A program made the translations under genes and the position numbers. The notes under the pieces are model-generated. The model did not search any database. It had not been told where the DNA came from and saw only the letters and a program-made list of their open reading frames with translations. A DNA stretch of 64,000 nucleotides from Agreia sp. PsM10 (GTDB taxonomy: Bacteria; Actinomycetota; Actinomycetes; Actinomycetales; Microbacteriaceae): contig NZ_JARUXC010000008.1 of assembly GCF_030433855.1 (NCBI RefSeq), positions 62,001-126,000 of the forward strand. The letters run 5' to 3'. Shown one piece after another: positions 1 to 64,000 of this stretch (positions are counted from its first letter, which is position 1; every line of letters begins with the position of its first letter).

Positions 1-1
1 C

Positions 2-739
2 CCGACGACCGCGCACATCGCCGCACTGCTCGCCGATCAGGGGTTCTCCGTCATCAACTACGACCGCCGCGGACGAGGCGAGAGCGAAGACACGCTGCCC
101 TACGCGGTCGAGCGCGAGGTCGACGACATCGCAGCGCTGTTCGATGTGCTGGGCGGACCCGCGGCCCTCTACGGCAACTCCTCCGGCGGCGCGTTGGCGC
201 TCTGGGCCGCGGCGACGCCCGGCGTGGGCGAGCGCATCACGAAGCTCGCCCTGTTCGAGGTTCCGCTCACTCTCGAAGGAGAAGGCGATGACGGGCTCGA
301 GCTGCGCACCATCGACGACCTCGTCGAGTCCGGAGATCGCGGCGCCGTCGTCGAGTACTTCATGCGGAACATGCCGCCGCAGTGGCTCGAGGGCGCGAAG
401 TCCTCGCCCGCGTGGCCCGACATGCTCGCCATCGCGCACACGCTCGCCTACGACGTCGCCGTTCTCGACAAGGCGAACCAGGCCCCCTGGGCCGAGCAAT
501 GGGCATCCGTCACCCAGCCGGTGATCGCCATGGTGGGCGCCGAGACCCAGCCCATCTTCCCTCCGGCGGCGGCCGCGCTGGCCGAGGCGCTGCCTGGCGC
601 GCGCAGCGTCGAGATCGACGCGGCGAACCACGGCGTGCGCCCCGAGGTGATGGCCGCGATCCTGGGCGGCTTCATCAGCGGGCACGAAGAGCTGGCGACC
701 TTCCCCGAATACCCCGACGAACCGGAACAGCAGGTGTGA
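2..739 (+). CDS. Alpha/beta hydrolase, 5' end missing
   Basis: The gene enters from the left edge and is open from base 2, so the true start lies outside the window. The visible part reads as an alpha/beta-hydrolase fold: a strand followed by YDRRGRGES (typical after beta-4), then the nucleophile elbow GNSSGG with the catalytic Ser, and near the C-terminus AANHGVRPE, whose His is the likely catalytic base. About 245 residues remain, against roughly 260-280 for the family, so little is missing. The substrate cannot be inferred. It ends two bases before the next gene, so the two are probably co-transcribed. Confidence 0.85.
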   Translation, partial: PTTAHIAALLADQGFSVINYDRRGRGESEDTLPYAVEREVDDIAALFDVLGGPAALYGNSSGGALALWAAATPGVGERITKLALFEVPLTLEGEGDDGLELRTIDDLVESGDRGAVVEYFMRNMPPQWLEGAKSSPAWPDMLAIAHTLAYDVAVLDKANQAPWAEQWASVTQPVIAMVGAETQPIFPPAAAALAEALPGARSVEIDAANHGVRPEVMAAILGGFISGHEELATFPEYPDEPEQQV

Positions 740-741
740 GC

Positions 742-1161
742 ATGGTCCCCGACATCAACTACCTTGCCGTGATCCTCGCGACCCTGTCGTCGATGATCGT
801 CGGCTCGATCTGGTACACGCCGAAGGTCTTCGGCAACTACTGGATGCGCGCGGCGAACATCACACCGAGCGGCAAGGCGTCGGACGCGGTGCGCCCCATC
901 GTCATCACCGTGATCGTGAGCTTCATCACCGCGTGGGTGCTGGCGGGGGCCGCGTTCATCTCGTGGGATTTCTACGGCGGCAGCTTTTTCGTGAACACCC
1001 TCGTGACCGCGCTGATCCTCTGGGCAGGCTTCACGGCGGCCCGCTTCATCACTCACGACGCGTTCGACGGCCGCCCCACCGGCCTCACGGTGCTGAACGT
1101 GGCCCACGAACTCGTCACGATCGTGATCATGGCCATCATCATCGGAGTGTGGCCGGCCTAG
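742..1161 (+). CDS. DUF1761-family small membrane protein
   Basis: A 139-residue hydrophobic protein with about four membrane segments (near residues 7-27, 53-75, 84-105 and 118-138). The N-terminal motif GSIWYTPKVFGNYWM and the C-terminal AHELVTIVIMAIIIGVW are characteristic of DUF1761, whose function is unknown. The ATG lies two bases after the stop of the upstream hydrolase gene, suggesting translational coupling. Nothing in the sequence points to a specific job beyond an integral membrane location. Confidence 0.85.
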   Translation: MVPDINYLAVILATLSSMIVGSIWYTPKVFGNYWMRAANITPSGKASDAVRPIVITVIVSFITAWVLAGAAFISWDFYGGSFFVNTLVTALILWAGFTAARFITHDAFDGRPTGLTVLNVAHELVTIVIMAIIIGVWPA

Positions 1162-1235
1162 CGGGCATCCGCGCCTAGCCGGCGCATCGGCTGCCGGCCG
1201 TCCGGGCGCGGATGTACCGAACGGGCGCGGATGCG

Positions 1236-1349
1236 TCAGCGCTGTCCGCGGAAGAGGCGCACCAGCACGATCACGGAGATCACCGCGATCGAGATGCCGG
1301 CCAGGCCGAGCAGTCCCAGGTAGATGCCCTCGAGCCAGGTGTAGTCCAT
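1236..1349 (-). CDS. 37-residue single-span membrane peptide
   Basis: A very short open frame: it begins MDYTWLEGIYLGLLGLAG and ends VIVLVRLFRGQR. One hydrophobic segment covers about residues 9-30, followed by a positively charged tail (R-L-F-R-G-Q-R), the expected layout of an N-out/C-in single-span peptide. A good ribosome binding site (GGGAGCG) sits about 7 bases before the ATG. It lies downstream of, and on the same strand as, the AsnC-type regulator gene. The function is unknown. It could be a chance frame, but the hydrophobic pattern, the charged end and the RBS all argue that it is real. Confidence 0.6.
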   Translation of the reverse strand: MDYTWLEGIYLGLLGLAGISIAVISVIVLVRLFRGQR

Positions 1350-1455
1350 CAGATGCGCTCCCTGCGGTCGGCGTCGTTGCTCACGGGGCGAGGCTACCCC
1401 GTCGAGAGTTCACGACCGGACCAGTTGACTTTTCGCGGTTGACCGCCCGCGGTCT

Positions 1456-1968
1456 CTACGATGTGATGGACAGCCCGCTGAAGTGGTGGTCGAACACCAG
1501 GCTCGTGCGGGTCGACGCGACGGCCGGATGCGCCGAGAGGTTGTCGAGCACGAAGTCGCGCACGGCGGCGCTGTCGCGCACGGCCACGTGGATGATGAAG
1601 TCCTCAGCCCCGCCGAGGAAGTAGAGCTGCACCACCTCGGGGAACTGCCGGATCTCCTCGCCGAGCTCCATCATGAGGTTGCGGGCGCCCGCGCGGATCG
1701 TGACGCTGATCAGCGCCTGCAGGCCGAGCCCCACCGTCGACGGGTCGACGTTGGCCGTGAACCCGGTGATCACGCCGCGGTTCACCAGCGACTTGACTCG
1801 CGCGACGCACGTCGACGGGGCGATGCCCACGAGTTCGGCCAGACGGTTGTTGGGCGTGCGGGCATTCGCCCTGAGGAAGCGCAGGATCTGGCGGTCGATC
1901 TCATCGAGTTCGGCGGGTGACCCTGCGGCGCGACGATCATTCGTCGCGCCTCGTGCTGCATCGGTCAT
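1456..1968 (-). CDS. Lrp/AsnC-family transcriptional regulator
   Basis: About 170 residues. The N-terminal AsnC helix-turn-helix begins at LDEIDRQILRFLRANARTP and contains the recognition region IAPSTCVARVKSLVNRGVI. The C-terminal half is the RAM/ligand-binding domain (VRDSAAVRDFVLDNLSAHPAVASTRTSLVFDH). It is divergent from alanine dehydrogenase, a classical arrangement in actinobacteria where the Lrp-type protein activates ald in response to alanine. The function as ald regulator is inferred from this position. I place the start at base 1968, not six codons upstream, because an AATAGT box lies 6 bases before that ATG, which fits a leaderless transcript. Confidence 0.88.
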   Translation of the reverse strand: MTDAARGATNDRRAAGSPAELDEIDRQILRFLRANARTPNNRLAELVGIAPSTCVARVKSLVNRGVITGFTANVDPSTVGLGLQALISVTIRAGARNLMMELGEEIRQFPEVVQLYFLGGAEDFIIHVAVRDSAAVRDFVLDNLSAHPAVASTRTSLVFDHHFSGLSITS

Positions 1969-2117
1969 GACCGAACTATTGCACAAGATATGTGTTCAGA
2001 GTCGACAATTCTGCGGTTCTGTGTTGTCGCGCACGAATTTTGACGAGGATTGCCCCAGAACTTCCGGCATGGAGTGTGCGCACCCTGCCGGCGCCGCCGC
2101 CGACGAACGGAGAACTC
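1969..2117. promoter_or_regulatory. Divergent asnC-type regulator/ald promoter region
   Basis: A 149-base spacer between the divergent regulator and ald genes, locally more AT-rich than its surroundings. An AATAGT box stands 6 bases before the regulator ATG on the minus strand. On the plus strand a GGAG ribosome binding site precedes the ald ATG. The stretch from about 1975 to 2035 carries the AT-rich half-sites expected for an Lrp/AsnC protein, but I cannot define an exact operator by eye. Confidence 0.5.
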
Positions 2118-3242
2118 ATGCACATCGGAGTGCCCAGAGAAGTGAAGAACAACGAGAACAGGGTGGCCGCCACCCCCGCCGGTGTGTTCGAGCTGGTGCG
2201 ACGGGGCCACACGGTCGTCGTCGAGCGCGGAGCCGGCGTCGGCTCCCGCATCAGCGACGAGCAGTACATCGAGGCCGGCGCACTCATCGCGGACACCGCA
2301 GACGAGGTCTGGGCGCACGCCGAACTCGTGCTCAAGGTGAAGGAGCCGATCGCAGAGGAGTTCCCGCGCATGCTTGCCGGCCAGACGCTCTTCACCTATC
2401 TGCACCTGGCCGCATCCAGGGCCTGCGCCGACGCCCTGCTCGCCGCCGGAACCACCGGAATCGCCTACGAGACCGTGCAGCTCGCCGACCGCTCGCTGCC
2501 GTTGCTGCAGCCCATGAGCGAGGTCGCCGGGCGGCTGTCGGCGCAGGTCGGCGCGTACCACCTGATGAGCGCTGCCGGTGGTCGCGGAATCCTTCTCGGC
2601 GGAGTCCCCGGAACCCCCAAGGCCAAGGTCGTGGTGATCGGCGGCGGCGTCGCCGGCGAGCACGCCGCGGCCAACGCCGTGGGCATGGGAGCCGACGTCA
2701 CCATCATCGATCTCTCGATTCCGCGCCTGCGCGAGCTGGAGATCCGATTCGGGGGCGCCGTTCAGACGCGCGGATCGTCGGCATACGAGATCGCGGCCCA
2801 GGTGCGGGAGGCCGACCTCGTGATCGGGTCCGTGCTCATCCCCGGCGCGCAGGCTCCCAAGCTCGTGACCGACGAGATGGTGGCGACCATGAAGCCGGGC
2901 AGCGTGCTGGTCGACATCGCGATCGATCAGGGGGGATGCTTCGAGGGATCGCACCCCACGACCCACGACGACCCCGTGTTCGCGGTGCACGACACGGTCT
3001 ATTACTGCGTGGCGAACATGCCCGGGGCCGTGCCCGAGACATCCACCCGGGCTCTGACCAACGCGACGCTGCCGTATGTCGTGGCGCTCGCCGACAAGGG
3101 CTGGGCCCGCGCGCTGGCCGGCGACCCGGCGCTCGCGAAGGGCCTGAACACGCACGACGGTCGCGTCTACAACGCGGGCGTCGCCGCGGCTCTGGATGTC
3201 GTGGGTCGCGACACCGCGGAACTCCTGGCCCGCACGGCCTAG
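2118..3242 (+). CDS. ald: Alanine dehydrogenase
   Basis: NAD-dependent oxidative deamination of L-alanine to pyruvate and ammonia (reversible), a cytosolic enzyme. The 374-residue length matches the family. The N-terminus MHIGVPREVKNNENRVAATP is diagnostic. The conserved Lys75 (LKVKEP) and catalytic His96 (TYLHLA) fall at their canonical positions, and the Rossmann nucleotide-binding motif GGGVAGEHA lies around residue 175. The ATG at 2118 is preceded by GGAG at a normal distance; in-frame codons further upstream lack the family N-terminus. It is divergent from an AsnC/Lrp regulator that probably controls it. Confidence 0.97.
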   Translation: MHIGVPREVKNNENRVAATPAGVFELVRRGHTVVVERGAGVGSRISDEQYIEAGALIADTADEVWAHAELVLKVKEPIAEEFPRMLAGQTLFTYLHLAASRACADALLAAGTTGIAYETVQLADRSLPLLQPMSEVAGRLSAQVGAYHLMSAAGGRGILLGGVPGTPKAKVVVIGGGVAGEHAAANAVGMGADVTIIDLSIPRLRELEIRFGGAVQTRGSSAYEIAAQVREADLVIGSVLIPGAQAPKLVTDEMVATMKPGSVLVDIAIDQGGCFEGSHPTTHDDPVFAVHDTVYYCVANMPGAVPETSTRALTNATLPYVVALADKGWARALAGDPALAKGLNTHDGRVYNAGVAAALDVVGRDTAELLARTA

Positions 3243-3279
3243 GCTCGGCGGGCCCGGCCGCCGCGCTCAGCGATCGGGT

Positions 3280-3618
3280 TCAGTCGACCAGGCTCGTGGC
3301 GGGCACCCAGCCCTGCCGGCCGTCGAGCGATCGGCACCACAGCCATCCGCTCGCCCGGTCTTCGCGCACGACCTCGATCACGTCGCCCTCGCGGATGGGA
3401 AGCTCGCTCGTGTCGTAGGGGGTGTTGACCACGGCGACGGGACGCGCGCGCGAGAGGTAGCGGACGGGAACGCGGCCACTGCCGGAGCCGCCCGTGACGA
3501 AGACGAAAGCGGGCCAGTCGGCGTCGCGGTCACCCACGACGACCCTGTCTCCGATGTCGACTCGCATCGGGTGCGACTGCGAGACCTCGTGCGACACGAG
3601 GGCGGTGGTGATGCGCAT
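3280..3618 (-). CDS. SH3-domain protein
   Basis: A protein of about 112 residues with two SH3-like segments: an N-terminal half (VSHEVSQSHPMRVDIGDRVVVG to PVRYLSRA) and a C-terminal variant SH3 repeat with DVIEVVRED, SGWLWCRSLDGRQGWVPATSL. There is no signal peptide or membrane segment. Bacterial SH3-like folds usually mediate binding, but the partner here is unknown. The start at 3618 is supported by a CAGAAT box 5 bases upstream (leaderless type). An alternative ATG at 3567 would remove the first 17 residues. It is divergent from sbcD. Confidence 0.75.
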   Translation of the reverse strand: MRITTALVSHEVSQSHPMRVDIGDRVVVGDRDADWPAFVFVTGGSGSGRVPVRYLSRARPVAVVNTPYDTSELPIREGDVIEVVREDRASGWLWCRSLDGRQGWVPATSLVD

Positions 3619-3700
3619 GGTCAATTCTGAGGAGGTCGCCGCGGCCCGCGCAATGGGTCGCGCGTCGATCGATGTCGGCGGGCGGCTATAGCGTTGCCTC

Positions 3701-4909
3701 ATGCGAATCCTGCACACGTCCGACTGGCACATCGGTCGAACGTTCCACGGTCACTCCACGCTCGCCAACCTCGGCACGGTGCTCGGTGCGCTGGCCGACA
3801 TCGCGCGCGAGAAGTCGGTCGACGTCGTCGTGGTGTCAGGAGACATCTTCGATTCGGCCACGCCCGCGCGCGAGGCCTTCGACGTGCTGAGCAGGGCCAT
3901 CAGGCAGATCCGCGATGCGGGCGCATCCGTGGTCATCACCAGCGGCAACCACGATTCGGCCACGCGACTCGGGTTCCAGAGCGAGTGGGCCGGGCTGGCC
4001 GGCATCCACGTCATCACCCGTCCAGAGCAGTTCGACGAGCCGGTCGTCATCGACGACGAATACGGGCCGGTGCTGTTCTACGGCATCCCCTACCTCGAGC
4101 CCGCACTGGTGAGACACCTCTTTCCCGAGGTCGAGATGAGGCGGCACTCCCAGGTTCTGGGCTACGCCATGCAGCGCATCCGCGACGACATCGCCCGGAG
4201 AGACGGCGCGCGATCGGTGGTGCTGTCGCACGCGTTCGTCGTCAACGTTCCGAGTGTCGATAGTGGTGCGCATGCCGGTGCGGGCGCCGCAGTGTCCTCG
4301 TCCGAGGCCAGCGACGTCGAGCGCGACATCACGGCAGGCGGCCTCGACCTGGTCTCCGTCGATGTCTTCGGCGGCCCCGACTACGTGGCGCTCGGGCACA
4401 TCCACGGCCGATCCACCCTCACCTCGGCCATCCGCTACTCGGGCGCGCCGCTGCACTATTCGTTCGGCGAGGCCGACAAGCCGCGCGGCGCCTGGCTCGT
4501 CGACCTCGATGCGGCCGGTCTCGACACGGTCGAGTGGGTCGACCTCCCCGTGCCCCGGCCGCTCAGCATCCTCGCCGGCGAGCTCCAGGAGCTGCTCGCC
4601 GACCCCGCCCTGTCGACGGCCGAGGGTCATTTCGTCTCGGTCGTGCTCACCGACCAGGCGCGACCCATCGACGGCATGCGTCGCATCCAGTCGCGGTTTC
4701 CCTATGCGGTGGCCCTCACCCATCAGCCCGCGATCGTGGCAGAGCATGCGGCGGCCAGCTATGCCGAACGACTGCACGCGCGGTCCGACAACGAGGTGAT
4801 CGCCGGATTCCTCGAGTTCGTGCGCAACGGGGTGGGCCCGAGCGACGACGAGGTCGAACTGATCGTCGAGATCATCGCCGAGCAGGCCGGCCGGGAGTCG
4901 ACCGCGTGA
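3701..4909 (+). CDS. sbcD: SbcCD nuclease, subunit D (Mre11-like)
   Basis: Metallophosphoesterase subunit of the SbcCD complex, which cleaves hairpins and processes blocked DNA ends. All Mre11-type phosphoesterase motifs are visible: SDWHIGR near the N-terminus, GDIFD, GNHDSATR and ALGHIHGR. The 402-residue length is normal. Downstream sbcC overlaps it by four bases (GTGA), so the two subunits are co-translated. A TAGCGT box ends 6 bases before the ATG and no ribosome binding site is present, which suggests a leaderless mRNA. Confidence 0.95.
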   Translation: MRILHTSDWHIGRTFHGHSTLANLGTVLGALADIAREKSVDVVVVSGDIFDSATPAREAFDVLSRAIRQIRDAGASVVITSGNHDSATRLGFQSEWAGLAGIHVITRPEQFDEPVVIDDEYGPVLFYGIPYLEPALVRHLFPEVEMRRHSQVLGYAMQRIRDDIARRDGARSVVLSHAFVVNVPSVDSGAHAGAGAAVSSSEASDVERDITAGGLDLVSVDVFGGPDYVALGHIHGRSTLTSAIRYSGAPLHYSFGEADKPRGAWLVDLDAAGLDTVEWVDLPVPRPLSILAGELQELLADPALSTAEGHFVSVVLTDQARPIDGMRRIQSRFPYAVALTHQPAIVAEHAAASYAERLHARSDNEVIAGFLEFVRNGVGPSDDEVELIVEIIAEQAGRESTA

Positions 4910-7900
4910 GAATCAACCGCCTCACGATCGCCGGTTTCGGCCCGTACAAGACGGCACAGCACATCGACTTCGACGCCTTCTCCGACGACGGAATCTTTCT
5001 GATCACCGGCAACACCGGCGCGGGCAAGTCGAGCATCCTCGATGCCATCTGCTTCGCGCTCTACGCGGGCGTGCCCCGCTACGAGGGCACTCAGCAGCAG
5101 TTGCGCAGCGACTACTGCGAACCGGGCGACCCCACCTATGTGGAGCTCTGGTTCAGTACGGGCGGTGAGCAGTACAGGGTGCGGCGCTCGCCCGACTACG
5201 AGCGGGCGAAGAAGAACGGTGTGGGCACGACCAAGAGCCCGGCAGCTGCGCAGCTCTTCGTCCGGGTGGGCGACGCGTCAGGCGCGCTGGTGCCCGCCCC
5301 CTCCGGCGACGAGGGCGAGTGGCAGGGTGTTGCCGCCATTCCTCGAGAGGTGGGCATCGCGCTCGACGGCATCCTCGGGCTCAGCAAAGACCAGTTCCTG
5401 CAGGTCATCCTGCTCGCCCAGAACCGCTTTCAGAAGTTCCTCCACGCCAAGAACGACGAACGGCAGTCCGTGCTGCAGAGCCTGTTCGGCACGCGCCGCT
5501 TCGCCGACATCGAACGTGCCCTCGTCGAGAGGCGAAAGGCGCTCGAGGTTCGGCAGCGCGAATCCGCCGAGCGCATCGCCGAGCTCGGCAGCCAGGTGGC
5601 GGCGATCGTGGCGGTCGGCGCCGCTGAGGGCGAGGGCGCCGCTGACGACGGTGTCGAGACTGGGGATTCTGCCATGCCCGAGTCTCCGGCGCAGCCCGAA
5701 TCCTCCGCTGCGGGGCGTTCCGTCGATCGCGCCTACTTCGAGCTCGCCCTGGCCGACCTCGACCGTCAACTCGAGGCTGCCCGGCAGCGCGTGGCTGCGG
5801 CCGACGCCCGGTTCAGTGCCGCCGAGGCAGAACTGCGCGAGCGCGAGAACGTTCGTCGCCTCCAGACTCGCCGCGATGAAGCGTCCGCCCAGCTGGCCGA
5901 GCTCGTTCGACTCGACGAGTCCGTCGGCGACGACAGGCGCCGGCTCGATGCCGCGACCCGGGCCGAGATCGTCTGGGCCCATGTCGCCGCAGAGCAGGCC
6001 GCCCGATCGGCACTCGATCGAGCTGCGGTCGCCGAGAAGGCCGCCCGGGTCGCCTACGCCGAGGCCGTAACGCTGTCGGGTCTCGGAGAGGCGTCGTCGG
6101 TTCCGGTTCCGTCTGTGCAGCTCGCCGCATCGTCCGACCCGGCCGCGGCTCCCGACGCCGCGCCGGCTCCCCACCCCGTGCCCACTCCCGATTCCCTCGC
6201 CACCGACGCCGATGAGCTCTCCCGTGTCATGGGCGGGCTCGACGTGGTTCTCGCCGACGAGAAGCGCGTACCACGCCTCGCGGCGCGCGTCGCCGAATAC
6301 GACGCCACCGAGAAGGCGCAGCAGGCCGACGTCGACGAGGCGATCGAGCGTGCGAAGACGCTTCCCGGCCTCATCGACGAGGTCGTCGAGCAGCGCAACG
6401 CGCGCCTCGTCGAGGCCTCAGGGCGCTCCGACGACGAGGAGCGCGTCGCGCGCCTGGTCGCGGCGCGCGAGTCGGCCGTGCTCGCTGCCGCCCTGAAGCT
6501 CGATCTCGACGCCGCGCGCGCGGTCGAGAAGGCCGCGAGCACGGCCAACAGGGCGGCCGCCGGTCGATACGACGACCTGCTCACCCGTCGACTCGAGGGG
6601 CACGCGGCCGAGCTCGCATCGAAACTCGTCGACGGCCAACCGTGCGCCGTCTGCGGAGCCACCGATCACCCCGACCCCACCGCATGGACGAGCGAGCTGG
6701 GCGAGCCGATCTCAGACGCAGAGATCGACGAGCAGCGAACCCTGCTCGTGACCGCGGGCGATGCCCTGGCCGAGGCGGGCGTCACGGTTCAAGACCTGGC
6801 CGCCCGGCACGCGTCGGCGACCTCGGCGAGCGACGGGCGCTCGCCCGCCGAGATCGATGCCGACCTCGCGTCGGCTCGGACCGCGCTGGCGTCGGCCGTC
6901 GATGCCGACGGCGCCGCGCACGCCCTCGAGTCGCGCATCGCCGAACTGCGCGCAGAACTCGAGTTGATCACCGCCACCGTCGACGAGCTGACCTCGGCGC
7001 TGCACTCCACGCAGAACTCGCGCGCCGCGCTCGTGAATCAACTCGAATCGATCACCGAGCTCGTCGAGCAGCACCGCGGCGACCACTCCTCCGTGGCCGA
7101 GCGAGTGCTCGACCTGCAGCACCTCCTCACGGTCACCCGCGAGTTCGAGGCGGCCCTGCTGGCACACGACGACAAGAAGCTCGCGCTCGAGCGCGCACGG
7201 CAGACGCTGGGCGAGCACCTCGACGTGCAACGGTTCTCCGACTCGACCGAGGTCACCGAGGCCCGGCTCACGGCTCCGCAGCGCGGCGACCTCTCCGGCC
7301 GCATCAGCGCGCACGAGGTGGCCCGCGCCACGGCCGCGGCGATCCTCGCCGAACCCGACCTGCAGGGGCTGCCCGAGGCATCCATCGAGATCGAGTCGGC
7401 CGCCGAGGCCCGCAGCGCGGCCGGCGCCGACCGCGACGAGGCCCGAGTCGCGGCGGGCTCCGTGGCCGATCGTCTCGGCCGACTCCGCGCTCTCGTGGGC
7501 GACGCACTAGAGCGGCTCGACGCATCCGAGACCCTGCTCGCCGAATACGAGATCATGCGGTCGCTGGCGAACTCGGTCGAGGGCGCCGAGCCCAATACCA
7601 TGCGCATGCGACTCGAGTCCTATGTTCTCGCGGCCCAGCTCGAAGAGATCATCAGGGCGGCGAACGCCCGGCTCGCGGTGATGACCGGCGGTCGCTACTC
7701 GCTCGAGCACGACGACTCGGTGCAGTACCGCAACACCAGGTCCGGACTCGGCATCGCCATTCTCGACCAGCACACCGGCAGGGCGAGGGCCACGCATTCA
7801 CTGTCGGGCGGCGAGACCTTCCTCGCGTCGCTCGCCCTGGCCCTGGGTCTCGCGGAGGTCGTGTCGAACCAGGCGGGCGGCATCACACTCGACACGCTCT

Positions 7901-8094
7901 TCATCGACGAAGGGTTCGGGTCGCTCGACTCCGACACGTTGGCCATCGCCATGTCCACCCTCGACAGCCTGCGATCGGGAGGTCGAACGATCGGACTGAT
8001 CAGCCACGTCGAGGCGATGAAAGAGCAGATCCCGTCGAGACTGCGCATCACGGTCGTGCCGCAGGGATACTCCGAGATCGACCAGCGGGCGTAG
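4906..8094 (+). CDS. sbcC: SbcCD nuclease, subunit C (Rad50-like SMC ATPase)
   Basis: A 1062-residue ATPase partner of SbcD. The N-terminal Walker A GNTGAGKS is at residues 35-42, followed by the Q-loop region. A long Ala/Arg/Glu-rich coiled coil is interrupted by the zinc-hook motif CAVC at residues 580-583. The C-terminal lobe has the ABC signature LSGGE (about 966-970) and Walker B LFIDEGFGSLD (about 998-1008). The GTG start at 4906 gives the family N-terminus RINRLTIAGFGPY; the frame stays open upstream inside sbcD, but that part has no family similarity. The protein also has a Pro/Ala/Ser-rich insertion around residues 400-430. Confidence 0.96.
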   Translation: MRINRLTIAGFGPYKTAQHIDFDAFSDDGIFLITGNTGAGKSSILDAICFALYAGVPRYEGTQQQLRSDYCEPGDPTYVELWFSTGGEQYRVRRSPDYERAKKNGVGTTKSPAAAQLFVRVGDASGALVPAPSGDEGEWQGVAAIPREVGIALDGILGLSKDQFLQVILLAQNRFQKFLHAKNDERQSVLQSLFGTRRFADIERALVERRKALEVRQRESAERIAELGSQVAAIVAVGAAEGEGAADDGVETGDSAMPESPAQPESSAAGRSVDRAYFELALADLDRQLEAARQRVAAADARFSAAEAELRERENVRRLQTRRDEASAQLAELVRLDESVGDDRRRLDAATRAEIVWAHVAAEQAARSALDRAAVAEKAARVAYAEAVTLSGLGEASSVPVPSVQLAASSDPAAAPDAAPAPHPVPTPDSLATDADELSRVMGGLDVVLADEKRVPRLAARVAEYDATEKAQQADVDEAIERAKTLPGLIDEVVEQRNARLVEASGRSDDEERVARLVAARESAVLAAALKLDLDAARAVEKAASTANRAAAGRYDDLLTRRLEGHAAELASKLVDGQPCAVCGATDHPDPTAWTSELGEPISDAEIDEQRTLLVTAGDALAEAGVTVQDLAARHASATSASDGRSPAEIDADLASARTALASAVDADGAAHALESRIAELRAELELITATVDELTSALHSTQNSRAALVNQLESITELVEQHRGDHSSVAERVLDLQHLLTVTREFEAALLAHDDKKLALERARQTLGEHLDVQRFSDSTEVTEARLTAPQRGDLSGRISAHEVARATAAAILAEPDLQGLPEASIEIESAAEARSAAGADRDEARVAAGSVADRLGRLRALVGDALERLDASETLLAEYEIMRSLANSVEGAEPNTMRMRLESYVLAAQLEEIIRAANARLAVMTGGRYSLEHDDSVQYRNTRSGLGIAILDQHTGRARATHSLSGGETFLASLALALGLAEVVSNQAGGITLDTLFIDEGFGSLDSDTLAIAMSTLDSLRSGGRTIGLISHVEAMKEQIPSRLRITVVPQGYSEIDQRA

Positions 8095-8126
8095 GGCCCG
8101 GGGCGCGCGTCTGCCAGCATGGTCGT

Positions 8127-8984
8127 ATGACCGATGCGAGCACCGCCCTCCGCTACACAGCCTTCTCCGACGCGCCGGGCGGCGGCAACCCGGCGGGCAT
8201 CGTGCTCGATGCCTCGACCCTCGCCGACGCCGAGATGCAGGCCATCGCGGCCGAGATCGGATTCGCCGAGACCGCCTTCATCACCGAGAGCAGCATCGAC
8301 GGCGACAGCCGGCACGTTCGCGTGCGCTACTTCTCGCCGCTCGCCGAGGTGCCGTTCTGCGGCCACGCGACCGTCGCGACGGCGGTGGCGCTCGCCCATC
8401 GAGGCGGCGAGGGGGTCTTCGTGTTCGAGACGCCGGTCGGCCCGGTGACGATCACGACCGCGGCCGACGGCGACGCCATCACCGCGTCGTTCACGAGCGT
8501 CGAGCCGTCGGTCGAACCGCTCGACCAGCGCGTGCTCCAGACGCTGCTCGGGCTCCTCTCGGTGTCGATCGAGCGCCTCGACCCGGCCTTCCCTCCGCGT
8601 GTCTCATTCGCCGGCAACAGGCATCCGATTCTCGTGTTCGCCGAGCGCGACGACTTCGACTCGTTCACCTTCGACCCCGATGCGATGAGCGACCTGATGG
8701 ATGCGCAGGGGTGGACGGGCACCGTCACGACGATCCTCCCGACGGGCGCGGCCGAGTTCGACAGCCGCAACCTGTTTCCGGTGGGGGAGATCACCGAGGA
8801 CCCGGCCACCGGCTCGGCGGCGGCCGCGTTCGGCGCCTACCTGAGGGCCCTCGGCCTGGTGGATGCCCCGGCCGACATCGAGATCACGCAGGGTTCGCAC
8901 GTGGGCAGGCCCAGCAGGCTGCTGGTGCACATCCCTGCCACGGGCGGCATCGTCGTGACGGGAACGGCGACCCCGATCGCCTGA
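8127..8984 (+). CDS. PhzF-family isomerase
   Basis: A 285-residue member of the PhzF/diaminopimelate-epimerase fold. Visible family motifs are the GGGNPAG loop near residue 20, the catalytic Glu in IGFAETAF, PFCGHATVATAVAL, and the C-terminal DPATGSAAAAFGAYL. PhzF catalyses an isomerisation in phenazine synthesis, but no other phenazine genes are here, so the substrate is open. A weak CAGCAT box 6 bases before the ATG suggests a leaderless transcript. It follows sbcC by 32 bases and may be read together with it. Confidence 0.9.
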   Translation: MTDASTALRYTAFSDAPGGGNPAGIVLDASTLADAEMQAIAAEIGFAETAFITESSIDGDSRHVRVRYFSPLAEVPFCGHATVATAVALAHRGGEGVFVFETPVGPVTITTAADGDAITASFTSVEPSVEPLDQRVLQTLLGLLSVSIERLDPAFPPRVSFAGNRHPILVFAERDDFDSFTFDPDAMSDLMDAQGWTGTVTTILPTGAAEFDSRNLFPVGEITEDPATGSAAAAFGAYLRALGLVDAPADIEITQGSHVGRPSRLLVHIPATGGIVVTGTATPIA

Positions 8985-9018
8985 GCGCCGTTCGACGCGC
9001 GACCCGGCCGCGGGCGGC

Positions 9019-9164
9019 ACTGAGATGTCACAGATGGTGCATGTCCGCGGCTCTGGCCGACCATCTGCGCCACCTCACCGTGGACACATCGAGCCGGGTG
9101 GCCGTGAGATGTCACACATGAAGGGTTTCAGGCCAGAGAAGCCACCATCTGCGCCACCTCAGTG
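9019..9164. repeat. Nested imperfect palindromes at a convergent junction
   Basis: Two consecutive stem-loops between the convergent phzF-like and lipoprotein genes. In the first, TGAGATGTCACAGATGGT (9021-9038) pairs imperfectly with ACCATCTGCGCCACCTCA (9060-9077). In the second, a related left arm starts at 9105 and the identical 18-base right arm lies at 9144-9161. CACTGAG at 9019 and CTCAGTG at 9158 enclose both. They could act as a bidirectional terminator or be copies of a dispersed palindromic element. No T-run follows. Confidence 0.7.
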
Positions 9165-9178
9165 CTGAGGCCGCGGCG

Positions 9179-9199
9179 TTCCCTGAGCTTGTCGAAGGG
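9179..9199. repeat. Dispersed GTTCCCTGAGC(C/T)TGTCGAAGGG repeat
   Basis: A copy of a short intergenic repeat (GTTCCCTGAGCTTGTCGAAGG) just inside the 3' side of the lipoprotein gene. Other copies in this window are near 16197, 34760-35056, 54861-54935 and 57951. Repeats of this type are frequent between genes in Microbacteriaceae genomes. Confidence 0.8.
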
Positions 9200-9203
9200 C
9201 CGG

Positions 9204-10655
9204 CTACTCGTCGGCGAGCAGTGTCGCCGCGTCGGTCACGTTTCCGAAGACGAGGGCCGTGTCGGTGACGTCGGCCGGGTCGAGCGACGAGGCCTGCAGG
9301 GTGATCACGAAGCGCTCGCCGTCGGCGCGTTCCAGCAGCCAGCTGCCGGCCAGCACGCCGGGAGCGCTACCGCCCTTGAACGCCACGTAGGGGAAGACCT
9401 TCTCATCGAACTGCAGCCCCGGGTTCGCAGACAGGATGCCGCGCACCGGCTCGCCGGCGGGCGTCGCGGCCTTCTGCTGCAGGGCCAGGTGCGCCGACAC
9501 GAGGTCGGCCGGATTCGCGAACCAGTCGATGCCGTTCTGCCACGCCGTCTTCGACAGGTCGAGCGATGCCGCGTCGAGAACTCCGCCGGGCATCCCCGCG
9601 AGAACGGCGCGGCGCTCGTCGACCGAGCTGTCGGCCCATGCCGACTGGGCGTCTGCGAAGTCGGCGCTCCAGCCGAGCTGGAAGAACTCCCTGGTCTTCG
9701 GGAAGGGGGTGTTCAGCGACGGGTCGTGGTGGCCCATGATCGCCAGCTGCGCCTCGACGGCCTCGCGCCCGACCCTGTCGATGAGCAGGTCGGTGGCGGT
9801 GTTGTCGCTGATCTGGATCATCTTCGTCGCCGCATCCCGGACCGTCACCTGGGTGCCGCTCGGCAGGTCCTGGAGCTCGCCCGACGGAAGGCTGCGGGTG
9901 TCGTCGGAGATGGTCAGGGTGTCGTCCCACGAGAGGGTGCCCGCGGCCACGGCGTCGGCCACGGCCCCGAGGACGTAGAGCTTGAACACCGAACCGAGCG
10001 GCTTGGTCGCGTCGCCCGTGATGTCGACGATGCGCTCGCCCGAGCCGCTGGCATCCGCGGCGCCTGCGGCATCGGCGTTGACGTCACCCTCGACGCGCGT
10101 GACGGTCATGCTCGTGTCGGCGTCGAGCGCACCCACGTTCTTCTCGAGCTCCTGCCACGAGGCAGCCGGGGTGCGGTCGGCGGGAGGCTGCTGGAAAAGG
10201 AGCCCGTTGATGAGCTGCTGCTCGTCGATGGAGATCTGCATCTGCAGCTCGGCGGAGGAGCTGTGCAGCAGTACGACGAGGCCGCTCGACTCCTCGCTCA
10301 CCTCGGCGGCGATCCACGGCTTCGCATCGGCCATCTGGGCGAACACCGCGACCAGCTGGCCGGCGGGCACCTGCTCGAGCATCTCCGCCCCGACGTTCGC
10401 CTCGACGTCGGCCTCGGTCGTCTCGGAGTCGGAGTTGACGGCGTCGAGCACCCACTGCGCCTTCTCGCCGACGGGGGTGTCGGGCAGCGCGACCGCTGTA
10501 GGCGGGGCGGATGCCTCGGGGCTGCCGGTCGAGCAGGCCGACACGGCGAGGGTGAGGGCGGCGGCGAGTGCGGCGAAGACCGAGCGGCGCCGGAGGCGGC
10601 GGGAGCGCTCCGCGGCCGGTGTTCTGAGCGGGGCGGGAGCGCGGTTCGTCGTCAT
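9204..10655 (-). CDS. Secreted lipoprotein with class A beta-lactamase/serine hydrolase fold
   Basis: A 483-residue exported protein. It has an Arg-rich N-terminus, a hydrophobic segment and a lipobox LAVSAC (Cys near residue 41), so it is probably a lipoprotein. Residues 60-190 form an N-terminal domain like the one that often precedes such hydrolases. The catalytic part shows SVFK (SxxK nucleophile in LGSVFKLYVL), ISDNTATD (SDN loop) and KGGS (KTG-like box), the three beta-lactamase/penicillin-binding motifs in order. A Glu166-type residue is not obvious, so it may act on cell wall or esters, not as an antibiotic resistance enzyme. It stands alone between palindromic repeats and a small hypothetical gene. 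Confidence 0.85.
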   Translation of the reverse strand: MTTNRAPAPLRTPAAERSRRLRRRSVFAALAAALTLAVSACSTGSPEASAPPTAVALPDTPVGEKAQWVLDAVNSDSETTEADVEANVGAEMLEQVPAGQLVAVFAQMADAKPWIAAEVSEESSGLVVLLHSSSAELQMQISIDEQQLINGLLFQQPPADRTPAASWQELEKNVGALDADTSMTVTRVEGDVNADAAGAADASGSGERIVDITGDATKPLGSVFKLYVLGAVADAVAAGTLSWDDTLTISDDTRSLPSGELQDLPSGTQVTVRDAATKMIQISDNTATDLLIDRVGREAVEAQLAIMGHHDPSLNTPFPKTREFFQLGWSADFADAQSAWADSSVDERRAVLAGMPGGVLDAASLDLSKTAWQNGIDWFANPADLVSAHLALQQKAATPAGEPVRGILSANPGLQFDEKVFPYVAFKGGSAPGVLAGSWLLERADGERFVITLQASSLDPADVTDTALVFGNVTDAATLLADE

Positions 10656-10733
10656 GCCCCCAGTCTTGCCAGCGCCCGGGCGCGGGACATCCCCCGAGAG
10701 AACGAGCTTCGTGCGGGGCCTCCGCCGAGAGGA

Positions 10734-11102
10734 CTACCTGAGTTCGTCGAAGTACGAGATGTTCGCGTCGTTGCGCGCGCGGGCGGCCGCGGCGCGCTCC
10801 TCGCGCATGCGCTCCTGCTTCTCCTGCCGACGCGCCAGCTCCTCCTGGTCGACCTCGACGCGGCGCACGGTGACGCCGCCCTTGGTCGGCGGGCTGGTGC
10901 GCTTGGCCGCGGTGCTGGTGCGCGGCGTGCCGGATGCCGGCGCCTTGCGCGGTGCCGCAGCCGGTCGGCCGGCGCCGGGGCTGGTGCCTGATCCGGCGCA
11001 GCGGAAGCCGGTCTTGTCTTCGTGCTGTACAAGGGTCTGCGAGACGATGCCCACGGCGACGGTGCGCGAGCAGACAGGGCATTTGGATCCAGCGTTGGCC
11101 AT
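10734..11102 (-). CDS. Hypothetical protein with N-terminal Cys pair
   Basis: A 122-residue protein. The N-terminus KCPVCSRTVAVGI has a CxxC pair, and a further Cys lies in TGFRCAGSG, which could form a small metal site. The middle is Pro/Ala/Thr-rich and probably disordered. The C-terminus (about residues 80-115) is a charged Arg/Glu helix (EELARRQEKQERMREERAAA) ending in ISYFDELR. The ATG at 11102 is chosen because GAGGAG lies about 11 bases upstream. No family recognised; possibly nucleic-acid or protein binding (inference). Confidence 0.7.
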   Translation of the reverse strand: MANAGSKCPVCSRTVAVGIVSQTLVQHEDKTGFRCAGSGTSPGAGRPAAAPRKAPASGTPRTSTAAKRTSPPTKGGVTVRRVEVDQEELARRQEKQERMREERAAAARARNDANISYFDELR

Positions 11103-11236
11103 GGGGTGTGTGGTCTCCTCGATTTTCAACCCATCGTGTGGGTTCGACCTTCTATTTTCGCACGGAACGACATCAAAGCTACGCCTCTGAAGCAACCCCC
11201 GCCACGGCTTCGTCGACCCGGCCGTAGGCTGATGCG

Positions 11237-11542
11237 ATGACGCACGACGAGACTTCGCACGAGACCTCACGACCGAGCGGTTCCTCGGACCGGACGAGCG
11301 ACGAGACGCGTGACCGGCAGGCCGCGGCCGACTGGATCGCCGAGCGCGCCGAGGGCGAGAACACCACGAGCGACATCGACGGAACGGTCACGGTCGACGA
11401 GGCCGAGACCCCGCCCGATCCGGATGCCTACGGCCACTCCGAGAGCGACACGCTCGCCGTCGAAGACCACGAGCCGGCATCGCGCGAGTACCCGCGTCCC
11501 GACCACCATGGCGGCATCACCCAGGCCGACCGCCGGGGCTGA
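11237..11542 (+). CDS. Small acidic hypothetical protein
   Basis: A 101-residue, very acidic and probably disordered protein, rich in Asp, Glu, Thr, Ser and His, with no hydrophobic segment and no Cys. Composition is balanced along its length (for example ADWIAERAEGENTTSDIDGT). A TAGGCT box lies 6 bases before the ATG without a ribosome binding site, matching the leaderless pattern seen at other genes here. Function unknown. It is divergent from the Cys-pair protein gene and followed 76 bases later by the acyltransferase gene. Confidence 0.65.
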   Translation: MTHDETSHETSRPSGSSDRTSDETRDRQAAADWIAERAEGENTTSDIDGTVTVDEAETPPDPDAYGHSESDTLAVEDHEPASREYPRPDHHGGITQADRRG

Positions 11543-11618
11543 CCTGCCCATCCGGAGCCGTGTCAATGGCCCGCGGCCACACCGGGTTCTAGCAGGCGGC
11601 CCCAGTACCGTTGTGCGC

Positions 11619-12395
11619 ATGACGCGGCGCTCCAGCGAACCCATCTACTCCACCGCCATCGGCATCGGTCGAACCATGTTCGCCGGGCTGCGCACGAAGC
11701 ACTCGGCAACGGGCCTCGAGAACATCCCCTCCTCCGGCGGCGCCGTCTTCGCCATGACGCACTTCGGATACCTCGAGTTCGCGCTGGTCGAGTGGCAGAC
11801 GTGGCTGCACAACCGCCGCCGCATCCGGTTCATGGCCACCAAGCGGGCGTTCGACAAGCCCGCTGTCGGCTGGATGCTGCGGGGAATGCATCACATCTCC
11901 GTCGACATGAAGGCGGGAGCCGCGGCCTTCGGCAACGCGGTCGCCGCCCTGAAGTCGGGCGAGCTCGTCGGGGTCTTTCCGGAGGCCGGCGTGAGTTCGT
12001 CGTTCACCGTGCGCGAGCTCAAGTCGGGTGCCGCGCGCCTGGCACGCGACGCGGGCGTTCCCATCTTCCCTGTGGCCGTCTGGGGCGGCCAGCGGTTGCT
12101 CACGAAGAACCGCTCGATTCCGCTCAGGCAGCGCCTCGGTGTTCCCGTGCACTTCGCCTTCGGTGAGCCGATCCTCGTTGGCGCGACGGATGACATCACC
12201 CAGGTGACCGAGACGCTGCGCACGACGATGCAGACCATGGTCGACACGCTCCAGAGGAACTATCCCGTCGACGGCACGGGCCAGTGGTGGCAGCCGCGCT
12301 CGCTCGGGGGAACCGCCCCGACCGTGGCCGAGGCCGCCGAGGCAGACGCCGCGCGCGAGCGGCGCCGTGAGGCTGAGCGGGCCGCCAAGGCCTAG
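11619..12395 (+). CDS. PlsC-like lysophospholipid acyltransferase
   Basis: A 258-residue member of the 1-acylglycerol-3-phosphate acyltransferase family, which moves an acyl chain onto lysophosphatidate or a related acceptor at the membrane. Motif I reads THFGYLE, that is H-x4-E instead of the canonical H-x4-D. Motif III is present as FPEAGVS (usual FPEGTRS), and the motif IV region as VPIFPVAVWG. Altered motifs suggest a specialised acceptor or a divergent subfamily. The ATG at 11619 is preceded by TACCGT with a 7-base gap and no ribosome binding site. The C-terminal 20 residues are Arg/Ala/Glu-rich. Confidence 0.85.
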   Translation: MTRRSSEPIYSTAIGIGRTMFAGLRTKHSATGLENIPSSGGAVFAMTHFGYLEFALVEWQTWLHNRRRIRFMATKRAFDKPAVGWMLRGMHHISVDMKAGAAAFGNAVAALKSGELVGVFPEAGVSSSFTVRELKSGAARLARDAGVPIFPVAVWGGQRLLTKNRSIPLRQRLGVPVHFAFGEPILVGATDDITQVTETLRTTMQTMVDTLQRNYPVDGTGQWWQPRSLGGTAPTVAEAAEADAARERRREAERAAKA

Positions 12396-12407
12396 ACGCC
12401 GCGACGT

Positions 12408-12466
12408 ATTCAGGAGGAGCGCGTCGCCGAGGCCACTATCCACGCGGCTCGCGTCTCCTCCTGAAT
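12408..12466. terminator. Bidirectional stem-loop at convergent genes
   Basis: ATTCAGGAGGAGCGCG (12408-12423) faces CGCGTCTCCTCCTGAAT (12450-12466). Apart from one bulged base the arms match, giving a stem of about 16 pairs with a 26-base loop. It lies exactly between the convergent acyltransferase and aminotransferase genes, as expected for a shared terminator. There is no clear T-run on either side. Confidence 0.6.
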
Positions 12467-12469
12467 TCG

Positions 12470-13597
12470 TTACACACTGCCGAGCACGCGTGCCGCGGTT
12501 CGCACCGCGTCGTCGGTGGTCGTCGCATGAACGGCGAAGCGGATGCGATCGGTCCCGTGCAGCGTGGCCGTCACGCCCGCGTCGGTGAGGGCCGCGTGCG
12601 CCCGCGCGGCGGTGCCGTCGGCGAAGCCCGCCACCACGATGCCGGCGCGCAGGGCGTGCTCGCGCGGCGACAGAACCGGAACGCCCGCAGCGTCGAGCGC
12701 CTCGATCAGCACGTCGGCCGTGCCGGCGATGAGCTGCTCGACGCGGGCGATGCCGATCGATGACACCAGTTCGAGCGCGCTGGCCAGCGATCCCATGGCC
12801 ATCGGCGACAGGTTGGTGATCGAGTGGCGCCGGGCATCCGGCAGGATCGTATGCTCGACCCCGTCGTAGAGTCCGGTGTTCTCGGCGCCGGTCCAGCTGC
12901 CGAGAACCGGGCGGATCGCATCCAGACCCCGCTCGCTGAACGCGACGAACCCGCCGCCCCAGCCTGCCCGCAGCCACTTCTGCCCGCCCACGGCGACGGC
13001 GTCGGCGATCGTCCAGTCGGCGTCGATCACGCCGAAGCCCTGAATGCCGTCGACGATCAGCAGGCGGTCGCCGATGGCCTCGCGGATGCCGGCCAGGTCG
13101 GCGCGGAACCCGGTGCGGAAGTCGACGGCGCTGACGGCGACCGCGGTGATGGACGGGGTGAGGGCGTCGCGGACCAGCTCGGGGGTCACACGGGTGGGCG
13201 CGGATGGGCCTCCGCCCGGCAGTGTGCGCATGGTGAGCAGCCCCGCTCCCTCGGCCCGGCGCCAGGCGTAGACATTGGCGGGGAACTCGTCGGGGCTCAC
13301 GAGAACCTCGCCGCTCACGCCGAAGGCGATCTGCATGAGTCCGAGCGAGGTGCTCGTGGTCAGCGCGACCCGCTCGGAGGGCGTGCCCGTGAGCGCAGAG
13401 ATCGCCGCCCGCGCCCGCGCATCCTCGGAGTGCAGCGTCGCGGAGGCGCTCACGCCCCCGGCCATGGCGAGGTTCTGCAGGCGTTCCGTGGTCGCGGCGA
13501 CCTGGTGCGAGGGCGGCCCGTAGCTGGCGTGGTTGAGGTAGAGCTCCTCCTCGGCGAAGCTCTCGAGATACTCGATCTCGTTCAGCGCCGCGCTCAT
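12470..13597 (-). CDS. Class V aminotransferase-family PLP enzyme
   Basis: A 375-residue PLP-dependent enzyme of the class V aminotransferase/cysteine desulfurase fold. The N-terminal LNHASYGPPS, the conserved Asp in VDGIQGFGVID and the PLP-binding Lys in VGGQKWLRAGWGGGF are visible. The set is closest to kynureninase/isopenicillin-N-epimerase-like members, and the substrate is unknown. Its ATG overlaps the stop of the upstream methyltransferase gene by four bases (ATGA), so the two are translationally coupled and may act on related substrates. Confidence 0.85.
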   Translation of the reverse strand: MSAALNEIEYLESFAEEELYLNHASYGPPSHQVAATTERLQNLAMAGGVSASATLHSEDARARAAISALTGTPSERVALTTSTSLGLMQIAFGVSGEVLVSPDEFPANVYAWRRAEGAGLLTMRTLPGGGPSAPTRVTPELVRDALTPSITAVAVSAVDFRTGFRADLAGIREAIGDRLLIVDGIQGFGVIDADWTIADAVAVGGQKWLRAGWGGGFVAFSERGLDAIRPVLGSWTGAENTGLYDGVEHTILPDARRHSITNLSPMAMGSLASALELVSSIGIARVEQLIAGTADVLIEALDAAGVPVLSPREHALRAGIVVAGFADGTAARAHAALTDAGVTATLHGTDRIRFAVHATTTDDAVRTAARVLGSV

Positions 13598-14349
13598 GCT
13601 GCGACCCGCGCGATCGTGACCCGGGTCACGTAGGGCATCGGGTAGCTCGCGCGGCCGGCGAGATCCGGATGCTCGTCGAGCAGCTCTCCGAGGCGCGCGA
13701 GCATCCGGTCGCGCTCGGCCTCGGCCATCGTGATCACGTAGCTGCGCGAGGCGACCATGGCGAAGAACTGCTCCCGGGTCATCTCGTTCACCCAGCGGAA
13801 CTCGCGGTAGGCCTGTCGCTCCAGCGGCGCACCGACAGGCGGGGTCACGCTGTCGTACTTCTCGGCCTCGGACGCCCCCATCACCTCGCCGAGTCGGGCG
13901 ACCCAGTCGACGTCGGCGTCGCGGATGTTCCACACGAGAGCGAGGGCCCCTCCCGGCTCGAGCACGCGAGCGACCTCGCGCGACGTGACGTCGACGTCGA
14001 CCCAGTGCCACGCCTGGGCCACGGTGATGAGCGCGGCGCTCGCGTCGTCGAGCGGAATGTGCTCGCCGCTGCCCTCGAGCGCGGTGACCGTCGGCAGGTT
14101 CGCCGTGAGCCGCTCGCGCATCGCGGCGTCGGGCTCGACCGCCACCACCCGCAGGCCGCGGCCGACGAGACCCGCCGTGAACTTGCCGGTTCCCGCGCCC
14201 AGGTCGACCACCGCAGAGCCGGCCGGATGCTCCGGCGCGGCCTGCTCGAGGATCCACTCGAGGGCCTCGGCCGGGTAGCTCGGGCGGCCCCGGTCGTAGT
14301 CGCCGACATTGCGGCCGAAGGACAGGGCGTGGTCGGTGGAGCGGGGCAT
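13594..14349 (-). CDS. Class I SAM-dependent methyltransferase
   Basis: A 251-residue protein. The start FGRNVGDYDRGRPSYP is typical of the Methyltransf_11 group. SAM-binding motif I is VVDLGAGTGKFTAGL; VVAVEPD follows as motif II, and the post-motif region is LITVAQAWHWVD. The acceptor is unknown. A TAGAAT box stands 7 bases before the ATG (leaderless type), so this is probably the first gene of the two-gene unit with the aminotransferase. It is divergent from a LysR gene 51 bases away, which is a candidate regulator. Confidence 0.88.
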   Translation of the reverse strand: MPRSTDHALSFGRNVGDYDRGRPSYPAEALEWILEQAAPEHPAGSAVVDLGAGTGKFTAGLVGRGLRVVAVEPDAAMRERLTANLPTVTALEGSGEHIPLDDASAALITVAQAWHWVDVDVTSREVARVLEPGGALALVWNIRDADVDWVARLGEVMGASEAEKYDSVTPPVGAPLERQAYREFRWVNEMTREQFFAMVASRSYVITMAEAERDRMLARLGELLDEHPDLAGRASYPMPYVTRVTIARVAA

Positions 14350-14400
14350 GCTGTCGATTCTAGGTTCGACCCCCGGGCCGAGCAGTACTCTTTAAGTCTC

Positions 14401-15288
14401 ATGGAACTCCGCCAACTCGAGCATTTCGTCGCCGTCGCCGAGCACCAGCACTTCACCCGTGCCGCCGAGTCCCTGCAGATCTCGCAGTCGGGGCTGTCGG
14501 CGTCGATCCGGGCGCTGGAGACCGAGCTCGGCACCACCCTGTTCACCCGCAGCACGCGGCGCGTGCAGCTGACTCCCGCGGGAACCGCGATGCTCGAGGA
14601 ATCCCAGCGAGCCGTCGCCAGCGCATCCGCCGCCCGTGACGCCGTGCTCGCCGTGCGGGGCGTTCTGCGCGGGGCCCTGCGCATCGGAACGGAGCAGTGC
14701 CTCGGGGGCGTGCATCTGCCGCGGGAGCTCGCCGACTTCCGGCGCTCGCACCCGGCGGTGTCGGTGCGGCTCGGATTCGCCGGATCGACGCAGCTGATCG
14801 ACCAGGTCGCCGGCGGGCTCCTCGATCTCGCGCTGGTGGCCGACTGCGGCGCCGTTCCGGCGACGGTCGAGCTGCTGCCGATCGCCTCGGAGGGCTTCGT
14901 GGTGCTGTGCCATCCGGATCACCCGCTCGCCGGGCGCGGCCGGGTCGAGATCGGCGACCTCGCCGACGAGACGTTCGTCGGATTCGCAGACGGGTGGGCG
15001 GCTCGGGTGCTGGCCGACCGCGCGTTCGCCGACGAGGGGCTGACGCACTCGGTCGAGCTCGAGGTGGGAGATGTGGGATCGCTGCTCGACCTGGTGGGCT
15101 ACGGGCTCGGCGTCGCCGTGGTTCCCGCCCACTTCGCGTTCAAGCGACCCGAGCTGCTGAGCGCCGTTCCCGTGACGCACGAGGCGCTGGTCTGGACGAC
15201 CGCGATCGCTGTTCCGCGCCAGGCAGCGCCGGCCGCCGCCGCCCTCGTGGGGCGCCTGCGGCAGCCGGCGCTGAAGCCCGCGGCGTAG
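14401..15288 (+). CDS. LysR-family transcriptional regulator
   Basis: A 295-residue LysR-type regulator. The N-terminal winged helix is MELRQLEHFVAVAEHQHFTR through SQSGLSASIRALETELGTTLF (residues 1-60), followed by a linker helix and a substrate-binding domain (from about residue 90). TACTCT lies 9 bases before the ATG and there is no ribosome binding site. It is divergent from the methyltransferase/aminotransferase pair, the classical position for a LysR regulator of its neighbours, so regulation of that pair is a reasonable inference. Confidence 0.92.
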   Translation: MELRQLEHFVAVAEHQHFTRAAESLQISQSGLSASIRALETELGTTLFTRSTRRVQLTPAGTAMLEESQRAVASASAARDAVLAVRGVLRGALRIGTEQCLGGVHLPRELADFRRSHPAVSVRLGFAGSTQLIDQVAGGLLDLALVADCGAVPATVELLPIASEGFVVLCHPDHPLAGRGRVEIGDLADETFVGFADGWAARVLADRAFADEGLTHSVELEVGDVGSLLDLVGYGLGVAVVPAHFAFKRPELLSAVPVTHEALVWTTAIAVPRQAAPAAAALVGRLRQPALKPAA

Positions 15289-15290
15289 CG

Positions 15291-16151
15291 CTACGCGTCG
15301 AGGGCCGCGAACTCCTCCGCGGTCAGTTCGAAGTCGGCCGCGAGGGCCGAGTTCGTGATCGACTCGGGGTGGGATGCGCCCGGAATCGGGATGACCTGCG
15401 GCGACTTCGCGAGCTCCCAGGCGAGGCAGACGATCTGCGGCGTCACTCCGCGGTCGCGGGCGATGCGGCCGAAGGCCTCGTAGCTCTCGCCCAGCGACGC
15501 GGCATTCGTGATGCCGCCGAGAGGGCTCCAGGGAAGGAACGCGATGCCCAGCTCGTCGGCGAGAACGAGCTCCTTCTCGCTCGACCGGAACTTCGGCGAG
15601 AACTGGTTCTGCACCGACACGAGGCGGCCGCCCAAGATCTCGTTCGCCTGACGGATCTGATCGGGGTCGGCGTTCGAGATGCCGGCCATGCGGATCGTGC
15701 CCGCATCCAGAAGCTCGCGCAGCGCGCCGATCGAGTCGGCATACGGAACAGACGGGTCGGGCCGGTGGTACTGGTAGAGGCCGATCGCGTCGACGCCCAG
15801 GCGCTTGGCCGAGTCCTCGGCGGCCTGCTTGAGGTAGTCCGGATGCCCGTTCTGCGCCCACGGTCCGGACTCGGGCCGCAGGTGGCCGCCCTTGGTCGCG
15901 ACCAGAACGCCGGACGTGTCGCCGCCGTAGCTCTTCAGCGCCTTGGCGATGAGCAGCTCGTTGTGGCCGATCTCGTCTTCGGCGGCCAGGTGATAGGCAT
16001 CGGCCGTGTCGATGAAGGTGACGCCCGCGTCGAGGGCGGCGTGGATGGTGGAGAGGGAGCGCTCCTCGTCGGGGCGTCCTTCGATCGACATGGGCATGCC
16101 GCCCAGTCCGATGGCGCTGATGGAGATGTCGCCGATGGTGCGTTGCTTCAT
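15291..16151 (-). CDS. Aldo/keto reductase
   Basis: A 286-residue NADPH-dependent aldo/keto reductase. The catalytic tetrad is visible: Asp and Tyr in FIDTADAYH, Lys in VLVATKGG, His in GLYQYHRPDPS. Phosphate-binding elements lie near the C-terminus (VIPIPGASHPESI). The start at 16151 has a good site (AAAGGAAC) and gives the usual N-terminus. It ends two bases after the convergent LysR gene. The substrate is unknown. A second aldo/keto reductase gene lies upstream on the same strand, separated by a dispersed repeat. Confidence 0.92.
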   Translation of the reverse strand: MKQRTIGDISISAIGLGGMPMSIEGRPDEERSLSTIHAALDAGVTFIDTADAYHLAAEDEIGHNELLIAKALKSYGGDTSGVLVATKGGHLRPESGPWAQNGHPDYLKQAAEDSAKRLGVDAIGLYQYHRPDPSVPYADSIGALRELLDAGTIRMAGISNADPDQIRQANEILGGRLVSVQNQFSPKFRSSEKELVLADELGIAFLPWSPLGGITNAASLGESYEAFGRIARDRGVTPQIVCLAWELAKSPQVIPIPGASHPESITNSALAADFELTAEEFAALDA

Positions 16152-16196
16152 GGAGTTCCTTTTCAGATGGTGAGAGTGCGCGGGTTGAGCATGCTG

Positions 16197-16220
16197 CCCT
16201 TCGACAGGCTCAGGGAGCGG
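16197..16220. repeat. Dispersed CCCTTCGACAGGCTCAGGGA repeat
   Basis: A copy of the dispersed intergenic repeat, in the opposite orientation to the copy at 9179. It lies between two same-strand aldo/keto reductase genes, directly after the stop of the upstream one, and could affect read-through between them. Confidence 0.8.
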
Positions 16221-16224
16221 CGCG

Positions 16225-17193
16225 CTACCAGGCGTAGTCCTCGGGGGAGGTCTTGTGACCGGGGAAGATCTCGTCGAGCCGGCCCAGGGCATCCTCGTCG
16301 AGGGTGATGTCGACCGACGCGATGGCCGTGTCGAGCTGGTTCATGGTGCGCGGTCCGGTGATCGGAGCCGTCACCGCGGGCTGGTGAAGCAGCCAGGCGA
16401 GGGCCAGCTCGGCGGGCGAGTGGCCGAGGTCTGCGGCGAACGCCTCGTACTTCTCGAGCTGCGGGCGCAGCCTCTCGAGTTCGTCGTCGGAACGCGAACG
16501 GCGGCGCGATCCGTCGGCCTCCTTGTCGAGCACGCCGGCGAGCAGTCCGCCCTGCAGCGGCGACCAGGGGATCACGCCGAGTCCGTAGGCCTGCGCCGCC
16601 GGAAGAACCTCGCGCTCGACGTCGCGCACGATGAGGTTGTAGATCGACTGCTCGCTCACGAGACCGGTGAAGTGGCGCGCCTTGGCCGCCTCCTGGGCCT
16701 GGGCGATGTGCCAGCCGGCGAAGTTGCTGCTGCCGGCGTAGAGGATCTTGCCCTGCTGCACGGCGACCTCGATCGCCTGCCAGATCTCCTCCCACGGCGT
16801 CGCGCGGTCGACGTGGTGGAACTGGTAGAGGTCGATGTAGTCGGTCTGCAGCCGGGTGAGGCTGGCGTCGAGGGCGCGCCGGATGTTGAGCGCCGAGAGC
16901 TTTCCGTCGTTGGGGTAGTCGCTCATGTCGCCGTAGAGCTTCGTGGCCAGCACCGTCTTCTCGCGGCGTCCGCCGCCCTGGGCGAAGAAGCGGCCCACGA
17001 TCTCCTCGGTCGCGCCGCGGCCGAGGTCCTGGCCGTAGACGTTGGCCGTGTCGAAGAAGTTGACGCCCTGCGCGTGCGCGGCATCCATGATCGCGTGCGA
17101 ATCGGGCTCGCTGGTCTGCGGGCCGAAGTTCATCGTGCCGAGCACGACGCGCGAGACGCGCAGGCCCGTTCGTCCGAGGTGTGTGTATTCCAT
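16225..17193 (-). CDS. Aldo/keto reductase (MgrA/Tas-like)
   Basis: A 322-residue aldo/keto reductase. It starts MEYTHLGRTGLRVSRVVLGTMNFG, typical of the Tas/YghZ-like group. The tetrad appears as Asp/Tyr in FFDTANVYG, Lys in VLATKLYG and His in DLYQFHHVDR. C-terminal cofactor contacts are in APITGPRTMNQLD. It differs clearly from the neighbouring downstream reductase, so the pair is not a recent duplication. It is divergent from a third aldo/keto reductase gene. The physiological substrate cannot be read from the sequence. Confidence 0.92.
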   Translation of the reverse strand: MEYTHLGRTGLRVSRVVLGTMNFGPQTSEPDSHAIMDAAHAQGVNFFDTANVYGQDLGRGATEEIVGRFFAQGGGRREKTVLATKLYGDMSDYPNDGKLSALNIRRALDASLTRLQTDYIDLYQFHHVDRATPWEEIWQAIEVAVQQGKILYAGSSNFAGWHIAQAQEAAKARHFTGLVSEQSIYNLIVRDVEREVLPAAQAYGLGVIPWSPLQGGLLAGVLDKEADGSRRRSRSDDELERLRPQLEKYEAFAADLGHSPAELALAWLLHQPAVTAPITGPRTMNQLDTAIASVDITLDEDALGRLDEIFPGHKTSPEDYAW

Positions 17194-17353
17194 GGCTCCA
17201 GCCTGCGCGCCGTGGCCCCGGCCTGTCCAACAGGGAACCCCGATCGTATTGACGCCTCACCCTTCTCAATCGCACAGCCCCTGGGGGGGTGATGCCGTCA
17301 GGGGGGTGAGACAGTGCCTCCCTCGCGAGGAGCGCGCGGCGTAGCGTCGAGCC

Positions 17354-18241
17354 ATGACCACTGAACTGACTCTCAACAACGGCGTCACCCTCCCCTCTCT
17401 GGGCCTCGGCGTCTTCCAGAGCTCGCCCGAAGACACGGCGAACGCCGTCGAGACCGCCCTGAATGTCGGCTACCGGCACATCGACACCGCGGCGGCCTAC
17501 GGCAACGAAAGAGAGGTCGGCGAGGGCCTGCGTCGCTCGGGTCTCGATCGCTCCGAGGTGTTCATCGAGACCAAGGTCTGGGTCACCGACTACGGCTACG
17601 ACGAGACGCTGCACGCCTTCGAGAAGGCGACCCGCAAGCTCGGGGTCGACCGGCTCGACCTGCTGATCCTGCACCAGCCCATCCCCTCGCGCTTCGACGC
17701 CACGATCGCCGCCTACAAGGCCCTCGAGACGCTGTATGCCGATGGACGCGTGCGGGCGATCGGGGTCAGCAACTTCACGCCGGCGCACCTCGACCGGCTG
17801 CTCGAGGCCACGACCGTCGTTCCGGCCGTGAACCAGGTCGAGCTGCATCCCTACTTCGCCCAGCCCGACGTGCAGCGCGCCGACGCAGAGCACGGCATCC
17901 TGACGCAGGCGTGGTCTCCGATCGGCGGAATCACGTTCTACCCGGGCTGGGGCGACGAGCGCCGCAGTGTGATGGATGACCAGACCATCGCATCCATCGC
18001 CGAGGGCCACGGCAAGAGCCCCGCCCAGGTCATGCTGCGCTGGCACATCCAGGAAGGCCGCTCCGCGATCCCGAAGTCGACGAACCCCGTGCGCATCGCA
18101 GAGAACGTCGACGTCTTCGACTTCGAGCTCAGCGACGACGAGATCGCCCGCATCGACGCCCTCGACACGGGCGTGCGCAGCGGTCCCGATCCGGATGTCT
18201 TCCGCCCGGCCCTGTTCGACAGGTCCATTTCCGAAGACTGA
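17354..18241 (+). CDS. Aldo/keto reductase (2,5-diketo-gluconate reductase-like)
   Basis: A 295-residue aldo/keto reductase of the AKR5-type group: TLNNGVTLPSLGLGVFQ at the N-terminus, Asp/Tyr in HIDTAAAYGNE, Lys in FIETKVWV, His in DLLILHQPIPS, and the C-terminal AIPKSTNPVRI that binds the NADPH phosphate. A TAGCGT box ends 6 bases before the ATG, with no ribosome binding site. The 160-base gap to the divergent reductase holds both promoters and G-runs (near 17283 and 17312). Substrate unknown. Confidence 0.92.
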   Translation: MTTELTLNNGVTLPSLGLGVFQSSPEDTANAVETALNVGYRHIDTAAAYGNEREVGEGLRRSGLDRSEVFIETKVWVTDYGYDETLHAFEKATRKLGVDRLDLLILHQPIPSRFDATIAAYKALETLYADGRVRAIGVSNFTPAHLDRLLEATTVVPAVNQVELHPYFAQPDVQRADAEHGILTQAWSPIGGITFYPGWGDERRSVMDDQTIASIAEGHGKSPAQVMLRWHIQEGRSAIPKSTNPVRIAENVDVFDFELSDDEIARIDALDTGVRSGPDPDVFRPALFDRSISED

Positions 18242-18304
18242 CGGGTGAGGCGGGCCGCTTCGACTGTGGGGGTTCTCCGAGGTGCGATCCCTATGCTCAG
18301 GGGC

Positions 18305-18400
18305 ATGACATCGTCTGCGAGCAGTTCCGACCATCACCGATCCAGCGCCCGGGTGACCCCGGGCGTGCACCCTGATCAGGCGGCGGAGGTCCGTCGATGA
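18305..18400 (+). CDS. 31-residue ORF coupled to the CNNM-family gene
   Basis: A tiny frame beginning MTSSASSSDHHRSSARVTPG and ending QAAEVRR. Its ATG lies 7 bases after a TATGCT box (18292-18297), the same leaderless arrangement seen at other genes here, so translation probably begins at the first bases of the mRNA. Its stop overlaps the ATG of the next gene (ATGA), and GGAGGT (the RBS of that gene) lies inside it. It may be a leader peptide that couples translation. The peptide itself resembles no family I know. Confidence 0.45.
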   Translation: MTSSASSSDHHRSSARVTPGVHPDQAAEVRR

Positions 18401-19698
18401 ACGGCGAGCTCGTCGTCAGCATCGTTCTCGTCATCGTCTTCGTTCTCGTGGGCGGCGTCTTCGCCGCCACCGAGATGGCGCTGGTGACCCTGCGCGAGAG
18501 CCAGATCAACGCGATCGCCCAGCGTGGCAGGCGGGGAAAGACCGTCGCAGGGCTGGCCCGCAATCCGAACACCTTCCTCTCGGCCGTGCAGATCGGCGTG
18601 ACCGTCGCCGGCTTCGCGTCGGCGGCCTACGGCGCGTCGTCGATCGCTCCGTCGGTCACGCCGCTGCTCGAGACCCTCGGCCTCTCGGCCGCGGCCGCCT
18701 CGACCACCGCCACGATCATCCTGACCCTGCTCATCGCCTACCTGTCGCTGGTGCTCGGCGAGCTCGTGCCCAAGCGGCTGGCCATCCAGCACAACGCCCG
18801 GTTCTCGTACGCCGTCGCGCCCGTGCTCGGCGGCTTCGCCACTCTGATGCGTCCGGTGATCTGGCTGCTGTCGGTGTCGACGAACGCCGTCGTGCGGCTG
18901 CTCGGCGGAGACCCGAACAAGACCGGCGACAAGCTCTCCGACGAGGAGCTGCGCGAGATCGTGACCAGCCACGAGGGCCTGCCCGACGACGAGCGGCGCA
19001 TGCTCGACGACGTGCTCTCGCTGCGAGACCGGCAGGTGAGCGAGATCATGCGGCCCCGCCCCGAGGTCGTGGCGCTGACGGTCGACGATTCGATCGCCGA
19101 CGCGCTCGAGTCGGTGCGCGCGCTGCCGTACTCGCGTTTTCCGGTCGTCGACTCGTCGATCGACGACATCGTCGGCTTCGTGCACGTGCGCGACCTGTAC
19201 GAGGCGTCGACCTCGTCGACCGGCGTGCGCGAGCTGATGCGACCCATTCCCTACATTCCGTCGACCGCCGGCGTGCTGCCGACCCTCACGGGCCTGCGCG
19301 CATCCGGCGACCAGATCGCGGTCGTCTTCGACGAATACGGCGGAACGGACGGCATCGTCACCCTCGAAGACCTGGTCGAAGAGATCGTGGGCGAGATCTT
19401 CGACGAGTACGACACCGAGACCGCCGCCGCCGCCATGATGGAGCAGGGCGGCTCGGTCGACGGTCGCCTGAACTTCCAGGACTTCGAGGAGGCGACGGGC
19501 GTGACCCTGCCGCCCGCGGCATCCGACACCGTGGCGGGCTTCGTCGTCGAGCGGCTCGGCCGGCTCGCGGTCGTCGGAGACAGCGTCGAGGTCGACGGCG
19601 GCACACTGCAGGTGGCTGCAATGGACCGCCGCCGCGTCGCCGAACTTCTCTACATCCCGACCATGACGACGCCCAAGGCGGCGGTCGAGGCCGAGTAG
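18397..19698 (+). CDS. CNNM/HlyC-CorC family membrane protein
   Basis: A 433-residue protein with the standard order: a DUF21 (CNNM) transmembrane domain (residues 1-190, about four hydrophobic segments, with [15 protein letters not shown] and [14 protein letters not shown]), a pair of CBS domains (about 210-335, starting at [17 protein letters not shown]), and a C-terminal CorC/HlyC domain ([18 protein letters not shown]). Such proteins are linked to magnesium or other divalent-cation export; the older name hemolysin is misleading. GGAGGT lies 6 bases before the ATG, and the start overlaps the stop of a 31-residue ORF. Confidence 0.93.
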
Positions 19699-19711
19699 CG
19701 GAACGGGCCGG

Positions 19712-20689
19712 TTAAGGGCGCAGCAGGACCTTGCCTGCGCGGCCCGCCACGAAGTTCGCGGCGGCCGCCTCGCGGGCCTCGTCGAAGGAGTAGACCTTCT
19801 CGACAGGAAGCGTCAGCGAGCCGTCGCCGATGCGCGTGACCAGTTCGCCGAGCAGCGCCGCGCGCTTCGCGCCGTCCATGCCGCCCATGACCTTGCTGCC
19901 CCAGAATCCCGAGACCGAGATGCTCTTGAAGATGACGGGGCCGGAGGGGATCTCCATGACGGGGGAGTTCATCGCCCCGAAGACCACGAGTCGGCCGTTC
20001 TCCGCGAGCAGCGACACGATGTCGCCGGCGGCCGATCCACCGACCGAGTCGACGCCGACGGTGATGGCGGCGCCCGAGGTGATCTCGGTGACCGTGTCGC
20101 GCCATCCCTCGCCGTCGGTGGCGACGACGTTGCCGATTCCCTGCTCCTTGAGCTCGTCGACACCGGCCGCGCGGCGAACGAGGCCGAGCACGTTGATGCC
20201 CCGGGCGGCGGCGAGCTGGGCCACGAGCCGACCGACGGCGCCGTTGGCGGCGTTCTGAACGAGCCAGTCGCCCTCGGCAAGATCGAGGGTGTCGAGCAGG
20301 CTGATGGCGCTGAACGGCATCGACACGAGCTGCGCGGCGACCTCGTCGGAGATCGCGTCGCCGACGGGGATGAGCCCGGCGGCCTTGGCGATGAAGTACT
20401 CGGCCCACACCCCGAAGGTGCCGCCGGTGGCCACGCGCTGGCCGACCTCGAGGCCCGTCACGCCCTCGCCGAGCGCATCGATGACGCCCACGGCCTCGGT
20501 TCCGGCGCGGGCGGGCAGCTCGGGCTTGAACCCGTAGGTGCCGCGGATCGTCCACAGGTCGTGGTTGTGGATGGGGCTCAGGATGGTGCGCACGCGCACC
20601 TCGCCCGCACCGGGCTCCGGGGTGGCGACGGTCTCGACGGCGAGAACCTCTGCGGGGTCTCCGAATTCGTTGTGGATGAGGGCGCGCAT
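19712..20689 (-). CDS. Zinc-type alcohol dehydrogenase-like/quinone oxidoreductase
   Basis: A 325-residue medium-chain dehydrogenase/reductase of the quinone-oxidoreductase subgroup. The N-terminal GroES-like domain has RAGTEAVGVIDALGEGV, and the nucleotide-binding domain has NGAVGRLVAQLAAARG. Structural zinc cysteines are absent, as expected for NADPH-dependent quinone reductases. It follows the DUF1304 gene on the same strand and both face the TetR gene, so redox-stress or quinone-responsive control is likely (inference). Confidence 0.88.
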   Translation of the reverse strand: MRALIHNEFGDPAEVLAVETVATPEPGAGEVRVRTILSPIHNHDLWTIRGTYGFKPELPARAGTEAVGVIDALGEGVTGLEVGQRVATGGTFGVWAEYFIAKAAGLIPVGDAISDEVAAQLVSMPFSAISLLDTLDLAEGDWLVQNAANGAVGRLVAQLAAARGINVLGLVRRAAGVDELKEQGIGNVVATDGEGWRDTVTEITSGAAITVGVDSVGGSAAGDIVSLLAENGRLVVFGAMNSPVMEIPSGPVIFKSISVSGFWGSKVMGGMDGAKRAALLGELVTRIGDGSLTLPVEKVYSFDEAREAAAANFVAGRAGKVLLRP

Positions 20690-20768
20690 GGTGATCTCGA
20701 CTTTCTGTGGTTCTGGCTCTGGCGATGCAGTGCCGGTGGTGATGGGGAGCTGGTTGTGATGGATGGCG

Positions 20769-21158
20769 TCAGACGGCGAGGGCGATGATCGTTGCGATCA
20801 CCGCGAGAAGGGGGATTCCGCCCTGCCGGATCGCGGCGGACCGCTTCGACGGCAGCGACAGGAACAGCACGATCGCGGCCGCCAGCATCGACCCGGTGCC
20901 CACCAGCATGAGCGCGGGGCCGACCGGCGAGGTGCTCACGAGCACGAACACGATGCCGATGATCGTGACGACAGCGAGGAAGAGGTTGTAGAAGCCCTGG
21001 TTGTAGGCGAGCGAGCGGGTCGCCTCGACCTCTGCGGTGGATGCCGGACCGAACGTCTTGCGGGCGGCCGGGCCGTCCCACGCCAGCGACTCCATGAAGA
21101 AGATGTAGACATGCAGGGCGGCGGCGAGTGCGGCGAGCACGACGGCGGCGATGATCAT
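20769..21158 (-). CDS. DUF1304 membrane protein
   Basis: A 129-residue protein with four hydrophobic helices. VLAALAAALHVYIFFMESLAW and AYNQGFYNLFLA are signatures of DUF1304. The family function is unknown; in other actinobacteria it commonly accompanies TetR regulators and oxidoreductases, as here. The start at 21158 is chosen for its AAGGACC ribosome binding site; a start 11 codons upstream would lie inside the operator. It is first in the unit with the quinone-oxidoreductase-like gene. Confidence 0.85.
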   Translation of the reverse strand: MIIAAVVLAALAAALHVYIFFMESLAWDGPAARKTFGPASTAEVEATRSLAYNQGFYNLFLAVVTIIGIVFVLVSTSPVGPALMLVGTGSMLAAAIVLFLSLPSKRSAAIRQGGIPLLAVIATIIALAV

Positions 21159-21174
21159 GATGAGGTCCTTTTTT

Positions 21175-21190
21175 TGAACTGACCGTTTCA
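21175..21190. promoter_or_regulatory. Probable TetR operator
   Basis: TGAACTGACCGTTTCA has matching outer arms (TGAA/TTCA) and sits between the DUF1304 and TetR start codons, next to overlapping -10 elements (CTATAG and TAGACT around 21191-21200). This is where an autoregulating TetR repressor of both directions would bind. The exact boundaries are inference. Confidence 0.5.
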
Positions 21191-21255
21191 CTATAGACTT
21201 AATCGACCGCGGTTGTCAGGTCGTAGCGGTCGTCGGTTCGTAAGGAGCGAAAGTC

Positions 21256-21843
21256 ATGGGCAGAACGCGTTCGTTCGCAGAGGTCGATGTCGCACGGGCG
21301 GCGCGTGGCGTGTTCTGGAGCCGCGGCTACGAGGACACCTCCCTTCCCGACCTCGAGCAGGCGACCGGCCTCAACCGGTCGAGCATCTATCACTCGTTCA
21401 CCAGCAAGCGGGGTCTCTTCGACGCCGCCGTGGAGTCGTATCTCGACGATGTGGTGCGCCCTCGCCTGGCGCCGCTGCGAGCGCGCGAGGTCGCCCCCGA
21501 TGCGCTCGAGACCTACCTGCGGGGCCTTCGGCAGGCCATGGTCGACCACGAGACGGCTCTGGCGAAGAACGGATGCCTGCTGCTCAACGCCACGGGCTCG
21601 TCGCTGGGGCACGAGGCCGCCCTGCTGGCGGTGGTCACCCGGTACTGCGACGATCTCCGCGCAGCCGTCGCATCCGGTGTCGCCGCCCGCCGGCCGGAGC
21701 TCGCTCGCGAGGCTGCCGACATGCTGACCACGACCGTGACCGGGCTGGTGTTCGCGTCGATGGCCATCGTGCGGGTCGACTCCTCAAGCGCGGCCGCCAC
21801 GCTCGATGCGGCGCTCGCGGCGGTCGTCGGCGGGTCGAGCTGA
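21256..21843 (+). CDS. TetR-family transcriptional regulator
   Basis: A 195-residue TetR regulator. The N-terminal HTH (about residues 8-55) includes ARAARGVFWSRGYEDTSLPDLEQATGL in two overlapping parts and NRSSIYHSFTSKRGLF as the recognition helix and following turn. The C-terminal part (from about residue 75) resembles the TetR_C_16/YbjK-like ligand domain, with CLLLNATGS. AAGGAGC precedes the ATG. Divergent from DUF1304 and the quinone-oxidoreductase-like gene, it most likely represses them until an electrophile or similar ligand binds. Confidence 0.92.
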   Translation: MGRTRSFAEVDVARAARGVFWSRGYEDTSLPDLEQATGLNRSSIYHSFTSKRGLFDAAVESYLDDVVRPRLAPLRAREVAPDALETYLRGLRQAMVDHETALAKNGCLLLNATGSSLGHEAALLAVVTRYCDDLRAAVASGVAARRPELAREAADMLTTTVTGLVFASMAIVRVDSSSAAATLDAALAAVVGGSS

Positions 21844-22030
21844 CGCGATCCTGCCCTCGCCCGTGCTCCTACTACTCGTCACGCCGCCGCTTCAAGCCCT
21901 GATCGCTGGTGCTCTCAGAGTGGTAGACATGGGCGAATCGACGCGACGGCTCTGATCCACACCCGGATCGAGCGGCGTGCCGTGCGCTGATGCGAACACC
22001 TCGCACCAGCGCAGATCGAAGGGAATGCCC

Positions 22031-22288
22031 ATGGGTATCGGAAGCGGAATCGCACTGTTCGTCATCGGAGCCGTGCTGGCGTTCGCGGTGAACATCGACC
22101 TCGGTGGCGTCGTCGACCTCAGCATGATCGGGTACATCCTGATGGGCGCCGGTGTCGTCGTGTTCCTGATCAGCCTCATCTTCATGCTGCGCCGTCGACA
22201 GACCACGTCGACGACCCGTTCGGCCGTCGATCCAGCCAGCGGCGAACAGGTCACCCGCAGCACGCGCGACAGCGACCCGCTGATCTGA
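22031..22288 (+). CDS. DUF6458-type small membrane protein
   Basis: An 85-residue protein with two membrane helices (about 3-24 and 34-57): MGIGSGIALFVIGAVLAF, then GYILMGAGVVVFLISLIFML, followed by a polar tail with RRRQ at the membrane edge. This pattern is common in Microbacteriaceae and related actinobacteria (DUF6458) and has no known function. The ATG at 22031 is preferred to the one at 22025 because AAGGGA is then correctly spaced. It ends 11 bases before the kinase gene and is probably co-transcribed with it. Confidence 0.8.
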   Translation: MGIGSGIALFVIGAVLAFAVNIDLGGVVDLSMIGYILMGAGVVVFLISLIFMLRRRQTTSTTRSAVDPASGEQVTRSTRDSDPLI

Positions 22289-22299
22289 GCGCGTCCGAC

Positions 22300-23745
22300 A
22301 TGGCAGACGGCTCCAGCGGCGGTCGGCTTCCGGCGAATCCTCTGCTCGGCGGCCGCTACCGCCTCGAATCGCGCGTGGGGTCGGGCGGCATGGGCGTCGT
22401 CTATCGGGCGACCGACGAGACCCTGGGGCGCCCGGTCGCCGTCAAGCTCTTCCGCGACTCCGAAGCCGCCGACCTCGGCCGCAAGACATCGGAGACCCGC
22501 CTCCTCGCCGCGCTGAACCATCCCTCGCTCGTCACGCTGTACGACGCGCGCATCGACGGCGACGGAGACGCGTACCTCGTGATGGAGTACGTCGACGGTC
22601 CGACGCTGCGAACACGCATCGCGGATGGCCCTGTCTCGCCCGTGGATGCTGCACGCATGGCCCGGGACCTGGGCGAAGCCCTGCATGTGGTGCACAGTGC
22701 GGGCGTCGTGCACCGCGACATCAAGCCGGCCAACGTCCTGCTGCGACGGTCGCTGACACCGGGGGAGGAGTTCACCGCCACTCTGGCCGACTTCGGCATC
22801 GCTCATCTGGTCGGGTCGTCGCGGCTGACCACCCCGGGAACTCTGCTCGGCACGGCCGCGTACCTCAGCCCGGAACAGGTGAGGGGTTCCGAACCCGCGC
22901 CGTCGTCGGACATCTACTCTCTCGGCCTTGTGCTGTTGGAGGCTCTCACGGGTGCCCGCGTCTTCGGGCAGCCGGTCGTTCACGAAGCCGCGCTCGCCAG
23001 ACTCACGCTGGATCCCGACATTCCCGGTTCGCTGGGCTACGGGTGGAAGTCGCTTCTGACGGCGATGACGGCGCGTGACCCGCAGCAGCGTCCGACGGCC
23101 CTTGAGGTCGCGGCCGCCTCGCACGACCTTCGGTCCGACGGGGCGGCCGCGGTCGAAACGACAGCGGCGGCAACGTCGGCGGGCCCGATGCCCGGCGCGG
23201 CGACGACGCAAGCGTCGCTCACGGTCGCGGCTCAGGAGCCTGCCCTCGCGGCCACCCGGGTGATGGCTGTATCAGACGAGCCGACCGTCCAATTCGCGGC
23301 GGCGGCGTCGGGTCCGTCGCCGCGTTCGCCCCGTTCTCGCCGATGGGGACTGCTTCTGGCCGGTCTCGGCGCTGCAGCAGTCGTCGGGGCCGTTCTGGTC
23401 TGGGCATCGCTCACGGGTGCGGACCCGTCGCCGCTACCGGCGACGACCCCGTCCACCTCCCAGGCGCCCGCCGACCCCGCCGTCGATCCGACGACGGGCG
23501 ACGATCCCTCCAGCGAGGAGCCGGTGAGCGTCACGGATCCGGCGGAGGAGCCGGCCGAGCCGACCCCTGCGGAGCCCGAGCCATCGACGCCCGAGCCCGG
23601 CGTCACATCCGAACCCGCCACCCCGCCGGAACCCGGCACCGACGGCACGGGCACCGGCGGGACCGGCAACAATGGCCCCGGCAACAATGGCAACGGCAAC
23701 GAGAACCCGGGGAAGCAGGGCAACGACAAGGGCAAGGTCAAGTAG
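22300..23745 (+). CDS. Membrane Ser/Thr protein kinase (PknB-like, no PASTA)
   Basis: A 481-residue Hanks-type kinase. The glycine loop is GSGGMGVVY (about residue 27-35), the ATP-anchoring Lys is K49 in VAVKLF, the catalytic loop VHRDIKPANVLL and DFG in LADFGIAHL are intact, and the activation segment ends LSPEQV. One transmembrane helix follows at about 348-370. The outer part is short and low-complexity: Pro/Glu/Thr-rich, then a Gly/Asn-rich stretch ending GNDKGKVK. It has no PASTA or other sensor domain, so what it senses is unclear. It is expected to phosphorylate cytosolic proteins at the membrane. The neighbouring DUF6458 gene may encode a partner. Confidence 0.93.
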   Translation: MADGSSGGRLPANPLLGGRYRLESRVGSGGMGVVYRATDETLGRPVAVKLFRDSEAADLGRKTSETRLLAALNHPSLVTLYDARIDGDGDAYLVMEYVDGPTLRTRIADGPVSPVDAARMARDLGEALHVVHSAGVVHRDIKPANVLLRRSLTPGEEFTATLADFGIAHLVGSSRLTTPGTLLGTAAYLSPEQVRGSEPAPSSDIYSLGLVLLEALTGARVFGQPVVHEAALARLTLDPDIPGSLGYGWKSLLTAMTARDPQQRPTALEVAAASHDLRSDGAAAVETTAAATSAGPMPGAATTQASLTVAAQEPALAATRVMAVSDEPTVQFAAAASGPSPRSPRSRRWGLLLAGLGAAAVVGAVLVWASLTGADPSPLPATTPSTSQAPADPAVDPTTGDDPSSEEPVSVTDPAEEPAEPTPAEPEPSTPEPGVTSEPATPPEPGTDGTGTGGTGNNGPGNNGNGNENPGKQGNDKGKVK

Positions 23746-23887
23746 CCGATCCTGACAGACCGCAGTGCGTGAGCCGAGCCTTCGCTTCAGGTTTCTCATG
23801 CATCCGGCCAGAGAGGGTTTTTCCTCACTTCTCCTCGATACTCTTCAGCCGCGCTGTCGATGCGCGTGCTCGTGATCTGAGGTAGTC

Positions 23888-26347
23888 GTGCTTGTTGTTC
23901 GTTGGATGCTCCGTCGGCCCGTGACGGTGCTGTGCTGCATCGTCGTGATCGTGCTGAGCATCGTCGGATTCGCCTCCAGCACCTACGACTGGGGCTGGCA
24001 GCTGCTGGCAACGGGCCAGGACGACGTCTTCCGGCACCACCGCTGGTGGGGCCTGATCACCGCCTTCCTCGCCGTCGACGGGGGCGGCGCACTGATCTTC
24101 GTCGTGCCGTTCATCGTGGTGGTCGTGGGCGCCGCCGAGCGGCTCATGGGCAGCTGGCGCACCGTCGTCGCCTACGTCGCGGGCAGCGCCGCATCCGGTC
24201 TCATCGGCTTCGCCCTCAGCTGGGTCGAGAGCACCTACCTGGGGTTCCTGCCGCTCAACGCGCCCTCCATCGACGCGCTGTCTCCCGCGACGGGCGTCAT
24301 CTGCACGGCCATGGCCGCCAGCTCGTTCGCGTCGGCCCTGTGGCGTCGCCGGATGCGGCTGGGCGCGTCGTTCTTCGCCGTCACGTTCTTCCTGTACTCC
24401 GGCGGCGCGGGCGACTTCTACTCGCTCGTCGCCCTGCCCGTCGGCCTCGTGCTCGGTTTCGCCCTCGGCGGCTCGCGCTCGAGGTTCCGGCTGGTGCGCA
24501 GCTCGCACCACGAGATCCGCACCCTGCTGGCGACGGTTGTCGCCGTCGGCGCGATCGGTCCGGTCGTGGCGGCGCTGATCGGTTCGGGCAGCGGGCTGCT
24601 GTCGATCTACGGGCTTCTGGCGATCGACGAGCACCACCCCCGCGGCGCCCTCATCGCCCTTCTCCCCGTCGCCGTGGGTGTCGTCGCCGCGTGGGGAATC
24701 CTGCGGGGCCGGCGGGCGGCCCTGTGGCTGGCGGTGGGCATCCATCTCCTGATGTCGGCAGTGATGGTCGCCGTCTTCGTGGTGATCCAGCCCGAGACGA
24801 TGACGCTGATCGCCGAGGAGTCGAACCAGGAGGTCGACCCCTACATCTGGCAGACCCTCACGGGGAGCGCGCTCTGCGCGATCCTTCCGCTGGCGAGCGC
24901 CCTGCTGCTGATTCTGCTGCGCAGGCACGTCGACGTGCGCACCTCCGCCTCGAGCGTGAGGCGGTTCTTCGTGATCACGGGCAGCGCGCTCGTCGGCGCC
25001 TCCCTGCTGTCGGTTCTCGGTTCGCTGGCCATCAGAGACCAGTTCGCGCCGACGGTGGATGCGCTCGACCTGCTCCGCGCGCTGCCGCTGCGCCTCGTTC
25101 CGCCGACGTTCGTGATCTCCGACGGACTCGCATTCACTCCGTCGACGCACGAGGCGATCGCGCTGTGGCATCTGCCGTCGACGCTGTTCTGGGCGGCGGT
25201 CGTCGTCGCATCCTGTCTCCTCGTCTTCAGCCGCACCTCCGTGGCCGGTGACGACGATCGGGTGCGCGCTCGCGAGATCCTCAGCCGCGGCGGTGGCCAC
25301 ACCATGTCGTTCATGTCGACGTGGTCGGGCAACTCCTACTGGTTCGACGCCGAGGTGGATGCCGCCGTGGCCTACAGGGTGCAGGGCTTCGTCGCGGTGG
25401 CGGTCGGAGGCCCGTTCGGCCCCGCCTTCGCCGACCCGCGTGTGGTGGAACGGTTCGTGCGCTTCTGCGGTGACCACGGGTGGACCGCGACGTTCTACGG
25501 GGTCGACGATGACGCCCTCGACACCTTCGCGGCCCTGCGCTGGCAACGGCTCAAGGTGGCGGAGGAGGCGGTGCTGCGCCCCCGCGACTGGAACCCGACC
25601 GGCAAGAAGTGGCAGGACATCCGCACGGCCGTGAACAAGGCGGCGCGCGCCGGCGTGCAGGCGCAGTGGACGTCGTGGAAGGACCTCTCGCTGCTGCAGA
25701 GGTCGCAGCTGCAGGCCATCTCCGAGGCCTGGGTCGCCGAGAAGAACCTGCCCGAGATGGGCTTCACGCTGGGCGGCATCGACGAGCTCGCCGATCCGGC
25801 TGTGCGCCTGATGCTCGCGGTCGATGCAGACGGCACGATCGTCGCCGTCACGAGCTGGCTGCCGCTGTACGCCGCCCAGGACAGTACACAGGCGCCGCGG
25901 GTCTGCGGGTACACCCTCGACTTCATGCGGCGCCGCCCGGATGCGGCCAACGGAACGATGGAGTTCGTGATCGCGGCCTCCGTCGAGCAGGCGAAGAGCG
26001 ACGGAATGGACCTGCTGAGCCTGTCGGGCGCACCGCTCGCGAACGCCGCCCCGGAGTCGTCGCAGCTCGAGGTGCGTGCGAGCGTCGTGGCCCAGCTGCT
26101 CGACTATGTCGGCCGGTCGCTCGAACCGGCCTACGGGTTCCGCTCGCTGCTGAACTTCAAGAAGAAGTTCCAGCCGCAGTTCGTTCCGCTCTGGCTGATC
26201 TACCCCGACACGACCGACCTCCCGGCGGTCGGCGCGGCCATCGGCCGGTGCTACCTGCCGCAGCTGTCGGTACTGCAGCTGAGCAGGCTGCTGAGGGATC
26301 TGAGACCGAAGGCGACACAGGAGGTGCATCGTGAACCGGCTTCTTGA
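23888..26347 (+). CDS. MprF-like lipid aminoacyltransferase with rhomboid-like membrane domain
   Basis: An 819-residue protein. The N-terminal part (residues 1-220) looks like a rhomboid fold, with VGAAERLMGSWRTVVAYVAG as a conserved helix. Where a rhomboid protease has GxSG it reads PATG, so it should be inactive as a protease. More hydrophobic helices follow (about 220-455). The C-terminal DUF2156 domain (about 460-800) starts near RGGGHTMSFMSTWSGNSYWF and is the tRNA-dependent lipid aminoacylation module of MprF/LysX-type enzymes. It probably adds an amino acid to phosphatidylglycerol or diacylglycerol. It starts with GTG after GAGGTAG and overlaps the next gene by 17 bases. Confidence 0.85.
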   Translation: MLVVRWMLRRPVTVLCCIVVIVLSIVGFASSTYDWGWQLLATGQDDVFRHHRWWGLITAFLAVDGGGALIFVVPFIVVVVGAAERLMGSWRTVVAYVAGSAASGLIGFALSWVESTYLGFLPLNAPSIDALSPATGVICTAMAASSFASALWRRRMRLGASFFAVTFFLYSGGAGDFYSLVALPVGLVLGFALGGSRSRFRLVRSSHHEIRTLLATVVAVGAIGPVVAALIGSGSGLLSIYGLLAIDEHHPRGALIALLPVAVGVVAAWGILRGRRAALWLAVGIHLLMSAVMVAVFVVIQPETMTLIAEESNQEVDPYIWQTLTGSALCAILPLASALLLILLRRHVDVRTSASSVRRFFVITGSALVGASLLSVLGSLAIRDQFAPTVDALDLLRALPLRLVPPTFVISDGLAFTPSTHEAIALWHLPSTLFWAAVVVASCLLVFSRTSVAGDDDRVRAREILSRGGGHTMSFMSTWSGNSYWFDAEVDAAVAYRVQGFVAVAVGGPFGPAFADPRVVERFVRFCGDHGWTATFYGVDDDALDTFAALRWQRLKVAEEAVLRPRDWNPTGKKWQDIRTAVNKAARAGVQAQWTSWKDLSLLQRSQLQAISEAWVAEKNLPEMGFTLGGIDELADPAVRLMLAVDADGTIVAVTSWLPLYAAQDSTQAPRVCGYTLDFMRRRPDAANGTMEFVIAASVEQAKSDGMDLLSLSGAPLANAAPESSQLEVRASVVAQLLDYVGRSLEPAYGFRSLLNFKKKFQPQFVPLWLIYPDTTDLPAVGAAIGRCYLPQLSVLQLSRLLRDLRPKATQEVHREPAS

Positions 26348-27665
26348 CCTGGGCATCACAGAGGGTCCGGTGCTCGTCACCGTGTACGCGCTCGCGCTCG
26401 CGACGGTCGTGCTGCTCGTGGCCCGTCGACCCGGTCGCCGGTGGACTCGGCGTCGCTGGTTCACCGCGGTCGCGGTCGCAGCAGCCGCGGGGGCGCTCCT
26501 CGGACTCGGGCTGACCTGGCTCCTCTCCGACCGCCTCGACCTCTTCGGCGCCGACCTGACCCTCGTCGTGCGTGTCTGGATCGCCGTGGGGTTCGCCGCC
26601 TTCGGCGTCGCCATCGTCTCGATGCGACGCGCATCCTGGATGCGTGTGGTCGCGTCGGGGCTCGCGCTGGTGCTGTTCGTGCTCACCACGGCGATGGCCG
26701 TGAACGTCGACTTCGGTCAGTACCCCACGGTGCGCAGCGCGCTGGGCATCAGTGCGATCGAAGACGCGTCGTCACAGCCGCTGCCGACAGCCACCGCGTC
26801 TGCGGCGACGTCGCTCGACGCGTGGGTCGCGCCGGCGACCATGCCGAAGACCGGAACCCTGACGACAGTGACGATCCCGGCATCCGAATCGGGCTTCCCG
26901 GCACGGCCGGCCGTCGTGTACCTGCCGCCCGCGGCACTCACGACCAACCCGCCGAAACTGCCGGTGCTCATCATGATGTCGGGCCAGCCGGGCAGTCCCC
27001 AGGATCCGCTCATCACCGACAAGCTGGAGGCGAGCCTCGACGCGTACGCAGCGGCTCACGCCGGCCTCGCACCGATCGTGGTCTCGCCCGACCAGCTCGG
27101 CGACCCCACGGCGAACCCGATGTGCGTCGACTCTCCCCTCGGCAACTCGCAGAGCTACCTCACGGTCGACGTGCCCGACTGGATCAAGGCGAACCTCAAC
27201 GTCATCGACGATCCGCACTACTGGGGAATCGGCGGGCTGTCGCAGGGAGGAACCTGCTCGATCCAGCTCGGAGCCGCCTTCCCCTCGCTCTTCAGCGTGA
27301 TCCTCGATGCGTCGGGAGAGGAGTATCCGCGCATCGGCGACGCACAGAAGACGGCCGACGCCGCCTTCGGAGGCAGCCTCGCCCGGTACGAGGCCGCGTA
27401 TCCCGCGGCGATCATGCAGCAGCACGGACGCTACGACGACACGTTCGCGGTCTTCGGTGTGGGCTCGAACGATGAGGCGTTCCTGCCGCAGGTGAAGGCG
27501 ATCTACGCCGACGCGCAGGCCGCCGGCATGACCTCGACCTACATCGAGGCGCAGGGCAGCGCCCACGACTCCACGACGTGGTCGTACGTGTTCGCGCAGG
27601 GGCTGCAGCTCATCGCCGACCATTGGGGGCTGGGCGGCACCTCGACGGGAAGCGCTACCGGGTAG
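26331..27665 (+). CDS. Membrane-anchored alpha/beta-hydrolase esterase
   Basis: A 444-residue protein. Three to four hydrophobic helices occupy residues 10-125, followed by an extracytoplasmic hydrolase domain: strand-turn LPVLIMMSGQPGSPQD, nucleophile elbow GGLSQGGTCS, and a late His in GSAHDSTTWSYV. The fold resembles esterase D/antigen 85-type enzymes. It overlaps the MprF-like gene by 17 bases, so both products are made together. In other bacteria, esterases paired with MprF-type enzymes remove the amino acid from the lipid again, so this one probably reverses or tunes aminoacyl-lipid levels (inference). Confidence 0.85.
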   Translation: MNRLLDLGITEGPVLVTVYALALATVVLLVARRPGRRWTRRRWFTAVAVAAAAGALLGLGLTWLLSDRLDLFGADLTLVVRVWIAVGFAAFGVAIVSMRRASWMRVVASGLALVLFVLTTAMAVNVDFGQYPTVRSALGISAIEDASSQPLPTATASAATSLDAWVAPATMPKTGTLTTVTIPASESGFPARPAVVYLPPAALTTNPPKLPVLIMMSGQPGSPQDPLITDKLEASLDAYAAAHAGLAPIVVSPDQLGDPTANPMCVDSPLGNSQSYLTVDVPDWIKANLNVIDDPHYWGIGGLSQGGTCSIQLGAAFPSLFSVILDASGEEYPRIGDAQKTADAAFGGSLARYEAAYPAAIMQQHGRYDDTFAVFGVGSNDEAFLPQVKAIYADAQAAGMTSTYIEAQGSAHDSTTWSYVFAQGLQLIADHWGLGGTSTGSATG

Positions 27666-27674
27666 CGGGCGAGC

Positions 27675-28940
27675 TCAGTACCGGATGGCGTCGATCACCT
27701 TCACCCGCACGGCCACGAGGGCGGGCAGCAGGCCGGCGAGGGCCCCCACCACGGTGGCCGCCAGGAGGCCGAGCAGCGCCGCTTCGGCGGGGAACGGAGG
27801 GAAGTCGCTGACGAGCCCCTGGCCCACGAGGTCCATGGTGAACGGGTTCTGCACGATCAGGATCGCGGCGATCACGCCGACGGCCCCGGCGGCGATCGTG
27901 GCGACCACGCTCTCCATCATCACGGCGAAGAACACGCGCCCGGCCGTCGCGCCGAAACTGCGCCGGATGCCGATCTCGCGCACGCGCTGCTTGACCGTGA
28001 CGAGGGCGATGTTCACGAGTCCGAGCGCACCGAGCAGCAGCACGAGCACGGCGATTCCGCCCACGACCAGTTTGGTCACGAGAAAGGGGTCGTCGCCGTA
28101 CTGGGCGTAGTCCTGGCGGTAGACGTCGACCTGGATGCCGCCCGTTCCGCCCCCGGGGGTCGCGAGCGCAGACGAGAAGTCGCGTTTCACGATCTCCATG
28201 AGCTGTTCGGAGATGGCAGGGGGAACCCACATCTCGTACTGGGTCGAGCCGGCGTACGGATCCTCGACCGTCACCGTCGAGCTGGCCGCCTTCATCGCAG
28301 CGAGGTGGTCGACCAGCATGAACATCGCCGGTTCGGTCTCGTAGCTGGCCACCGGGTACACGCCCACGATCACGGCCGTGGTGCCCGGCATGCCGCCCTG
28401 GGCGCCGAGCTCGACGGTCGGGTGCGTGCGCAGGTCGGGACTGCCGAGCCGCTCCCAGAAGATCTGGTTCACCACGAGGGTCGGGGCGAGCTGGTCCTCG
28501 TCGTCGGGGCCGAACCAGGCGCCCTCGCTCAGGCGCACCCGATGCATCTCCCCGTAGGGCTGGTCGACGGCCTGCGTCTGCACCTGCACGACGCCGGTGG
28601 TGAACGGAACCGCCTGGGTGGTCTGCATCACCCGGCTGCCGAAGTCGATGTCGTACCGTGCCAGCGTCTCGCTCCACGTCGCATCCATCGTGCTCGAATC
28701 GACGGGGGCGCCGTCGTTGCTGTAGGCGGAGACGTACAGGGAGGCGGGGCGCCCGCTCTGCCTCTCGCTGAGCTCCTCGTTGGCCTGCTGCACGATGCCG
28801 CCGAGAGCGACCACGGTGGTCAGCGAGCACACGGCGACGGCGACGCCGATGAGCGAGAGCAGCACCCGGGTGCGGTGCACGCGCAGTTCCTGCCACGCCT
28901 CGATGACCGCCCCGACGAGGCTGGTGAACGCGCGCCTCAC
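27675..28940 (-). CDS. ABC transporter permease, MacB/FtsX type
   Basis: A 421-residue permease: an N-terminal helix (RVLLSLIGVAVAVCSLTTVVAL), a large extracytoplasmic MacB-PCD-like domain (about residues 50-260), and three C-terminal helices forming the FtsX domain (GGIAVLVLLLGALGLVNIAL, KQRVREIGIRRSFGAT). It is the membrane part of a mechanotransmission-type exporter, together with the ATPase and adaptor encoded upstream. The GTG start overlaps the ATPase stop (GTGA). The substrate is unknown; such systems often export peptides or lipoproteins or give antimicrobial tolerance. Confidence 0.92.
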   Translation of the reverse strand: MRRAFTSLVGAVIEAWQELRVHRTRVLLSLIGVAVAVCSLTTVVALGGIVQQANEELSERQSGRPASLYVSAYSNDGAPVDSSTMDATWSETLARYDIDFGSRVMQTTQAVPFTTGVVQVQTQAVDQPYGEMHRVRLSEGAWFGPDDEDQLAPTLVVNQIFWERLGSPDLRTHPTVELGAQGGMPGTTAVIVGVYPVASYETEPAMFMLVDHLAAMKAASSTVTVEDPYAGSTQYEMWVPPAISEQLMEIVKRDFSSALATPGGGTGGIQVDVYRQDYAQYGDDPFLVTKLVVGGIAVLVLLLGALGLVNIALVTVKQRVREIGIRRSFGATAGRVFFAVMMESVVATIAAGAVGVIAAILIVQNPFTMDLVGQGLVSDFPPFPAEAALLGLLAATVVGALAGLLPALVAVRVKVIDAIRY

Positions 28941-29656
28941 GAGAGCGCCTCGGATGCCGTGGCGAGCTCGACCTCGTCGACGCGCGTGAGCACGCCCCGG
29001 TCGAGTCGGAAGTGGTCGCGGGCCCGGCTCGCGATGGCCGGGTCGTGCGTGATCGTGACGAGGGCGGCGCCCGTTCGGGTGGCGACGTCGTCGATGAGCT
29101 GCATCACCGAGCTGCCGGTGTCGAGGTCGAGTGCGCCCGTGGGCTCGTCGGCCAGAATCAGGCGCGGTCCGCGCACGAGTGAGCGGGCGATGGCGACGCG
29201 CTGCTGCTCGCCGCCCGAGAGCCGGTCGGGCATGCTGTCCATGCGGTTTCCGAGGCCGACCTCCTCGAGCATCTCGGCCGCGAGCCTCTTGCGGCGCCAG
29301 AACGCCCTGCCTTCGGCGTAGAGAAGGGGCATGGCCACGTTCTCGAGGGCGGTTCTGCCCGGGAGCAGGTTGAACTGCTGGAACACGAAGCCGATCTGCG
29401 CTCCACGCACCCGGTCACGGGCCGCGCCTGAGTACGACTTCACCGGTCTCTCGTCGAACGTGAGCAGGCCGCTCGTCGGCATGTCGAGCAGGCCGAGCAG
29501 GTTGAGGAGCGTGGACTTGCCCGAGCCCGAGCGGCCCACGATCGAGATGCGGTCGCCCGGCTCGACCGTGAGGTCGACGCCGTTCAGGATCGTCAGGGCC
29601 GGCTGGTCGGGCGGGATCACCGTGCGCGTGACGTCGCGCAGTTCGAGCAGGCTCAC
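28937..29656 (-). CDS. ABC transporter ATP-binding protein, MacB/LolD type
   Basis: A 239-residue ATPase. Walker A is GRSGSGKST, the Q-loop FVFQQFNLLPG, the signature LSGGEQQR, Walker B LILADEPTGALD, and the H-loop His lies in TITHDPAIA. This is the LolD/MacB type that powers FtsX-like permeases. The GTG at 29656 overlaps the stop of the adaptor gene by four bases. The frame stays open far upstream across the adaptor gene, but that part has no ATPase similarity, so the short form is right. Confidence 0.94.
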   Translation of the reverse strand: MSLLELRDVTRTVIPPDQPALTILNGVDLTVEPGDRISIVGRSGSGKSTLLNLLGLLDMPTSGLLTFDERPVKSYSGAARDRVRGAQIGFVFQQFNLLPGRTALENVAMPLLYAEGRAFWRRKRLAAEMLEEVGLGNRMDSMPDRLSGGEQQRVAIARSLVRGPRLILADEPTGALDLDTGSSVMQLIDDVATRTGAALVTITHDPAIASRARDHFRLDRGVLTRVDEVELATASEALS

Positions 29657-30702
29657 CGGACAGAGACCGCGCCGCAGTCGACCACTCCTGGCGGGCAGCC
29701 CGATGGGTCGGCCAGCGCGCCGGGCGCGAACTGCAGAATCTGGTCGCCCTCCACGAGGCCGCCGGTGATCTCGACCTGGCTCCCGTCGTTGAGCCCGAGG
29801 CCCACGGGGCGCTCTTCGGTGCTGCCGTCGGCCAGCGACAGCCAGACTGTTCCGCTCTGGGCGGCGCCGCGTACCGCGGTCGTCGGCACGACGAGAACGT
29901 TCTCCGCCTTGCCTCCCGCAATGGTCATCTGGGCTGCGAGCCCGGAGAAGACGGTGACATCGCCGGGGATGGGGCAGCTCACCGTGGTGGTCGAGCCGCC
30001 GCCTCCGCCGCCGGTTCCGGATGCTCCGGCTGCGCCGGTCGTGTCGCCGCCGGTCGACCCGCCGCCGCCCTCGCTGCCTGCCAGGGGAGTCGTGATGCGC
30101 AGGCCCGTGCAGGTGAACGCCGCGGGTCCGCCGGTGATGGCGATCGACGCATCCGTCGGCTGATCGACCAGCCGGTAGCGCTGCTCGGGCTGCAGGGAGC
30201 CCGAGACCGAGAACGTGGGCGGGGCGATCTGCCCGGCCGTCATGCCGATCGTCACGTCCTGGCCGGAGATGACGCTCAGCGAGCTGAGCACGCCGGCCGC
30301 CGGCGCGATGACCTGCTCGTAGCGGTAGATCGGGGGCTTGGTCTTGCCTTCCTCGTCGATCGTGTCCTCGGGGGCGCGCACGATCTCGACCTTGACGTCG
30401 AAGACGACGTCGCCCGCGGCCACTGTCGAGCCCTGAGGGAAGAAGATCTCGTCGACGGTGCCGGCGGCGGTCGACTTGAGGGGCGATGCTGGGTCGGCCG
30501 ACACGGTCGCCTGAACGACGACGTCGTTCACGATGGTGCCGAGGGCGACGGGGATGACCGGTTCGATGATCTCTCCGGTGGGAACGGCCGACACGTCTTC
30601 TGTCTTGTCGGGAAAGAAGGCGAGCTTGCCCAGAGCCACGGCGATCGCTGCGATCAGCAGGATGCGCACCACAGGGAAGACCCATTTTCGAACCACGCCC
30701 AC
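29653..30702 (-). CDS. Periplasmic-adaptor-like (HlyD/MacA-type) membrane fusion protein
   Basis: A 349-residue protein with one N-terminal membrane helix (VRILLIAAIAVALGKLAFF), then a biotinyl-lipoyl-like half motif (KSTAAGTVDEIFFPQGSTVAAGD, in two parts) and a second one (APAAGVLSSLSVISGQDV). A Gly/Ser-rich loop covers about residues 210-240, and a C-terminal beta-barrel region follows (VWLSLADGSTEERPVGLGL). It is the first gene of the exporter unit and probably links the FtsX-type permease to the cell envelope, as MacA-like proteins do in Gram-positives. AAGGAGA supports the GTG at 30702; a GTG two codons downstream is an alternative. Confidence 0.85.
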   Translation of the reverse strand: MGVVRKWVFPVVRILLIAAIAVALGKLAFFPDKTEDVSAVPTGEIIEPVIPVALGTIVNDVVVQATVSADPASPLKSTAAGTVDEIFFPQGSTVAAGDVVFDVKVEIVRAPEDTIDEEGKTKPPIYRYEQVIAPAAGVLSSLSVISGQDVTIGMTAGQIAPPTFSVSGSLQPEQRYRLVDQPTDASIAITGGPAAFTCTGLRITTPLAGSEGGGGSTGGDTTGAAGASGTGGGGGGSTTTVSCPIPGDVTVFSGLAAQMTIAGGKAENVLVVPTTAVRGAAQSGTVWLSLADGSTEERPVGLGLNDGSQVEITGGLVEGDQILQFAPGALADPSGCPPGVVDCGAVSVR

Positions 30703-30847
30703 GCCTTCTCCTTCATTCGGGTCATTCAGGTACCTCCCCGACTATTGCAGATCTGATCGATCATCATGGAACTTGAAGTCCCAAAGGGTGCAGCATCGCG
30801 CGGGCGCCGCATGCGAGATTAGAGACGGTCGGGAAGGAGCGGGATCG

Positions 30848-31396
30848 GTGGAACCGGTAAACGATGCTGCGAGCGCCGTCGCAGGATGGCTGTCGCGTCA
30901 CTCGGCGGAACTCGGCTGGCGCCCTCTCTCCGGCGACGACGTCGGGCGATTCGATCTGGGCCCGGACTCGTCGCACTCCGCTGTTCTGCAGGTCGTCGAC
31001 GACGAGTGGCAGCTCCGGCTCGACACCGCGAAAGGACGCAGCCTTCCTGTACTCGGGCCCGTGGATTCGTCGCTCGACGTGATCCTCGATGCACTGATGT
31101 TCGCTCTCTACATGCGGGCGACGGCAGAACTCGACCGCACGGATCGCACCGCGAGCGCGCAGCTCGCCCTCGTGCTCCACCGCCTGGCCGAGGCCACGGA
31201 TGACGCGCGTTACGCGGGCAGGGCCGCCCTGCTGCTCGCAGGACACGCCGTCAAAGACAGCCGATACGCGGATGCGCGCGCCCGCGCCGAGGACGCGATC
31301 CGGCTCTTCGCCATCGCCAGGGACCTGACGGCGGAGGAGAACGCCCGCGCCGTGCTCGAGAGCCTCGTGCCGTCGATGGACCGACCGGGTGCCTGA
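30848..31396 (+). CDS. Hypothetical protein
   Basis: A 182-residue soluble protein that I do not recognise. The first half (about residues 10-75) is a mixed alpha/beta region with WQLRLDTAKGRSLPVLGP. The second half (about 85-175) is made of Ala/Arg/Leu-rich helices with DDARYAGRAALLLAGHAVKD and RYADARARAEDAIRLF, reminiscent of TPR-like helix pairs. No signal peptide or Cys. It starts with GTG after AGGAGC. It is convergent with the DICT/EAL gene and divergent from the exporter unit. Confidence 0.65.
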   Translation: MEPVNDAASAVAGWLSRHSAELGWRPLSGDDVGRFDLGPDSSHSAVLQVVDDEWQLRLDTAKGRSLPVLGPVDSSLDVILDALMFALYMRATAELDRTDRTASAQLALVLHRLAEATDDARYAGRAALLLAGHAVKDSRYADARARAEDAIRLFAIARDLTAEENARAVLESLVPSMDRPGA

Positions 31397-31408
31397 GAAC
31401 TCGGCGCG

Positions 31409-32677
31409 CTAGAGCCGCGCCACGAGCGTCCGCGCCGCCTCGATCGTGAGACGACGGTCGTGGGTGAGGATGAACTCGTAGCTGTCGTTCGACGGCGACG
31501 GCTCACCCACCTGGCGCGCGGTCAGGGTGGCGGCGAAGTTGGGCGAGATCACCACCACGTTCCACTCCGCCACGAGGGGGTCGGCCTCGTCGAGATCGAC
31601 CGCGCACACCGCGTCGCTGAGCGTCAGTTCGTCGAAGCCGTGGCCGAACACTCCCACGAAGGCCGCCGTGTCTGCCAGCGGATAGTAGCGTTCCACGGCC
31701 CGCTCGTCGAAGTTCTCGCGGTGCTGGAACGTGCCGAGAATGACGGCCGATCCCTCCTCCTGCGTGGCTCGCGCCTCGAGGAACAGGCTGATCTGCAGAA
31801 GCAGGTCGCGGTGCGACGGACGCGTCTCGCGACGCTCCGCGGCCACGGAGAACGGAGTGTCCTGACGGAGTCCTGCGAGTCGACCCGCCGGTGCCGGACG
31901 TACTCCCGAGAGCCAGGGCAGCGCATCCGGCAGTCTGCCCGCGTGACCGAAGAACGATCCGCGCCCGAGCGTCGCGCCGAGGGCCCGGGCCGTGGTGAGA
32001 TGGCGCTCGTTCTCGACGCCCGTCGCGAGCACGAGGCATCCGGTCGCCTCGGCATAGGCCGAGATGGCGCTGACGATGGATGCGACGTGCTGGTCGGGCA
32101 GGCCGCCGATGAGTCGCAGATCGACGTCGATGACGTCGGGAGCGATGATGGGCAGCAGGGCGAGGGCATGGGCGTCGACGCAGACCTCGGTGAGGGCGAT
32201 GGCCCAGCCCTGGTCGCGGATGCCGACGATGGACTTCATCAGAGCGACGAGATCGGCCGCGGCGAGGTTGTGGCCGCGGATCTCGAGGACCATCGGTCGC
32301 GCGCGAGCCGTGTCGTCGAGGGCCAGCGCGTGGATCGTCGCCGGCTCCGCGTGGAAGAAGAGGCTCCGAGGCAATGACAGGCCCGCTCGCTCCGCCGTCT
32401 CCATCGCGTCGATTCGGCCGGCGTTGTCGACCTCGACGAGTCGGTCGCTGTCGGTCGCCGCCGCTCGCAGCGCACCGGGCGACTCGAGCGGAGATCCGGG
32501 AGGGCCGTGGACGGCCGTGCCGTAGGCGATGACCGACATGGAGTCGAGATCGAAGATCGGCTCGAAGCTCGTTCGGAGGAGGCCGGTGGCGAGGAGGCGG
32601 TCGAGTTCGACGCTCGCCGCCAAGGGCGCTGCGGTGCCTGATCGTTTGGACGAATTCACGGGTCTCAAGCATTGCAC
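31409..32677 (-). CDS. Degenerate EAL domain protein with C-terminal DICT domain
   Basis: A 422-residue protein. Residues 20-265 follow the EAL (c-di-GMP phosphodiesterase) fold, but the catalytic motifs are lost: the EAL motif reads YGTAV, the NVS region FFHAEP, the DDFG region IALTEVC, and only LATGVENERH and LGRGSFFGH keep the shape. It is therefore probably a c-di-GMP binder or an unrelated scaffold, not an enzyme. Residues 275-420 resemble a DICT sensory domain (DTPFSVAAERRETRPSHRDL, ILGTFQHRENF). The GTG start at 32677 is uncertain; an in-frame TTG lies three codons further in. Confidence 0.75.
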   Translation of the reverse strand: MQCLRPVNSSKRSGTAAPLAASVELDRLLATGLLRTSFEPIFDLDSMSVIAYGTAVHGPPGSPLESPGALRAAATDSDRLVEVDNAGRIDAMETAERAGLSLPRSLFFHAEPATIHALALDDTARARPMVLEIRGHNLAAADLVALMKSIVGIRDQGWAIALTEVCVDAHALALLPIIAPDVIDVDLRLIGGLPDQHVASIVSAISAYAEATGCLVLATGVENERHLTTARALGATLGRGSFFGHAGRLPDALPWLSGVRPAPAGRLAGLRQDTPFSVAAERRETRPSHRDLLLQISLFLEARATQEEGSAVILGTFQHRENFDERAVERYYPLADTAAFVGVFGHGFDELTLSDAVCAVDLDEADPLVAEWNVVVISPNFAATLTARQVGEPSPSNDSYEFILTHDRRLTIEAARTLVARL

Positions 32678-32779
32678 CGTTCACCCGGCGATGCACACTG
32701 AATGGCAGCCCCTGTTCGGGGTACAGATTCGGGCGATCCCGCGCAGCACACCGGGCGCCGCTGTGGCATCGTTGCCCGT

Positions 32780-33754
32780 GTGACCACGACACCCGCGACA
32801 GAACCCCCGACCGAACAGAAGCAGGACAGCACCCTCACCGTGCTGATCGCCTTCGGCGCCAACGCGCTGGTGGCCGTGGCCAAGACGATCGCGGCAGTGC
32901 TCACGGGCTCCGCCTCGATGGTCGCCGAGTCGGCGCACTCCTGGGCCGACACGGGCAACGAGGTGTTCCTGTTCATCGCCGAGCGACGCTCCGACCGCAT
33001 GCGCGATGAGGACCACCCGCGCGGCTACGGCAAGGAGGCGTACGTCTGGTCGCTGTTCGCGGCATTCGGACTCTTCACCGTGGGCGCCGTCGTCTCGGTG
33101 ATGCACGGCGTGCAGCAGCTCTTCGAGCCCGAGCGCGACGCCGACTACACCATCAACTACATCGTTCTGGGCGTGGCCCTGGTGCTGGAGGGGATCTCGT
33201 TCCTCCAGGCACTGCGGCAGGCGCGCACCGCCGCGATGCGACGGAGGGTGGGCACGCTGCACCATGTGCTCGATACGTCGAACACCACCCTCCGGGCCGT
33301 GTTCTTCGAAGACGCGGCGGCGCTCGCGGGCCTCGTCATCGCGTTCCTCGGGGTCCTTCTGCACCAGCTCACCGGCAACGCGGTCTACGACGCGGCCGGG
33401 TCGATTCTGGTGGGACTGCTGCTCGGTGTCGTCGCGTTGGTGCTGATCGACCGCAACCGCCGCTTTCTCGTGGGTCAGGTCGCCGACGACGAGATCGAGA
33501 AGATCGTTCTCACCGCACTGCTCGCCGCTCCCGAGGTGGAGCGGGTGACCTACCTGCACCTCGAGTTCGTCGGCCCCGAGGAGTTCTACCTCGTGGCCGC
33601 CGTCGACCTCGTGGGCAATGACCGGGAGCGGGATGTGGCCGAGGACCTGCGGCTGGCCGCGCTCGAGATCGAGAAGAGTCCGTACATCACCGAGGCGGTG
33701 CTGACACTGTCTCTTGCGGGCGAGGCGTCATTGCCGGCGCCCGGGCAGGCCTAG
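32780..33754 (+). CDS. Cation diffusion facilitator family transporter
   Basis: A 324-residue CDF transporter, a proton-coupled exporter of divalent metals such as zinc, cobalt or manganese at the cell membrane. About six helices are present. The metal-site motif HSWADTGNE is in helix 2 and the second HxxxD site in HHVLDTSN lies further on. A cytosolic C-terminal domain starts near residue 230 (DDEIEKIVLTALLAAPEVERV). It starts with GTG close to a CATCGT box, with no ribosome binding site. Metal specificity cannot be read from the sequence. Confidence 0.9.
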   Translation: MTTTPATEPPTEQKQDSTLTVLIAFGANALVAVAKTIAAVLTGSASMVAESAHSWADTGNEVFLFIAERRSDRMRDEDHPRGYGKEAYVWSLFAAFGLFTVGAVVSVMHGVQQLFEPERDADYTINYIVLGVALVLEGISFLQALRQARTAAMRRRVGTLHHVLDTSNTTLRAVFFEDAAALAGLVIAFLGVLLHQLTGNAVYDAAGSILVGLLLGVVALVLIDRNRRFLVGQVADDEIEKIVLTALLAAPEVERVTYLHLEFVGPEEFYLVAAVDLVGNDRERDVAEDLRLAALEIEKSPYITEAVLTLSLAGEASLPAPGQA

Positions 33755-33792
33755 CCGCAGGCATCCTGCGCGCCGGGCCATCGGCATCCGGC

Positions 33793-34596
33793 TCACTGGC
33801 CCAGCGACTGCTGACGGAGCCAGACGAGGATCTCGGTGGCGAGCTGGTTCCAGCCGTGGTCGATCGTGAGGGAGTGGCCGCGGTCGGAGAAGGTGATGAG
33901 CTCGGTCACGGCGTTCGAGTTGCGGTACTGGGCGAGCGTCGCGTCGACGACGGTCTCGGGCACCGTGTGGTCCTGGCCGCCGGCGATGAGCAGCAGGGGT
34001 GCGCGGTCGTCGTTGTCTGTGGCGACCTTCGCCTCGGAGTGCAGCGTGAAGTTCGCGACCGCGGCCTGGAAGAGGGGCTTCGCGGGCGAGGGGATGTTCC
34101 ACGCGTTCCAGAGCGCCGACGACTCCTCCTCGGGGAGGGCGTTGCCGAAGCCGAAGCGCCATTGCTCCTCGGTGAGCGATACGGCCTTGTGCAGGTTGCC
34201 CGGGTTGCCGAGCACGGGGAGCGAAGACCGCAGCTGATTGAGGGGAAGTGGGAGCACTCCCTTGATCTGCGCCGGGTCGATGGCCACGCCCGCGGCGCCG
34301 TAGCCCTGGCCCAGCAGCTTCTCGACGATGAGCCCGCCGAACGAGTGCCCGATGAGGATGGGCTGCACGTCGAACGAATCGACGATGCCCTGGAAATGCC
34401 CGACGACGTCGTCGATGCCCTTGTCGGCCGCGTCGTCGGGGTGAGCGCGCGAGTTCTCGACGGTGTCGTGCTCGCCGGGCCAGAGCGGGGCCACGGCCGT
34501 GTAGCCCTCGTTCTCGAACAGGTCGATCCAGGGCTGCCAACTGGATGCGTGCACCCACAGGCCATGGATGAAGACGACGGGCTGGGGTGCAGACAT
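33793..34596 (-). CDS. Alpha/beta hydrolase
   Basis: A 267-residue alpha/beta hydrolase. The oxyanion region is VVFIHGLWVHASSW, the nucleophile elbow GHSFGG, the acid lies in IAGGQDHTVP and the base His in FSDRGHSLTIDHGW. No signal peptide, so it is cytosolic. The start at 34596 has a good AAAGGAAA site. Substrate unknown. The upstream region on this strand is the repeat-rich stretch before the HNH gene. Confidence 0.88.
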   Translation of the reverse strand: MSAPQPVVFIHGLWVHASSWQPWIDLFENEGYTAVAPLWPGEHDTVENSRAHPDDAADKGIDDVVGHFQGIVDSFDVQPILIGHSFGGLIVEKLLGQGYGAAGVAIDPAQIKGVLPLPLNQLRSSLPVLGNPGNLHKAVSLTEEQWRFGFGNALPEEESSALWNAWNIPSPAKPLFQAAVANFTLHSEAKVATDNDDRAPLLLIAGGQDHTVPETVVDATLAQYRNSNAVTELITFSDRGHSLTIDHGWNQLATEILVWLRQQSLGQ

Positions 34597-35187
34597 AAGA
34601 GATTTCCTTTCGATGGATCGGAAAAGCACTGTGTGCACCACCATAGATCCGCACCTGCGGCCGTGTCGCGCTTTCGGCCGCGATCGGTGGCGGGGAGCGG
34701 CGCGCGGAGCCCCGTTGCGCGGAGCTCCGTTCCGCGGAGCCCCGTTCCGCGGAGCCCCGTTCCCTGAGCCTGTCGAACCGTGAGCCTGCCGTTCCCTGAG
34801 CCTGTCGAAGGGCGGCCTCTCGAAGCACAAGCCTCCCCGCCTGCCCCCCATGCGCCGGTCGAGTAGCGCTCGCGAGGAACGAGCAGCGCGTATCGAGGCC
34901 AGCCGTGCCCTGAGCCAGCCGTTCCCTGAGCCTGTCGAAGGGCCTGCCGGTCCGCCTTGCCCTGTGCGCCGGTCGAGTAGCGCTCGCGAGGAACGAGCAG
35001 CGCGTATCGAGGCCACCCGTTCCCTGAGCGAGCCGTTCCCTGAGCCTGTCGAAGGGGCCCTAGGGCTCGACGCCCTCTTCTCCTCCACAACGGTAATTCA
35101 GGCTGCGTTATCCACAGCTATATCACCTGATCAAGCGTCGAATGCTCCTGCTGACCCGATGTCGGTGGTTACTGTTTGACTTCTCGT
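34597..35187. repeat. 591-base gene-free repeat cluster
   Basis: No convincing gene. From 34703 to 34762 four copies of a 15-base unit (GCGGAGCCCCGTTCC type) stand head to tail. Dispersed TTCCCTGAGCCTGTCGAA repeats follow near 34760, 34790, 34920 and 35035. A larger unit starting GCGCCGGTCGAGTAGCGC is present twice, at 34852 and 34966, with a 114-base period; each copy contains GAACGAGCAGCGCGTATCGA and ends in a dispersed repeat. The last 90 bases are AT-richer and hold the promoter of the HNH gene. Confidence 0.85.
35108..35116. promoter_or_regulatory. DnaA-box sequence upstream of the HNH gene
   Basis: TTATCCACA matches the DnaA-box consensus exactly and lies 72 bases before the ATG of the DUF222/HNH gene, in a locally AT-rich spacer. 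A single box is not an origin. It could link expression of the nuclease gene to DnaA, or be chance. Confidence 0.4.
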
Positions 35188-36753
35188 ATGGACCTCCTCG
35201 ACGCATCCCTCGGCGATATTGCCGCGCGTCTCCGGCAGCTCCTCGACGAGAACCGCGTAGCCCTTGCTTCAGGTTCCGGGTCTCCTGCAGATTCCGGTGA
35301 TGCCCTGCTCGCAGCGGCCCATCAGTGGGAGGCCATCGGTCGCGCCAGTGACGCTGCCCGTACCTGGGTGGCGGCGGAGGTCGCGCACGAGTCCCGCCGT
35401 GAACTCGACACCGCGGGGCTCGCGTACCGTCATGGGTTCGGGTCGGCGAGAAAGCTCCTTGCTGCGACCACGAACGTCTCGGAGCGCACCGCGGCGACCC
35501 GTATCAGCCTGGGCCAGCGGTTGCGGTCGTCGGTGTCTCTGTCGGGAACGCCGAATCCGAGTTTCTTCCCGCAGGTCGAGGCGGCGTTCTTCGCCGGTCG
35601 GGTCGGCGTGGATTCGGCAGCGGTGATCTGCCGCACCCTGTCCGAGGTGGTGAATCGCACCGGCTGGTCGGATGCCACGGATCAGGCGGAACGGCACCTC
35701 GTCGCCGCAGCGATGGCCACCATTACCGACCCGGATGCCGATGCCGTTGGCGAAGGGGATGCATGGTCGAGGGCACCGAGGCGGTACACGGTCGAGGAGA
35801 TCGGCCGGCTCGCGATCCGCATCCGGGAACACCTCGACCCCGACGGTGCCGAACCCCGCGACGCCGTGAAACAGTCCCTGCGCGGGTTCAGCTACCCGAA
35901 GGTCGGCGCCGACGGCATGGCGAGAGGCCGGTACGCTCTCCCGCCCCTGCAACTGGGCGTGTTCCTGGCCGCGGTCGACTCGATCCTCAGCCCACGCACC
36001 CCCGATGCACCGAACCCGGCAGACTCAGCAGCGGCCGACCCCGACCACGGCGCTACCGACATCGCCGGGGACCAGACCAATGGCCTCCTGACGATCGACG
36101 ACCGCTCTCCACGCGAACCCGCACCGCAAGGAGACACTTCAGACGACCACACCGTGATCGATGCGCGCACGGCGGAGCAGAAGCTCCTCGACGCGGTCAT
36201 GACCCTCATCGAGCTGGCCGCGACGTCGCCGACCGCGTCGCTGCTGAACGGGGCGGCACCGACCGTGAACGTGCACGTCACCCTCGACGACCTCCAAACC
36301 GGGCACGGAGCCGCGTGGATCGACGGCAGCACCGAACCCATCCCCATCAGCACCGTCGACCACCTCCGCTGCCACGGCGGCACCATCACCACCCTCTTCG
36401 GCAAGCACGGCGAGATCCTGCACCACGGCAAAACGAAACGTCTCGCCACCCGCAGGCAACGCAGAGCCCTCGCCGCCCGCGACGGCGGATGCGTCATCCC
36501 CGGCTGTGCCGCACCACCCTCACGGTGTCAGGCGCACCACGTGACCCCGTGGGTGAGTGAGAACTATCCGCCCGGACGGACCGACATCGATAATTTGGTG
36601 TTGCTGTGTCCGTTCCACCACACCACCATCCACACCTCGGCATGGCAACTCGTCATGATCCACGGCAGACCGCACGTCAAACCACCCAGCTGGCAAGACC
36701 CGCACCGAACACCAAGGCCCGCCGGACAGCGACGAACAGGCAGACCCTGGTGA
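35188..36753 (+). CDS. DUF222/HNH endonuclease (13E12-repeat family)
   Basis: A 521-residue protein. The N-terminal DUF222 domain spans about residues 30-330, and the C-terminal HNH nuclease module reads CVIPGCAAPPSRCQAHHV, then DNLVLLCPFHHTTIH, with the HH...N...H core and paired Cys for zinc. Many copies of this family occur per actinobacterial genome and are thought to be mobile or selfish, but no function is established. The ATG at 35188 has no clear ribosome binding site; an upstream TTG would add four residues. It is flanked on both sides by repeats, which suggests that the unit was inserted or expanded here. Confidence 0.9.
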   Translation: MDLLDASLGDIAARLRQLLDENRVALASGSGSPADSGDALLAAAHQWEAIGRASDAARTWVAAEVAHESRRELDTAGLAYRHGFGSARKLLAATTNVSERTAATRISLGQRLRSSVSLSGTPNPSFFPQVEAAFFAGRVGVDSAAVICRTLSEVVNRTGWSDATDQAERHLVAAAMATITDPDADAVGEGDAWSRAPRRYTVEEIGRLAIRIREHLDPDGAEPRDAVKQSLRGFSYPKVGADGMARGRYALPPLQLGVFLAAVDSILSPRTPDAPNPADSAAADPDHGATDIAGDQTNGLLTIDDRSPREPAPQGDTSDDHTVIDARTAEQKLLDAVMTLIELAATSPTASLLNGAAPTVNVHVTLDDLQTGHGAAWIDGSTEPIPISTVDHLRCHGGTITTLFGKHGEILHHGKTKRLATRRQRRALAARDGGCVIPGCAAPPSRCQAHHVTPWVSENYPPGRTDIDNLVLLCPFHHTTIHTSAWQLVMIHGRPHVKPPSWQDPHRTPRPAGQRRTGRPW

Positions 36754-36757
36754 ACCC

Positions 36758-36975
36758 GGCGACCCCGTTCATCGAGCAGGTCGAGACGCGAGTGCCCTTC
36801 GACACCCCGTTTGCCGAGCCTGCCGAGACGCGAGTGCCCTTCGATACGCGTTCGTCGAGCCGGTCGAGACGACTGCCCTTCGACACCCCGCTCGGCGAGC
36901 CTGTCGAGACGCGACCCCATCGACACCCCGTTCGCCGCGCCTGTCGAGACGCGACGCCCTTCGGCAGGCTCAGAA
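36758..36975. repeat. Tandem array of about 41-base units
   Basis: Directly after the HNH gene come five degenerate units of 40-42 bases, each containing CGAGCCTGTCGAGACGCGA or a variant followed by CCCTTCGACACCCCGTT. The TCGAGACG cores start at 36781, 36823, 36864, 36904 and 36944. The array ends in a truncated copy of the dispersed CCCTTCGGCAGGCTCAG repeat. There are no unique spacers, so it is not a CRISPR array. Confidence 0.85.
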
Positions 36976-36983
36976 ACGAGGTG

Positions 36984-38207
36984 TTACTGCGCCTCGAAGT
37001 AGAACTTCGTTCCGTCGAGGCTCGACACGACCCACAGGCCCTGCTCGACCCCGGTGGTCGGGATCGCGACCGCGATGTTGCCCGATGCGGATGCGCCGGG
37101 AGCGAGCTCCGTGACCGCATCGATACCGCCGGGTGCGATGGCGATGGCGTCGTACTGGTTGTACATGGTGCCATCGGCCGCCTCGAAGCCCACCTGCACA
37201 TAGGCGGGGTAGCCGGTCTCCGATCCGACGTACGTCGTGGTGATGGGCAGCAAGGCGAACGAAGTTCCGGCGGGCGCGGTGTCGCTGAAGGAGTTCTCTG
37301 CGGCGACCGCTGCATCGGCGTTCAGAGTGGGGGCGTTCACCGTGACCTGCCAGGTCGGCTCGCCCAGCTGCGAGAGCTCGATGCTCGAACCGAGGGGAGC
37401 CGGGTTCTCGCGCGATCCGACATCCCCGGCCACGGGTGCACCCTGCTCGCCCGTCGACGTGTCGTCGCCCGGTTCGATGGGCTCCGAGGTCGCAGACGGG
37501 GAGCTGCTCGCAATGGCCTCATCGACGGTGTCGAAGAACAGGTTGGTGTACGCGATCGACAGAACGATCGAGAGGATCAGCGCGAGCAGCGACACAGCGC
37601 TGCCCACGATGGCGAGCGTCTTCTTGCGCCCCTTGAGGAAGATCGCGATGACACCGAGCACCAGACCGACGAACGCGAAGAACCCGGTGATGTAGTTGAT
37701 GAACGGAATGAACGACCCGAGGAGCGCGACGCTTCCGATGATCACCGCCGTGAGAGCGAGGCCGCCCGGCCCCTTCTTCGGGCTGATCGTTCCCGGTGCG
37801 TAGGGCGCGGCCGGGTACTGGGCCGACGCGTACTGTCCGGATGGGTACTGTCCAGACGGGTACTGGCTTGTCGGCGGGTAGTTCTGCGACTGAGGGGGCG
37901 GAGTTCCGTAGTCGCTGACCGGAGGAGTGCCGCCGTATGCGGGCGGAGTGGTCGGGGCGCTGCTGTAAGAGGGCGGTGCCGGCGGTGCCGGCGGTGCCGG
38001 CGGTGCCGGCGGTGCCGGTGGTGCCGGCGAACTCGGCGGAACGGGAGGTGCTGGCGGGGGAGGAGTAGACGAGAACTGCGGTTCAGACGCGCCTGCCGAG
38101 GCCTCTGGCAATGCAGATGCCTCTGGCGGTGCAGCAGCCTCAGGCGACGCGGGAGTCTTCGGATCCTCGGGGACGCCGGGGAAAGCAGGAGGCTGTGAGT
38201 CTGGCAT
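36984..38207 (-). CDS. Pro/Ala-rich DUF4190/DUF4352-like membrane protein
   Basis: A 407-residue protein. Residues 1-145 are low-complexity: a (PPA)n run of five to six units near residue 60, then Tyr/Gln/Pro-rich repeats (SQYPSGQYPSGQYASAQYP). Two to three membrane helices follow at about 150-225 (DUF4190-like, GPGGLALTAVIIGSVALLGS). The outer C-terminal domain (about 255-407) resembles DUF4352, starting ENPAPLGSSIEL. Function unknown; such proteins are cell-surface exposed. The Pro-rich N-terminus would be cytosolic. A CACACT box 6 bases before the ATG fits a leaderless start. Confidence 0.8.
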   Translation of the reverse strand: MPDSQPPAFPGVPEDPKTPASPEAAAPPEASALPEASAGASEPQFSSTPPPPAPPVPPSSPAPPAPPAPPAPPAPPAPPSYSSAPTTPPAYGGTPPVSDYGTPPPQSQNYPPTSQYPSGQYPSGQYASAQYPAAPYAPGTISPKKGPGGLALTAVIIGSVALLGSFIPFINYITGFFAFVGLVLGVIAIFLKGRKKTLAIVGSAVSLLALILSIVLSIAYTNLFFDTVDEAIASSSPSATSEPIEPGDDTSTGEQGAPVAGDVGSRENPAPLGSSIELSQLGEPTWQVTVNAPTLNADAAVAAENSFSDTAPAGTSFALLPITTTYVGSETGYPAYVQVGFEAADGTMYNQYDAIAIAPGGIDAVTELAPGASASGNIAVAIPTTGVEQGLWVVSSLDGTKFYFEAQ

Positions 38208-38291
38208 GTTCCGAGTGTGGCAGACGGCCCGTGCGGCGCAACACCCTCTTCCGAGGGCCCGGGATCGCGCGAGAGGCTCGTGATCGACGCG

Positions 38292-39500
38292 TCAGCGCGG
38301 CAGCTCTCCGGAGACGACCTCGCCCTTCGAGACCACGGCCACGATGTTGGCGGTGTCGAGATCCGACAGACTCTGCCAGGGCCGACCGCGCATCACGACG
38401 AAGTCGGCGAGCTGGCCGGCGGCGATACGTCCGAGCTTCTGCTCGAGCCTCAACGCGCGACTCGCCCGCGACGTGGCCGCCTGCAGCGCCCGCTCAGGAG
38501 TCCACCCGAAGACGCGCGCCATCAGCCGCACCTCCGCCATCTGATCGCCGAACTTCACGTGGTGACCGTTCGCATCCGTGCCCAGCACGAAGTCGACCCC
38601 GAGGTCGGCGGCCGCCCGCATTCCGGCGTCCCGCTTCTCGACCAGCTGCGCGGCCTTGTCGGCCTGCTCGGACGAGACGCCGTTCTCGCCGGCGGCGATG
38701 CGGTCGTTGATGAGCAGGGTGGGTGCCACGGTGATGCCCGCGGCGGCGATCCGGGATGCCTGCGCCTCGGTCAGCAGGGTGCCGTGCTCGATCGAGTCGA
38801 CGCCCTCGTCGATGGCGACCTCGATGCCGTCGGCGGTGTGCGCGTGGGCCGCGACGCGCATACCGAGCGCGTGGGCCTCGTCGACGATCACGGCGATCTC
38901 CGCCCGCGTGTAGTTGCGCCACGAACTCTTGTCGCCCACCGAGAGAACACCGCCGCTCGTGGCGATCTTCACCCCGTCGGCGCCGGCCCGCGCGAAGTGC
39001 CGCACGAGCTGCCGGCACTGGTCGGGGCCGTCGGCCAGCGGCTTGCGCTGCGTGAACGCGGGCGGAATGAACAGGTCGCCGTGACCGGCGGTCATGCTCA
39101 CCATGCCGTGGGCCTGCATGCGCGGGCCGGTCACGACGCCCGTGTCGATTGCGCGGCGCATCGAGAACTGGATGTCGTCGGCCGACAGATCGCGGATCGT
39201 CGTCACCCCGCCGCGCATCGCCGTGAGGGCGTTCGACAGGCCGTGCAGCGTCTGCTCCTCGACCCGGGTCATCAGCGGCCAGGTGAGGAAGTCTGCGGTG
39301 CCCGGCCCGGCATAGCCGACGATGTGCACATGCGTGTCGATGAGCCCGGGGATCACGCTGAACTCGGGGGTCTCCCCATCGGTGGCCGCGGCGGGTTCGT
39401 CGAAGACGGCGTCGGCGCCCGATCGAGACCAGCTCAGGGATCGGATGCCCGCATCGGCGGTGCCGTCCCAGAGGGCCACGGCGGGAAGGTGCTGGTTCAT
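38292..39500 (-). CDS. Metal-dependent amidohydrolase (imidazolonepropionase/prolidase-like)
   Basis: A 402-residue member of the amidohydrolase superfamily. Metal ligands: HxH in DTHVHIVGY, a probable carbamylated Lys in DGVKIATSGG, His in HAHTADGIE and SIEHGTLL, and Asp in LGTDANGHH. This set matches the group that includes Xaa-Pro dipeptidases and other cyclic-amide hydrolases. It differs from the two ATZ/TRZ-type amidohydrolases further along. It is the last gene of the BMP-type importer unit, 45 bases after the permease, so its substrate is probably imported by that transporter or derived from it. Confidence 0.87.
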   Translation of the reverse strand: MNQHLPAVALWDGTADAGIRSLSWSRSGADAVFDEPAAATDGETPEFSVIPGLIDTHVHIVGYAGPGTADFLTWPLMTRVEEQTLHGLSNALTAMRGGVTTIRDLSADDIQFSMRRAIDTGVVTGPRMQAHGMVSMTAGHGDLFIPPAFTQRKPLADGPDQCRQLVRHFARAGADGVKIATSGGVLSVGDKSSWRNYTRAEIAVIVDEAHALGMRVAAHAHTADGIEVAIDEGVDSIEHGTLLTEAQASRIAAAGITVAPTLLINDRIAAGENGVSSEQADKAAQLVEKRDAGMRAAADLGVDFVLGTDANGHHVKFGDQMAEVRLMARVFGWTPERALQAATSRASRALRLEQKLGRIAAGQLADFVVMRGRPWQSLSDLDTANIVAVVSKGEVVSGELPR

Positions 39501-39545
39501 GGTGCTCTCTCTTGTGGTGCGGGCGGTTCTGGAAGACGGGCGAGT

Positions 39546-40856
39546 CTAGCTGCGCGAGTTCTTGCGGGGGAAGAGATGACCGAGCGCGGCCGGCGGTCGC
39601 ATCGTGGTTCCGGCGACCACGAGCACGGCCAGGGTCACGAGGTAGGGCGCGGCGGTCGGCAGCTCGCTGGGCAGCGGCACGAACACGAACACCAGCACGA
39701 GGGCGATGCCGAGCAGCAGCGGGGCGAGCCCGCCGCGGCGCTTGCCCGCGAACATCCGGCTGAGACCGATCGCCACGAAGACGATCGCCAGAATGAAGAG
39801 CAGGGCCTTGAACGTCTCCGGCCTGCCGAGCCCGACGGCGTCGCTGAAGCCGAACAGGCTCGACCCCAGGAAGACGCCCGACGGCATCCAGTTGCCGAAG
39901 ATGAGCGTCGCGAGACCGATGAATCCTCTGCCCGCTGTCTGATTCTCGACATAGGCCTGCGAGATGAGGGCCAGATAGCCGCCCGCGAATCCGGCGAGAC
40001 CGCTGCCCACGAGCACCGCCACCCAGCGCGTGCGGTGCACGCTGCCGCCGAGGGCCTGCAGTGCTGCGGGCTGCTCGCCGGCGGCCCGCCAGCGCAGCCC
40101 GAACGGGGTGCGCCACAGGATGTATGCCGTCGCGGGAATGAGGAGCAGTCCGATGATCGCCGCGAGAGAGACGTCACGCGTGAGCCCGCCCACGATTCCG
40201 CCCAGCTGGGTGATCACCGGGATGCCCGATGCCTCCATGGCACGGGTCGCGTCCAGGGTGCCGAATCCTCCCGAGAGGAAGGGGATGCCGATGTTCGGCA
40301 ACGAGCCGTCGATGCGCGGTGACCGCGAGATCGTGCCTCCGTCGACCCCGTTGAAGACGATGTCCGACATGAAACGGGCGAGCGCCGCGGCGACCACGTT
40401 GATCGAGACGCCGACGATGAGCTGGTTGAGTCCCATCTCGATGCAGAGCACGGCCATCAGCAGACCGAAGACGAGACCGCCCACGATTCCTCCGCCGAGC
40501 GCGGCCCATGGCCCCCAGAACCAGCCGAAGATGCCGGCCATCCAGGTGCCGCCGATCATCATGCCCTCGAGGCCGACGTTGATGATGCCCGCGCGCTCGG
40601 AGTACAGGCCGCCGATAGCGACGACCGCGATGGGCACGGTGAGGCGCAGGGCCGAGCCCCAGGTGGATGACGCCGAGATTCCGGGGGCGTCGGCCACGTA
40701 CTGCGCCACGACGATCAGCGCGAAACCGAGAAGGCTCCAGCGCAGGGCGGCGCGGAGGGTGCGCCGGCTGGGCGCGAGCGAGCGCGGAGCGGCGGCGACG
40801 GTCTTCGTCGCGCCGTCGACGGTCAGGCCGGCGGCGGCCCCACTGCTGTCGGTCAT
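39546..40856 (-). CDS. Nucleoside-type ABC importer, permease 2
   Basis: A 436-residue permease of the BPD_transp_2 (branched-chain/ribose/nucleoside) family with about ten hydrophobic helices. The family motif SERAGIINVGLEGMMIGGTW is at about residues 84-103, and a cytosolic EAA-like loop lies near GLRWRAAGEQPAALQALGG. It pairs with the next permease, as in RnsC/RnsD or NupB/NupC nucleoside importers. Its ATG overlaps the stop of that gene (ATGA). Residues 1-45 are a polar Ala/Ser-rich extension. Confidence 0.92.
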   Translation of the reverse strand: MTDSSGAAAGLTVDGATKTVAAAPRSLAPSRRTLRAALRWSLLGFALIVVAQYVADAPGISASSTWGSALRLTVPIAVVAIGGLYSERAGIINVGLEGMMIGGTWMAGIFGWFWGPWAALGGGIVGGLVFGLLMAVLCIEMGLNQLIVGVSINVVAAALARFMSDIVFNGVDGGTISRSPRIDGSLPNIGIPFLSGGFGTLDATRAMEASGIPVITQLGGIVGGLTRDVSLAAIIGLLLIPATAYILWRTPFGLRWRAAGEQPAALQALGGSVHRTRWVAVLVGSGLAGFAGGYLALISQAYVENQTAGRGFIGLATLIFGNWMPSGVFLGSSLFGFSDAVGLGRPETFKALLFILAIVFVAIGLSRMFAGKRRGGLAPLLLGIALVLVFVFVPLPSELPTAAPYLVTLAVLVVAGTTMRPPAALGHLFPRKNSRS

Positions 40857-41950
40857 GAGGATGCCTCCACGGTCTGTGCGCCCGCCCTGCGTCGGCCGCG
40901 GATCGCGTTCCACAGCGCGAGTCGGCGATCGGCCTTGTCGGTGAACCAGTAGCCGATGGCGCTCGAGAGAAGGATCACGGCCATGAACACGGAGCCGACC
41001 TCGGTGGGCAGCTGAACGAGGCCGAGCACCTGCGAGCTGCGCTCGACGAACGCGAGCACGAAGGCGCCCACGGCGACTCCGATCGGATGCGATCGGCCGA
41101 GCAGGGCCGCGGCGAGGCCGGTGAACATGAGGTCGGTGGGAAGCGTGCCGTCGAAGCGGAACGCCACGCCGAGCACATGCGGCAGGCCCACCAGTCCTGC
41201 GATCGCGCCGGATCCGAGCATCGCCCAGATGATCCGCCGGTTCACCTTGATGCCGGCCGATTCGGCCGCCTCGGGAGACTTCGCCGCCACCTGCAGGGTG
41301 AACCCGAACGTCGTGCGGTACTGGATCAGATAGAAGACGATGCCGACCACGATGGCCAGAACGAGGAAACCCGAGATCGATGTGCGGTTGCCGATGCCCA
41401 GGTCGACGAGCGCGGGCATCGCCCCGTCGGCGCCGATGATGGCCGTGCCGGTGTTCTGCCCTCCGCCCGAGCGGAAGACGTTGGCGAGCAGGATCGCGAC
41501 GACCGTGGTCGCGATGGCGTTCATGAGGATCGAGGTGATGACCTCGCTGACCCCGCGGTAGACCCGGAGAAGCGCCGGAACCAGAGCCCACAGCGCGCCG
41601 ACCAGGCAGCACACCAGCAGGGTGATGGGCAGTCGCAGGTAGAGCGGCAGGGGCAGATTGGCGGCGACGACCGCGCCCGCCAGCGCGGCGACCCGGTACT
41701 GGCCGTCGACGCCGATGTTGAACAGGCCCATGCGCAGGGCGAAGGCCGCCGCGATGCCGGCGAGGTAGAGCGGCACCGCGTTGTTCAGCGCCGACACGAG
41801 CGAAGCCGGCTCGATGCCGTAGTTCCACATGACCTCGTAGGCGCTGGCGGCCGAGTATCCGCCGAAGGTGAGGAAGAGCGTGGTCACGAGCAGCGCGAGC
41901 AGCACCGATACGACGGGGCCGGCGATCGTGAGCAGGATGCGCCGGGTCAT
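40853..41950 (-). CDS. Nucleoside-type ABC importer, permease 1
   Basis: A 365-residue BPD_transp_2-family permease with about nine to ten helices. Characteristic motifs are LRMGLFNIGVDGQYRVAALA and RGVSEVITSILMNAIA, found in permeases that work with BMP-type binding proteins. It forms the heteromeric channel with the 436-residue permease. Start and stop overlap the neighbouring genes by four bases each, so the ATPase and the two permeases are tightly coupled. Confidence 0.93.
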   Translation of the reverse strand: MTRRILLTIAGPVVSVLLALLVTTLFLTFGGYSAASAYEVMWNYGIEPASLVSALNNAVPLYLAGIAAAFALRMGLFNIGVDGQYRVAALAGAVVAANLPLPLYLRLPITLLVCCLVGALWALVPALLRVYRGVSEVITSILMNAIATTVVAILLANVFRSGGGQNTGTAIIGADGAMPALVDLGIGNRTSISGFLVLAIVVGIVFYLIQYRTTFGFTLQVAAKSPEAAESAGIKVNRRIIWAMLGSGAIAGLVGLPHVLGVAFRFDGTLPTDLMFTGLAAALLGRSHPIGVAVGAFVLAFVERSSQVLGLVQLPTEVGSVFMAVILLSSAIGYWFTDKADRRLALWNAIRGRRRAGAQTVEASS

Positions 41951-43479
41951 GCCGCCGCCTCTGGTTGGCGCCTGACGCCGGTCATGTATTCGCCGAGCTC
42001 CTGCGCATCCACATCTGCCGGGTGCAGTTCGGCGACGATGCGACCGCGGTAGAACACCAGCAGCCGGTCGGAGAGCGAGAGCAGTTCGTCGAGGTCGGCC
42101 GAGATGAGCACCGTGCCGAGACCGCGGTCGCGTGCGGCGGTGAGTTCGGTCCAGACGGCCGACTGGGCGCCGATGTCGACGCCGCGCGTGGGGTGGGCGG
42201 CGATGAGCACATCGGGGGATGAGCCGAGTTCGCGCCCCACGATGAACTTCTGCTGGTTGCCGCCCGAGAGCGACGAGGCGAGGCTCGCGACGGAGCCGCC
42301 GCGCACGTCGAACTTCTCGATGATCGAGGCGGCGGCCGCGGCGGCGCCGGAACGGCTGAACCACGGGCCGCGCTTGATCGGCGCCCTCGAGTGGTAGCCG
42401 AGGGCGGCGTTCTCGCGCAGGGCCATCGACAGCACGAGACCGTCTTTGTGCCTGTCCTCGGGAATGTAGGCCATGCCGCGGGCGCGGCGCTGCTCGGTGG
42501 TCAGAGCACTGATGTCGTGTCCGCCCAGCGACACGGTGCCGGTGCTGGCGGTGCGGCCGAGAAGAGCGAGCAGCAGTTCGGACTGTCCGTTGCCCTCGAC
42601 GCCGGCGATCCCGACGATCTCGCCGCTGTGCACGGCGAACGACACGTCGTCGAGCGCGGCGACCTCGCCGTCGAGACCGACGCTGAGGTTGTCGGCGGAG
42701 AGCACGACGTCGTCGCCGGGCGGCAGGGAGCGGGGGCTCACCGACGGCATCGCCACCTTGACCATCAGCGAGGCGAGTTCGGCGGCGCTGGTCTCCGACG
42801 CGATGCGGTGCCCCACCACCTCGCCCGCTCGGATCACGGTGATCTCGTCGGCGAAGTCGAGCACCTCGTCGAGCTTGTGCGAGATGAAGATCACAGCGGC
42901 GCCCGCGGCGGTGAACGCGCGCATCGCCGCGAACAGCGACTGCGCCTCGCTCGGCACGAGCACCGCCGTGGGCTCGTCGAGGATGATGATGCGGGCGCCG
43001 CGGTAGAGCACCTTGAGGATCTCCACGCGCTGCCGGCCTCCCACGCCGAGCTCGCGCACGACGGCATTCACGTCGACCGGGAAGCCGTTCGTCGCGGCGA
43101 GTTCCGCGACGCTCCGGCGGGCCGCACGGCTGTCGAGCCGCAGGGCGGAACCGGGCTCGTCGGCGAGAACCACGTTCTCCCACACGCGGAGCGCGTCGGC
43201 GAGCAGGAAGTGCTGGTGCACGATGCCGATGCCGGCGCGCTGGGCGTCGCGGGGCGACGAGAACGTGCGCGGCTCGCCCGCGATCGTGATCGTGCCCTCA
43301 TCGGGGTGCTCCTCGCCGGCGAGGATCTTCATGAGGGTCGACTTGCCCGCACCGTTCTCTCCCACGATCGCGTGCACCGTGCCCGCTTTCACGGACAGGT
43401 CGATGCGATCGTTGGCGGTGAAGGTGCCGAACCTCTTGACGATGCCCGTGAGGCGCACCAGCTCTTCCTGCTTCTGCAT
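41947..43479 (-). CDS. Nucleoside-type ABC importer, double ATPase
   Basis: A 510-residue protein with two fused ATPase halves (about 8-235 and 255-500). Half 1: Walker A GENGAGKST, Q-loop GIVHQHFLL, signature changed to ELGVGGRQRVEI, Walker B IIILDEPTAVL. Half 2: a degenerate Walker A GVEGNGQSEL, signature LSGGNQQK, and DVLIAAHPTRGVD, where the usual Walker B catalytic Glu position is His, as is common in this RbsA/RnsB-like group. The ATG at 43479 with AGAAGGA is preferred to the TTG two codons upstream. An 18-base tandem duplication precedes it. Confidence 0.94.
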   Translation of the reverse strand: MQKQEELVRLTGIVKRFGTFTANDRIDLSVKAGTVHAIVGENGAGKSTLMKILAGEEHPDEGTITIAGEPRTFSSPRDAQRAGIGIVHQHFLLADALRVWENVVLADEPGSALRLDSRAARRSVAELAATNGFPVDVNAVVRELGVGGRQRVEILKVLYRGARIIILDEPTAVLVPSEAQSLFAAMRAFTAAGAAVIFISHKLDEVLDFADEITVIRAGEVVGHRIASETSAAELASLMVKVAMPSVSPRSLPPGDDVVLSADNLSVGLDGEVAALDDVSFAVHSGEIVGIAGVEGNGQSELLLALLGRTASTGTVSLGGHDISALTTEQRRARGMAYIPEDRHKDGLVLSMALRENAALGYHSRAPIKRGPWFSRSGAAAAAASIIEKFDVRGGSVASLASSLSGGNQQKFIVGRELGSSPDVLIAAHPTRGVDIGAQSAVWTELTAARDRGLGTVLISADLDELLSLSDRLLVFYRGRIVAELHPADVDAQELGEYMTGVRRQPEAAA

Positions 43480-43485
43480 GGCCAA

Positions 43486-43521
43486 TCCTTCTCGGCTAGA
43501 ACGTCCTTCTCGGCTAGAGCG
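43486..43521. repeat. 18-base tandem duplication carrying the RBS
   Basis: TCCTTCTCGGCTAGAACG (43486-43503) is repeated as TCCTTCTCGGCTAGAGCG (43504-43521), 17 of 18 bases identical. On the coding (minus) strand each copy reads CTAGCCGAGAAGGA, so the stop codon of the binding-protein gene and the AGAAGGA ribosome binding site of the ATPase gene are both doubled. Confidence 0.85.
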
Positions 43522-44560
43522 CCGACGTCACCGTGATCGTTCCGGCGATGATGTCCGCCTTGGCCTTCTCGAGCTGCTCGCTGTACTGGTCGACGAAGCC
43601 GCCCGAGGTCGAGTAGCCGACGCCGTCGTTCGACAGATCGAAGTCCTGCTCGCCCTCTTCGAGGGTTCCATCGAGGAATGCCTTGATCGAGTCCTCGACG
43701 GCCACGTTCACGTTCTTGATGGCCGAGGTCAGGATGTACGGCTTGATCGAGTCGTCGACCTGCTCGTAGACGTCGCCGTCGACCCCGATGGCCCAGTTCT
43801 TCTGGGCGTCGGTGCTGGATGCGGCCGCCTGCTCGTAGACTCCCTGGCCCGATCCGCCGGCTGCGGCGTAGATGACGTCGGCTCCGCTGGAGTACATCGA
43901 TGCCGCGGCCTCCTTGCCCTTGGTCGGGTCGGAGAATCCGGTGAAGTCACCGAGAGGAGCCAGGTAGGTGGAGTCGACCGTGATGTTCGGGTCGACCGAG
44001 GTCGCGCCGGCCTCGAAGCCGACGAAGAAGTTCTGGATGCTCGGCTGGTCGACGCCGCCGATGAATCCCACGTGGCCGGTCTTCGACGCGAGTGCCGCGG
44101 CCATGCCGACGAGGTAGGAGGACTGCTCTGCGGCGAACGAGATGGTGGTGGTGTCGGGGATGACCGTGCCCTTGTCGATGTCGACGGCGACGAACTGCGT
44201 GTCGGGGTGGTCGGTCGTCTGCTCCATGGGGGTCGCGTACTGGAACCCGATGCCGATGGCGAGGCCGGCTCCCTCGGAGATGGCGAGGTCGAGGCGGTCC
44301 TGGTAGTCGTCGGTGTTGGGGCTGGAGAGGTCGATGGGGGTGAAGTCGAGGCTGTCCTGCGCGTCGGTGAAACCCTTGTACGCGCTGTCCATGAACGAGA
44401 AGTCACCCGTCGTTCCGTAGAGCATCGCGACCTTGGGAAGGTCGGGATCGGTGCTGGCGCCCGTGGTGGCCGTCTTGCCGGAGCAGGCCGTGAGCGCGAG
44501 CGAGGCGGCGAGCACGAGGCCGCCGACCGCGAAGAGGCGAGAGCTGTGGATGCGTGACAA
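43514..44560 (-). CDS. BMP-family substrate-binding lipoprotein (nucleoside-type)
   Basis: A 348-residue solute-binding protein of the BMP/PnrA family, which typically binds purine nucleosides. The signal ends in the lipobox LALTAC (Cys near residue 25). The mature domain has VAMLYGTTGDFSFMDSAYKG, FVAVDIDKG, and the ligand-pocket GADVIYAAAGGSGQGVYEQA. The TTG at 44560 is chosen because AAGGAGA is 6 bases upstream and it gives a compact signal peptide; an earlier start would add 34 residues and cover the promoter. First gene of the importer unit, under the LacI-type operators. Confidence 0.92.
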   Translation of the reverse strand: MSRIHSSRLFAVGGLVLAASLALTACSGKTATTGASTDPDLPKVAMLYGTTGDFSFMDSAYKGFTDAQDSLDFTPIDLSSPNTDDYQDRLDLAISEGAGLAIGIGFQYATPMEQTTDHPDTQFVAVDIDKGTVIPDTTTISFAAEQSSYLVGMAAALASKTGHVGFIGGVDQPSIQNFFVGFEAGATSVDPNITVDSTYLAPLGDFTGFSDPTKGKEAAASMYSSGADVIYAAAGGSGQGVYEQAAASSTDAQKNWAIGVDGDVYEQVDDSIKPYILTSAIKNVNVAVEDSIKAFLDGTLEEGEQDFDLSNDGVGYSTSGGFVDQYSEQLEKAKADIIAGTITVTSAL

Positions 44561-44601
44561 GAGGGTCTCCTTCGGACGGTTCGATAGGGCGACGGTACGC
44601 C

Positions 44602-44615
44602 GCAAAACGCTTTGC
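44602..44615. promoter_or_regulatory. LacI-type operator 1 (GCAAAACGCTTTGC)
   Basis: A 14-base near-palindrome with 12 matching positions, located just downstream of the -10 box (TATACT on the minus strand, 44636-44641) of the binding-protein gene. A repressor here would block the importer unit. The sequence matches the sites next to the LacI gene at 53.6-53.7 kb. Confidence 0.75.
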
Positions 44616-44635
44616 AGTGTTTCCCGAATGTTTCG

Positions 44636-44668
44636 AGTATAAGAAATACTCCGGGCGTGCAAAACGAT
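44636..44668 (-). promoter_or_regulatory. Promoter of the BMP-type importer unit
   Basis: Read on the minus strand: TTTGCA as -35 (44658-44663), 16 bases, then TATACT as -10 (44636-44641). Operator 2 overlaps the -35 and operator 1 lies after the -10, a layout typical of repression. Confidence 0.6.
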
Positions 44669-44672
44669 TGGT
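44659..44672. promoter_or_regulatory. LacI-type operator 2 (GCAAAACGATTGGT)
   Basis: The left half GCAAAACGATT is perfect, the right end deviates (GGT for TGC). It overlaps the -35 of the importer unit on the minus strand and lies immediately before TATACAGT, the -10 of the plus-strand gene at 44686. One bound repressor could therefore control both directions. Confidence 0.65.
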
Positions 44673-44685
44673 ATACAGTGCTGCC

Positions 44686-45441
44686 ATGTCTCGCGTCCTG
44701 CTCCTCGGAGAATCCTGGTTCGTCTATTCGGTTCACCAGAAGGGCTTCGACTCCTTTCACACCTCGGAGTTCACTCTGGGCGGGCAGGAGTTCGTGGCCG
44801 CCCTGCGCTCCGCCGGTCACGAGGTCACCCACATTCCGGCGCACGAGATCTCCACGCGCGTGCCCGCCGACGCCGAGGGCATCGCGGCGATCGCCGACGT
44901 CGTCGTGATCTCCGACGTCGGAGCCAACACGTTCCAGCTCCCCCCGGCCACGTTCACCCGGTCGGAGACCCAGCCCGACCGAACGGAGTCGCTGCGCGAG
45001 TTCGTGCAGCTCGGCGGCGGCCTCCTCATGGTCGGCGGCTACCTCACCTTCTCCGGCATCGACGCGAAAGCGCGGTGGGGGCGCACGCCGCTCGCCGAGG
45101 CTCTTCCCGTCGAGATCCTCGATCGCGACGACAGGGTGGAGCTGCCGGCCGGCGCCGCACCGCAGCTCGGCTACGGGCATCCCATCACCCACGGTCTCGA
45201 CGAGCAGTGGCCCGAGCTGCTCGGCCTGAACGAGGTGACCACCCGGCCGGGCGCGGCGACGCTCGCGAGCTGCGCCGGGCATCCACTGCTGGCCGTCGGC
45301 GGATACGGGGCGGGCCGCAGCGCCGCGTTCACCTCCGACCTCGCGCCGCACTGGGCGCCGCCCGCGTTCCTGAGCTGGGCGGGCTATGCCCCGCTCTTCG
45401 ACCGCACGATACGGTGGCTCGCGGGGGAGGAGATCGAATGA
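44686..45441 (+). CDS. GATase1-like protein (PF07090 group)
   Basis: A 251-residue protein. VLLLGESWFVYSVHQKGFDSF and VVVISDVGANTFQLPP mark the PF07090 group of the class I glutamine-amidotransferase-like/ThuA fold. The usual nucleophile elbow with Cys is not present; the only Cys in the region lies in ASCAGHPLLAV, so amidotransferase chemistry is doubtful and a hydrolase or sensing role is possible. TACAGT ends 6 bases before the ATG (leaderless type). It begins a three-gene unit with the deaminase-like and creatininase-like genes, coupled by ATGA and GTGA overlaps. Confidence 0.8.
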   Translation: MSRVLLLGESWFVYSVHQKGFDSFHTSEFTLGGQEFVAALRSAGHEVTHIPAHEISTRVPADAEGIAAIADVVVISDVGANTFQLPPATFTRSETQPDRTESLREFVQLGGGLLMVGGYLTFSGIDAKARWGRTPLAEALPVEILDRDDRVELPAGAAPQLGYGHPITHGLDEQWPELLGLNEVTTRPGAATLASCAGHPLLAVGGYGAGRSAAFTSDLAPHWAPPAFLSWAGYAPLFDRTIRWLAGEEIE

Positions 45442-46883
45442 CGAACGAGCAGGCGACCCAGGACACCGGGCGGGCATCCGCGCAGACGGTGCACACGATC
45501 GTCACCGGCGCGACGGTTCTCAGCCGCACGACCCGGCCCGCCCCGAACTACACCGAGCTGCCGCGCACCGATATCGTGTCGCGCGGAACGGCGACGTTCC
45601 TCGACGACCATGCCATCGGCATCCGGGGCAACACGATCGCGTGGGTGAAGCCCACTGTCGACGTGACGCAGGCCGAGCGCGACACGGCGTCGACGCTCAT
45701 CGACGGCCGCGGCCACGTGGCCATTCCCGGGCTCATGAACTCGCACACGCACTCGCCGATGACGATGTTCAGAGGCTCGGCCGAAGACGTGCCCACCAGC
45801 GAGTGGTTCAACGCCCACATCTGGCCGATGGAGGTCAATCTCACGGAGCGCGATGTGACCCTCGGGGCGCAGCTCGCCGTGGGCGAGATGCTGCTGGCCG
45901 GTGTCACGAGCTTCGCCGACCACTACTTCTCGACCGACCGCATCGCGGAGGTCGTGGCCTCGAGTGGCGCGCGGGCGCTTCTCGCATCCACGTTCTTCTC
46001 GTCGCAGGGCGAGGAGGGGATCGAGCGCTCGGCCGCATTCGCCGAGCGATGGAACGGAGCCGCCGACGGGCGCATCACCACCGCGATGGGCCCGCACGCG
46101 ACCTACACGGTGAACGACGCCGACCTCGAGAAGACCGCCGAGCACTCGCGTCGGCTCGGAGTGCGCACGCACATCCACGCGTCGGAGAGTCCGTCGCAGA
46201 CGCGCTCGAGCCTCGACCGGCTCGGGGTCACGCCCATCCAGGTGCTGCACGACACCGGCATCCTCGAGACCGGGACCATCATCGCTCACGGCGCGGGCAT
46301 CATCGAAGACGACCTGCGCTGGCTCACGCCCTGGGCCGACCGGGTCGCGGTCGCCTCGTGCAGCAAGGTCTACCTCAAGCACGCCCAGTCGGGCGGAACC
46401 CCCGTGAAGATGCTGCACGACGCCGGCATCACCGTGGGTGTCGGCACCGACGGCCCTGCATCGCACAACACCCTCGACGTGCTCGAGAGCGTGCGGTTCC
46501 TCTCGATGGTGCAGAAGGACGTGCACAGCGACGCCACGTGGCTGACTTCGCAGCACGCCCTCGACCTCGCGACCCGGCAGAGTGCGGATGCGTTCGGGCT
46601 CGGCGATTCGCTGGGTGCGCTTCTGCCCGGGTACATCGCCGACATCGTGCTGATCGACACGCTCGTTCCGCACATGCAGCCGATGCACGACCTGGCGGCG
46701 GCGCTCGTGCTCAGCGTCAAGTCCTCCGACGTGCGCACGGTGCTCGTCGACGGGCGCGTCGTCGTGTCGGGCGGGCGGCTCACCACGATCGACGTGGTGG
46801 GCGTGGCCGAAGAGCTGCAGCAGCGGGTGCCCGCGCTGAAGGACACGTCGCACGGCCGTTCCATCCAGGACTACGCGCCGTGA
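45438..46883 (+). CDS. ATZ/TRZ-family amidohydrolase (aminohydrolase/deaminase)
   Basis: A 481-residue amidohydrolase of the group with SAH/8-oxoguanine/chlorotriazine deaminases. Metal and catalytic residues: HxH in NSHTHSPMTMFRG, His in HIHASESPS, His in IIAHGAGI, Asp in GVGTDGPASHNTLD. It should deaminate or dechlorinate a heterocyclic base in the cytosol. It is clearly paralogous to the gene at 47705-49069 (shared IWPMEVNLT, FADHYF, and the unusual C-terminus HGRSIQDY). The N-terminal 60 residues are longer than usual. It overlaps both neighbours by four bases. Confidence 0.92.
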   Translation: MTNEQATQDTGRASAQTVHTIVTGATVLSRTTRPAPNYTELPRTDIVSRGTATFLDDHAIGIRGNTIAWVKPTVDVTQAERDTASTLIDGRGHVAIPGLMNSHTHSPMTMFRGSAEDVPTSEWFNAHIWPMEVNLTERDVTLGAQLAVGEMLLAGVTSFADHYFSTDRIAEVVASSGARALLASTFFSSQGEEGIERSAAFAERWNGAADGRITTAMGPHATYTVNDADLEKTAEHSRRLGVRTHIHASESPSQTRSSLDRLGVTPIQVLHDTGILETGTIIAHGAGIIEDDLRWLTPWADRVAVASCSKVYLKHAQSGGTPVKMLHDAGITVGVGTDGPASHNTLDVLESVRFLSMVQKDVHSDATWLTSQHALDLATRQSADAFGLGDSLGALLPGYIADIVLIDTLVPHMQPMHDLAAALVLSVKSSDVRTVLVDGRVVVSGGRLTTIDVVGVAEELQQRVPALKDTSHGRSIQDYAP

Positions 46884-47614
46884 TCGAGGCGGCTCGCTCG
46901 ACCTGGCCGGAGGTGGCCGCGCACGTCGCCGCCACGTCGGGCGTCGCCATCCTGCCGTTCGGCGCGCTCGAGCAGCACGGGCCGCAACTGCCGCTGTCGA
47001 CCGACACCGCGACCGCCCAGGAGGTCGCCCGGCGGCTGGCGACCCTGCTCGACGCGGTGCTGCTGCCGCCGGTGCACTACGGAGAGACCTGGAACAACGC
47101 GGGCTACCCCGGAACCGTCTCGTTGTCGCCGGGCACCGTGACCGCGATCGCCAAGGACATCGGAGCCTCGCTCGTTCTCTCGGGCGTGCGCGCGCTCGTG
47201 ATCGTGAACGGCGACTGGGGCAATCGCGAGCCGCTCGCCCGCGCCGTGAAGGAGCTCGTCGACGAGGGTGTGATCCCGGCGATCGTGCTCGACTACCCGG
47301 GCATGGATGCCGCCATCGACGAGGTGCGCGAGTCGCGGCCCGCTGCTCCCGGGCTGAACCACGCCGAGGAGGTCGAGACCTCGATCATGCTCGCGATCGA
47401 TCCGTCGAGCGTGCATCCCGAGCGCTACGTCGCCGAGTATCCGGTGTTTCCGCCGGAGTTTGGAACCGTGCCGATGCAGCTGCACCCCTTCTCTCCGAGC
47501 GGAGTGTTCGGCGACCCGTCGAGCGCCACGGCCGCCAAGGGGGAGTACATCCTCGCCCGCACGGTGGAGGCCTCCCTCGCAGCGCTGAAAACCTTCCTCG
47601 CCAACCTCCCGTAG
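46880..47614 (+). CDS. Creatininase-family amidohydrolase with altered metal motif
   Basis: A 244-residue member of the creatininase family, which opens cyclic amides or amides of heterocyclic products. The first metal motif LPFGALEQHGPQLPLSTDT (Glu, His, Asp) is intact, and the C-terminal HAEEVETSIML supplies the expected Glu. The second metal motif, normally NGHGGN or NGHYEN, reads NGDWGN here, so the metal-binding His is replaced by Asp. Activity or metal choice may differ. The GTG overlaps the upstream stop, so it is co-translated with the deaminase-like enzyme, whose product is its likely substrate (inference). Confidence 0.87.
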   Translation: MIEAARSTWPEVAAHVAATSGVAILPFGALEQHGPQLPLSTDTATAQEVARRLATLLDAVLLPPVHYGETWNNAGYPGTVSLSPGTVTAIAKDIGASLVLSGVRALVIVNGDWGNREPLARAVKELVDEGVIPAIVLDYPGMDAAIDEVRESRPAAPGLNHAEEVETSIMLAIDPSSVHPERYVAEYPVFPPEFGTVPMQLHPFSPSGVFGDPSSATAAKGEYILARTVEASLAALKTFLANLP

Positions 47615-47627
47615 CTCTTACATGCCT

Positions 47628-47697
47628 GCGCCTGTTGCCGAGAACGACGGATGTTTCCGGTCGCCGGGGAACGTCCGTCGCGCCGGGTAACAGGCGC
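47628..47697. terminator. Long stem-loop at convergent genes
   Basis: GCGCCTGTT (47628-47636) pairs with AACAGGCGC (47689-47697), and inside it GACGGATGTT pairs with AACGTCCGTC with one mismatch. The stem is interrupted but long and lies between the convergent creatininase-like and amidohydrolase genes, so a bidirectional terminator is likely. Confidence 0.6.
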
Positions 47698-47704
47698 CGC
47701 TAGC

Positions 47705-49069
47705 CTAGGCGTCGTAGTTCTGGATGCTCCTGCCGTGGCTTCTGTCGGTCAGGCGGGCCAGGCGCGGCTGGAGTTCGGCGACCACGGCGGGGATATCGAT
47801 GGTGAGCACCTTCTTGCCGCGCATGAGCACCCGGCCGGCGGCGATCGTGGTGTCGATGTCGTTCGAGCGCGCGCTGTAGACGAGCATGTTGGCGTAGTCG
47901 TGGATCGGCTGGTTGCGCGGCTCCGACAGGTCGACGAGCACGAGGTCGGCCTGGTACCCGGGGGCGAGGCGTCCGATGCTGTCTCCGAGCTGCACGGCCC
48001 GGGCGCTCTTGATCGTGGCGTGTCCCAGCACCTGGCGTGAGGTCAGGTAGGTCTGGTCCCGTTCGAGCGCCTTCTGGGTCAGCGCCATGAACGTCATGCT
48101 CTCCCACACGTCGAGGGTGTTGTTCGAGGCGGCCCCGTCGGTGGCGAGGCCCACGGGGATGCCCGCCGATTCGAGCAGGCGCACCGGTGTGGTGTCCGGC
48201 CCGTGCTTCAGGTATCCCTTGGGCGCGCTGCCGATGCCGATGCTCCCCGTCGCGGCGAGGAACAGCGGCAAATCCTCCGCCACGATGCCGATGCCGTGCG
48301 CGATGAGCAGCTTTCCGTCGAGCAGCCCCGCGCGGCGCAGGGTCTCGATGGGGGTGTGGCCGAAGCGCTCGCGGCTGTGCTTCATCTGGTAGCGCGCCTC
48401 CGAGGCGTGGATGTGCACGAGGAGGTCGTTGTCGCGGGCCGCCTCGGCGGTCTTCGCGAGGTCGTCGTCGGTCACCGTGTAGGGCGCGTGCGGTGCGAGC
48501 GCGGTGGTGATGCGGCCGTCGGCGGCTCCGCGGTTCTCGACCGCGAACTGCAACGATCGCTCCAGCCCGGCCTCGCCGTCGGAGGAGAAGTAGGTGGAGC
48601 CGAGCACCCCGCGCAGCCCGCTTTCGTCGGTGACCCGGGCGATCGCATCCATGTTGAAGTAGTGGTCGGCGAACGTCGTGACGCCGCTGCGGATCATCTC
48701 GGCGGCCGCCAGCCTGGTCGCCAGCTCGACGTCGTCATCGGTGAGGTTCACCTCCATCGGCCAGATGAAGTCGTTGAACCACGTGTCCTCGGGAACGTCT
48801 TCGGCGGCGCCGCGGAACATCACCATCGGCGAGTGTGTGTGGCAGTTGATGAAGCCGGGCATGGCGAGCATTCCGGATGCGTCGATCGTCTCGAGCGCGG
48901 GAATGGGTCGTTCCGAGGGCGGCCGGGATGCGGAGATCGATTCGATGAGCCCGCCGCGCACGACGATGGTCTGGTTCTCGGCGAAATCGACCTCGCCGGC
49001 GTCGGTGTGAACGAGCACGACCGCGTTCGTGATGACGAGGTCGGCGGGGGCGGGCTGCGGATCGGTCAT
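47705..49069 (-). CDS. ATZ/TRZ-family amidohydrolase (aminohydrolase/deaminase), paralogue
   Basis: A 454-residue amidohydrolase with the same active-site set as the gene at 45438: NCHTHSPMVMFRG, HIHASEARYQ, LIAHGIGI, and ATDGAASNNTLD. It is probably a purine-type aminohydrolase (the group includes S-adenosylhomocysteine, 8-oxoguanine and isoxanthopterin deaminases). It lies directly downstream of the phosphorylase gene, consistent with deaminating the released base. The second ATG (49069) is correctly spaced from GGAG; the first (49075) is too close. It ends HGRSIQNYDA, nearly the same tail as its paralogue. Confidence 0.92.
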   Translation of the reverse strand: MTDPQPAPADLVITNAVVLVHTDAGEVDFAENQTIVVRGGLIESISASRPPSERPIPALETIDASGMLAMPGFINCHTHSPMVMFRGAAEDVPEDTWFNDFIWPMEVNLTDDDVELATRLAAAEMIRSGVTTFADHYFNMDAIARVTDESGLRGVLGSTYFSSDGEAGLERSLQFAVENRGAADGRITTALAPHAPYTVTDDDLAKTAEAARDNDLLVHIHASEARYQMKHSRERFGHTPIETLRRAGLLDGKLLIAHGIGIVAEDLPLFLAATGSIGIGSAPKGYLKHGPDTTPVRLLESAGIPVGLATDGAASNNTLDVWESMTFMALTQKALERDQTYLTSRQVLGHATIKSARAVQLGDSIGRLAPGYQADLVLVDLSEPRNQPIHDYANMLVYSARSNDIDTTIAAGRVLMRGKKVLTIDIPAVVAELQPRLARLTDRSHGRSIQNYDA

Positions 49070-49100
49070 GATCATGCTCCTTCGGTGCGCGGGGCGGGGG

Positions 49101-49799
49101 CTACTGCAGCGCCGCGAGGGCGAACGACACCATGTCGGCGAAGGTGGCCTCGCGCTCGGCGGCCGTCATCTCCGAGCCGGGCAGGTCGCTGATCGTGCCC
49201 ACCATCAGGGCCTCGAACTTCTCCTTGAGGGCGACCGCGTAGAGCCCGGCCGCCTCCATGTCGATGCCGATCGTGCCGTAGGCCAGCAGCTTGTCGACGA
49301 GTGTCGTGTCGGGGTTGTAGAAGCTGTCGGTGGTGAACAGCGGGCCCACGTGGATGGTCTTGCCCGTCGCCTCGCCATGCTCGACGGCCTTGCGCAGCAG
49401 CGGGAACGAGGGCGCGTGGCTGAGGGTGACCCCGGGAACCCACTCGGTCGTCATGTTCGAGTTCGTGTGGGCGGCCGAGGCGGCGACCACGTCGCCGAGC
49501 TCGAGGTAGGGCGCGATGCCGCCGATGGTTCCGACCCGGATGATGCGGGTCACGTCGTAGAAGCGGGCCAGCTCGGTCGCGTAGATCGCCATCGAGGGCA
49601 TTCCCATGCCCGAGGCGAGGACCGAGATCGGCTTGCCGTTGAAGGTTCCCGTGTAGCCGAGGATGCCGCGCACCTCGGTGACGAGCTGCGGATCGTCGAA
49701 GAAGGTCTCGGCGATGAGCTTGGCCCTGCGGGGATCGCCGGGCATCAGAACGTCGGGGGCGAAGGCTCCGGCGTCGGCGCCGATGTGGGGAGTGGCCAT
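49101..49799 (-). CDS. deoD: Purine-nucleoside phosphorylase, DeoD type
   Basis: A 232-residue hexameric-type purine-nucleoside phosphorylase, splitting purine (deoxy)ribonucleosides with phosphate into base and ribose-1-phosphate in the cytosol. Family motifs: VLMPGDPRRAKLIAETF, RVGTIGGI, TTDSFYNPD, GIDMEAAGLYAVA (ribose contacts), and the catalytic Asp in TISDLPGSE. It lies between the fused permease gene and an amidohydrolase gene in the same unit, which strongly suggests that this cluster handles nucleosides. Confidence 0.95.
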   Translation of the reverse strand: MATPHIGADAGAFAPDVLMPGDPRRAKLIAETFFDDPQLVTEVRGILGYTGTFNGKPISVLASGMGMPSMAIYATELARFYDVTRIIRVGTIGGIAPYLELGDVVAASAAHTNSNMTTEWVPGVTLSHAPSFPLLRKAVEHGEATGKTIHVGPLFTTDSFYNPDTTLVDKLLAYGTIGIDMEAAGLYAVALKEKFEALMVGTISDLPGSEMTAAEREATFADMVSFALAALQ

Positions 49800-49831
49800 G
49801 ATGTGTCGTCTTTCTTCTGGGGCGGGCGGGG

Positions 49832-51517
49832 TCAGCCGAGCTGCGAGGGTGCGTAGCGCGACAGCACGGCGCGCTCGGCGGCGCTGACCAGGCTGTAGAA
49901 GATGAGGGAGACGGCGGTGAGGATCGCGGCCGCCGCCCAGAGCCCGGTGTAGTCGGAGTGCGCCCGCGAGCTCACGATCTCGTGGCCGAGGCCGTCGCCG
50001 GTCGCGAGCCACTCGGCGAGGGTCGCGGCCAGCACCGCCGTGGGAGCCGCGATGCGCGCTGAGGCGAAGATGGCGGGCAGCGTGTAGGGCAGCTGCAGGC
50101 GCCACAGCGTGCTCCAGACTGAGGAGTCGTAGCTGCGCAGCAGCGTGAACGCGTCGGACGGAACTCGTTTCAGCCCGCCCTGCGTGTTCGCCAGAGTCGG
50201 GAAGAAGGTGACGATCGCGGTGATGGCGACGACACCTCCGAGCCCGCGACCGAGGGCGAGAATCAGCACCGGCGTGAGCACGATGATGGGAACCGAGCGC
50301 AGGGCGACGGCCAGGGGCGTGAGCACCCGTTCCACGACGGGGAACAGAACGAACGACACCGCGGCCGCGATTCCGATCACGAGTCCGGCGATGTAGCCGA
50401 CTCCGGCGTGGACGAGGGTCACGCCCAGCGCGTCGAGCATCACGGCGCGGTTCTCGCTCGCCTCTTCGGCGGTGAACAGGTAGGTGAACACGTCGATCGG
50501 CGACTTGCCCACGAACGGCGACATGTCGAACACGATGAGGTAGGCCCACCACGCGGCGAGGATCACGAGGATCGATCCGACCGTCCAGGCCGCGGCGCGC
50601 ACGGCACGGGTTCCGAGGGATCCGCGCAGCGCCGGCGCCGCCTGCTGGGCGTTCGAGATCGTTGCCGACCACGGAGTGAGCCAGCGTCGCAGGAGGCCGA
50701 AGAGACCGTAGGGCACGGCGGCCATCAGGGTCGCGATCACGGCGACCGACCACACGCGGGCCAGGTCGAGCGACATCAGGCCGTTGATGAGCAGCACGCC
50801 CAGACCGGCCTTCGCCCCGATGAACTCGCCGAAGATCGCGCCGAGCACGGCCGCGGCGGCGCCGATCTGCAGCCCGGTGAGAATCGACGGGGTGCCCGAC
50901 GGCAGCCGCACGAAGCGCAGCGAGCTGAGCGCCCGCCCGCCCCACGCCGTGACCATCGTGAGCGGGCCGCCGTCGGCGGAGCGCAGCCCCAGCATCGTGC
51001 CGACCAGAGTGGTGAAGAACACCGACAGGCCCGCGAGTACGACCTTGGCGGTGTCGGGGTCGAAGGTCAGCTGCAGCAGCGGGTTGACCGCGACGAGCGG
51101 CAGGCAGAACAGGGTGAGCGCCAGCCGCAGGAACAACGACTCGAGGGCCGGAAGCTGCACGAAGAGGATCGCCACGACGATGGCCGCCAGGTTCCCCCAG
51201 AACCACCCGCGCACCGCGATCCACGCCGTGCTGGTGAAGGCTCCGAAATACAGCTGCGGCTCGGTGACCAGGCTCTGGATGATCGCGCTCGGCGACGCGA
51301 GCACGCCCAGTTGCGTGAGCGCGACGTCGGCCAGGATCTCCCACAGGACGACGAGAGCGACGCTCACGAGCGCGGTGGTCACCCACCCCGACAGGGCGGA
51401 GCGGCGGCCGGCGCGCTGGGAACGCGCGCGTTCGGCGACGATCGCCTCCTGCTGCGCCGGCGTGTACCGTGAGGCGGCCGGCGAGGTCGAGGCCGGTGTC
51501 GAGGTCGACACGCTCAC
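49832..51517 (-). CDS. ABC importer with two permease domains fused
   Basis: A 561-residue membrane protein made of two BPD_transp_1 permease domains in one chain. Domain 1 (about residues 45-270) has the EAA-type loop [20 protein letters not shown] and domain 2 (about 310-560) has [20 protein letters not shown]. Such permeases usually occur as homodimers of about 260 residues; the fusion fixes a heterodimer. It works with the ATPase upstream and the NMT1/THI5-like binding protein. The GTG start overlaps the stop of the ATPase gene (GTGA). Confidence 0.92.
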
Positions 51518-52308
51518 GCCTCGACCGCCTGCAGGGACTCCTCATCGGCGCCCGCGTGCAGCAGCGAACTCAGCTCGTCGCAGGCCGCGTGGAACTCGGG
51601 GGTCGAGAGCAGTTCGCGGCGTCGGGGCCGCTCGAAGTCGATGGTGATGTCGCCCACGATCCGCCCCGGCCGGGGCGACATGACGATCACGCGGTCGGCC
51701 AAAAAGGCCGCCTCCGAGATCGAGTGGGTCACGAGAAGGGCGGTCGCGCTCGTGGCACTCCAGAGCTTCTGCAGCTCCTCGTTCATGCGCTGGCGGGTGA
51801 TCTCGTCGAGGGCGCCGAACGGCTCGTCGAGAAGCAGGATCTCGGGTTCTGCGACGATCGCCCGCGCGATCGCGACCCGCTGGCGCATGCCGCCCGACAA
51901 TTGCGACGGTCGCGCATCCGCGAAGCCGTCGAGCCCGACGAGCGTGATCAACTCGTCGATGCGGCTCTTCGGAATGCCGACGCCCATGACCTGGCCGGGC
52001 AGGCGGATGTTGTCTCGAACGCTGCGCCACGGCAGCAGCGACGGGTCCTGCAGGGCGAGGCCCAGCCGATGGGCGGTGCGGATCGACGAGGGGCTCTCGC
52101 CGTGGATCGTCACCTCGCCCGCCGAGTACGACTCGAGGTCGGCCAGGATGCGGAGGATCGTGGACTTGCCGCAGCCCGACGGGCCGAGGAGCGCGGTGAA
52201 CGACCCCTGGGGCACGGCGAGGGAGATGTCGTCGAGTGCGAGAACATCGCTCTTCTTCGACGAGTAGACCTTCGTCAGGTTGCTGAGGGTGAAGCCGGTG
52301 CCGTCCAC
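51514..52308 (-). CDS. ABC importer ATPase (SsuB/TauB/ThiZ type)
   Basis: A 264-residue ATPase of the nitrate/sulfonate/pyrimidine group. Walker A is GPSGCGKST, the Q-loop [11 protein letters not shown], the signature LSGGMRQR, Walker [14 protein letters not shown], and the H-loop His lies in [10 protein letters not shown] place the start at the GTG 52308, with AAGGAC about 9 bases upstream; an earlier GTG at 52383 would add 25 residues rich in Pro and His with no similarity to the family. Its stop overlaps the fused permease gene. Confidence 0.93.
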
Positions 52309-52398
52309 GTCGGGTGTCCTTGTCGTCGAGTGCGGGTGGTGCGAGTGGATGCCGCGGGTGGGGGGCGTCGGGTGCGCCCCCACCCGCGGCGGTCGGTT

Positions 52399-53487
52399 CT
52401 ACTGCAGGCTGGACTTGCCGCCGTAGATGTCGTCGAGCAGGGAGTTGTCGAAGAGCGACGAGTCGACTCCGGTGATGCCGAGGGTCGTGAGCGTGTCGAC
52501 GTTCTTCTCGATGCCCTCGTCGGACATCCAGAACAGGCCGTGCTCGTCGGTCTCGTCGGTCACGAGCAGATCCATCTGGCGCTCGGCCTGCTTGGTCTGC
52601 TCCTCGACCGTGAGGCCTCCGTCTTTCGCGTAGTCGTTGACCGTGAGGTCGACGGCCTCGGTGGGATCGGCGACATAGCTCTGCCATCCCTCGATCTCTC
52701 CCTTGAGGAAGCCCTCGATGGCCGCCTTCTTGGCCGGGTCCTCGAGGGACTCCTTCGTGACGGCGTAGACCTGCGCGTAGACATCGAGCCCGAAGTCGGC
52801 GGTGAGGAAGGTGACTCCCTCTTTTCCGGTCGACTCCTCGTAGGCGATGGGCTGCTCGCTGTAGAAGACCCAGAGGCCGTCGACCTCGCCGCTGACCAGC
52901 GGGGCGACGTCGAAGCCGACCGGCACCGACGTGACCTTCGAGGCGTCGACGTCATTGACCTCGAGCAGCGCGTCCTGCGCCGCCTCGTCGCCGCTGGGAA
53001 CGCCGATCTTCATCCCCTCCATGTCGGCCGGGGTGGCGATCGGCTTGTCGGGGCTCGAGAGGATCGCGAGGGGGTTCTTCTGGAATCCTGCGGCGATGAT
53101 CACGAGGTCGGCGCCCTGCTCGTTGGCACGGGCGACGGTGTCGGCGTTGCCCATTCCGATGTCGGCCTGGCCCGAGACAACCGCGGCCATCGAGTCGACG
53201 TCGGGGCCGCCGGGCAGGATGTCGACGTCGACGCCGTTTTTGGCGTAGTACCCCTCGGAGTCGGCGACGTAGCTGCCGCCGAACTGCACGAGCGGGATCC
53301 ACGAGGTCTGCAGGGTGAGGGCGACCGGACTGTCGGAGGACGGGGTCTCGGAACTGGCACTGCTGCTGCAGCCGGCGAGCGCCAGCACGGCCGACAGGCC
53401 CAGGGCGGCGCCGGCGAGCAGCCTCGTGGGGCGTCGGGCGGGGGAGGGGCGGGAGGTGCTGAGGGTGAAGGGGGAACGGGAGTGCAT
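52399..53487 (-). CDS. NMT1/THI5-like substrate-binding lipoprotein
   Basis: A 362-residue solute-binding protein. It has an Arg-rich N-terminus, a hydrophobic signal and the lipobox LALAGC (Cys near residue 40). The mature part follows the NMT1/THI5 and SsuA/TauA fold: LQTSWIPLVQFGGSYVADSEG, then GPDVDSMAAVVSGQADIGMG and KIGVPSGDEAAQD. Relatives bind pyrimidine precursors of thiamine, formyl-aminopyrimidines, riboflavin or sulfonates. Given the adjacent phosphorylase and deaminase genes, a nucleobase-like ligand is the best guess. AGGAG precedes the ATG. Its upstream region has two LacI-type operators. Confidence 0.92.
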   Translation of the reverse strand: MHSRSPFTLSTSRPSPARRPTRLLAGAALGLSAVLALAGCSSSASSETPSSDSPVALTLQTSWIPLVQFGGSYVADSEGYYAKNGVDVDILPGGPDVDSMAAVVSGQADIGMGNADTVARANEQGADLVIIAAGFQKNPLAILSSPDKPIATPADMEGMKIGVPSGDEAAQDALLEVNDVDASKVTSVPVGFDVAPLVSGEVDGLWVFYSEQPIAYEESTGKEGVTFLTADFGLDVYAQVYAVTKESLEDPAKKAAIEGFLKGEIEGWQSYVADPTEAVDLTVNDYAKDGGLTVEEQTKQAERQMDLLVTDETDEHGLFWMSDEGIEKNVDTLTTLGITGVDSSLFDNSLLDDIYGGKSSLQ

Positions 53488-53560
53488 TGATTCTCCTAAG
53501 CGGGTGGGAGGCTCTGGCGGGCATGCGGCAGGCGCACAGGACTGTGGTGCGGGTCGGGCT

Positions 53561-53574
53561 GCAAATCGTTTTGC
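53561..53574. promoter_or_regulatory. LacI-type operator 3 (GCAAATCGTTTTGC)
   Basis: A 14-base near-palindrome upstream of the binding-protein gene at 53487, matching the sites at 44602 and 44659. Its position 74 bases before that ATG fits the promoter of the second importer unit. Confidence 0.75.
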
Positions 53575-53697
53575 GACTTCTCTGTCCGACGCTACGGGCA
53601 GTGTGTTTCAGCCCGATTTCTTCCTGTTTCTGGACTGTAAAAGAAAGGCGCTCGCCCGCTCGGGTCGTACCTCTCTTATGCGGTCGAGTTTTCGGTC

Positions 53698-53711
53698 GCA
53701 ACTCGTTTTGC
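53698..53711. promoter_or_regulatory. LacI-type operator 4 (GCAACTCGTTTTGC)
   Basis: A second site in the same divergent region, 52 bases before the GTG of the LacI-family gene, so the regulator probably also controls itself. It overlaps the perfect palindrome TTTTGCAAAA (53706-53715). Confidence 0.72.
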
Positions 53712-53763
53712 AAAATGCGACACAGGGTCGTGAGTGCGCGGTTCTCTCGGTTACTGTGAGTTC

Positions 53764-54780
53764 GTGACCGACACCCCATCGAAGCCGTGGACCATGCAGC
53801 AGATCGCTGCCGCCGCCGGCGTGAGTGTCACCACCGTGTCGCACACCCTCTCGGGAAAGCGACCCGTGAACCCCGCGACGGCCGAGCGCATCCAGAAGCT
53901 GATCGCCGAGTTCGAGTACGTTCCCGACTCCGGCGCCCAGCGCCTCAAGTCCGGGCGCAGCGGAATGATCGGCCTGGCCGTGCCCGACATCTCGCACTGG
54001 TACTTCGGTCGCATCGCGCGCGGCGTCGAGGAGGTGGCCGACGAACTCGACTACGGACTCATCATCTGCAGCACGTCGAACTCCGACCCGCGCCGGGAGA
54101 AGCGCTACTTCAACCTGCTGCGCACCCGGTCGATCGAAGGGCTGATCTACACCGCGAGCAGGGAGATCTCGGCGAGCGACGAACTCGTGCGGGTGTCGGG
54201 CAGCTCGCCCATCGTCTTCGCCGACGAGAGGGTCGACGCCCTGCCCGACGTTCCGTCGGTCACCTCGAGCAACTTCGTGGGGGCGCAGGTGCTCGGCCGG
54301 CACCTGCGCGACCTCGGGCACACCCGGGCCGTCATCATCGCCGGGTTCGCGGGCCTGCACTCGACGATCGAGCGCACCAAGGCCATCAAGGAGTCGTTCC
54401 CGAATGCGCTGACTCTGCACGGCGACTTCGAGCTGAAGTCGGGCTACGACCTCGTCTCCGACCTGCTCGCCCACGAGGTGAGGTTCACCGCGCTCTTCGG
54501 CTGCAACGACTACATGGCGATCGGCGCCATGACCAGGCTCCGCGAGGCCGGCCTGCGCGTTCCCGAAGACGTCTCCGTGGTCGGGTTCGACGACGTCGAC
54601 ATGGCCGCGATCGTCACCCCGGGGCTCACCACGGTACGACAGGACATGGCCGAGATCGGCCGACGCTCGGCGCACCTGCTCATCGCCGGGCTCCACGCGG
54701 GCGGCTTCGACGCCGTCGAATCGGAGTCGCTGCCGACAGAGCTCATTCTGCGCGGCTCGACAGGCCCCGCGCCGCAGTAG
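53764..54780 (+). CDS. LacI-family transcriptional regulator
   Basis: A 338-residue LacI/GalR regulator. The N-terminal HTH is TMQQIAAAAGVSVTTVSHTL (residues 10-29), followed by the hinge helix NPATAERIQKLIAEF, and a periplasmic-binding-protein-like ligand domain from residue 66 (MIGLAVPDISHWYFGRI), with FGCNDYMAIGAM and VVGFDDVDMAAIVTPGLTTV near the end. It starts with GTG. It is divergent from the second importer unit, and its likely operators are GCAAAWCGWTTTGC sites at 53.6 kb and 44.6 kb. The inducer is probably the imported substrate or a breakdown product. Confidence 0.93.
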   Translation: MTDTPSKPWTMQQIAAAAGVSVTTVSHTLSGKRPVNPATAERIQKLIAEFEYVPDSGAQRLKSGRSGMIGLAVPDISHWYFGRIARGVEEVADELDYGLIICSTSNSDPRREKRYFNLLRTRSIEGLIYTASREISASDELVRVSGSSPIVFADERVDALPDVPSVTSSNFVGAQVLGRHLRDLGHTRAVIIAGFAGLHSTIERTKAIKESFPNALTLHGDFELKSGYDLVSDLLAHEVRFTALFGCNDYMAIGAMTRLREAGLRVPEDVSVVGFDDVDMAAIVTPGLTTVRQDMAEIGRRSAHLLIAGLHAGGFDAVESESLPTELILRGSTGPAPQ

Positions 54781-54800
54781 GGCCCGTCGCCCGCATCGAG

Positions 54801-54859
54801 CGCGGGTGTTTCCGGCCACCGCGCCGGCTCGACCACCGCGGTCGGCGCGAACACCCGCG
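54801..54859. terminator. Stem-loop at convergent genes
   Basis: CGCGGGTGTT (54801-54810) pairs perfectly with AACACCCGCG (54850-54859), with further CCG/CGG pairing inside. It lies between the LacI gene and the convergent phosphoketolase gene. No T-run follows on either strand. Confidence 0.6.
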
Positions 54860-54860
54860 C

Positions 54861-54935
54861 TGCCCTTCGACAGGCTCAGGGAACGGCAGCCTGCCCTTCG
54901 ACGGGCTCAGGGAGCGACAGGCTGAGGGAACGGGC
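54861..54935. repeat. Two to three dispersed-repeat copies
   Basis: TGCCCTTCGACAGGCTCAGG (54861) and a variant with CTTCGACGGGCTCAGGGAGC (54896) are followed by a half copy (GACAGGCTGAGGGAACGG, 54916). They directly follow the stem-loop and lie just beyond the stop of the phosphoketolase gene. Confidence 0.8.
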
Positions 54936-54940
54936 GCGCC

Positions 54941-57457
54941 CTACGCGTTATCTCCGCCGGTCTCGTCGACGGCCTGCATGTTCTGCCGGTCGAAGCCCAC
55001 GCCGTCGTCTCCCGACCACAGCCACTGGGCCACCTCGGGAATGTCCTCGCCGTGCTCGCGCGTGTACTGCCGGGCGCGCATGCGGGCATCCTGCATGTCC
55101 TGCCGCAGCGCGGCGGCCTTCGACCCCAGCCCGGGCACCCTGTCGATCACGTCGATCACCAGGTGGTACCGGTCGAGGTTGTTCAGCATGAGCATGTCGA
55201 ACGGCGTGGTGGTCGTGCCGTTCTCGATGAAGCCGCGCACGTGCAGGTTCGCGTTCGCCGCCCGGCGGTAGGTCAGGCGATGGATGAGCCACGGGTAGCC
55301 GTGGTAAGCGAACACGATGGGCTTGTCGGTCGTGAAGATGGTGTCGAAGTCGCGGTTCGACAGGCCGTGAGGATGCTCGGTCTCGTCCTGCAGGCGCATC
55401 AGGTCGATCACGTTCACGACGCGCACGCGCAGCTCGGGCAGGTGCTTGCGCAGAAGGGATGCGGCCGCGAGCGTCTCGATGGTCGGAATATCGCCGGCGC
55501 ACGCGAGCACGATGTCGGGCTCGTCGCTCGGCCGCTCCGTGCCGGCCCAGTCCCAGATCCCCAGGCCGCGAGTGCAGTGCGCCACCGCCTCCGGCATGCT
55601 GAGCCACTGCGGCCCCGGCTGCTTGCCGGCGACGACCACGTTGATGTAGTCGACGCTGCGCAGGCAGTGGTCGTAGGTCGACAGAAGGGTGTTCGCGTCG
55701 ACGGGCAGGTACACCCGAACGACGTCGGCCTTCTTGTTCACGACGTGGTCGATGAAGCCCGGGTCCTGGTGGCTGAAGCCGTTGTGGTCCTGCCTCCAGA
55801 CGTGGCTCGAGAGCAGGTAGTTGAGGCTCGACACGGAGCGACGCCACGGAATCGATCGCGCGACCTGCAGCCACTTGGCGTGCTGGTTGAACATCGAGTC
55901 GACGATGTGGATGAACGCCTCGTAGCAGTTGAACAGTCCGTGTCGGCCGGTGAGCAGGTAGCCCTCGAGCCAGCCCTGGCACTGGTGCTCCGACAGCATC
56001 TCCATGACGCGACCGGCGCGGGCCAGGTTCAGGTCGACCGGCAGGATCTCGGCGTTCCACTGCTTGTCGGTCGCCTCGTACACCTCCTGCAGGCGGTTGG
56101 ATGCCGTCTCGTCGGGCCCGAAGATGCGGAAGTTGTCGGGGTTCATGCGAATGACGTCGGCGAGCCAGCCGCCGAGCACCTTCGTGGCCTCGGCCGTCTC
56201 GTGACCGGGCGCCGTGACGTCGACCCCGTACTCGCGGAAGTCCGGCATCCGGAGCTCGCGTCGCAGCAGCCCGCCGTTCGAATACGGCGTCGCGCTCATG
56301 CGCAGGTAGCCCTCGGGCGCGAGACCGGTGACGAACGGGGTCGGTGCGCCGGATGAATCGAAGAGCTCCTCCGGCTTGTACTTCTTCATCCACGACTCGA
56401 GCAGGCGGGTGTGCGCCTCGGTGTCGCGGGCGCTCGCCAGCGGAACCTGGTGCGCGCGCCACGTGTTCTCCACGGGCAGGCCGTCGATCTCGGCGGGGCA
56501 GGTCCAGCCCTTGGGCGTGCGCAGGATGATCATGGGCCAGCGGGGAGTTCCCTCGAGGGTGCCATCGGCCGCGTCCTGCTTGATGGCGGCGATCTCGTTG
56601 AGCACGGTGTCGAGCGTCTCCGCCATGCGGGCGTGAACGAGCAGCGGATCCTCGCCGTCGAAGCCGCCCGACACGATGTGCGGGTTGTGTCCGTAGCCGC
56701 GCATCAGCGCGAGCAGGTCTTCTTCGGGGATGCGCGCCAGCACGGTGGGATTGGCGATCTTGTAGCCGTTGAGGTGCAGGATCGGCAGCACGACGCCGTC
56801 CTGCAGCGGGTCGATGAACTTGTTGGAGTGCCACGCCGTGGCGAGCGGGCCGGTCTCGGCCTCGCCGTCGCCGATCACCGCGGCCACGAGGAGGTTCGGG
56901 TTGTCGAACGCGGCTCCGTAGGCGTGCGAGAGGGAGTAGCCCAGCTCGCCGCCCTCGTTGATCGACCCGGGGGTCTCGGGCGCCGCGTGGCTCGGGATTC
57001 CGCCGGGGAAGCTGAACTGTCGGAACAGCCCGCGCATCCCGTCGACCGACTGGTCGATCTTCGAGTAGATCTCGGAGTAGGTGCCGTCGAGCCAGGCATT
57101 GGCCACCATGCCGGGGCCGCCGTGGCCGGGGCCCGCGATATAGAGCGTCGGCAGCGAACGGTGCCGGATCATGCGGTTGAGATGGGCGTAGACGAAGTTC
57201 AGACCGGGGGTGGTTCCCCAGTGGCCGAGCAGGCGCGGCTTCACGTCGTCGCGGCTGAGCGGACGTTCGAGCAGCGGGTTGTCGAGCAGGTAGATCTGTC
57301 CCACGGAGAGGTAGTTGGCGGCCCGCCACCAGGCATCGACCTGAAGCAGCGCCTCGCCCTCGAGCGGCTCGGCCGGCCGCTGATACCAGGGGTTGTGCGC
57401 GTCACGCGGAATGACGGGCGACTGCATGGCGTCGATGGTGGATGCGGAACCGGTCAT
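54941..57457 (-). CDS. Xylulose-5-phosphate/fructose-6-phosphate phosphoketolase
   Basis: An 838-residue thiamine-diphosphate enzyme that splits xylulose-5-P (and often fructose-6-P) with phosphate into acetyl-phosphate plus glyceraldehyde-3-P (or erythrose-4-P). The N-terminal XFP_N domain has [18 protein letters not shown] and [20 protein letters not shown]. The ThDP motif region is [20 protein letters not shown]. The middle and XFP_C domains follow, with [19 protein letters not shown] and GLSNRDFD. The ATG at 57457 with AAGGAG is preferred to a longer frame. It stands alone, next to the fructose operon, which would supply its substrate. Confidence 0.96.
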
Positions 57458-57499
57458 GGAACGTCTCCTTAGGCACTGCACGGGGTAGTGCTGCTCATC

Positions 57500-57871
57500 C
57501 TAGGCGCGCGGTGTGTCCATTCGGGAGGAGCTTGACGACCGTGCAGAACGGGATGCGCGCCACGCCTTCCACCGGGAGAGCGCGTTCGCGAGGACCCGCT
57601 TCAGCCACTGCCCCACGCGGTGCGCGGCGGGGAACTCGGTGCCGAGAATGGCGATTCCGAGGAACACGATCAGCCAGCCCGGACCGGGCAGGGGCACGAG
57701 GATGAGCCCTCCGATCACGACGATCGCACCCAGCACTCCGACGGCGAAGCGGTAGGCGAACCGGATGCGCGGGTGCCGCTCGACCCAGGCACGGGCACGG
57801 CGCAGGGCGCGGCGCACCGGATTCTGCGGGCTCTCGCCGATCTCGATCTCTCGGGTGAGGGTGTCGGTCAT
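57500..57871 (-). CDS. PGPGW-motif small membrane protein (TIGR02611-like)
   Basis: A 123-residue protein. A basic stretch (residues 18-40) is followed by two membrane helices (about 45-62 and 66-80) with the signature VPLPGPGWLIVFLGIAILGTEF, here split as PLPGPGW and the following helix. The C-terminal 40 residues are Arg/Ser-rich. Such proteins are widespread in actinobacteria and have no known role. It lies 42 bases upstream of the phosphoketolase gene on the same strand and could be co-transcribed with it. Confidence 0.8.
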   Translation of the reverse strand: MTDTLTREIEIGESPQNPVRRALRRARAWVERHPRIRFAYRFAVGVLGAIVVIGGLILVPLPGPGWLIVFLGIAILGTEFPAAHRVGQWLKRVLANALSRWKAWRASRSARSSSSSRMDTPRA

Positions 57872-57950
57872 CGCTTCACGGTAGGCGAGAACCCTCCCGG
57901 TTGCCTGAGCAGAGCGTCGCTCCGTGAGCCTGACGAAGGGCATGCGTCCC

Positions 57951-57972
57951 GTTCCCTGAGCTTGTCGAAGGA
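57951..57972. repeat. Dispersed GTTCCCTGAGCTTGTCGAAGG repeat
   Basis: A further copy of the dispersed repeat, immediately upstream of the fructose operon promoter. A degenerate half copy (GTGAGCCTGACGAAGGG) lies at 57923. Confidence 0.75.
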
Positions 57973-57980
57973 CATCCAAA

Positions 57981-58022
57981 ATCTTTGTTTATCTTGCTTT
58001 CGCAGACAAACAGACATAAAGT
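57981..58022 (+). promoter_or_regulatory. Fructose operon promoter and FruR-type operator
   Basis: TTGCTT (57994-57999), a 17-base spacer, then TAAAGT (58017-58022) form a good sigma-70-type promoter. Around and inside it TTTGTTTAT (57984) and AGACAAACAGAC (58004) are arranged as inverted half-sites. A DeoR-type fructose repressor would be expected to bind there. The surrounding DNA is strikingly AT-rich for this genome. Confidence 0.65.
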
Positions 58023-58084
58023 CACATCACAACACAGCCAGACGCAGGTTCACGGACGAATCGAAAGACGAGGTCAACGACGAC

Positions 58085-58870
58085 ATGTACGCCATCGAGC
58101 GTCATCAGCAGATCGGCGAGGCGATCGGCGCGCAGGGCCGCGTCACGGTCACCGAGCTCTCCGAGCGATTCGGCGTGACCCCCGAGACCGTCCGCCGCGA
58201 CCTCGATCTGCTCGAGCAGCAAGGCGTGCTGCAGCGCGTGCACGGCGGCGCCGTCGCCGGATCGAAGATCAGCCTGGCCGAGTCGACCGTCGCCGACAGG
58301 GCCGACAAGTCCCGCGACGCGAAGCTCGTGATCGCCAGGGCCGCCCTCGGCATGATCGGCGACTCGTTCCGCGGCTCGATCCTGCTCGACGCGGGAACGA
58401 CGACCGGCGTGCTCGCGGAACTGCTCGCCGACTTCAGCCCCGCCCACGGCCACCCGCTGACCATCATCACCAACTCGGTTCCCATCGCGGCCGTGCTGCA
58501 CCTCAACCCCGCCATCGATCTGCACCTTCTCGGTGGCAGCGTGAGGGGTCTCACCAGCGCAGCCGTCGGCGCATCCACCATCGAGCAGCTCGATCGGCTC
58601 CGCCCCGACATCGCCTTCCTCGGCACCAACGGCGTGAGCGCAGCCTTCGGCCTCAGCACTCCCGAAGAGAGGGAGGCGGCGGTCAAGGCCGCGATGATCC
58701 GCCGAGCCCGACGCTCGGTCGTTCTCGCCGACTCGACGAAGCTCGACGAGGAGGCGCTCTATCGGTTCGCCGAGCTGCGCGACCTCGACACCCTCGTCTC
58801 GAACGTCGACCCCGCCGGAACGCTGTCGGCCGCCCTCGACGCCGAGGGCGTGGAGGTGATCGTGCCGTGA
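58085..58870 (+). CDS. DeoR/GlpR-family regulator of the fructose operon
   Basis: A 261-residue DeoR-family repressor. The winged HTH is MYAIERHQQIGEAIGAQGRV to ERFGVTPETVRRDLDLLEQ (residues 1-50). A sugar-phosphate isomerase-like effector domain follows, with SILLDAGTTTGVLAELL and FLGTNGVSAAFGLSTP. It is the first gene of the operon with fruK and the PTS gene, overlapping fruK by four bases. It probably binds fructose-1-phosphate or fructose-1,6-bisphosphate and represses its own operon (inference from family and position). Confidence 0.93.
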   Translation: MYAIERHQQIGEAIGAQGRVTVTELSERFGVTPETVRRDLDLLEQQGVLQRVHGGAVAGSKISLAESTVADRADKSRDAKLVIARAALGMIGDSFRGSILLDAGTTTGVLAELLADFSPAHGHPLTIITNSVPIAAVLHLNPAIDLHLLGGSVRGLTSAAVGASTIEQLDRLRPDIAFLGTNGVSAAFGLSTPEEREAAVKAAMIRRARRSVVLADSTKLDEEALYRFAELRDLDTLVSNVDPAGTLSAALDAEGVEVIVP

Positions 58871-59877
58871 TCGTCACCCTCACCGTGAACCCCTCGTTCG
58901 ACCGCACCGTCGAGCTCGACGCTCCGCTCGAGCGCGGTCAGGTGCAGCGCGCCGTCGTCACCGGCCAGGAGCCGGGCGGCAAGGGCGTGAACGTCTCGCG
59001 GGCCCTGCATGCGGCCGGATGCGACACCCTCGCCATCCTGCCCGGCGCGTCGGCAGACCCGCTGGTCGTGGCCCTCGAGGCGTCGGGCATTCCAACGGCG
59101 ACCGTGTCGATCGACGCGCCCATCCGCTCGAACATCACCCTGACCGAACCCGACGGAACGACCACGAAGCTCAACGATCCCGGCGTGCACCTGAGTGCCC
59201 AGACGGTGGCCGAGCTCATCGACGTCGTCGTCGCATCCTGTGCCTCGGCGTCGTGGCTCGTGCTGGCCGGCTCGGTGCCTCCGGGCGTGCCCGACACCTT
59301 CTACGCCGATCTCGTGCGGGCCGTGCGGGCCGCGCCGAACTCTGCGGACTCGGCAGGGCCGCGCATCGCCGTCGACAGCTCGGGCGCGCCTCTCGCCGCC
59401 CTCGTCGCGTCGGGGGAGAGGGTCGACCTCATCAAGCCCAACGCCGAGGAGCTGCTGCAGCTGGCCGAGTCGCAGGGCCTCGACACGGGGTCTGCGACGC
59501 ACGAGGAACTCGAGGCCGATCCGGCGCTCGCGGTGTCGCTCGCCGAGGCCCTGCTGTCGCCGGCCCTCGGTGCGGTGCTCGTGACGCTCGGATCGCACGG
59601 AGCCGCGCTCGTCGACTCCGGCGCCGCCTGGTTCGCGCCGGCCCCTCGGATCGTCGCCCGCAGCACGGTCGGCGCCGGGGACTGCTCGCTCGCGGGCTAC
59701 GTGCTCGCAGACCAGAGAGGCGACCTGCCTGCGGGCCGCCTCGCCCAGGCGGTCGCCCACGGCGCCGCAGCCGCATCACTCCCCGGCACGACCGTGCCGA
59801 GGCTCGACCAGACGCATCCCGAACAACTCACCGTCACCACGCTTCCGCGCATTCCAGCGGAGCGAATCACCCTGTAA
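58867..59877 (+). CDS. fruK: 1-phosphofructokinase
   Basis: A 336-residue PfkB-family kinase that converts fructose-1-phosphate (made by the PTS) into fructose-1,6-bisphosphate. The N-terminus VIVTLTVNPSFDRTVELD is typical of 1-phosphofructokinase, GGKGVNVSRAL is the substrate-binding motif, and the catalytic Asp is D272 in TVGAGDCSLAGY. The GTG start overlaps the regulator stop (GTGA). EIIABC follows 11 bases later. Confidence 0.95.
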   Translation: MIVTLTVNPSFDRTVELDAPLERGQVQRAVVTGQEPGGKGVNVSRALHAAGCDTLAILPGASADPLVVALEASGIPTATVSIDAPIRSNITLTEPDGTTTKLNDPGVHLSAQTVAELIDVVVASCASASWLVLAGSVPPGVPDTFYADLVRAVRAAPNSADSAGPRIAVDSSGAPLAALVASGERVDLIKPNAEELLQLAESQGLDTGSATHEELEADPALAVSLAEALLSPALGAVLVTLGSHGAALVDSGAAWFAPAPRIVARSTVGAGDCSLAGYVLADQRGDLPAGRLAQAVAHGAAAASLPGTTVPRLDQTHPEQLTVTTLPRIPAERITL

Positions 59878-59888
59878 GGAGAACAACG

Positions 59889-61967
59889 ATGTCTTCACTC
59901 ATCACCCCCGGGCTGGTGATCCTCGACGAGGATCTCGGCACCGACCGCGCGGCCGTCATCCGGCGCCTCGCGGGGCTCGTCACCGCATCCGGTCGCGCGA
60001 GCGACACCGAGGCGCTCTTCGCCGACGCCTGGGCTCGCGAGAGCAAGACCGACACCGGCATCCCGGGCGGCATCGCCATCCCGCACTGCCGCTCGACGGC
60101 CGTGCTCGAGCCGACGCTCGCCATGGCCAGGCCGGCCCCCGCCGTCGACTTCGGCGCATCCGACGGCCCCGCCGACATCATCTTCTTCATCGCCGCGCCC
60201 GACGGCGCCGACCAGGCCCACCTCGTGCTCCTGTCGAAGCTCGCGCGCTCGCTCATCAAGCCCGAGTTCGTGACCGCGCTGCGGGAGGCTCCGAGCGCCG
60301 AGGCGATCGTCGAGCTCGTCGACGGTGCGCTGGCCGACGAGCCGGCCCCCGCGGCCGAGCCCGCCGGAGCATCGGCCGCCTCGCCCGCCTCAGCGGCCAC
60401 GCCCGTCGCCGACGCTCCTGCGGACCGGCCCATCCTCGTGGCCGTCACCGCCTGCCCCACCGGCATCGCGCACACATACATGGCCGCCGACTCGCTCGTG
60501 GCGGCCGCGAAGCGCGCCGGCGCAGAGCTGCACGTCGAGACGCAGGGGTCGTCGAGCGTCACGCCGCTCGACCCCGCGATCATCGCGAACGCCGTGGCCG
60601 TGGTCTTCGCGGTCGACGTCGACGTGCGCGACAAGGCACGCTTCGCGGGCAAGCCCGTCATCAAGGCTCCGGTCAAGCGCGGTATCGACGAGCCCGACCA
60701 GATGATCGCCGAGGCGCTCGCCGCCGCGAACGACCCGCAGGCGCGACGTGTCTCGGGAGACGGCGCCGCGGCATCCACCGGCACCACGACCGACGAGCAC
60801 GTGGGCCAGAAGATCAAGCGCTGGCTGCTCACCGGCGTCAGCTACATGATCCCGTTCGTCGCGGGCGGCGGTCTGCTCATCGCCCTCGGCTTCCTGCTCG
60901 CCGGCTACGACATCAACAGTCGCGCGACCGACATCATCCTGCAGAACAGCCTCTTCAACCTGCCCGACGGCGGCCTCGGAACCTACCTCGGTGCCGTCGC
61001 ATTCGCCATCGGTGCGGCGTCGATGGGCTTCCTCGTTCCCGCCCTCGCCGGATACATCGCCTATGCGATCGCCGACAGGCCGGGCATCGCGGTCGGCTTC
61101 ACCGCCGGCGCCGTCGCGCTCATCATGAACGCCGGATTCCTGGGAGGCCTCATCGGAGGTCTGCTCGCCGGATTCATCGCCTGGGCGCTGGGCCGGCTGC
61201 AGGTGCCGCGCTGGCTTCGCGGCCTGATGCCCGTGGTCATCATTCCGCTCGTCGGCTCGATCTTCGCGTCGGGGCTCATGGTCATCGTGCTGGGCGGCCC
61301 GATCGCCGCCCTGATGGCGGGCCTGAACGACTGGCTCTCGTCGCTCACCGGAGCGTCGGCCATCGTGCTCGGTCTGATCCTCGGAATCATGATGGCGGCC
61401 GACCTCGGCGGTCCGATCAACAAGGTGGCCTACTCGTTCGCCGTCGCCGGTCTGGCAGCGGGTTCGATCACGAACCAGGCGCCGTGGCAGATCATGGCCG
61501 CCGTGATGGCCGCGGGAATGGTTCCGCCGCTGGCGCTCGCCTTCGCGACCCTGATCGACAAGAAGCTGTTCAGCCAGGCCGAGCGCGAGAACGGCAAGGC
61601 CGCGTGGCTGCTCGGCGCCGCCTTCATCTCGGAGGGCGCGATTCCGTTCGCGGCCGTCGACCCGCTGCGCGTCATCCCCGCCGGAATCGTGGGCAGCGCC
61701 CTCACCGGTGCCATCGTGATGGGCACCGGAGTGACCTCGCAGGCACCCCACGGAGGCATCTTCGTGTTCTTCGCGATCGGCAACCTGGCGATGTTCATCG
61801 TCGCGATCCTCGCCGGAACCGTCGTGTCGGGGCTGCTCGTCGTGGCGCTCAAGCGCTGGGTGCGTCGCCGCCCGGTCGAGGGCGTCGACGGGGCCTCGGC
61901 CGATGTTACCGCCGGTGCGTCATCCGCCGCTCCGGTCCGCGCCGGCGTGCCGGTCGCGGCCCGCTGA
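59889..61967 (+). CDS. Fructose PTS enzyme IIABC
   Basis: A 692-residue single-chain fructose permease, taking up fructose and delivering fructose-1-phosphate. EIIA (residues 1-150) carries the phosphorylated His66 in IAIPHCRS. An Ala/Pro-rich linker (about 150-178) leads to EIIB, with the phosphorylated Cys189 in VTACPTGIAHT. EIIC (about 310-660) has eight to ten helices, including SYMIPFVAGGGLLIALGF and the substrate region MMAADLGGPINKVAYSF. AAGGAG precedes the ATG. The C-terminal 30 residues are Ala/Val-rich. HPr is encoded downstream. Confidence 0.96.
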   Translation: MSSLITPGLVILDEDLGTDRAAVIRRLAGLVTASGRASDTEALFADAWARESKTDTGIPGGIAIPHCRSTAVLEPTLAMARPAPAVDFGASDGPADIIFFIAAPDGADQAHLVLLSKLARSLIKPEFVTALREAPSAEAIVELVDGALADEPAPAAEPAGASAASPASAATPVADAPADRPILVAVTACPTGIAHTYMAADSLVAAAKRAGAELHVETQGSSSVTPLDPAIIANAVAVVFAVDVDVRDKARFAGKPVIKAPVKRGIDEPDQMIAEALAAANDPQARRVSGDGAAASTGTTTDEHVGQKIKRWLLTGVSYMIPFVAGGGLLIALGFLLAGYDINSRATDIILQNSLFNLPDGGLGTYLGAVAFAIGAASMGFLVPALAGYIAYAIADRPGIAVGFTAGAVALIMNAGFLGGLIGGLLAGFIAWALGRLQVPRWLRGLMPVVIIPLVGSIFASGLMVIVLGGPIAALMAGLNDWLSSLTGASAIVLGLILGIMMAADLGGPINKVAYSFAVAGLAAGSITNQAPWQIMAAVMAAGMVPPLALAFATLIDKKLFSQAERENGKAAWLLGAAFISEGAIPFAAVDPLRVIPAGIVGSALTGAIVMGTGVTSQAPHGGIFVFFAIGNLAMFIVAILAGTVVSGLLVVALKRWVRRRPVEGVDGASADVTAGASSAAPVRAGVPVAAR

Positions 61968-61990
61968 GGCTTCGACGCCGACACCCCTTT

Positions 61991-62060
61991 ACAGACACCC
62001 CTGAACAGACACCCCTGAACAGACACCCCTGAACAGACACCCCTGAACAGACGCCTCTTC
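61991..62060. repeat. Short tandem repeat, 14-base unit
   Basis: Four perfect head-to-tail copies of ACAGACACCCCTGA begin at 61991, 62005, 62019 and 62033; a partial copy follows at 62047 and a degenerate one precedes. The array fills the gap between the PTS gene and HPr and ends about 35 bases before the HPr start codon. The copy number could vary by slippage. Confidence 0.9.
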
Positions 62061-62094
62061 ATCGATACCTGAGATACAAGAAACGAGACACATC

Positions 62095-62364
62095 ATGCCT
62101 GAACGCACCGCCACCATCGCCAGCCGCGTCGGACTGCACGCCCGCCCCGCATCCGTCTTCATCGAGGCGGTCAAGCGCCAGCCCGTGAAGGTGACCATCT
62201 CGAAGGGCGGCAGCACCCCGCTCGACGCCGCGAGCATCCTGTCGATCATGAGCCTGGGCGCGGCGAACGGCGACATCGTGACGCTCGCCGCCGAGGGCGA
62301 CGGGGCCGAAGCGTCGCTCGAGGAGCTCGCCGCGCTGCTCGAGACGGACCTCGACGCGGAGTAG
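62095..62364 (+). CDS. ptsH: Phosphocarrier protein HPr
   Basis: An 89-residue HPr. The phosphorylated His15 is in GLHARPAS, and a Ser at position 47 (DAASILSIM) matches the regulatory Ser46 of Firmicutes, although actinobacteria are not known to have the kinase for it. It carries phosphate from enzyme I to the fructose EIIA encoded upstream. Enzyme I (ptsI) is not in the window. The start codon follows a 14-base tandem repeat and an ACGAGACACATC stretch with no strong ribosome binding site. Confidence 0.95.
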   Translation: MPERTATIASRVGLHARPASVFIEAVKRQPVKVTISKGGSTPLDAASILSIMSLGAANGDIVTLAAEGDGAEASLEELAALLETDLDAE

Positions 62365-62376
62365 CTGCTCGTCTAT

Positions 62377-62442
62377 GCGCTGAGGTGCGGAGAACGGCCG
62401 TTTCGATCACCAATGAAGCGGCCATTCTCCGCACCTCAGTGC
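62377..62442. terminator. Long palindrome at convergent genes
   Basis: GCGCTGAGGTGCGGAGAACG (from 62377) pairs with CGCACCTCAGTGC and the bases before it (62418-62442): about 23 of 25 positions match, with a 16-base loop. It lies between HPr and the convergent HxlR gene. It is much longer than a minimal terminator and resembles the palindromes at 9021 in starting with TGAGGTG. Confidence 0.65.
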
Positions 62443-62451
62443 ATTCTTGGG

Positions 62452-63093
62452 TCAGGCGGCGAGGTGGAAGGTGCTCGCGAAGCGGTCGAGCAGCGCGCCG
62501 CGGCCATGCAGAACCTCCACGGCTCCCGTCTCGATCGCGCGCTGCGGAGCGAGCTCACCCGAGATGAGCCGGTGGATGGCCGGGCCGGTCGCGAAGGCGA
62601 TGTCGACGGGGCCCTCGCTGCGAATCGTGTCGAAGGCCGACCCATTCACCCGGATGAACAGCTCCGCGTCGCCGATGCGGGCCGCGTACGAGGTGGCCGG
62701 TAGATCGAGTGCCACCTGCGGCTGGAAGGCCGAGCGCAGGTCCATGGTCATCGACGCGGGCGTGATGACCTGCTCGTCGCGGGCCTCGCCCATGGCCTTG
62801 AAGCCCCATGCGCCCAGTGCGAGCACCACCGGCTCGAGTTCGCGACCGTAGGCCGTCAACTCGTAGACGATGACTCTGGAGCGCGGGGCCCGCCGGATGA
62901 CGCCGGCCGCCTGGAGCTCCTTGAGCCTGGTCGCCAAAATGTTGCTCGGGATGCGCGCCAGCCCCGCGGCGAGCTCGCCGTAGCGGCGCGGCCCCACGAG
63001 CAGGTCGCGTACGATCAGCAGCGCCCAGCGCTCGCCGACGAGCTCGACGGCCCGGGTGATGCCGGAGTACTGCCCGTAATCGCGCGCGGCCAT
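62452..63093 (-). CDS. HxlR-family transcriptional regulator
   Basis: A 213-residue regulator. The HxlR winged helix spans residues 8-95: YSGITRAVELVGERWALLIV, then GPRRYGELAAGLARIPSNIL and LKELQAAGVI. The C-terminal part (about 110-213) resembles an SCP2/sterol-carrier-like domain, seen in some HxlR proteins, which may bind a hydrophobic ligand. It starts 6 bases after the stop of the VOC gene without its own good ribosome binding site, so translation is coupled. It probably represses the VOC gene and itself through the operator at 63606. Confidence 0.9.
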   Translation of the reverse strand: MAARDYGQYSGITRAVELVGERWALLIVRDLLVGPRRYGELAAGLARIPSNILATRLKELQAAGVIRRAPRSRVIVYELTAYGRELEPVVLALGAWGFKAMGEARDEQVITPASMTMDLRSAFQPQVALDLPATSYAARIGDAELFIRVNGSAFDTIRSEGPVDIAFATGPAIHRLISGELAPQRAIETGAVEVLHGRGALLDRFASTFHLAA

Positions 63094-63099
63094 CTGGCC

Positions 63100-63552
63100 C
63101 TAGGCCTGCTCGGCCTGCTCGGGCTGCTGCTCGCCGAATGCCTCGGGACCCTGCTCCTGCGCGACCGGGTCCATCCAGCCGAATTCGAGGAGGTTGCCGT
63201 CGGGGTCGGCGAGCTGCCGCTGGTACATGAAGCCGTAGTCGGATGCCGGCTGCGGCTCCGAGCCGCCGGCCGCAAGCCCGCTCGTCACGGCCTCGTCGAC
63301 CGCATCGCGAGTGTCCATGAAGATCGCGGTGGACACGGATGGGTTCACCGCGTTGTCACCGATCGGCAGCTTGGTGAACGTCTGGAAGTACTCGCGCACC
63401 AGGATCATGAAGTAGTTGTGGCCGTCCTCGACGACGACGCAGGCCGCGTTGTGGTCGCTGAACTTGGGATTGATGCTGAACCCGAGCGACGTGTAGAACG
63501 TCTTGGCGCGCTCGAGATCGGTGACGGGCAGGTTGACGAACATCGACTTCAT
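63100..63552 (-). CDS. VOC-family (glyoxalase-like) protein
   Basis: A 150-residue VOC protein with two beta-alpha-beta-beta-beta modules: MKSMFVNLPVTDLERAKTFY in the first, and YQRQLADPDGNLLEFGWMDP in the second, which carries a likely metal Glu. A close relative of the predicted lactoylglutathione-lyase group, but the exact activity cannot be called. The C-terminal 20 residues are Gln/Glu/Ala-rich. GAGGAGCC lies before the ATG. First gene of the pair with the HxlR regulator. Confidence 0.87.
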   Translation of the reverse strand: MKSMFVNLPVTDLERAKTFYTSLGFSINPKFSDHNAACVVVEDGHNYFMILVREYFQTFTKLPIGDNAVNPSVSTAIFMDTRDAVDEAVTSGLAAGGSEPQPASDYGFMYQRQLADPDGNLLEFGWMDPVAQEQGPEAFGEQQPEQAEQA

Positions 63553-63605
63553 TGTGGGGCTCCTCAGGTGGCGGTATGAATGCTGGCGTGGCGAACTGAT
63601 CTGAT

Positions 63606-63622
63606 ACTTGCAAAAAACAAGT
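63606..63622. promoter_or_regulatory. Probable HxlR operator
   Basis: ACTTG-(7 bases, CAAAAAA)-CAAGT is a perfect inverted repeat 54 bases upstream of the VOC gene start. HxlR-family proteins typically bind such ACTTG/CAAGT palindromes. On the minus strand TATCAG follows it as a possible -10 element. Confidence 0.7.
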
Positions 63623-63661
63623 GACCCGTCAAGACCCGCTGTCGATCCCGCCGACGCGCCG

Positions 63662-64000
63662 CTAGAAGCCCTCCGGGTGGCGCGGCGTGTACGGCTCGGT
63701 CAGGCGAGCGAGTTCCGACTCGGTCAGCTCGACGTCGAGCGAGGCGACGGCGTCGTCGAGGTGCTTCTGCGACGTCGCTCCCACGATGGGCGCCGTGACC
63801 GCCGACTGCTGCCGCACCCACGCGAGGGCGACCTGGGCGCGCGAGACGCCGCGCTCACCCGCGATCGCGGCCACGGCATCCACGATCGCGCGATTCGAGT
63901 CGTCGTTCGACGAGTAGAGCGTGGCCCCGAAGAGATCCTTGCCCGTGCGCTCGGTCTCGGCCTCCCAGTCGCGCGTGAGCCGGCCACGCGCCAGAGGCGA
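63662..64000 (-). CDS. Aldo/keto reductase, C-terminal part only
   Basis: The gene runs off the right edge; about 112 C-terminal residues are visible, starting SPLARGRLTRDW. This is the late barrel part of an aldo/keto reductase, with the cofactor-binding region VTAPIVGATSQKHLDDAV and the usual tail LTEPYTPRHPEGF. The catalytic tetrad lies outside the window. It resembles the Tas-like reductase at 16225 in this region (SPLQGGLL versus SPLARGRL; APITGPRTMNQLDTA versus APIVGATSQKHLDDA), so the group is probably the same. Confidence 0.88.
   Translation of the reverse strand, partial: SPLARGRLTRDWEAETERTGKDLFGATLYSSNDDSNRAIVDAVAAIAGERGVSRAQVALAWVRQQSAVTAPIVGATSQKHLDDAVASLDVELTESELARLTEPYTPRHPEGF

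Follow-up and report, generated by a model that had tools for sequence, protein, structure and literature searches.

The genes at positions 38292–54780 of the window, a 64-kb stretch of DNA from Agreia sp. PsM10, very likely form a dedicated LacI-controlled regulon for the uptake and catabolism of nucleosides, probably those of the purine type (adenosine and related compounds). We infer the substrates, the order of steps and the mode of control as follows. ABC importers of the BMP type and the NMT1 type would bring nucleosides and/or bases into the cell, one or both of two deaminase-like amidohydrolases (AHb and/or AHa) would deaminate the nucleoside, and a DeoD-type phosphorylase would split it with phosphate, the resulting ribose-1-phosphate and base passing into central metabolism. 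The LacI protein would keep both divergent promoter regions repressed and release them on binding an inducer derived from nucleosides, while a PF07090 protein and a creatininase-like protein (CRE) may, as a guess, carry out accessory steps within nucleoside catabolism.

Gene calls based on codon-position GC, together with Pfam and NCBIfam scans, resolved the locus into two divergent pairs of units and bore out the gene inventory given by a first-pass annotation of this DNA. In the first pair, a BMP importer unit ending in an amidohydrolase diverges from a PF07090-AHa-CRE unit; in the second, an NMT1 importer-DeoD-AHb unit diverges from the gene encoding the LacI-family regulator (53734–54780, plus strand; PF00356 and PF13377).

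The BMP unit, on the minus strand, has the composition of a BMP/PnrA importer: a substrate-binding lipoprotein (43514–44605; PF02608, 171 bits), a double ATPase (41947–43485) with two PF00005 stretches, and two permeases. The placement of permease 1 (40853–41950), which had no separate family scan, follows from its gene call and synteny; that of permease 2 (39546–40856) follows from both, with an ABC_B6_perm_1 match below cut-off. Judging from aligned homologues (alignment A8), the true start of the binding protein probably lies some 48 bases into the gene as called. PDB relatives of this protein are TmpC, BmpD and other lipoproteins; the ligands of TmpC/PnrA are nucleosides, and nucleoside binding by the present importer is predicted from its family membership. 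A further BMP-type importer is nupABC of Ruegeria pomeroyi. For nupABC, thymidine is the reported substrate (PMC10130141). The TmpC/PnrA and nupABC systems have in common with ours the binding-protein family, the double ATPase, the two permeases and adjacent nucleosidase genes, whereas the present system is coupled to a second importer, of the NMT1 type.

The amidohydrolase that closes this unit (38292–39500, minus strand; PF01979) is of the cog1228, prolidase/carboxypeptidase-like type, and 9 of 28 named actinobacterial loci have a copy. Its best PDB match is 3mtw, an L-Arg carboxypeptidase, and it scores 232.8 against the cut-off of 500 of the Xaa-Pro dipeptidase model NF051886. Three amidohydrolases had been listed for the locus; three PF01979 proteins are indeed encoded and AHa and AHb are of the ATZ/TRZ type, but we reject the 38292–39500 protein as an ATZ/TRZ deaminase, its nearest relatives being enzymes of the Xaa-Pro and arginine-carboxypeptidase type. 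Its role in the regulon can only be guessed.

The opposing unit, on the plus strand, begins with a GATase1-like PF07090 protein (44686–45441; 293 bits) that is related over its full length to two members of the same family, STM1381 (3soz) and 2gk3. A GGGxxMxGGYxTF stretch, which we read from the alignment as the putative nucleophile elbow, holds no Cys in the seven rows of alignment A1; 71 of 80 named relatives match this motif, none of them with Cys, and the other nine also have no Cys there. Class I glutamine amidotransferases carry a catalytic Cys at the nucleophile elbow; the PF07090 protein does not, and is an amidotransferase by name alone. We know of no role for PF07090, and a literature search on PF07090, DUF1355 and STM1381, which pointed only to work on type III secretion, brought up no characterisation of 3soz or 2gk3.

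AHa (45438–46883, plus strand) and AHb (47705–49075, minus strand), both PF01979 proteins of the deaminase-like ATZ/TRZ type, have the HxH, His, Glu, His, Asp metal/catalytic set of cog0402. In AHa, H103, H105, H247, E250, H284 and D338 are invariant across the seven rows of alignment A4, with roles that are presumably those of the corresponding positions in TM0936. The cog0402 deaminases 4f0r, 4dzh and 4gbd, whose catalytic positions are kept, belong to the nearest solved structures for both proteins; 4f0r, a close structure for AHa, is titled MTA/SAH deaminase, whereas the titles of 4dzh and 4gbd name no activity. AHa and AHb fall below the NCBIfam equivalog cut-offs for N-ethylammeline chlorohydrolase and for MTA/SAH, 8-oxoguanine and guanine deaminase: their best scores are 312 and 346, respectively, against 609, and the other scores shown are likewise under their cut-offs.

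CRE (46880–47614, plus strand; PF02633, 211 bits) has the fold and most motif residues in common with creatininase, MftE and other PF02633 enzymes, and its model is close to the creatininase fold. It differs from them in scoring below both family cut-offs (126.8 against 235 for creatininase, TIGR04448; 126.3 against 172 for mycofactocin MftE, TIGR03964), in having NGDWGN in place of NGH (alignment A7), and in forming a separate clade within the PF02633 tree made here. In the Microbacteriaceae copies of CRE examined, the creatininase metal ligands, which we take to be numbered His120 and Glu122, are replaced by Asp and Gly. To our knowledge, no role has been assigned to this creatininase-like clade.

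The NMT1 importer unit, on the minus strand, encodes an NMT1/THI5-type substrate-binding protein (52399–53487) that passes PF09084 in sequence (146.3 against a cut-off of 20.5) and matches it in fold, an ATPase (51514–52383) identified from its gene call and synteny with no separate family scan, a double-length permease (49832–51517), DeoD (49101–49799) and AHb. DeoD passes NF004489 (260 against 230) and TIGR00107 (233.6 against 232.25) and misses a third DeoD model, NF009914 (243.8 against 338). The slot of AHb is that of adenosine deaminase (ADA) in several relatives. Each of nine distinct Microbacteriaceae loci with the DeoD/NMT half contains AHb or ADA: AHb alone in three, ADA beside DeoD in four, both in one (L122), and ADA within the PF07090 operon in one, with ADA assigned by NCBIfam scan in three loci and by similarity in the others. 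In relatives, the genes assigned as adenine, cytidine and adenosine deaminases score under the NCBIfam cut-offs, while the first two kinds pass those of Pfam. The presence of ADA beside DeoD suggests that deamination would precede phosphorolysis.

A palindrome, GCAAANCGNTTTGC, links the two halves of the locus. At one mismatch or fewer it occurs three times in the 4.01-Mb genome, always within the two divergent promoter regions, and a near form of it (two mismatches or fewer) matches the window four times where 0.14 would be expected. A backward-pattern control gave four genomic sites, so it is the placement of the three sites, not their number, that is telling. Predicted LacI-type operators, given without strand, are GCAAAACGCTTTGC (44602–44615), which is conserved in Agreia sp. 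Leaf283, GCAAATCGTTTTGC (53561–53574) and GCAACTCGTTTTGC (53698–53711; one mismatch). A second, weaker site in the first region (44659–44672; two mismatches) overlaps the −35 hexamer of a sigma-70-like promoter for the BMP unit (44636–44663, minus strand) that is a consensus match only. Because one operator type lies in both divergent promoters, the two halves are probably a single LacI regulon; at the level of sequence, the gene set has the shared palindromic operator that marks membership of a LacI-controlled nucleoside regulon. Operator-like sites recur among the loci of relatives; in Streptomyces (five loci scanned of seven fetched) one precedes AHa and another lies between DeoD and the BMP importer. 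The operator scan found none in L129 and L189. LacI-family regulators also govern nucleoside use in the AdeR, HpxR and UriR regulons described in PMC4052901, and in Bifidobacterium the RbsR3/RihC site (PMC4746261) has, like the present operator, a CG at its centre flanked by A- and T-rich arms, although its consensus, TGATAAAACGTTTTATCA, differs from ours. The terms 'amidotransferase' and 'creatinin' each occur zero times in the main text of PMC4052901, and the passages of both papers on LacI nucleoside regulons do not name PF07090, creatininase-like or NMT1 genes.

Homologues of these genes keep company well beyond Agreia. In Actinomycetota and Alphaproteobacteria, PF07090 relatives often have BMP importers, nucleosidases, deaminases and CRE as neighbours: among 28 actinobacterial and 52 other named PF07090 loci, respectively, we found a nucleosidase in 18 and 38, BMP in 17 and 29, an amidohydrolase in 17 and 16, and CRE in 9 and 12. 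None of 40 actinobacterial regions of 20 kb, picked arbitrarily and scored at the identical threshold, had BMP, a nucleosidase, an AHa/AHb-type amidohydrolase, CRE, NMT or PF07090. Together with the gene order, which a synteny comparison found to be kept in other Microbacteriaceae, these controls indicate that the arrangement is more than chance, and the concern raised in the first-pass annotation, that the homologues might rarely co-occur, is answered by co-occurrence across phyla. In Alphaproteobacteria, genes of the cytidine-deaminase and adenine-deaminase families join the set. In the reverse direction, CRE-clade loci found without PF07090 contained an adenine-deaminase-like gene in 8/8 fetched, BMP in 7/8 and PF07090 in only 2/8; the ten lower-scoring CRE loci that were fetched, of twelve, had neither the adenine-deaminase-like gene nor BMP. 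The tie of the CRE clade and PF07090 to nucleoside catabolism across phyla is new, as is the branch of NMT1 importers beside nucleoside genes. PF07090 is not confined to nucleosides: it also occurs in sugar operons, and 22 more distant loci of the family sample held BMP in 0, a nucleosidase in 3, and ribokinase-like and phosphotriesterase-like genes in 8 each.

How far the two halves act together bears on whether the locus houses two independent neighbouring pathways, an NMT1 importer-DeoD-deaminase route for purine nucleosides and a BMP importer-PF07090-AHa-CRE route for another N-heterocycle. Eleven named Microbacteriaceae loci (10-kb flanks) have the DeoD/NMT half in seven, the BMP half in seven, both in four, a single half in six and neither in one (L117), and in L120 the operator is confined to the NMT half, and the BMP half has another LacI nearby. 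The halves are thus separable in some relatives, which speaks against a strictly single pathway. Yet both promoters of the present locus carry the common operator, Streptomyces has AHa, PF07090, DeoD and the BMP importer in one row, and the alphaproteobacterial loci L140, L149 and L273 unite an NMT1 importer and a nucleoside hydrolase with PF07090, CRE and an ATZ/TRZ-type amidohydrolase, to which L140 and L273 add a BMP binding protein, so that we consider two unconnected pathways unlikely. Of the one common pathway proposed earlier, what stands is a single nucleoside system with two importers and a shared operator; that the nucleoside is modified or unusual, that the freed base is deaminated and that a ring is opened are tentative parts of it. 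Still less probable is an NMT1 importer for sulfonates or thiamin precursors with no tie to nucleosides. In a fold search the model of its binding protein was nearest to thiamin- and aminopyrimidine-binding proteins, then TauA/SsuA, and both halves of the permease have SsuC/SaoP-type matches, under cut-offs. By sequence and fold, ThiY and thiamin-binding NMT1-type proteins (3ix1, 4nmy) are the closest solved relatives of the binding protein, but at about 20% identity in the fold alignment and in a gene context that here is nucleoside, not thiamin. Sulfonates, named beforehand as a ligand class that would count against a common pathway, are not favoured, the protein scoring 31.5 against the SsuA cut-off of 163.5 (TIGR01728). 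Moreover, DeoD adjoins the permease in 9/9 Microbacteriaceae loci having it, and in 7/8 loci distant permease relatives have nucleoside deoxyribosyltransferase-like, IMPDH-like or nucleoside-hydrolase genes nearby; no nucleoside gene was recognised among the neighbours in the other, L109.

Within a nucleoside regulon, the substrate could be other than plain adenosine. A tentative possibility is that it is a hypermodified or damaged nucleoside: an adenosine that is N6-substituted or N-acylated, or a ring-opened formamidopyrimidine nucleoside. AHa and AHb would then remove the substituted amine, and an amide would be cleaved or a ring opened by CRE and the 38292–39500 amidohydrolase. CRE, the cog1228 amidohydrolase and an M24-like protein in L036 and L118 are amide-hydrolase-type genes beyond the needs of adenosine, and formamidase-family genes occur in 21/52 non-actinobacterial PF07090 loci. 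Since AHb and ADA occur together in L122, AHb need not be the adenosine deaminase and may do more; the host genome itself has two further ADA genes outside the locus. Against this, no gene that would be specific to modified nucleosides turned up, and ADA-, cytidine- and adenine-deaminase-family genes are the frequent partners. An equally tentative possibility is that the target of PF07090 and CRE is not the base but the sugar (ribose or an oxidised derivative of it): PF07090 relatives share non-nucleoside operons with ribokinase-like, phosphotriesterase-like and RpiB-like genes, an Alicyclobacillus CRE relative lies beside a phosphotriesterase-related gene, KDGP aldolase and xylulokinase, and Rhodococcus/Arthrobacter plasmid copies occur with ribokinase/PfkB kinase and PRPP synthetase, but the adenine-deaminase-like gene that accompanies the CRE clade in all eight alphaproteobacterial loci fetched points to the base. 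The host is a soil- or leaf-type bacterium.

Our preferred reading, a LacI-controlled regulon for probably purine nucleosides, gives PF07090, the creatininase-like clade and the NMT1-importer branch a common, testable context in nucleoside catabolism, and offers a short operator as a predictor of regulon members in other actinobacteria. More speculatively, purine-nucleoside catabolism might include an unnoticed step, conserved across phyla, in which the CRE clade, a partner of adenine/adenosine deaminases, and PF07090 jointly process ring-opened (formamidopyrimidine) or N6-acylated/hypermodified adenosine, or its ribosyl remnant, after BMP/NMT1 import. Should a modified or damaged nucleoside prove to be the substrate of CRE or PF07090, RNA turnover would gain a branch that has been missing.

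We verified the genes at 38292-54780 by gene calls and family scans, in an assembly of 4.01 Mb and 106 contigs. All units of the locus point away from two divergent regions. At the first (~44.6 kb), the BMP-type ABC importer and an amidohydrolase gene at 38292, on the minus strand, diverge from plus-strand genes encoding PF07090 (a GATase1-like protein), the ATZ/TRZ-type amidohydrolase AHa and the creatininase-family protein CRE. At the second (~53.6 kb), the minus-strand genes for the binding protein, ATPase and double-length permease of the NMT1-type importer, the purine nucleoside phosphorylase DeoD and a second ATZ/TRZ-type amidohydrolase, AHb, diverge from the plus-strand LacI regulator gene. 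A palindrome search of both regions yielded one LacI-type palindrome common to the two promoters. The first-pass annotation was right to group these genes as one nucleoside system, a grouping strengthened by this common operator and by gene context across phyla. Its three amidohydrolases are likewise present, but the one at 38292 groups with cog1228 prolidase/carboxypeptidase-like enzymes rather than with the ATZ/TRZ deaminases.

Allowing up to two mismatches, GCAAAWCGWTTTGC matched four times in the window against 0.14 expected, a number reached by none of 100 shuffles, and all four matches fall within the two divergent promoters. With at most one mismatch, GCAAANCGNTTTGC occurs in the whole genome at three places, window positions 44602, 53561 and 53698; as a backward-pattern control gave four genomic matches, it is where the sites lie, not how many there are, that is out of the ordinary. 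A weak operator-like site at 44659 shares bases with a promoter-like -35 hexamer. Nine homologous loci (L115-L123) held 25 sites with up to two mismatches, compared with 15 in 40 control regions, and one of them (L120) carried sites in the NMT1 half only. In Streptomyces, where five of seven loci were scanned, one site precedes AHa and another lies between DeoD and BMP. No operator sites were found at L129 and L189, where the only LacI gene mapped is of another type (LACI3).

We scanned a PF07090 alignment against contigs of 84,980 species and mapped the 80 best of the 95 relatives found; several of these lie on short contigs, and near-relatives were left unthinned. Because our gene caller, set for the codon bias of high-GC DNA, does not work on low-GC loci, genes were counted by tblastn, with BMP, DeoD, AHa, AHb, CRE, NMT and PF07090 queries taken from the window. 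Among 28 named actinobacterial loci we counted BMP in 17, nucleosidase in 18, AHa/AHb-type amidohydrolases in 17, CRE in 9, NMT1 in 7 and adenosine deaminase (ADA) in 10, and among 52 other named loci BMP in 29, nucleosidase in 38, amidohydrolases in 16, CRE in 12, NMT1 in 2, ADA in none, cytidine deaminase in 15, adenine deaminase in 15 and a formamidase-like gene in 21; counts here and below for IUNH, NDT, GUAB, SMALL, ADE, CDA, FMDA, PTE, RBK and ADA are partly circular, since these queries came from the counted loci themselves. None of these genes was found in 40 control regions (20 kb each, all actinobacterial with no alphaproteobacterial ones, and chosen at round coordinates rather than drawn at random), three of which had LacI. 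The rare co-occurrence that, according to the first-pass annotation, would speak against a common pathway was not observed: AHa/AHb-type amidohydrolases and CRE accompanied PF07090 in 17 and 9 of the 28 actinobacterial loci, respectively, versus 0 of 40. A phosphoketolase gene, identified by sequence reading, adjoins the LacI gene at 54941-57481; we rejected it as a member of the system, as it appeared in 1 of the 80 locus maps, that of Agreia sp. Leaf283 (Microbacteriaceae), the closest named relative in the scan (96% for PF07090).

The tblastn maps revealed several arrangements. Streptomyces loci have the order AHa-LacI-PF07090-DeoD, with the BMP importer where the locus extends far enough, and Cellulomonas, Actinotalea and Modestobacter combine PF07090 with varied mixes of nucleoside-hydrolase-like, distant ADA-like, ribokinase-like and phosphotriesterase-like genes. 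In several Devosia, Rhodobacterales and related loci, each lacking some of the genes, an amidohydrolase, a nucleoside hydrolase and the BMP importer diverge from cytidine deaminase, CRE, LacI, PF07090 and adenine deaminase. The NMT1 importer accompanies such genes, as in the window, in Rhodobacterales (L140), Devosia (L149) and a locus from an independent search (L273). Near one nucleoside locus lies a VanA_C gene of the Rieske oxygenase type (L178:11966-12550), possibly for N-demethylation. In alphaproteobacteria (L191:10747-11325, L140, L142, L147 and L178), PF07090 has as a neighbour a small protein with weak, sub-cut-off similarity to the C-terminus of MgsA; five distant actinobacterial genomes (L104-L108) encode this protein within their NMT1 operon.

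Within Microbacteriaceae, PF07090 matched in 29 of 299 genomes sampled, seven of them at 72% or more with our own genome counted, and the loci of these close relatives keep the same gene set with exchanges. At one locus (L036:9906-11306), an M24/creatinase-like protein, read as such from sequence and without an NCBIfam family, occupies the position that CRE has in relatives. The slot next to DeoD, occupied by AHb in the window, is filled elsewhere by an adenosine deaminase gene; three such proteins scored 383-411 bits against the NCBIfam adenosine deaminase model, just below its cut-off of 412. Nine distinct loci with the DeoD/NMT1 half were counted (the window, L115, L116, L118, L119, L120, L122, L123 and L035; L033, L034, L036 and L037 are duplicate entries for L115, L116, L118 and L123 and were not counted again): three had AHb alone, four ADA beside DeoD, one (L122) both, and one (L123) ADA in the PF07090 operon. 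Of all observations this exchange says most about the chemistry: judged from gene content, it would be a 6-aminopurine deamination of nucleoside type, coupled to phosphorolysis. That AHb is a plain stand-in for adenosine deaminase is weakened by L122, which has both, and the two further ADA genes outside the locus in the same genome suggest that AHb may act on a related substrate. AHa and AHb are 48% identical and both keep the deaminase positions; solved structures close to them include the MTA/SAH deaminase 4f0r. A conserved Glu (E132 of AHa) is presumably a mark of ribosyl binding, after TM0936.

CRE scored below the creatininase and MftE cut-offs, and we rejected creatinine and mycofactocin pathways on curated cut-offs and gene context. 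Modelled with a mean pLDDT of 86.8, CRE most resembles creatininase (TM about 0.78, about 30% identity), whose NGHYEN motif reads NGDWGN in the Microbacteriaceae copies examined and NGHFGN in 8 of 10 alphaproteobacterial clade members. In a tree reduced from 58 to 51 rows by removal of seven judged near-duplicates, CREs of PF07090 loci form one clade uniting Microbacteriaceae and Alphaproteobacteria (22 rows, support 99/95), with the Kaistia copy (L164) outside it; as CREs from outside PF07090 loci were limited to 29 best actinobacterial matches, two own paralogues, one further genome locus and one plasmid, the clade cannot be called exclusive to PF07090 loci. In a reverse test that made no use of PF07090, we used the L144 CRE to search 297 genomes of the order to which L144 belongs and obtained nine loci at 59% identity or more, the query among them. 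The other eight were fetched and had an adenine-deaminase-like gene in 8/8, BMP in 7/8 and PF07090 in 2/8, whereas all 10 loci fetched out of the 12 that scored lower had neither BMP nor adenine deaminase. The CRE clade therefore accompanies purine-nucleoside catabolism even without PF07090. On an Alicyclobacillus dauci plasmid (L195), a creatininase-family gene has a phosphotriesterase-related gene on one side and KDGP aldolase on the other, and a sugar-type ABC importer is encoded divergently.

The NMT1 permease had matches at E up to 1e-80 in 9 of 396 genomes of the order, our own counted. Among the eight others, a nucleoside 2-deoxyribosyltransferase-like gene lies nearby in five, four of which also have an IMPDH-like gene (one of each checked with Pfam); two have an adjacent nucleoside-hydrolase-like gene (one family-scanned, below cut-offs), and the last (L109) has neither gene group. 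For the modelled binding protein (mean pLDDT 81.4), the closest structures are those of thiamin- and aminopyrimidine-binding proteins and of Thi5, followed by TauA and SsuA; a sulfonate pathway was rejected on curated cut-offs and gene context. Two other clusters occur in the same genome. L061 (G000:C64:268000-287900), a second NMT1/creatininase-like/amidohydrolase cluster, encodes an 8-oxoguanine deaminase above cut-off (613 vs 532), cytosine-deaminase-like, RutB/biuret-hydrolase-like and XdhC-like proteins, two creatininase-family proteins and two proteins read as NMT1-type binding proteins, one without a family match. L113 (G000:C31:234000-248000), another nucleoside cluster, encodes ADA above cut-offs, two nucleoside-hydrolase-like proteins, a BMP binding protein and an adenosylhomocysteinase-like protein.

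PF07090 has solved family members (3soz and 2gk3), and its motif lacks the Cys, on which ground we rejected a working amidotransferase. In 22 more distant loci of our own family, BMP, CRE and amidohydrolases were each found in none and nucleosidase in 3, with ribokinase-like and phosphotriesterase-like genes in 8 each, so the PF07090 family is not confined to nucleosides. Two rhizobial records place a plasmid PF07090 with ribokinase/PfkB, phosphotriesterase, SgcQ-like and TenA genes. Plasmids of Rhodococcus (L200) and Arthrobacter (L201) place it with flavin monooxygenase, phosphatase, ribokinase/PfkB, PRPP synthetase and nicotinate phosphoribosyltransferase, a cluster that suggests a ribosylation cycle and that we took to be reminiscent of pyridine catabolism; a literature search gave that lead no usable support. 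Ribose or a ribosyl-amine as substrate would suit many of these contexts. A Roseivivax plasmid, where PF07090 and a peptide-type importer lie beside protocatechuate genes, matches neither the nucleoside nor the ribose idea.

Published nucleoside systems include R. pomeroyi nupABC, which transports thymidine (PMC10130141), the LacI regulators AdeR, HpxR and UriR (PMC4052901), RbsR3 of bifidobacteria (PMC4746261) and another listed nucleoside ABC transporter (PMC9870897); the accessible parts of these four papers yielded no mention of this gene set. The literature searched, which left most subscription journals out of reach, likewise gave no description of it, and the text available for PF07090, DUF1355 or STM1381 held nothing but work on secretion prediction. 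What is new is that the PF07090 and CRE families gain a testable role.
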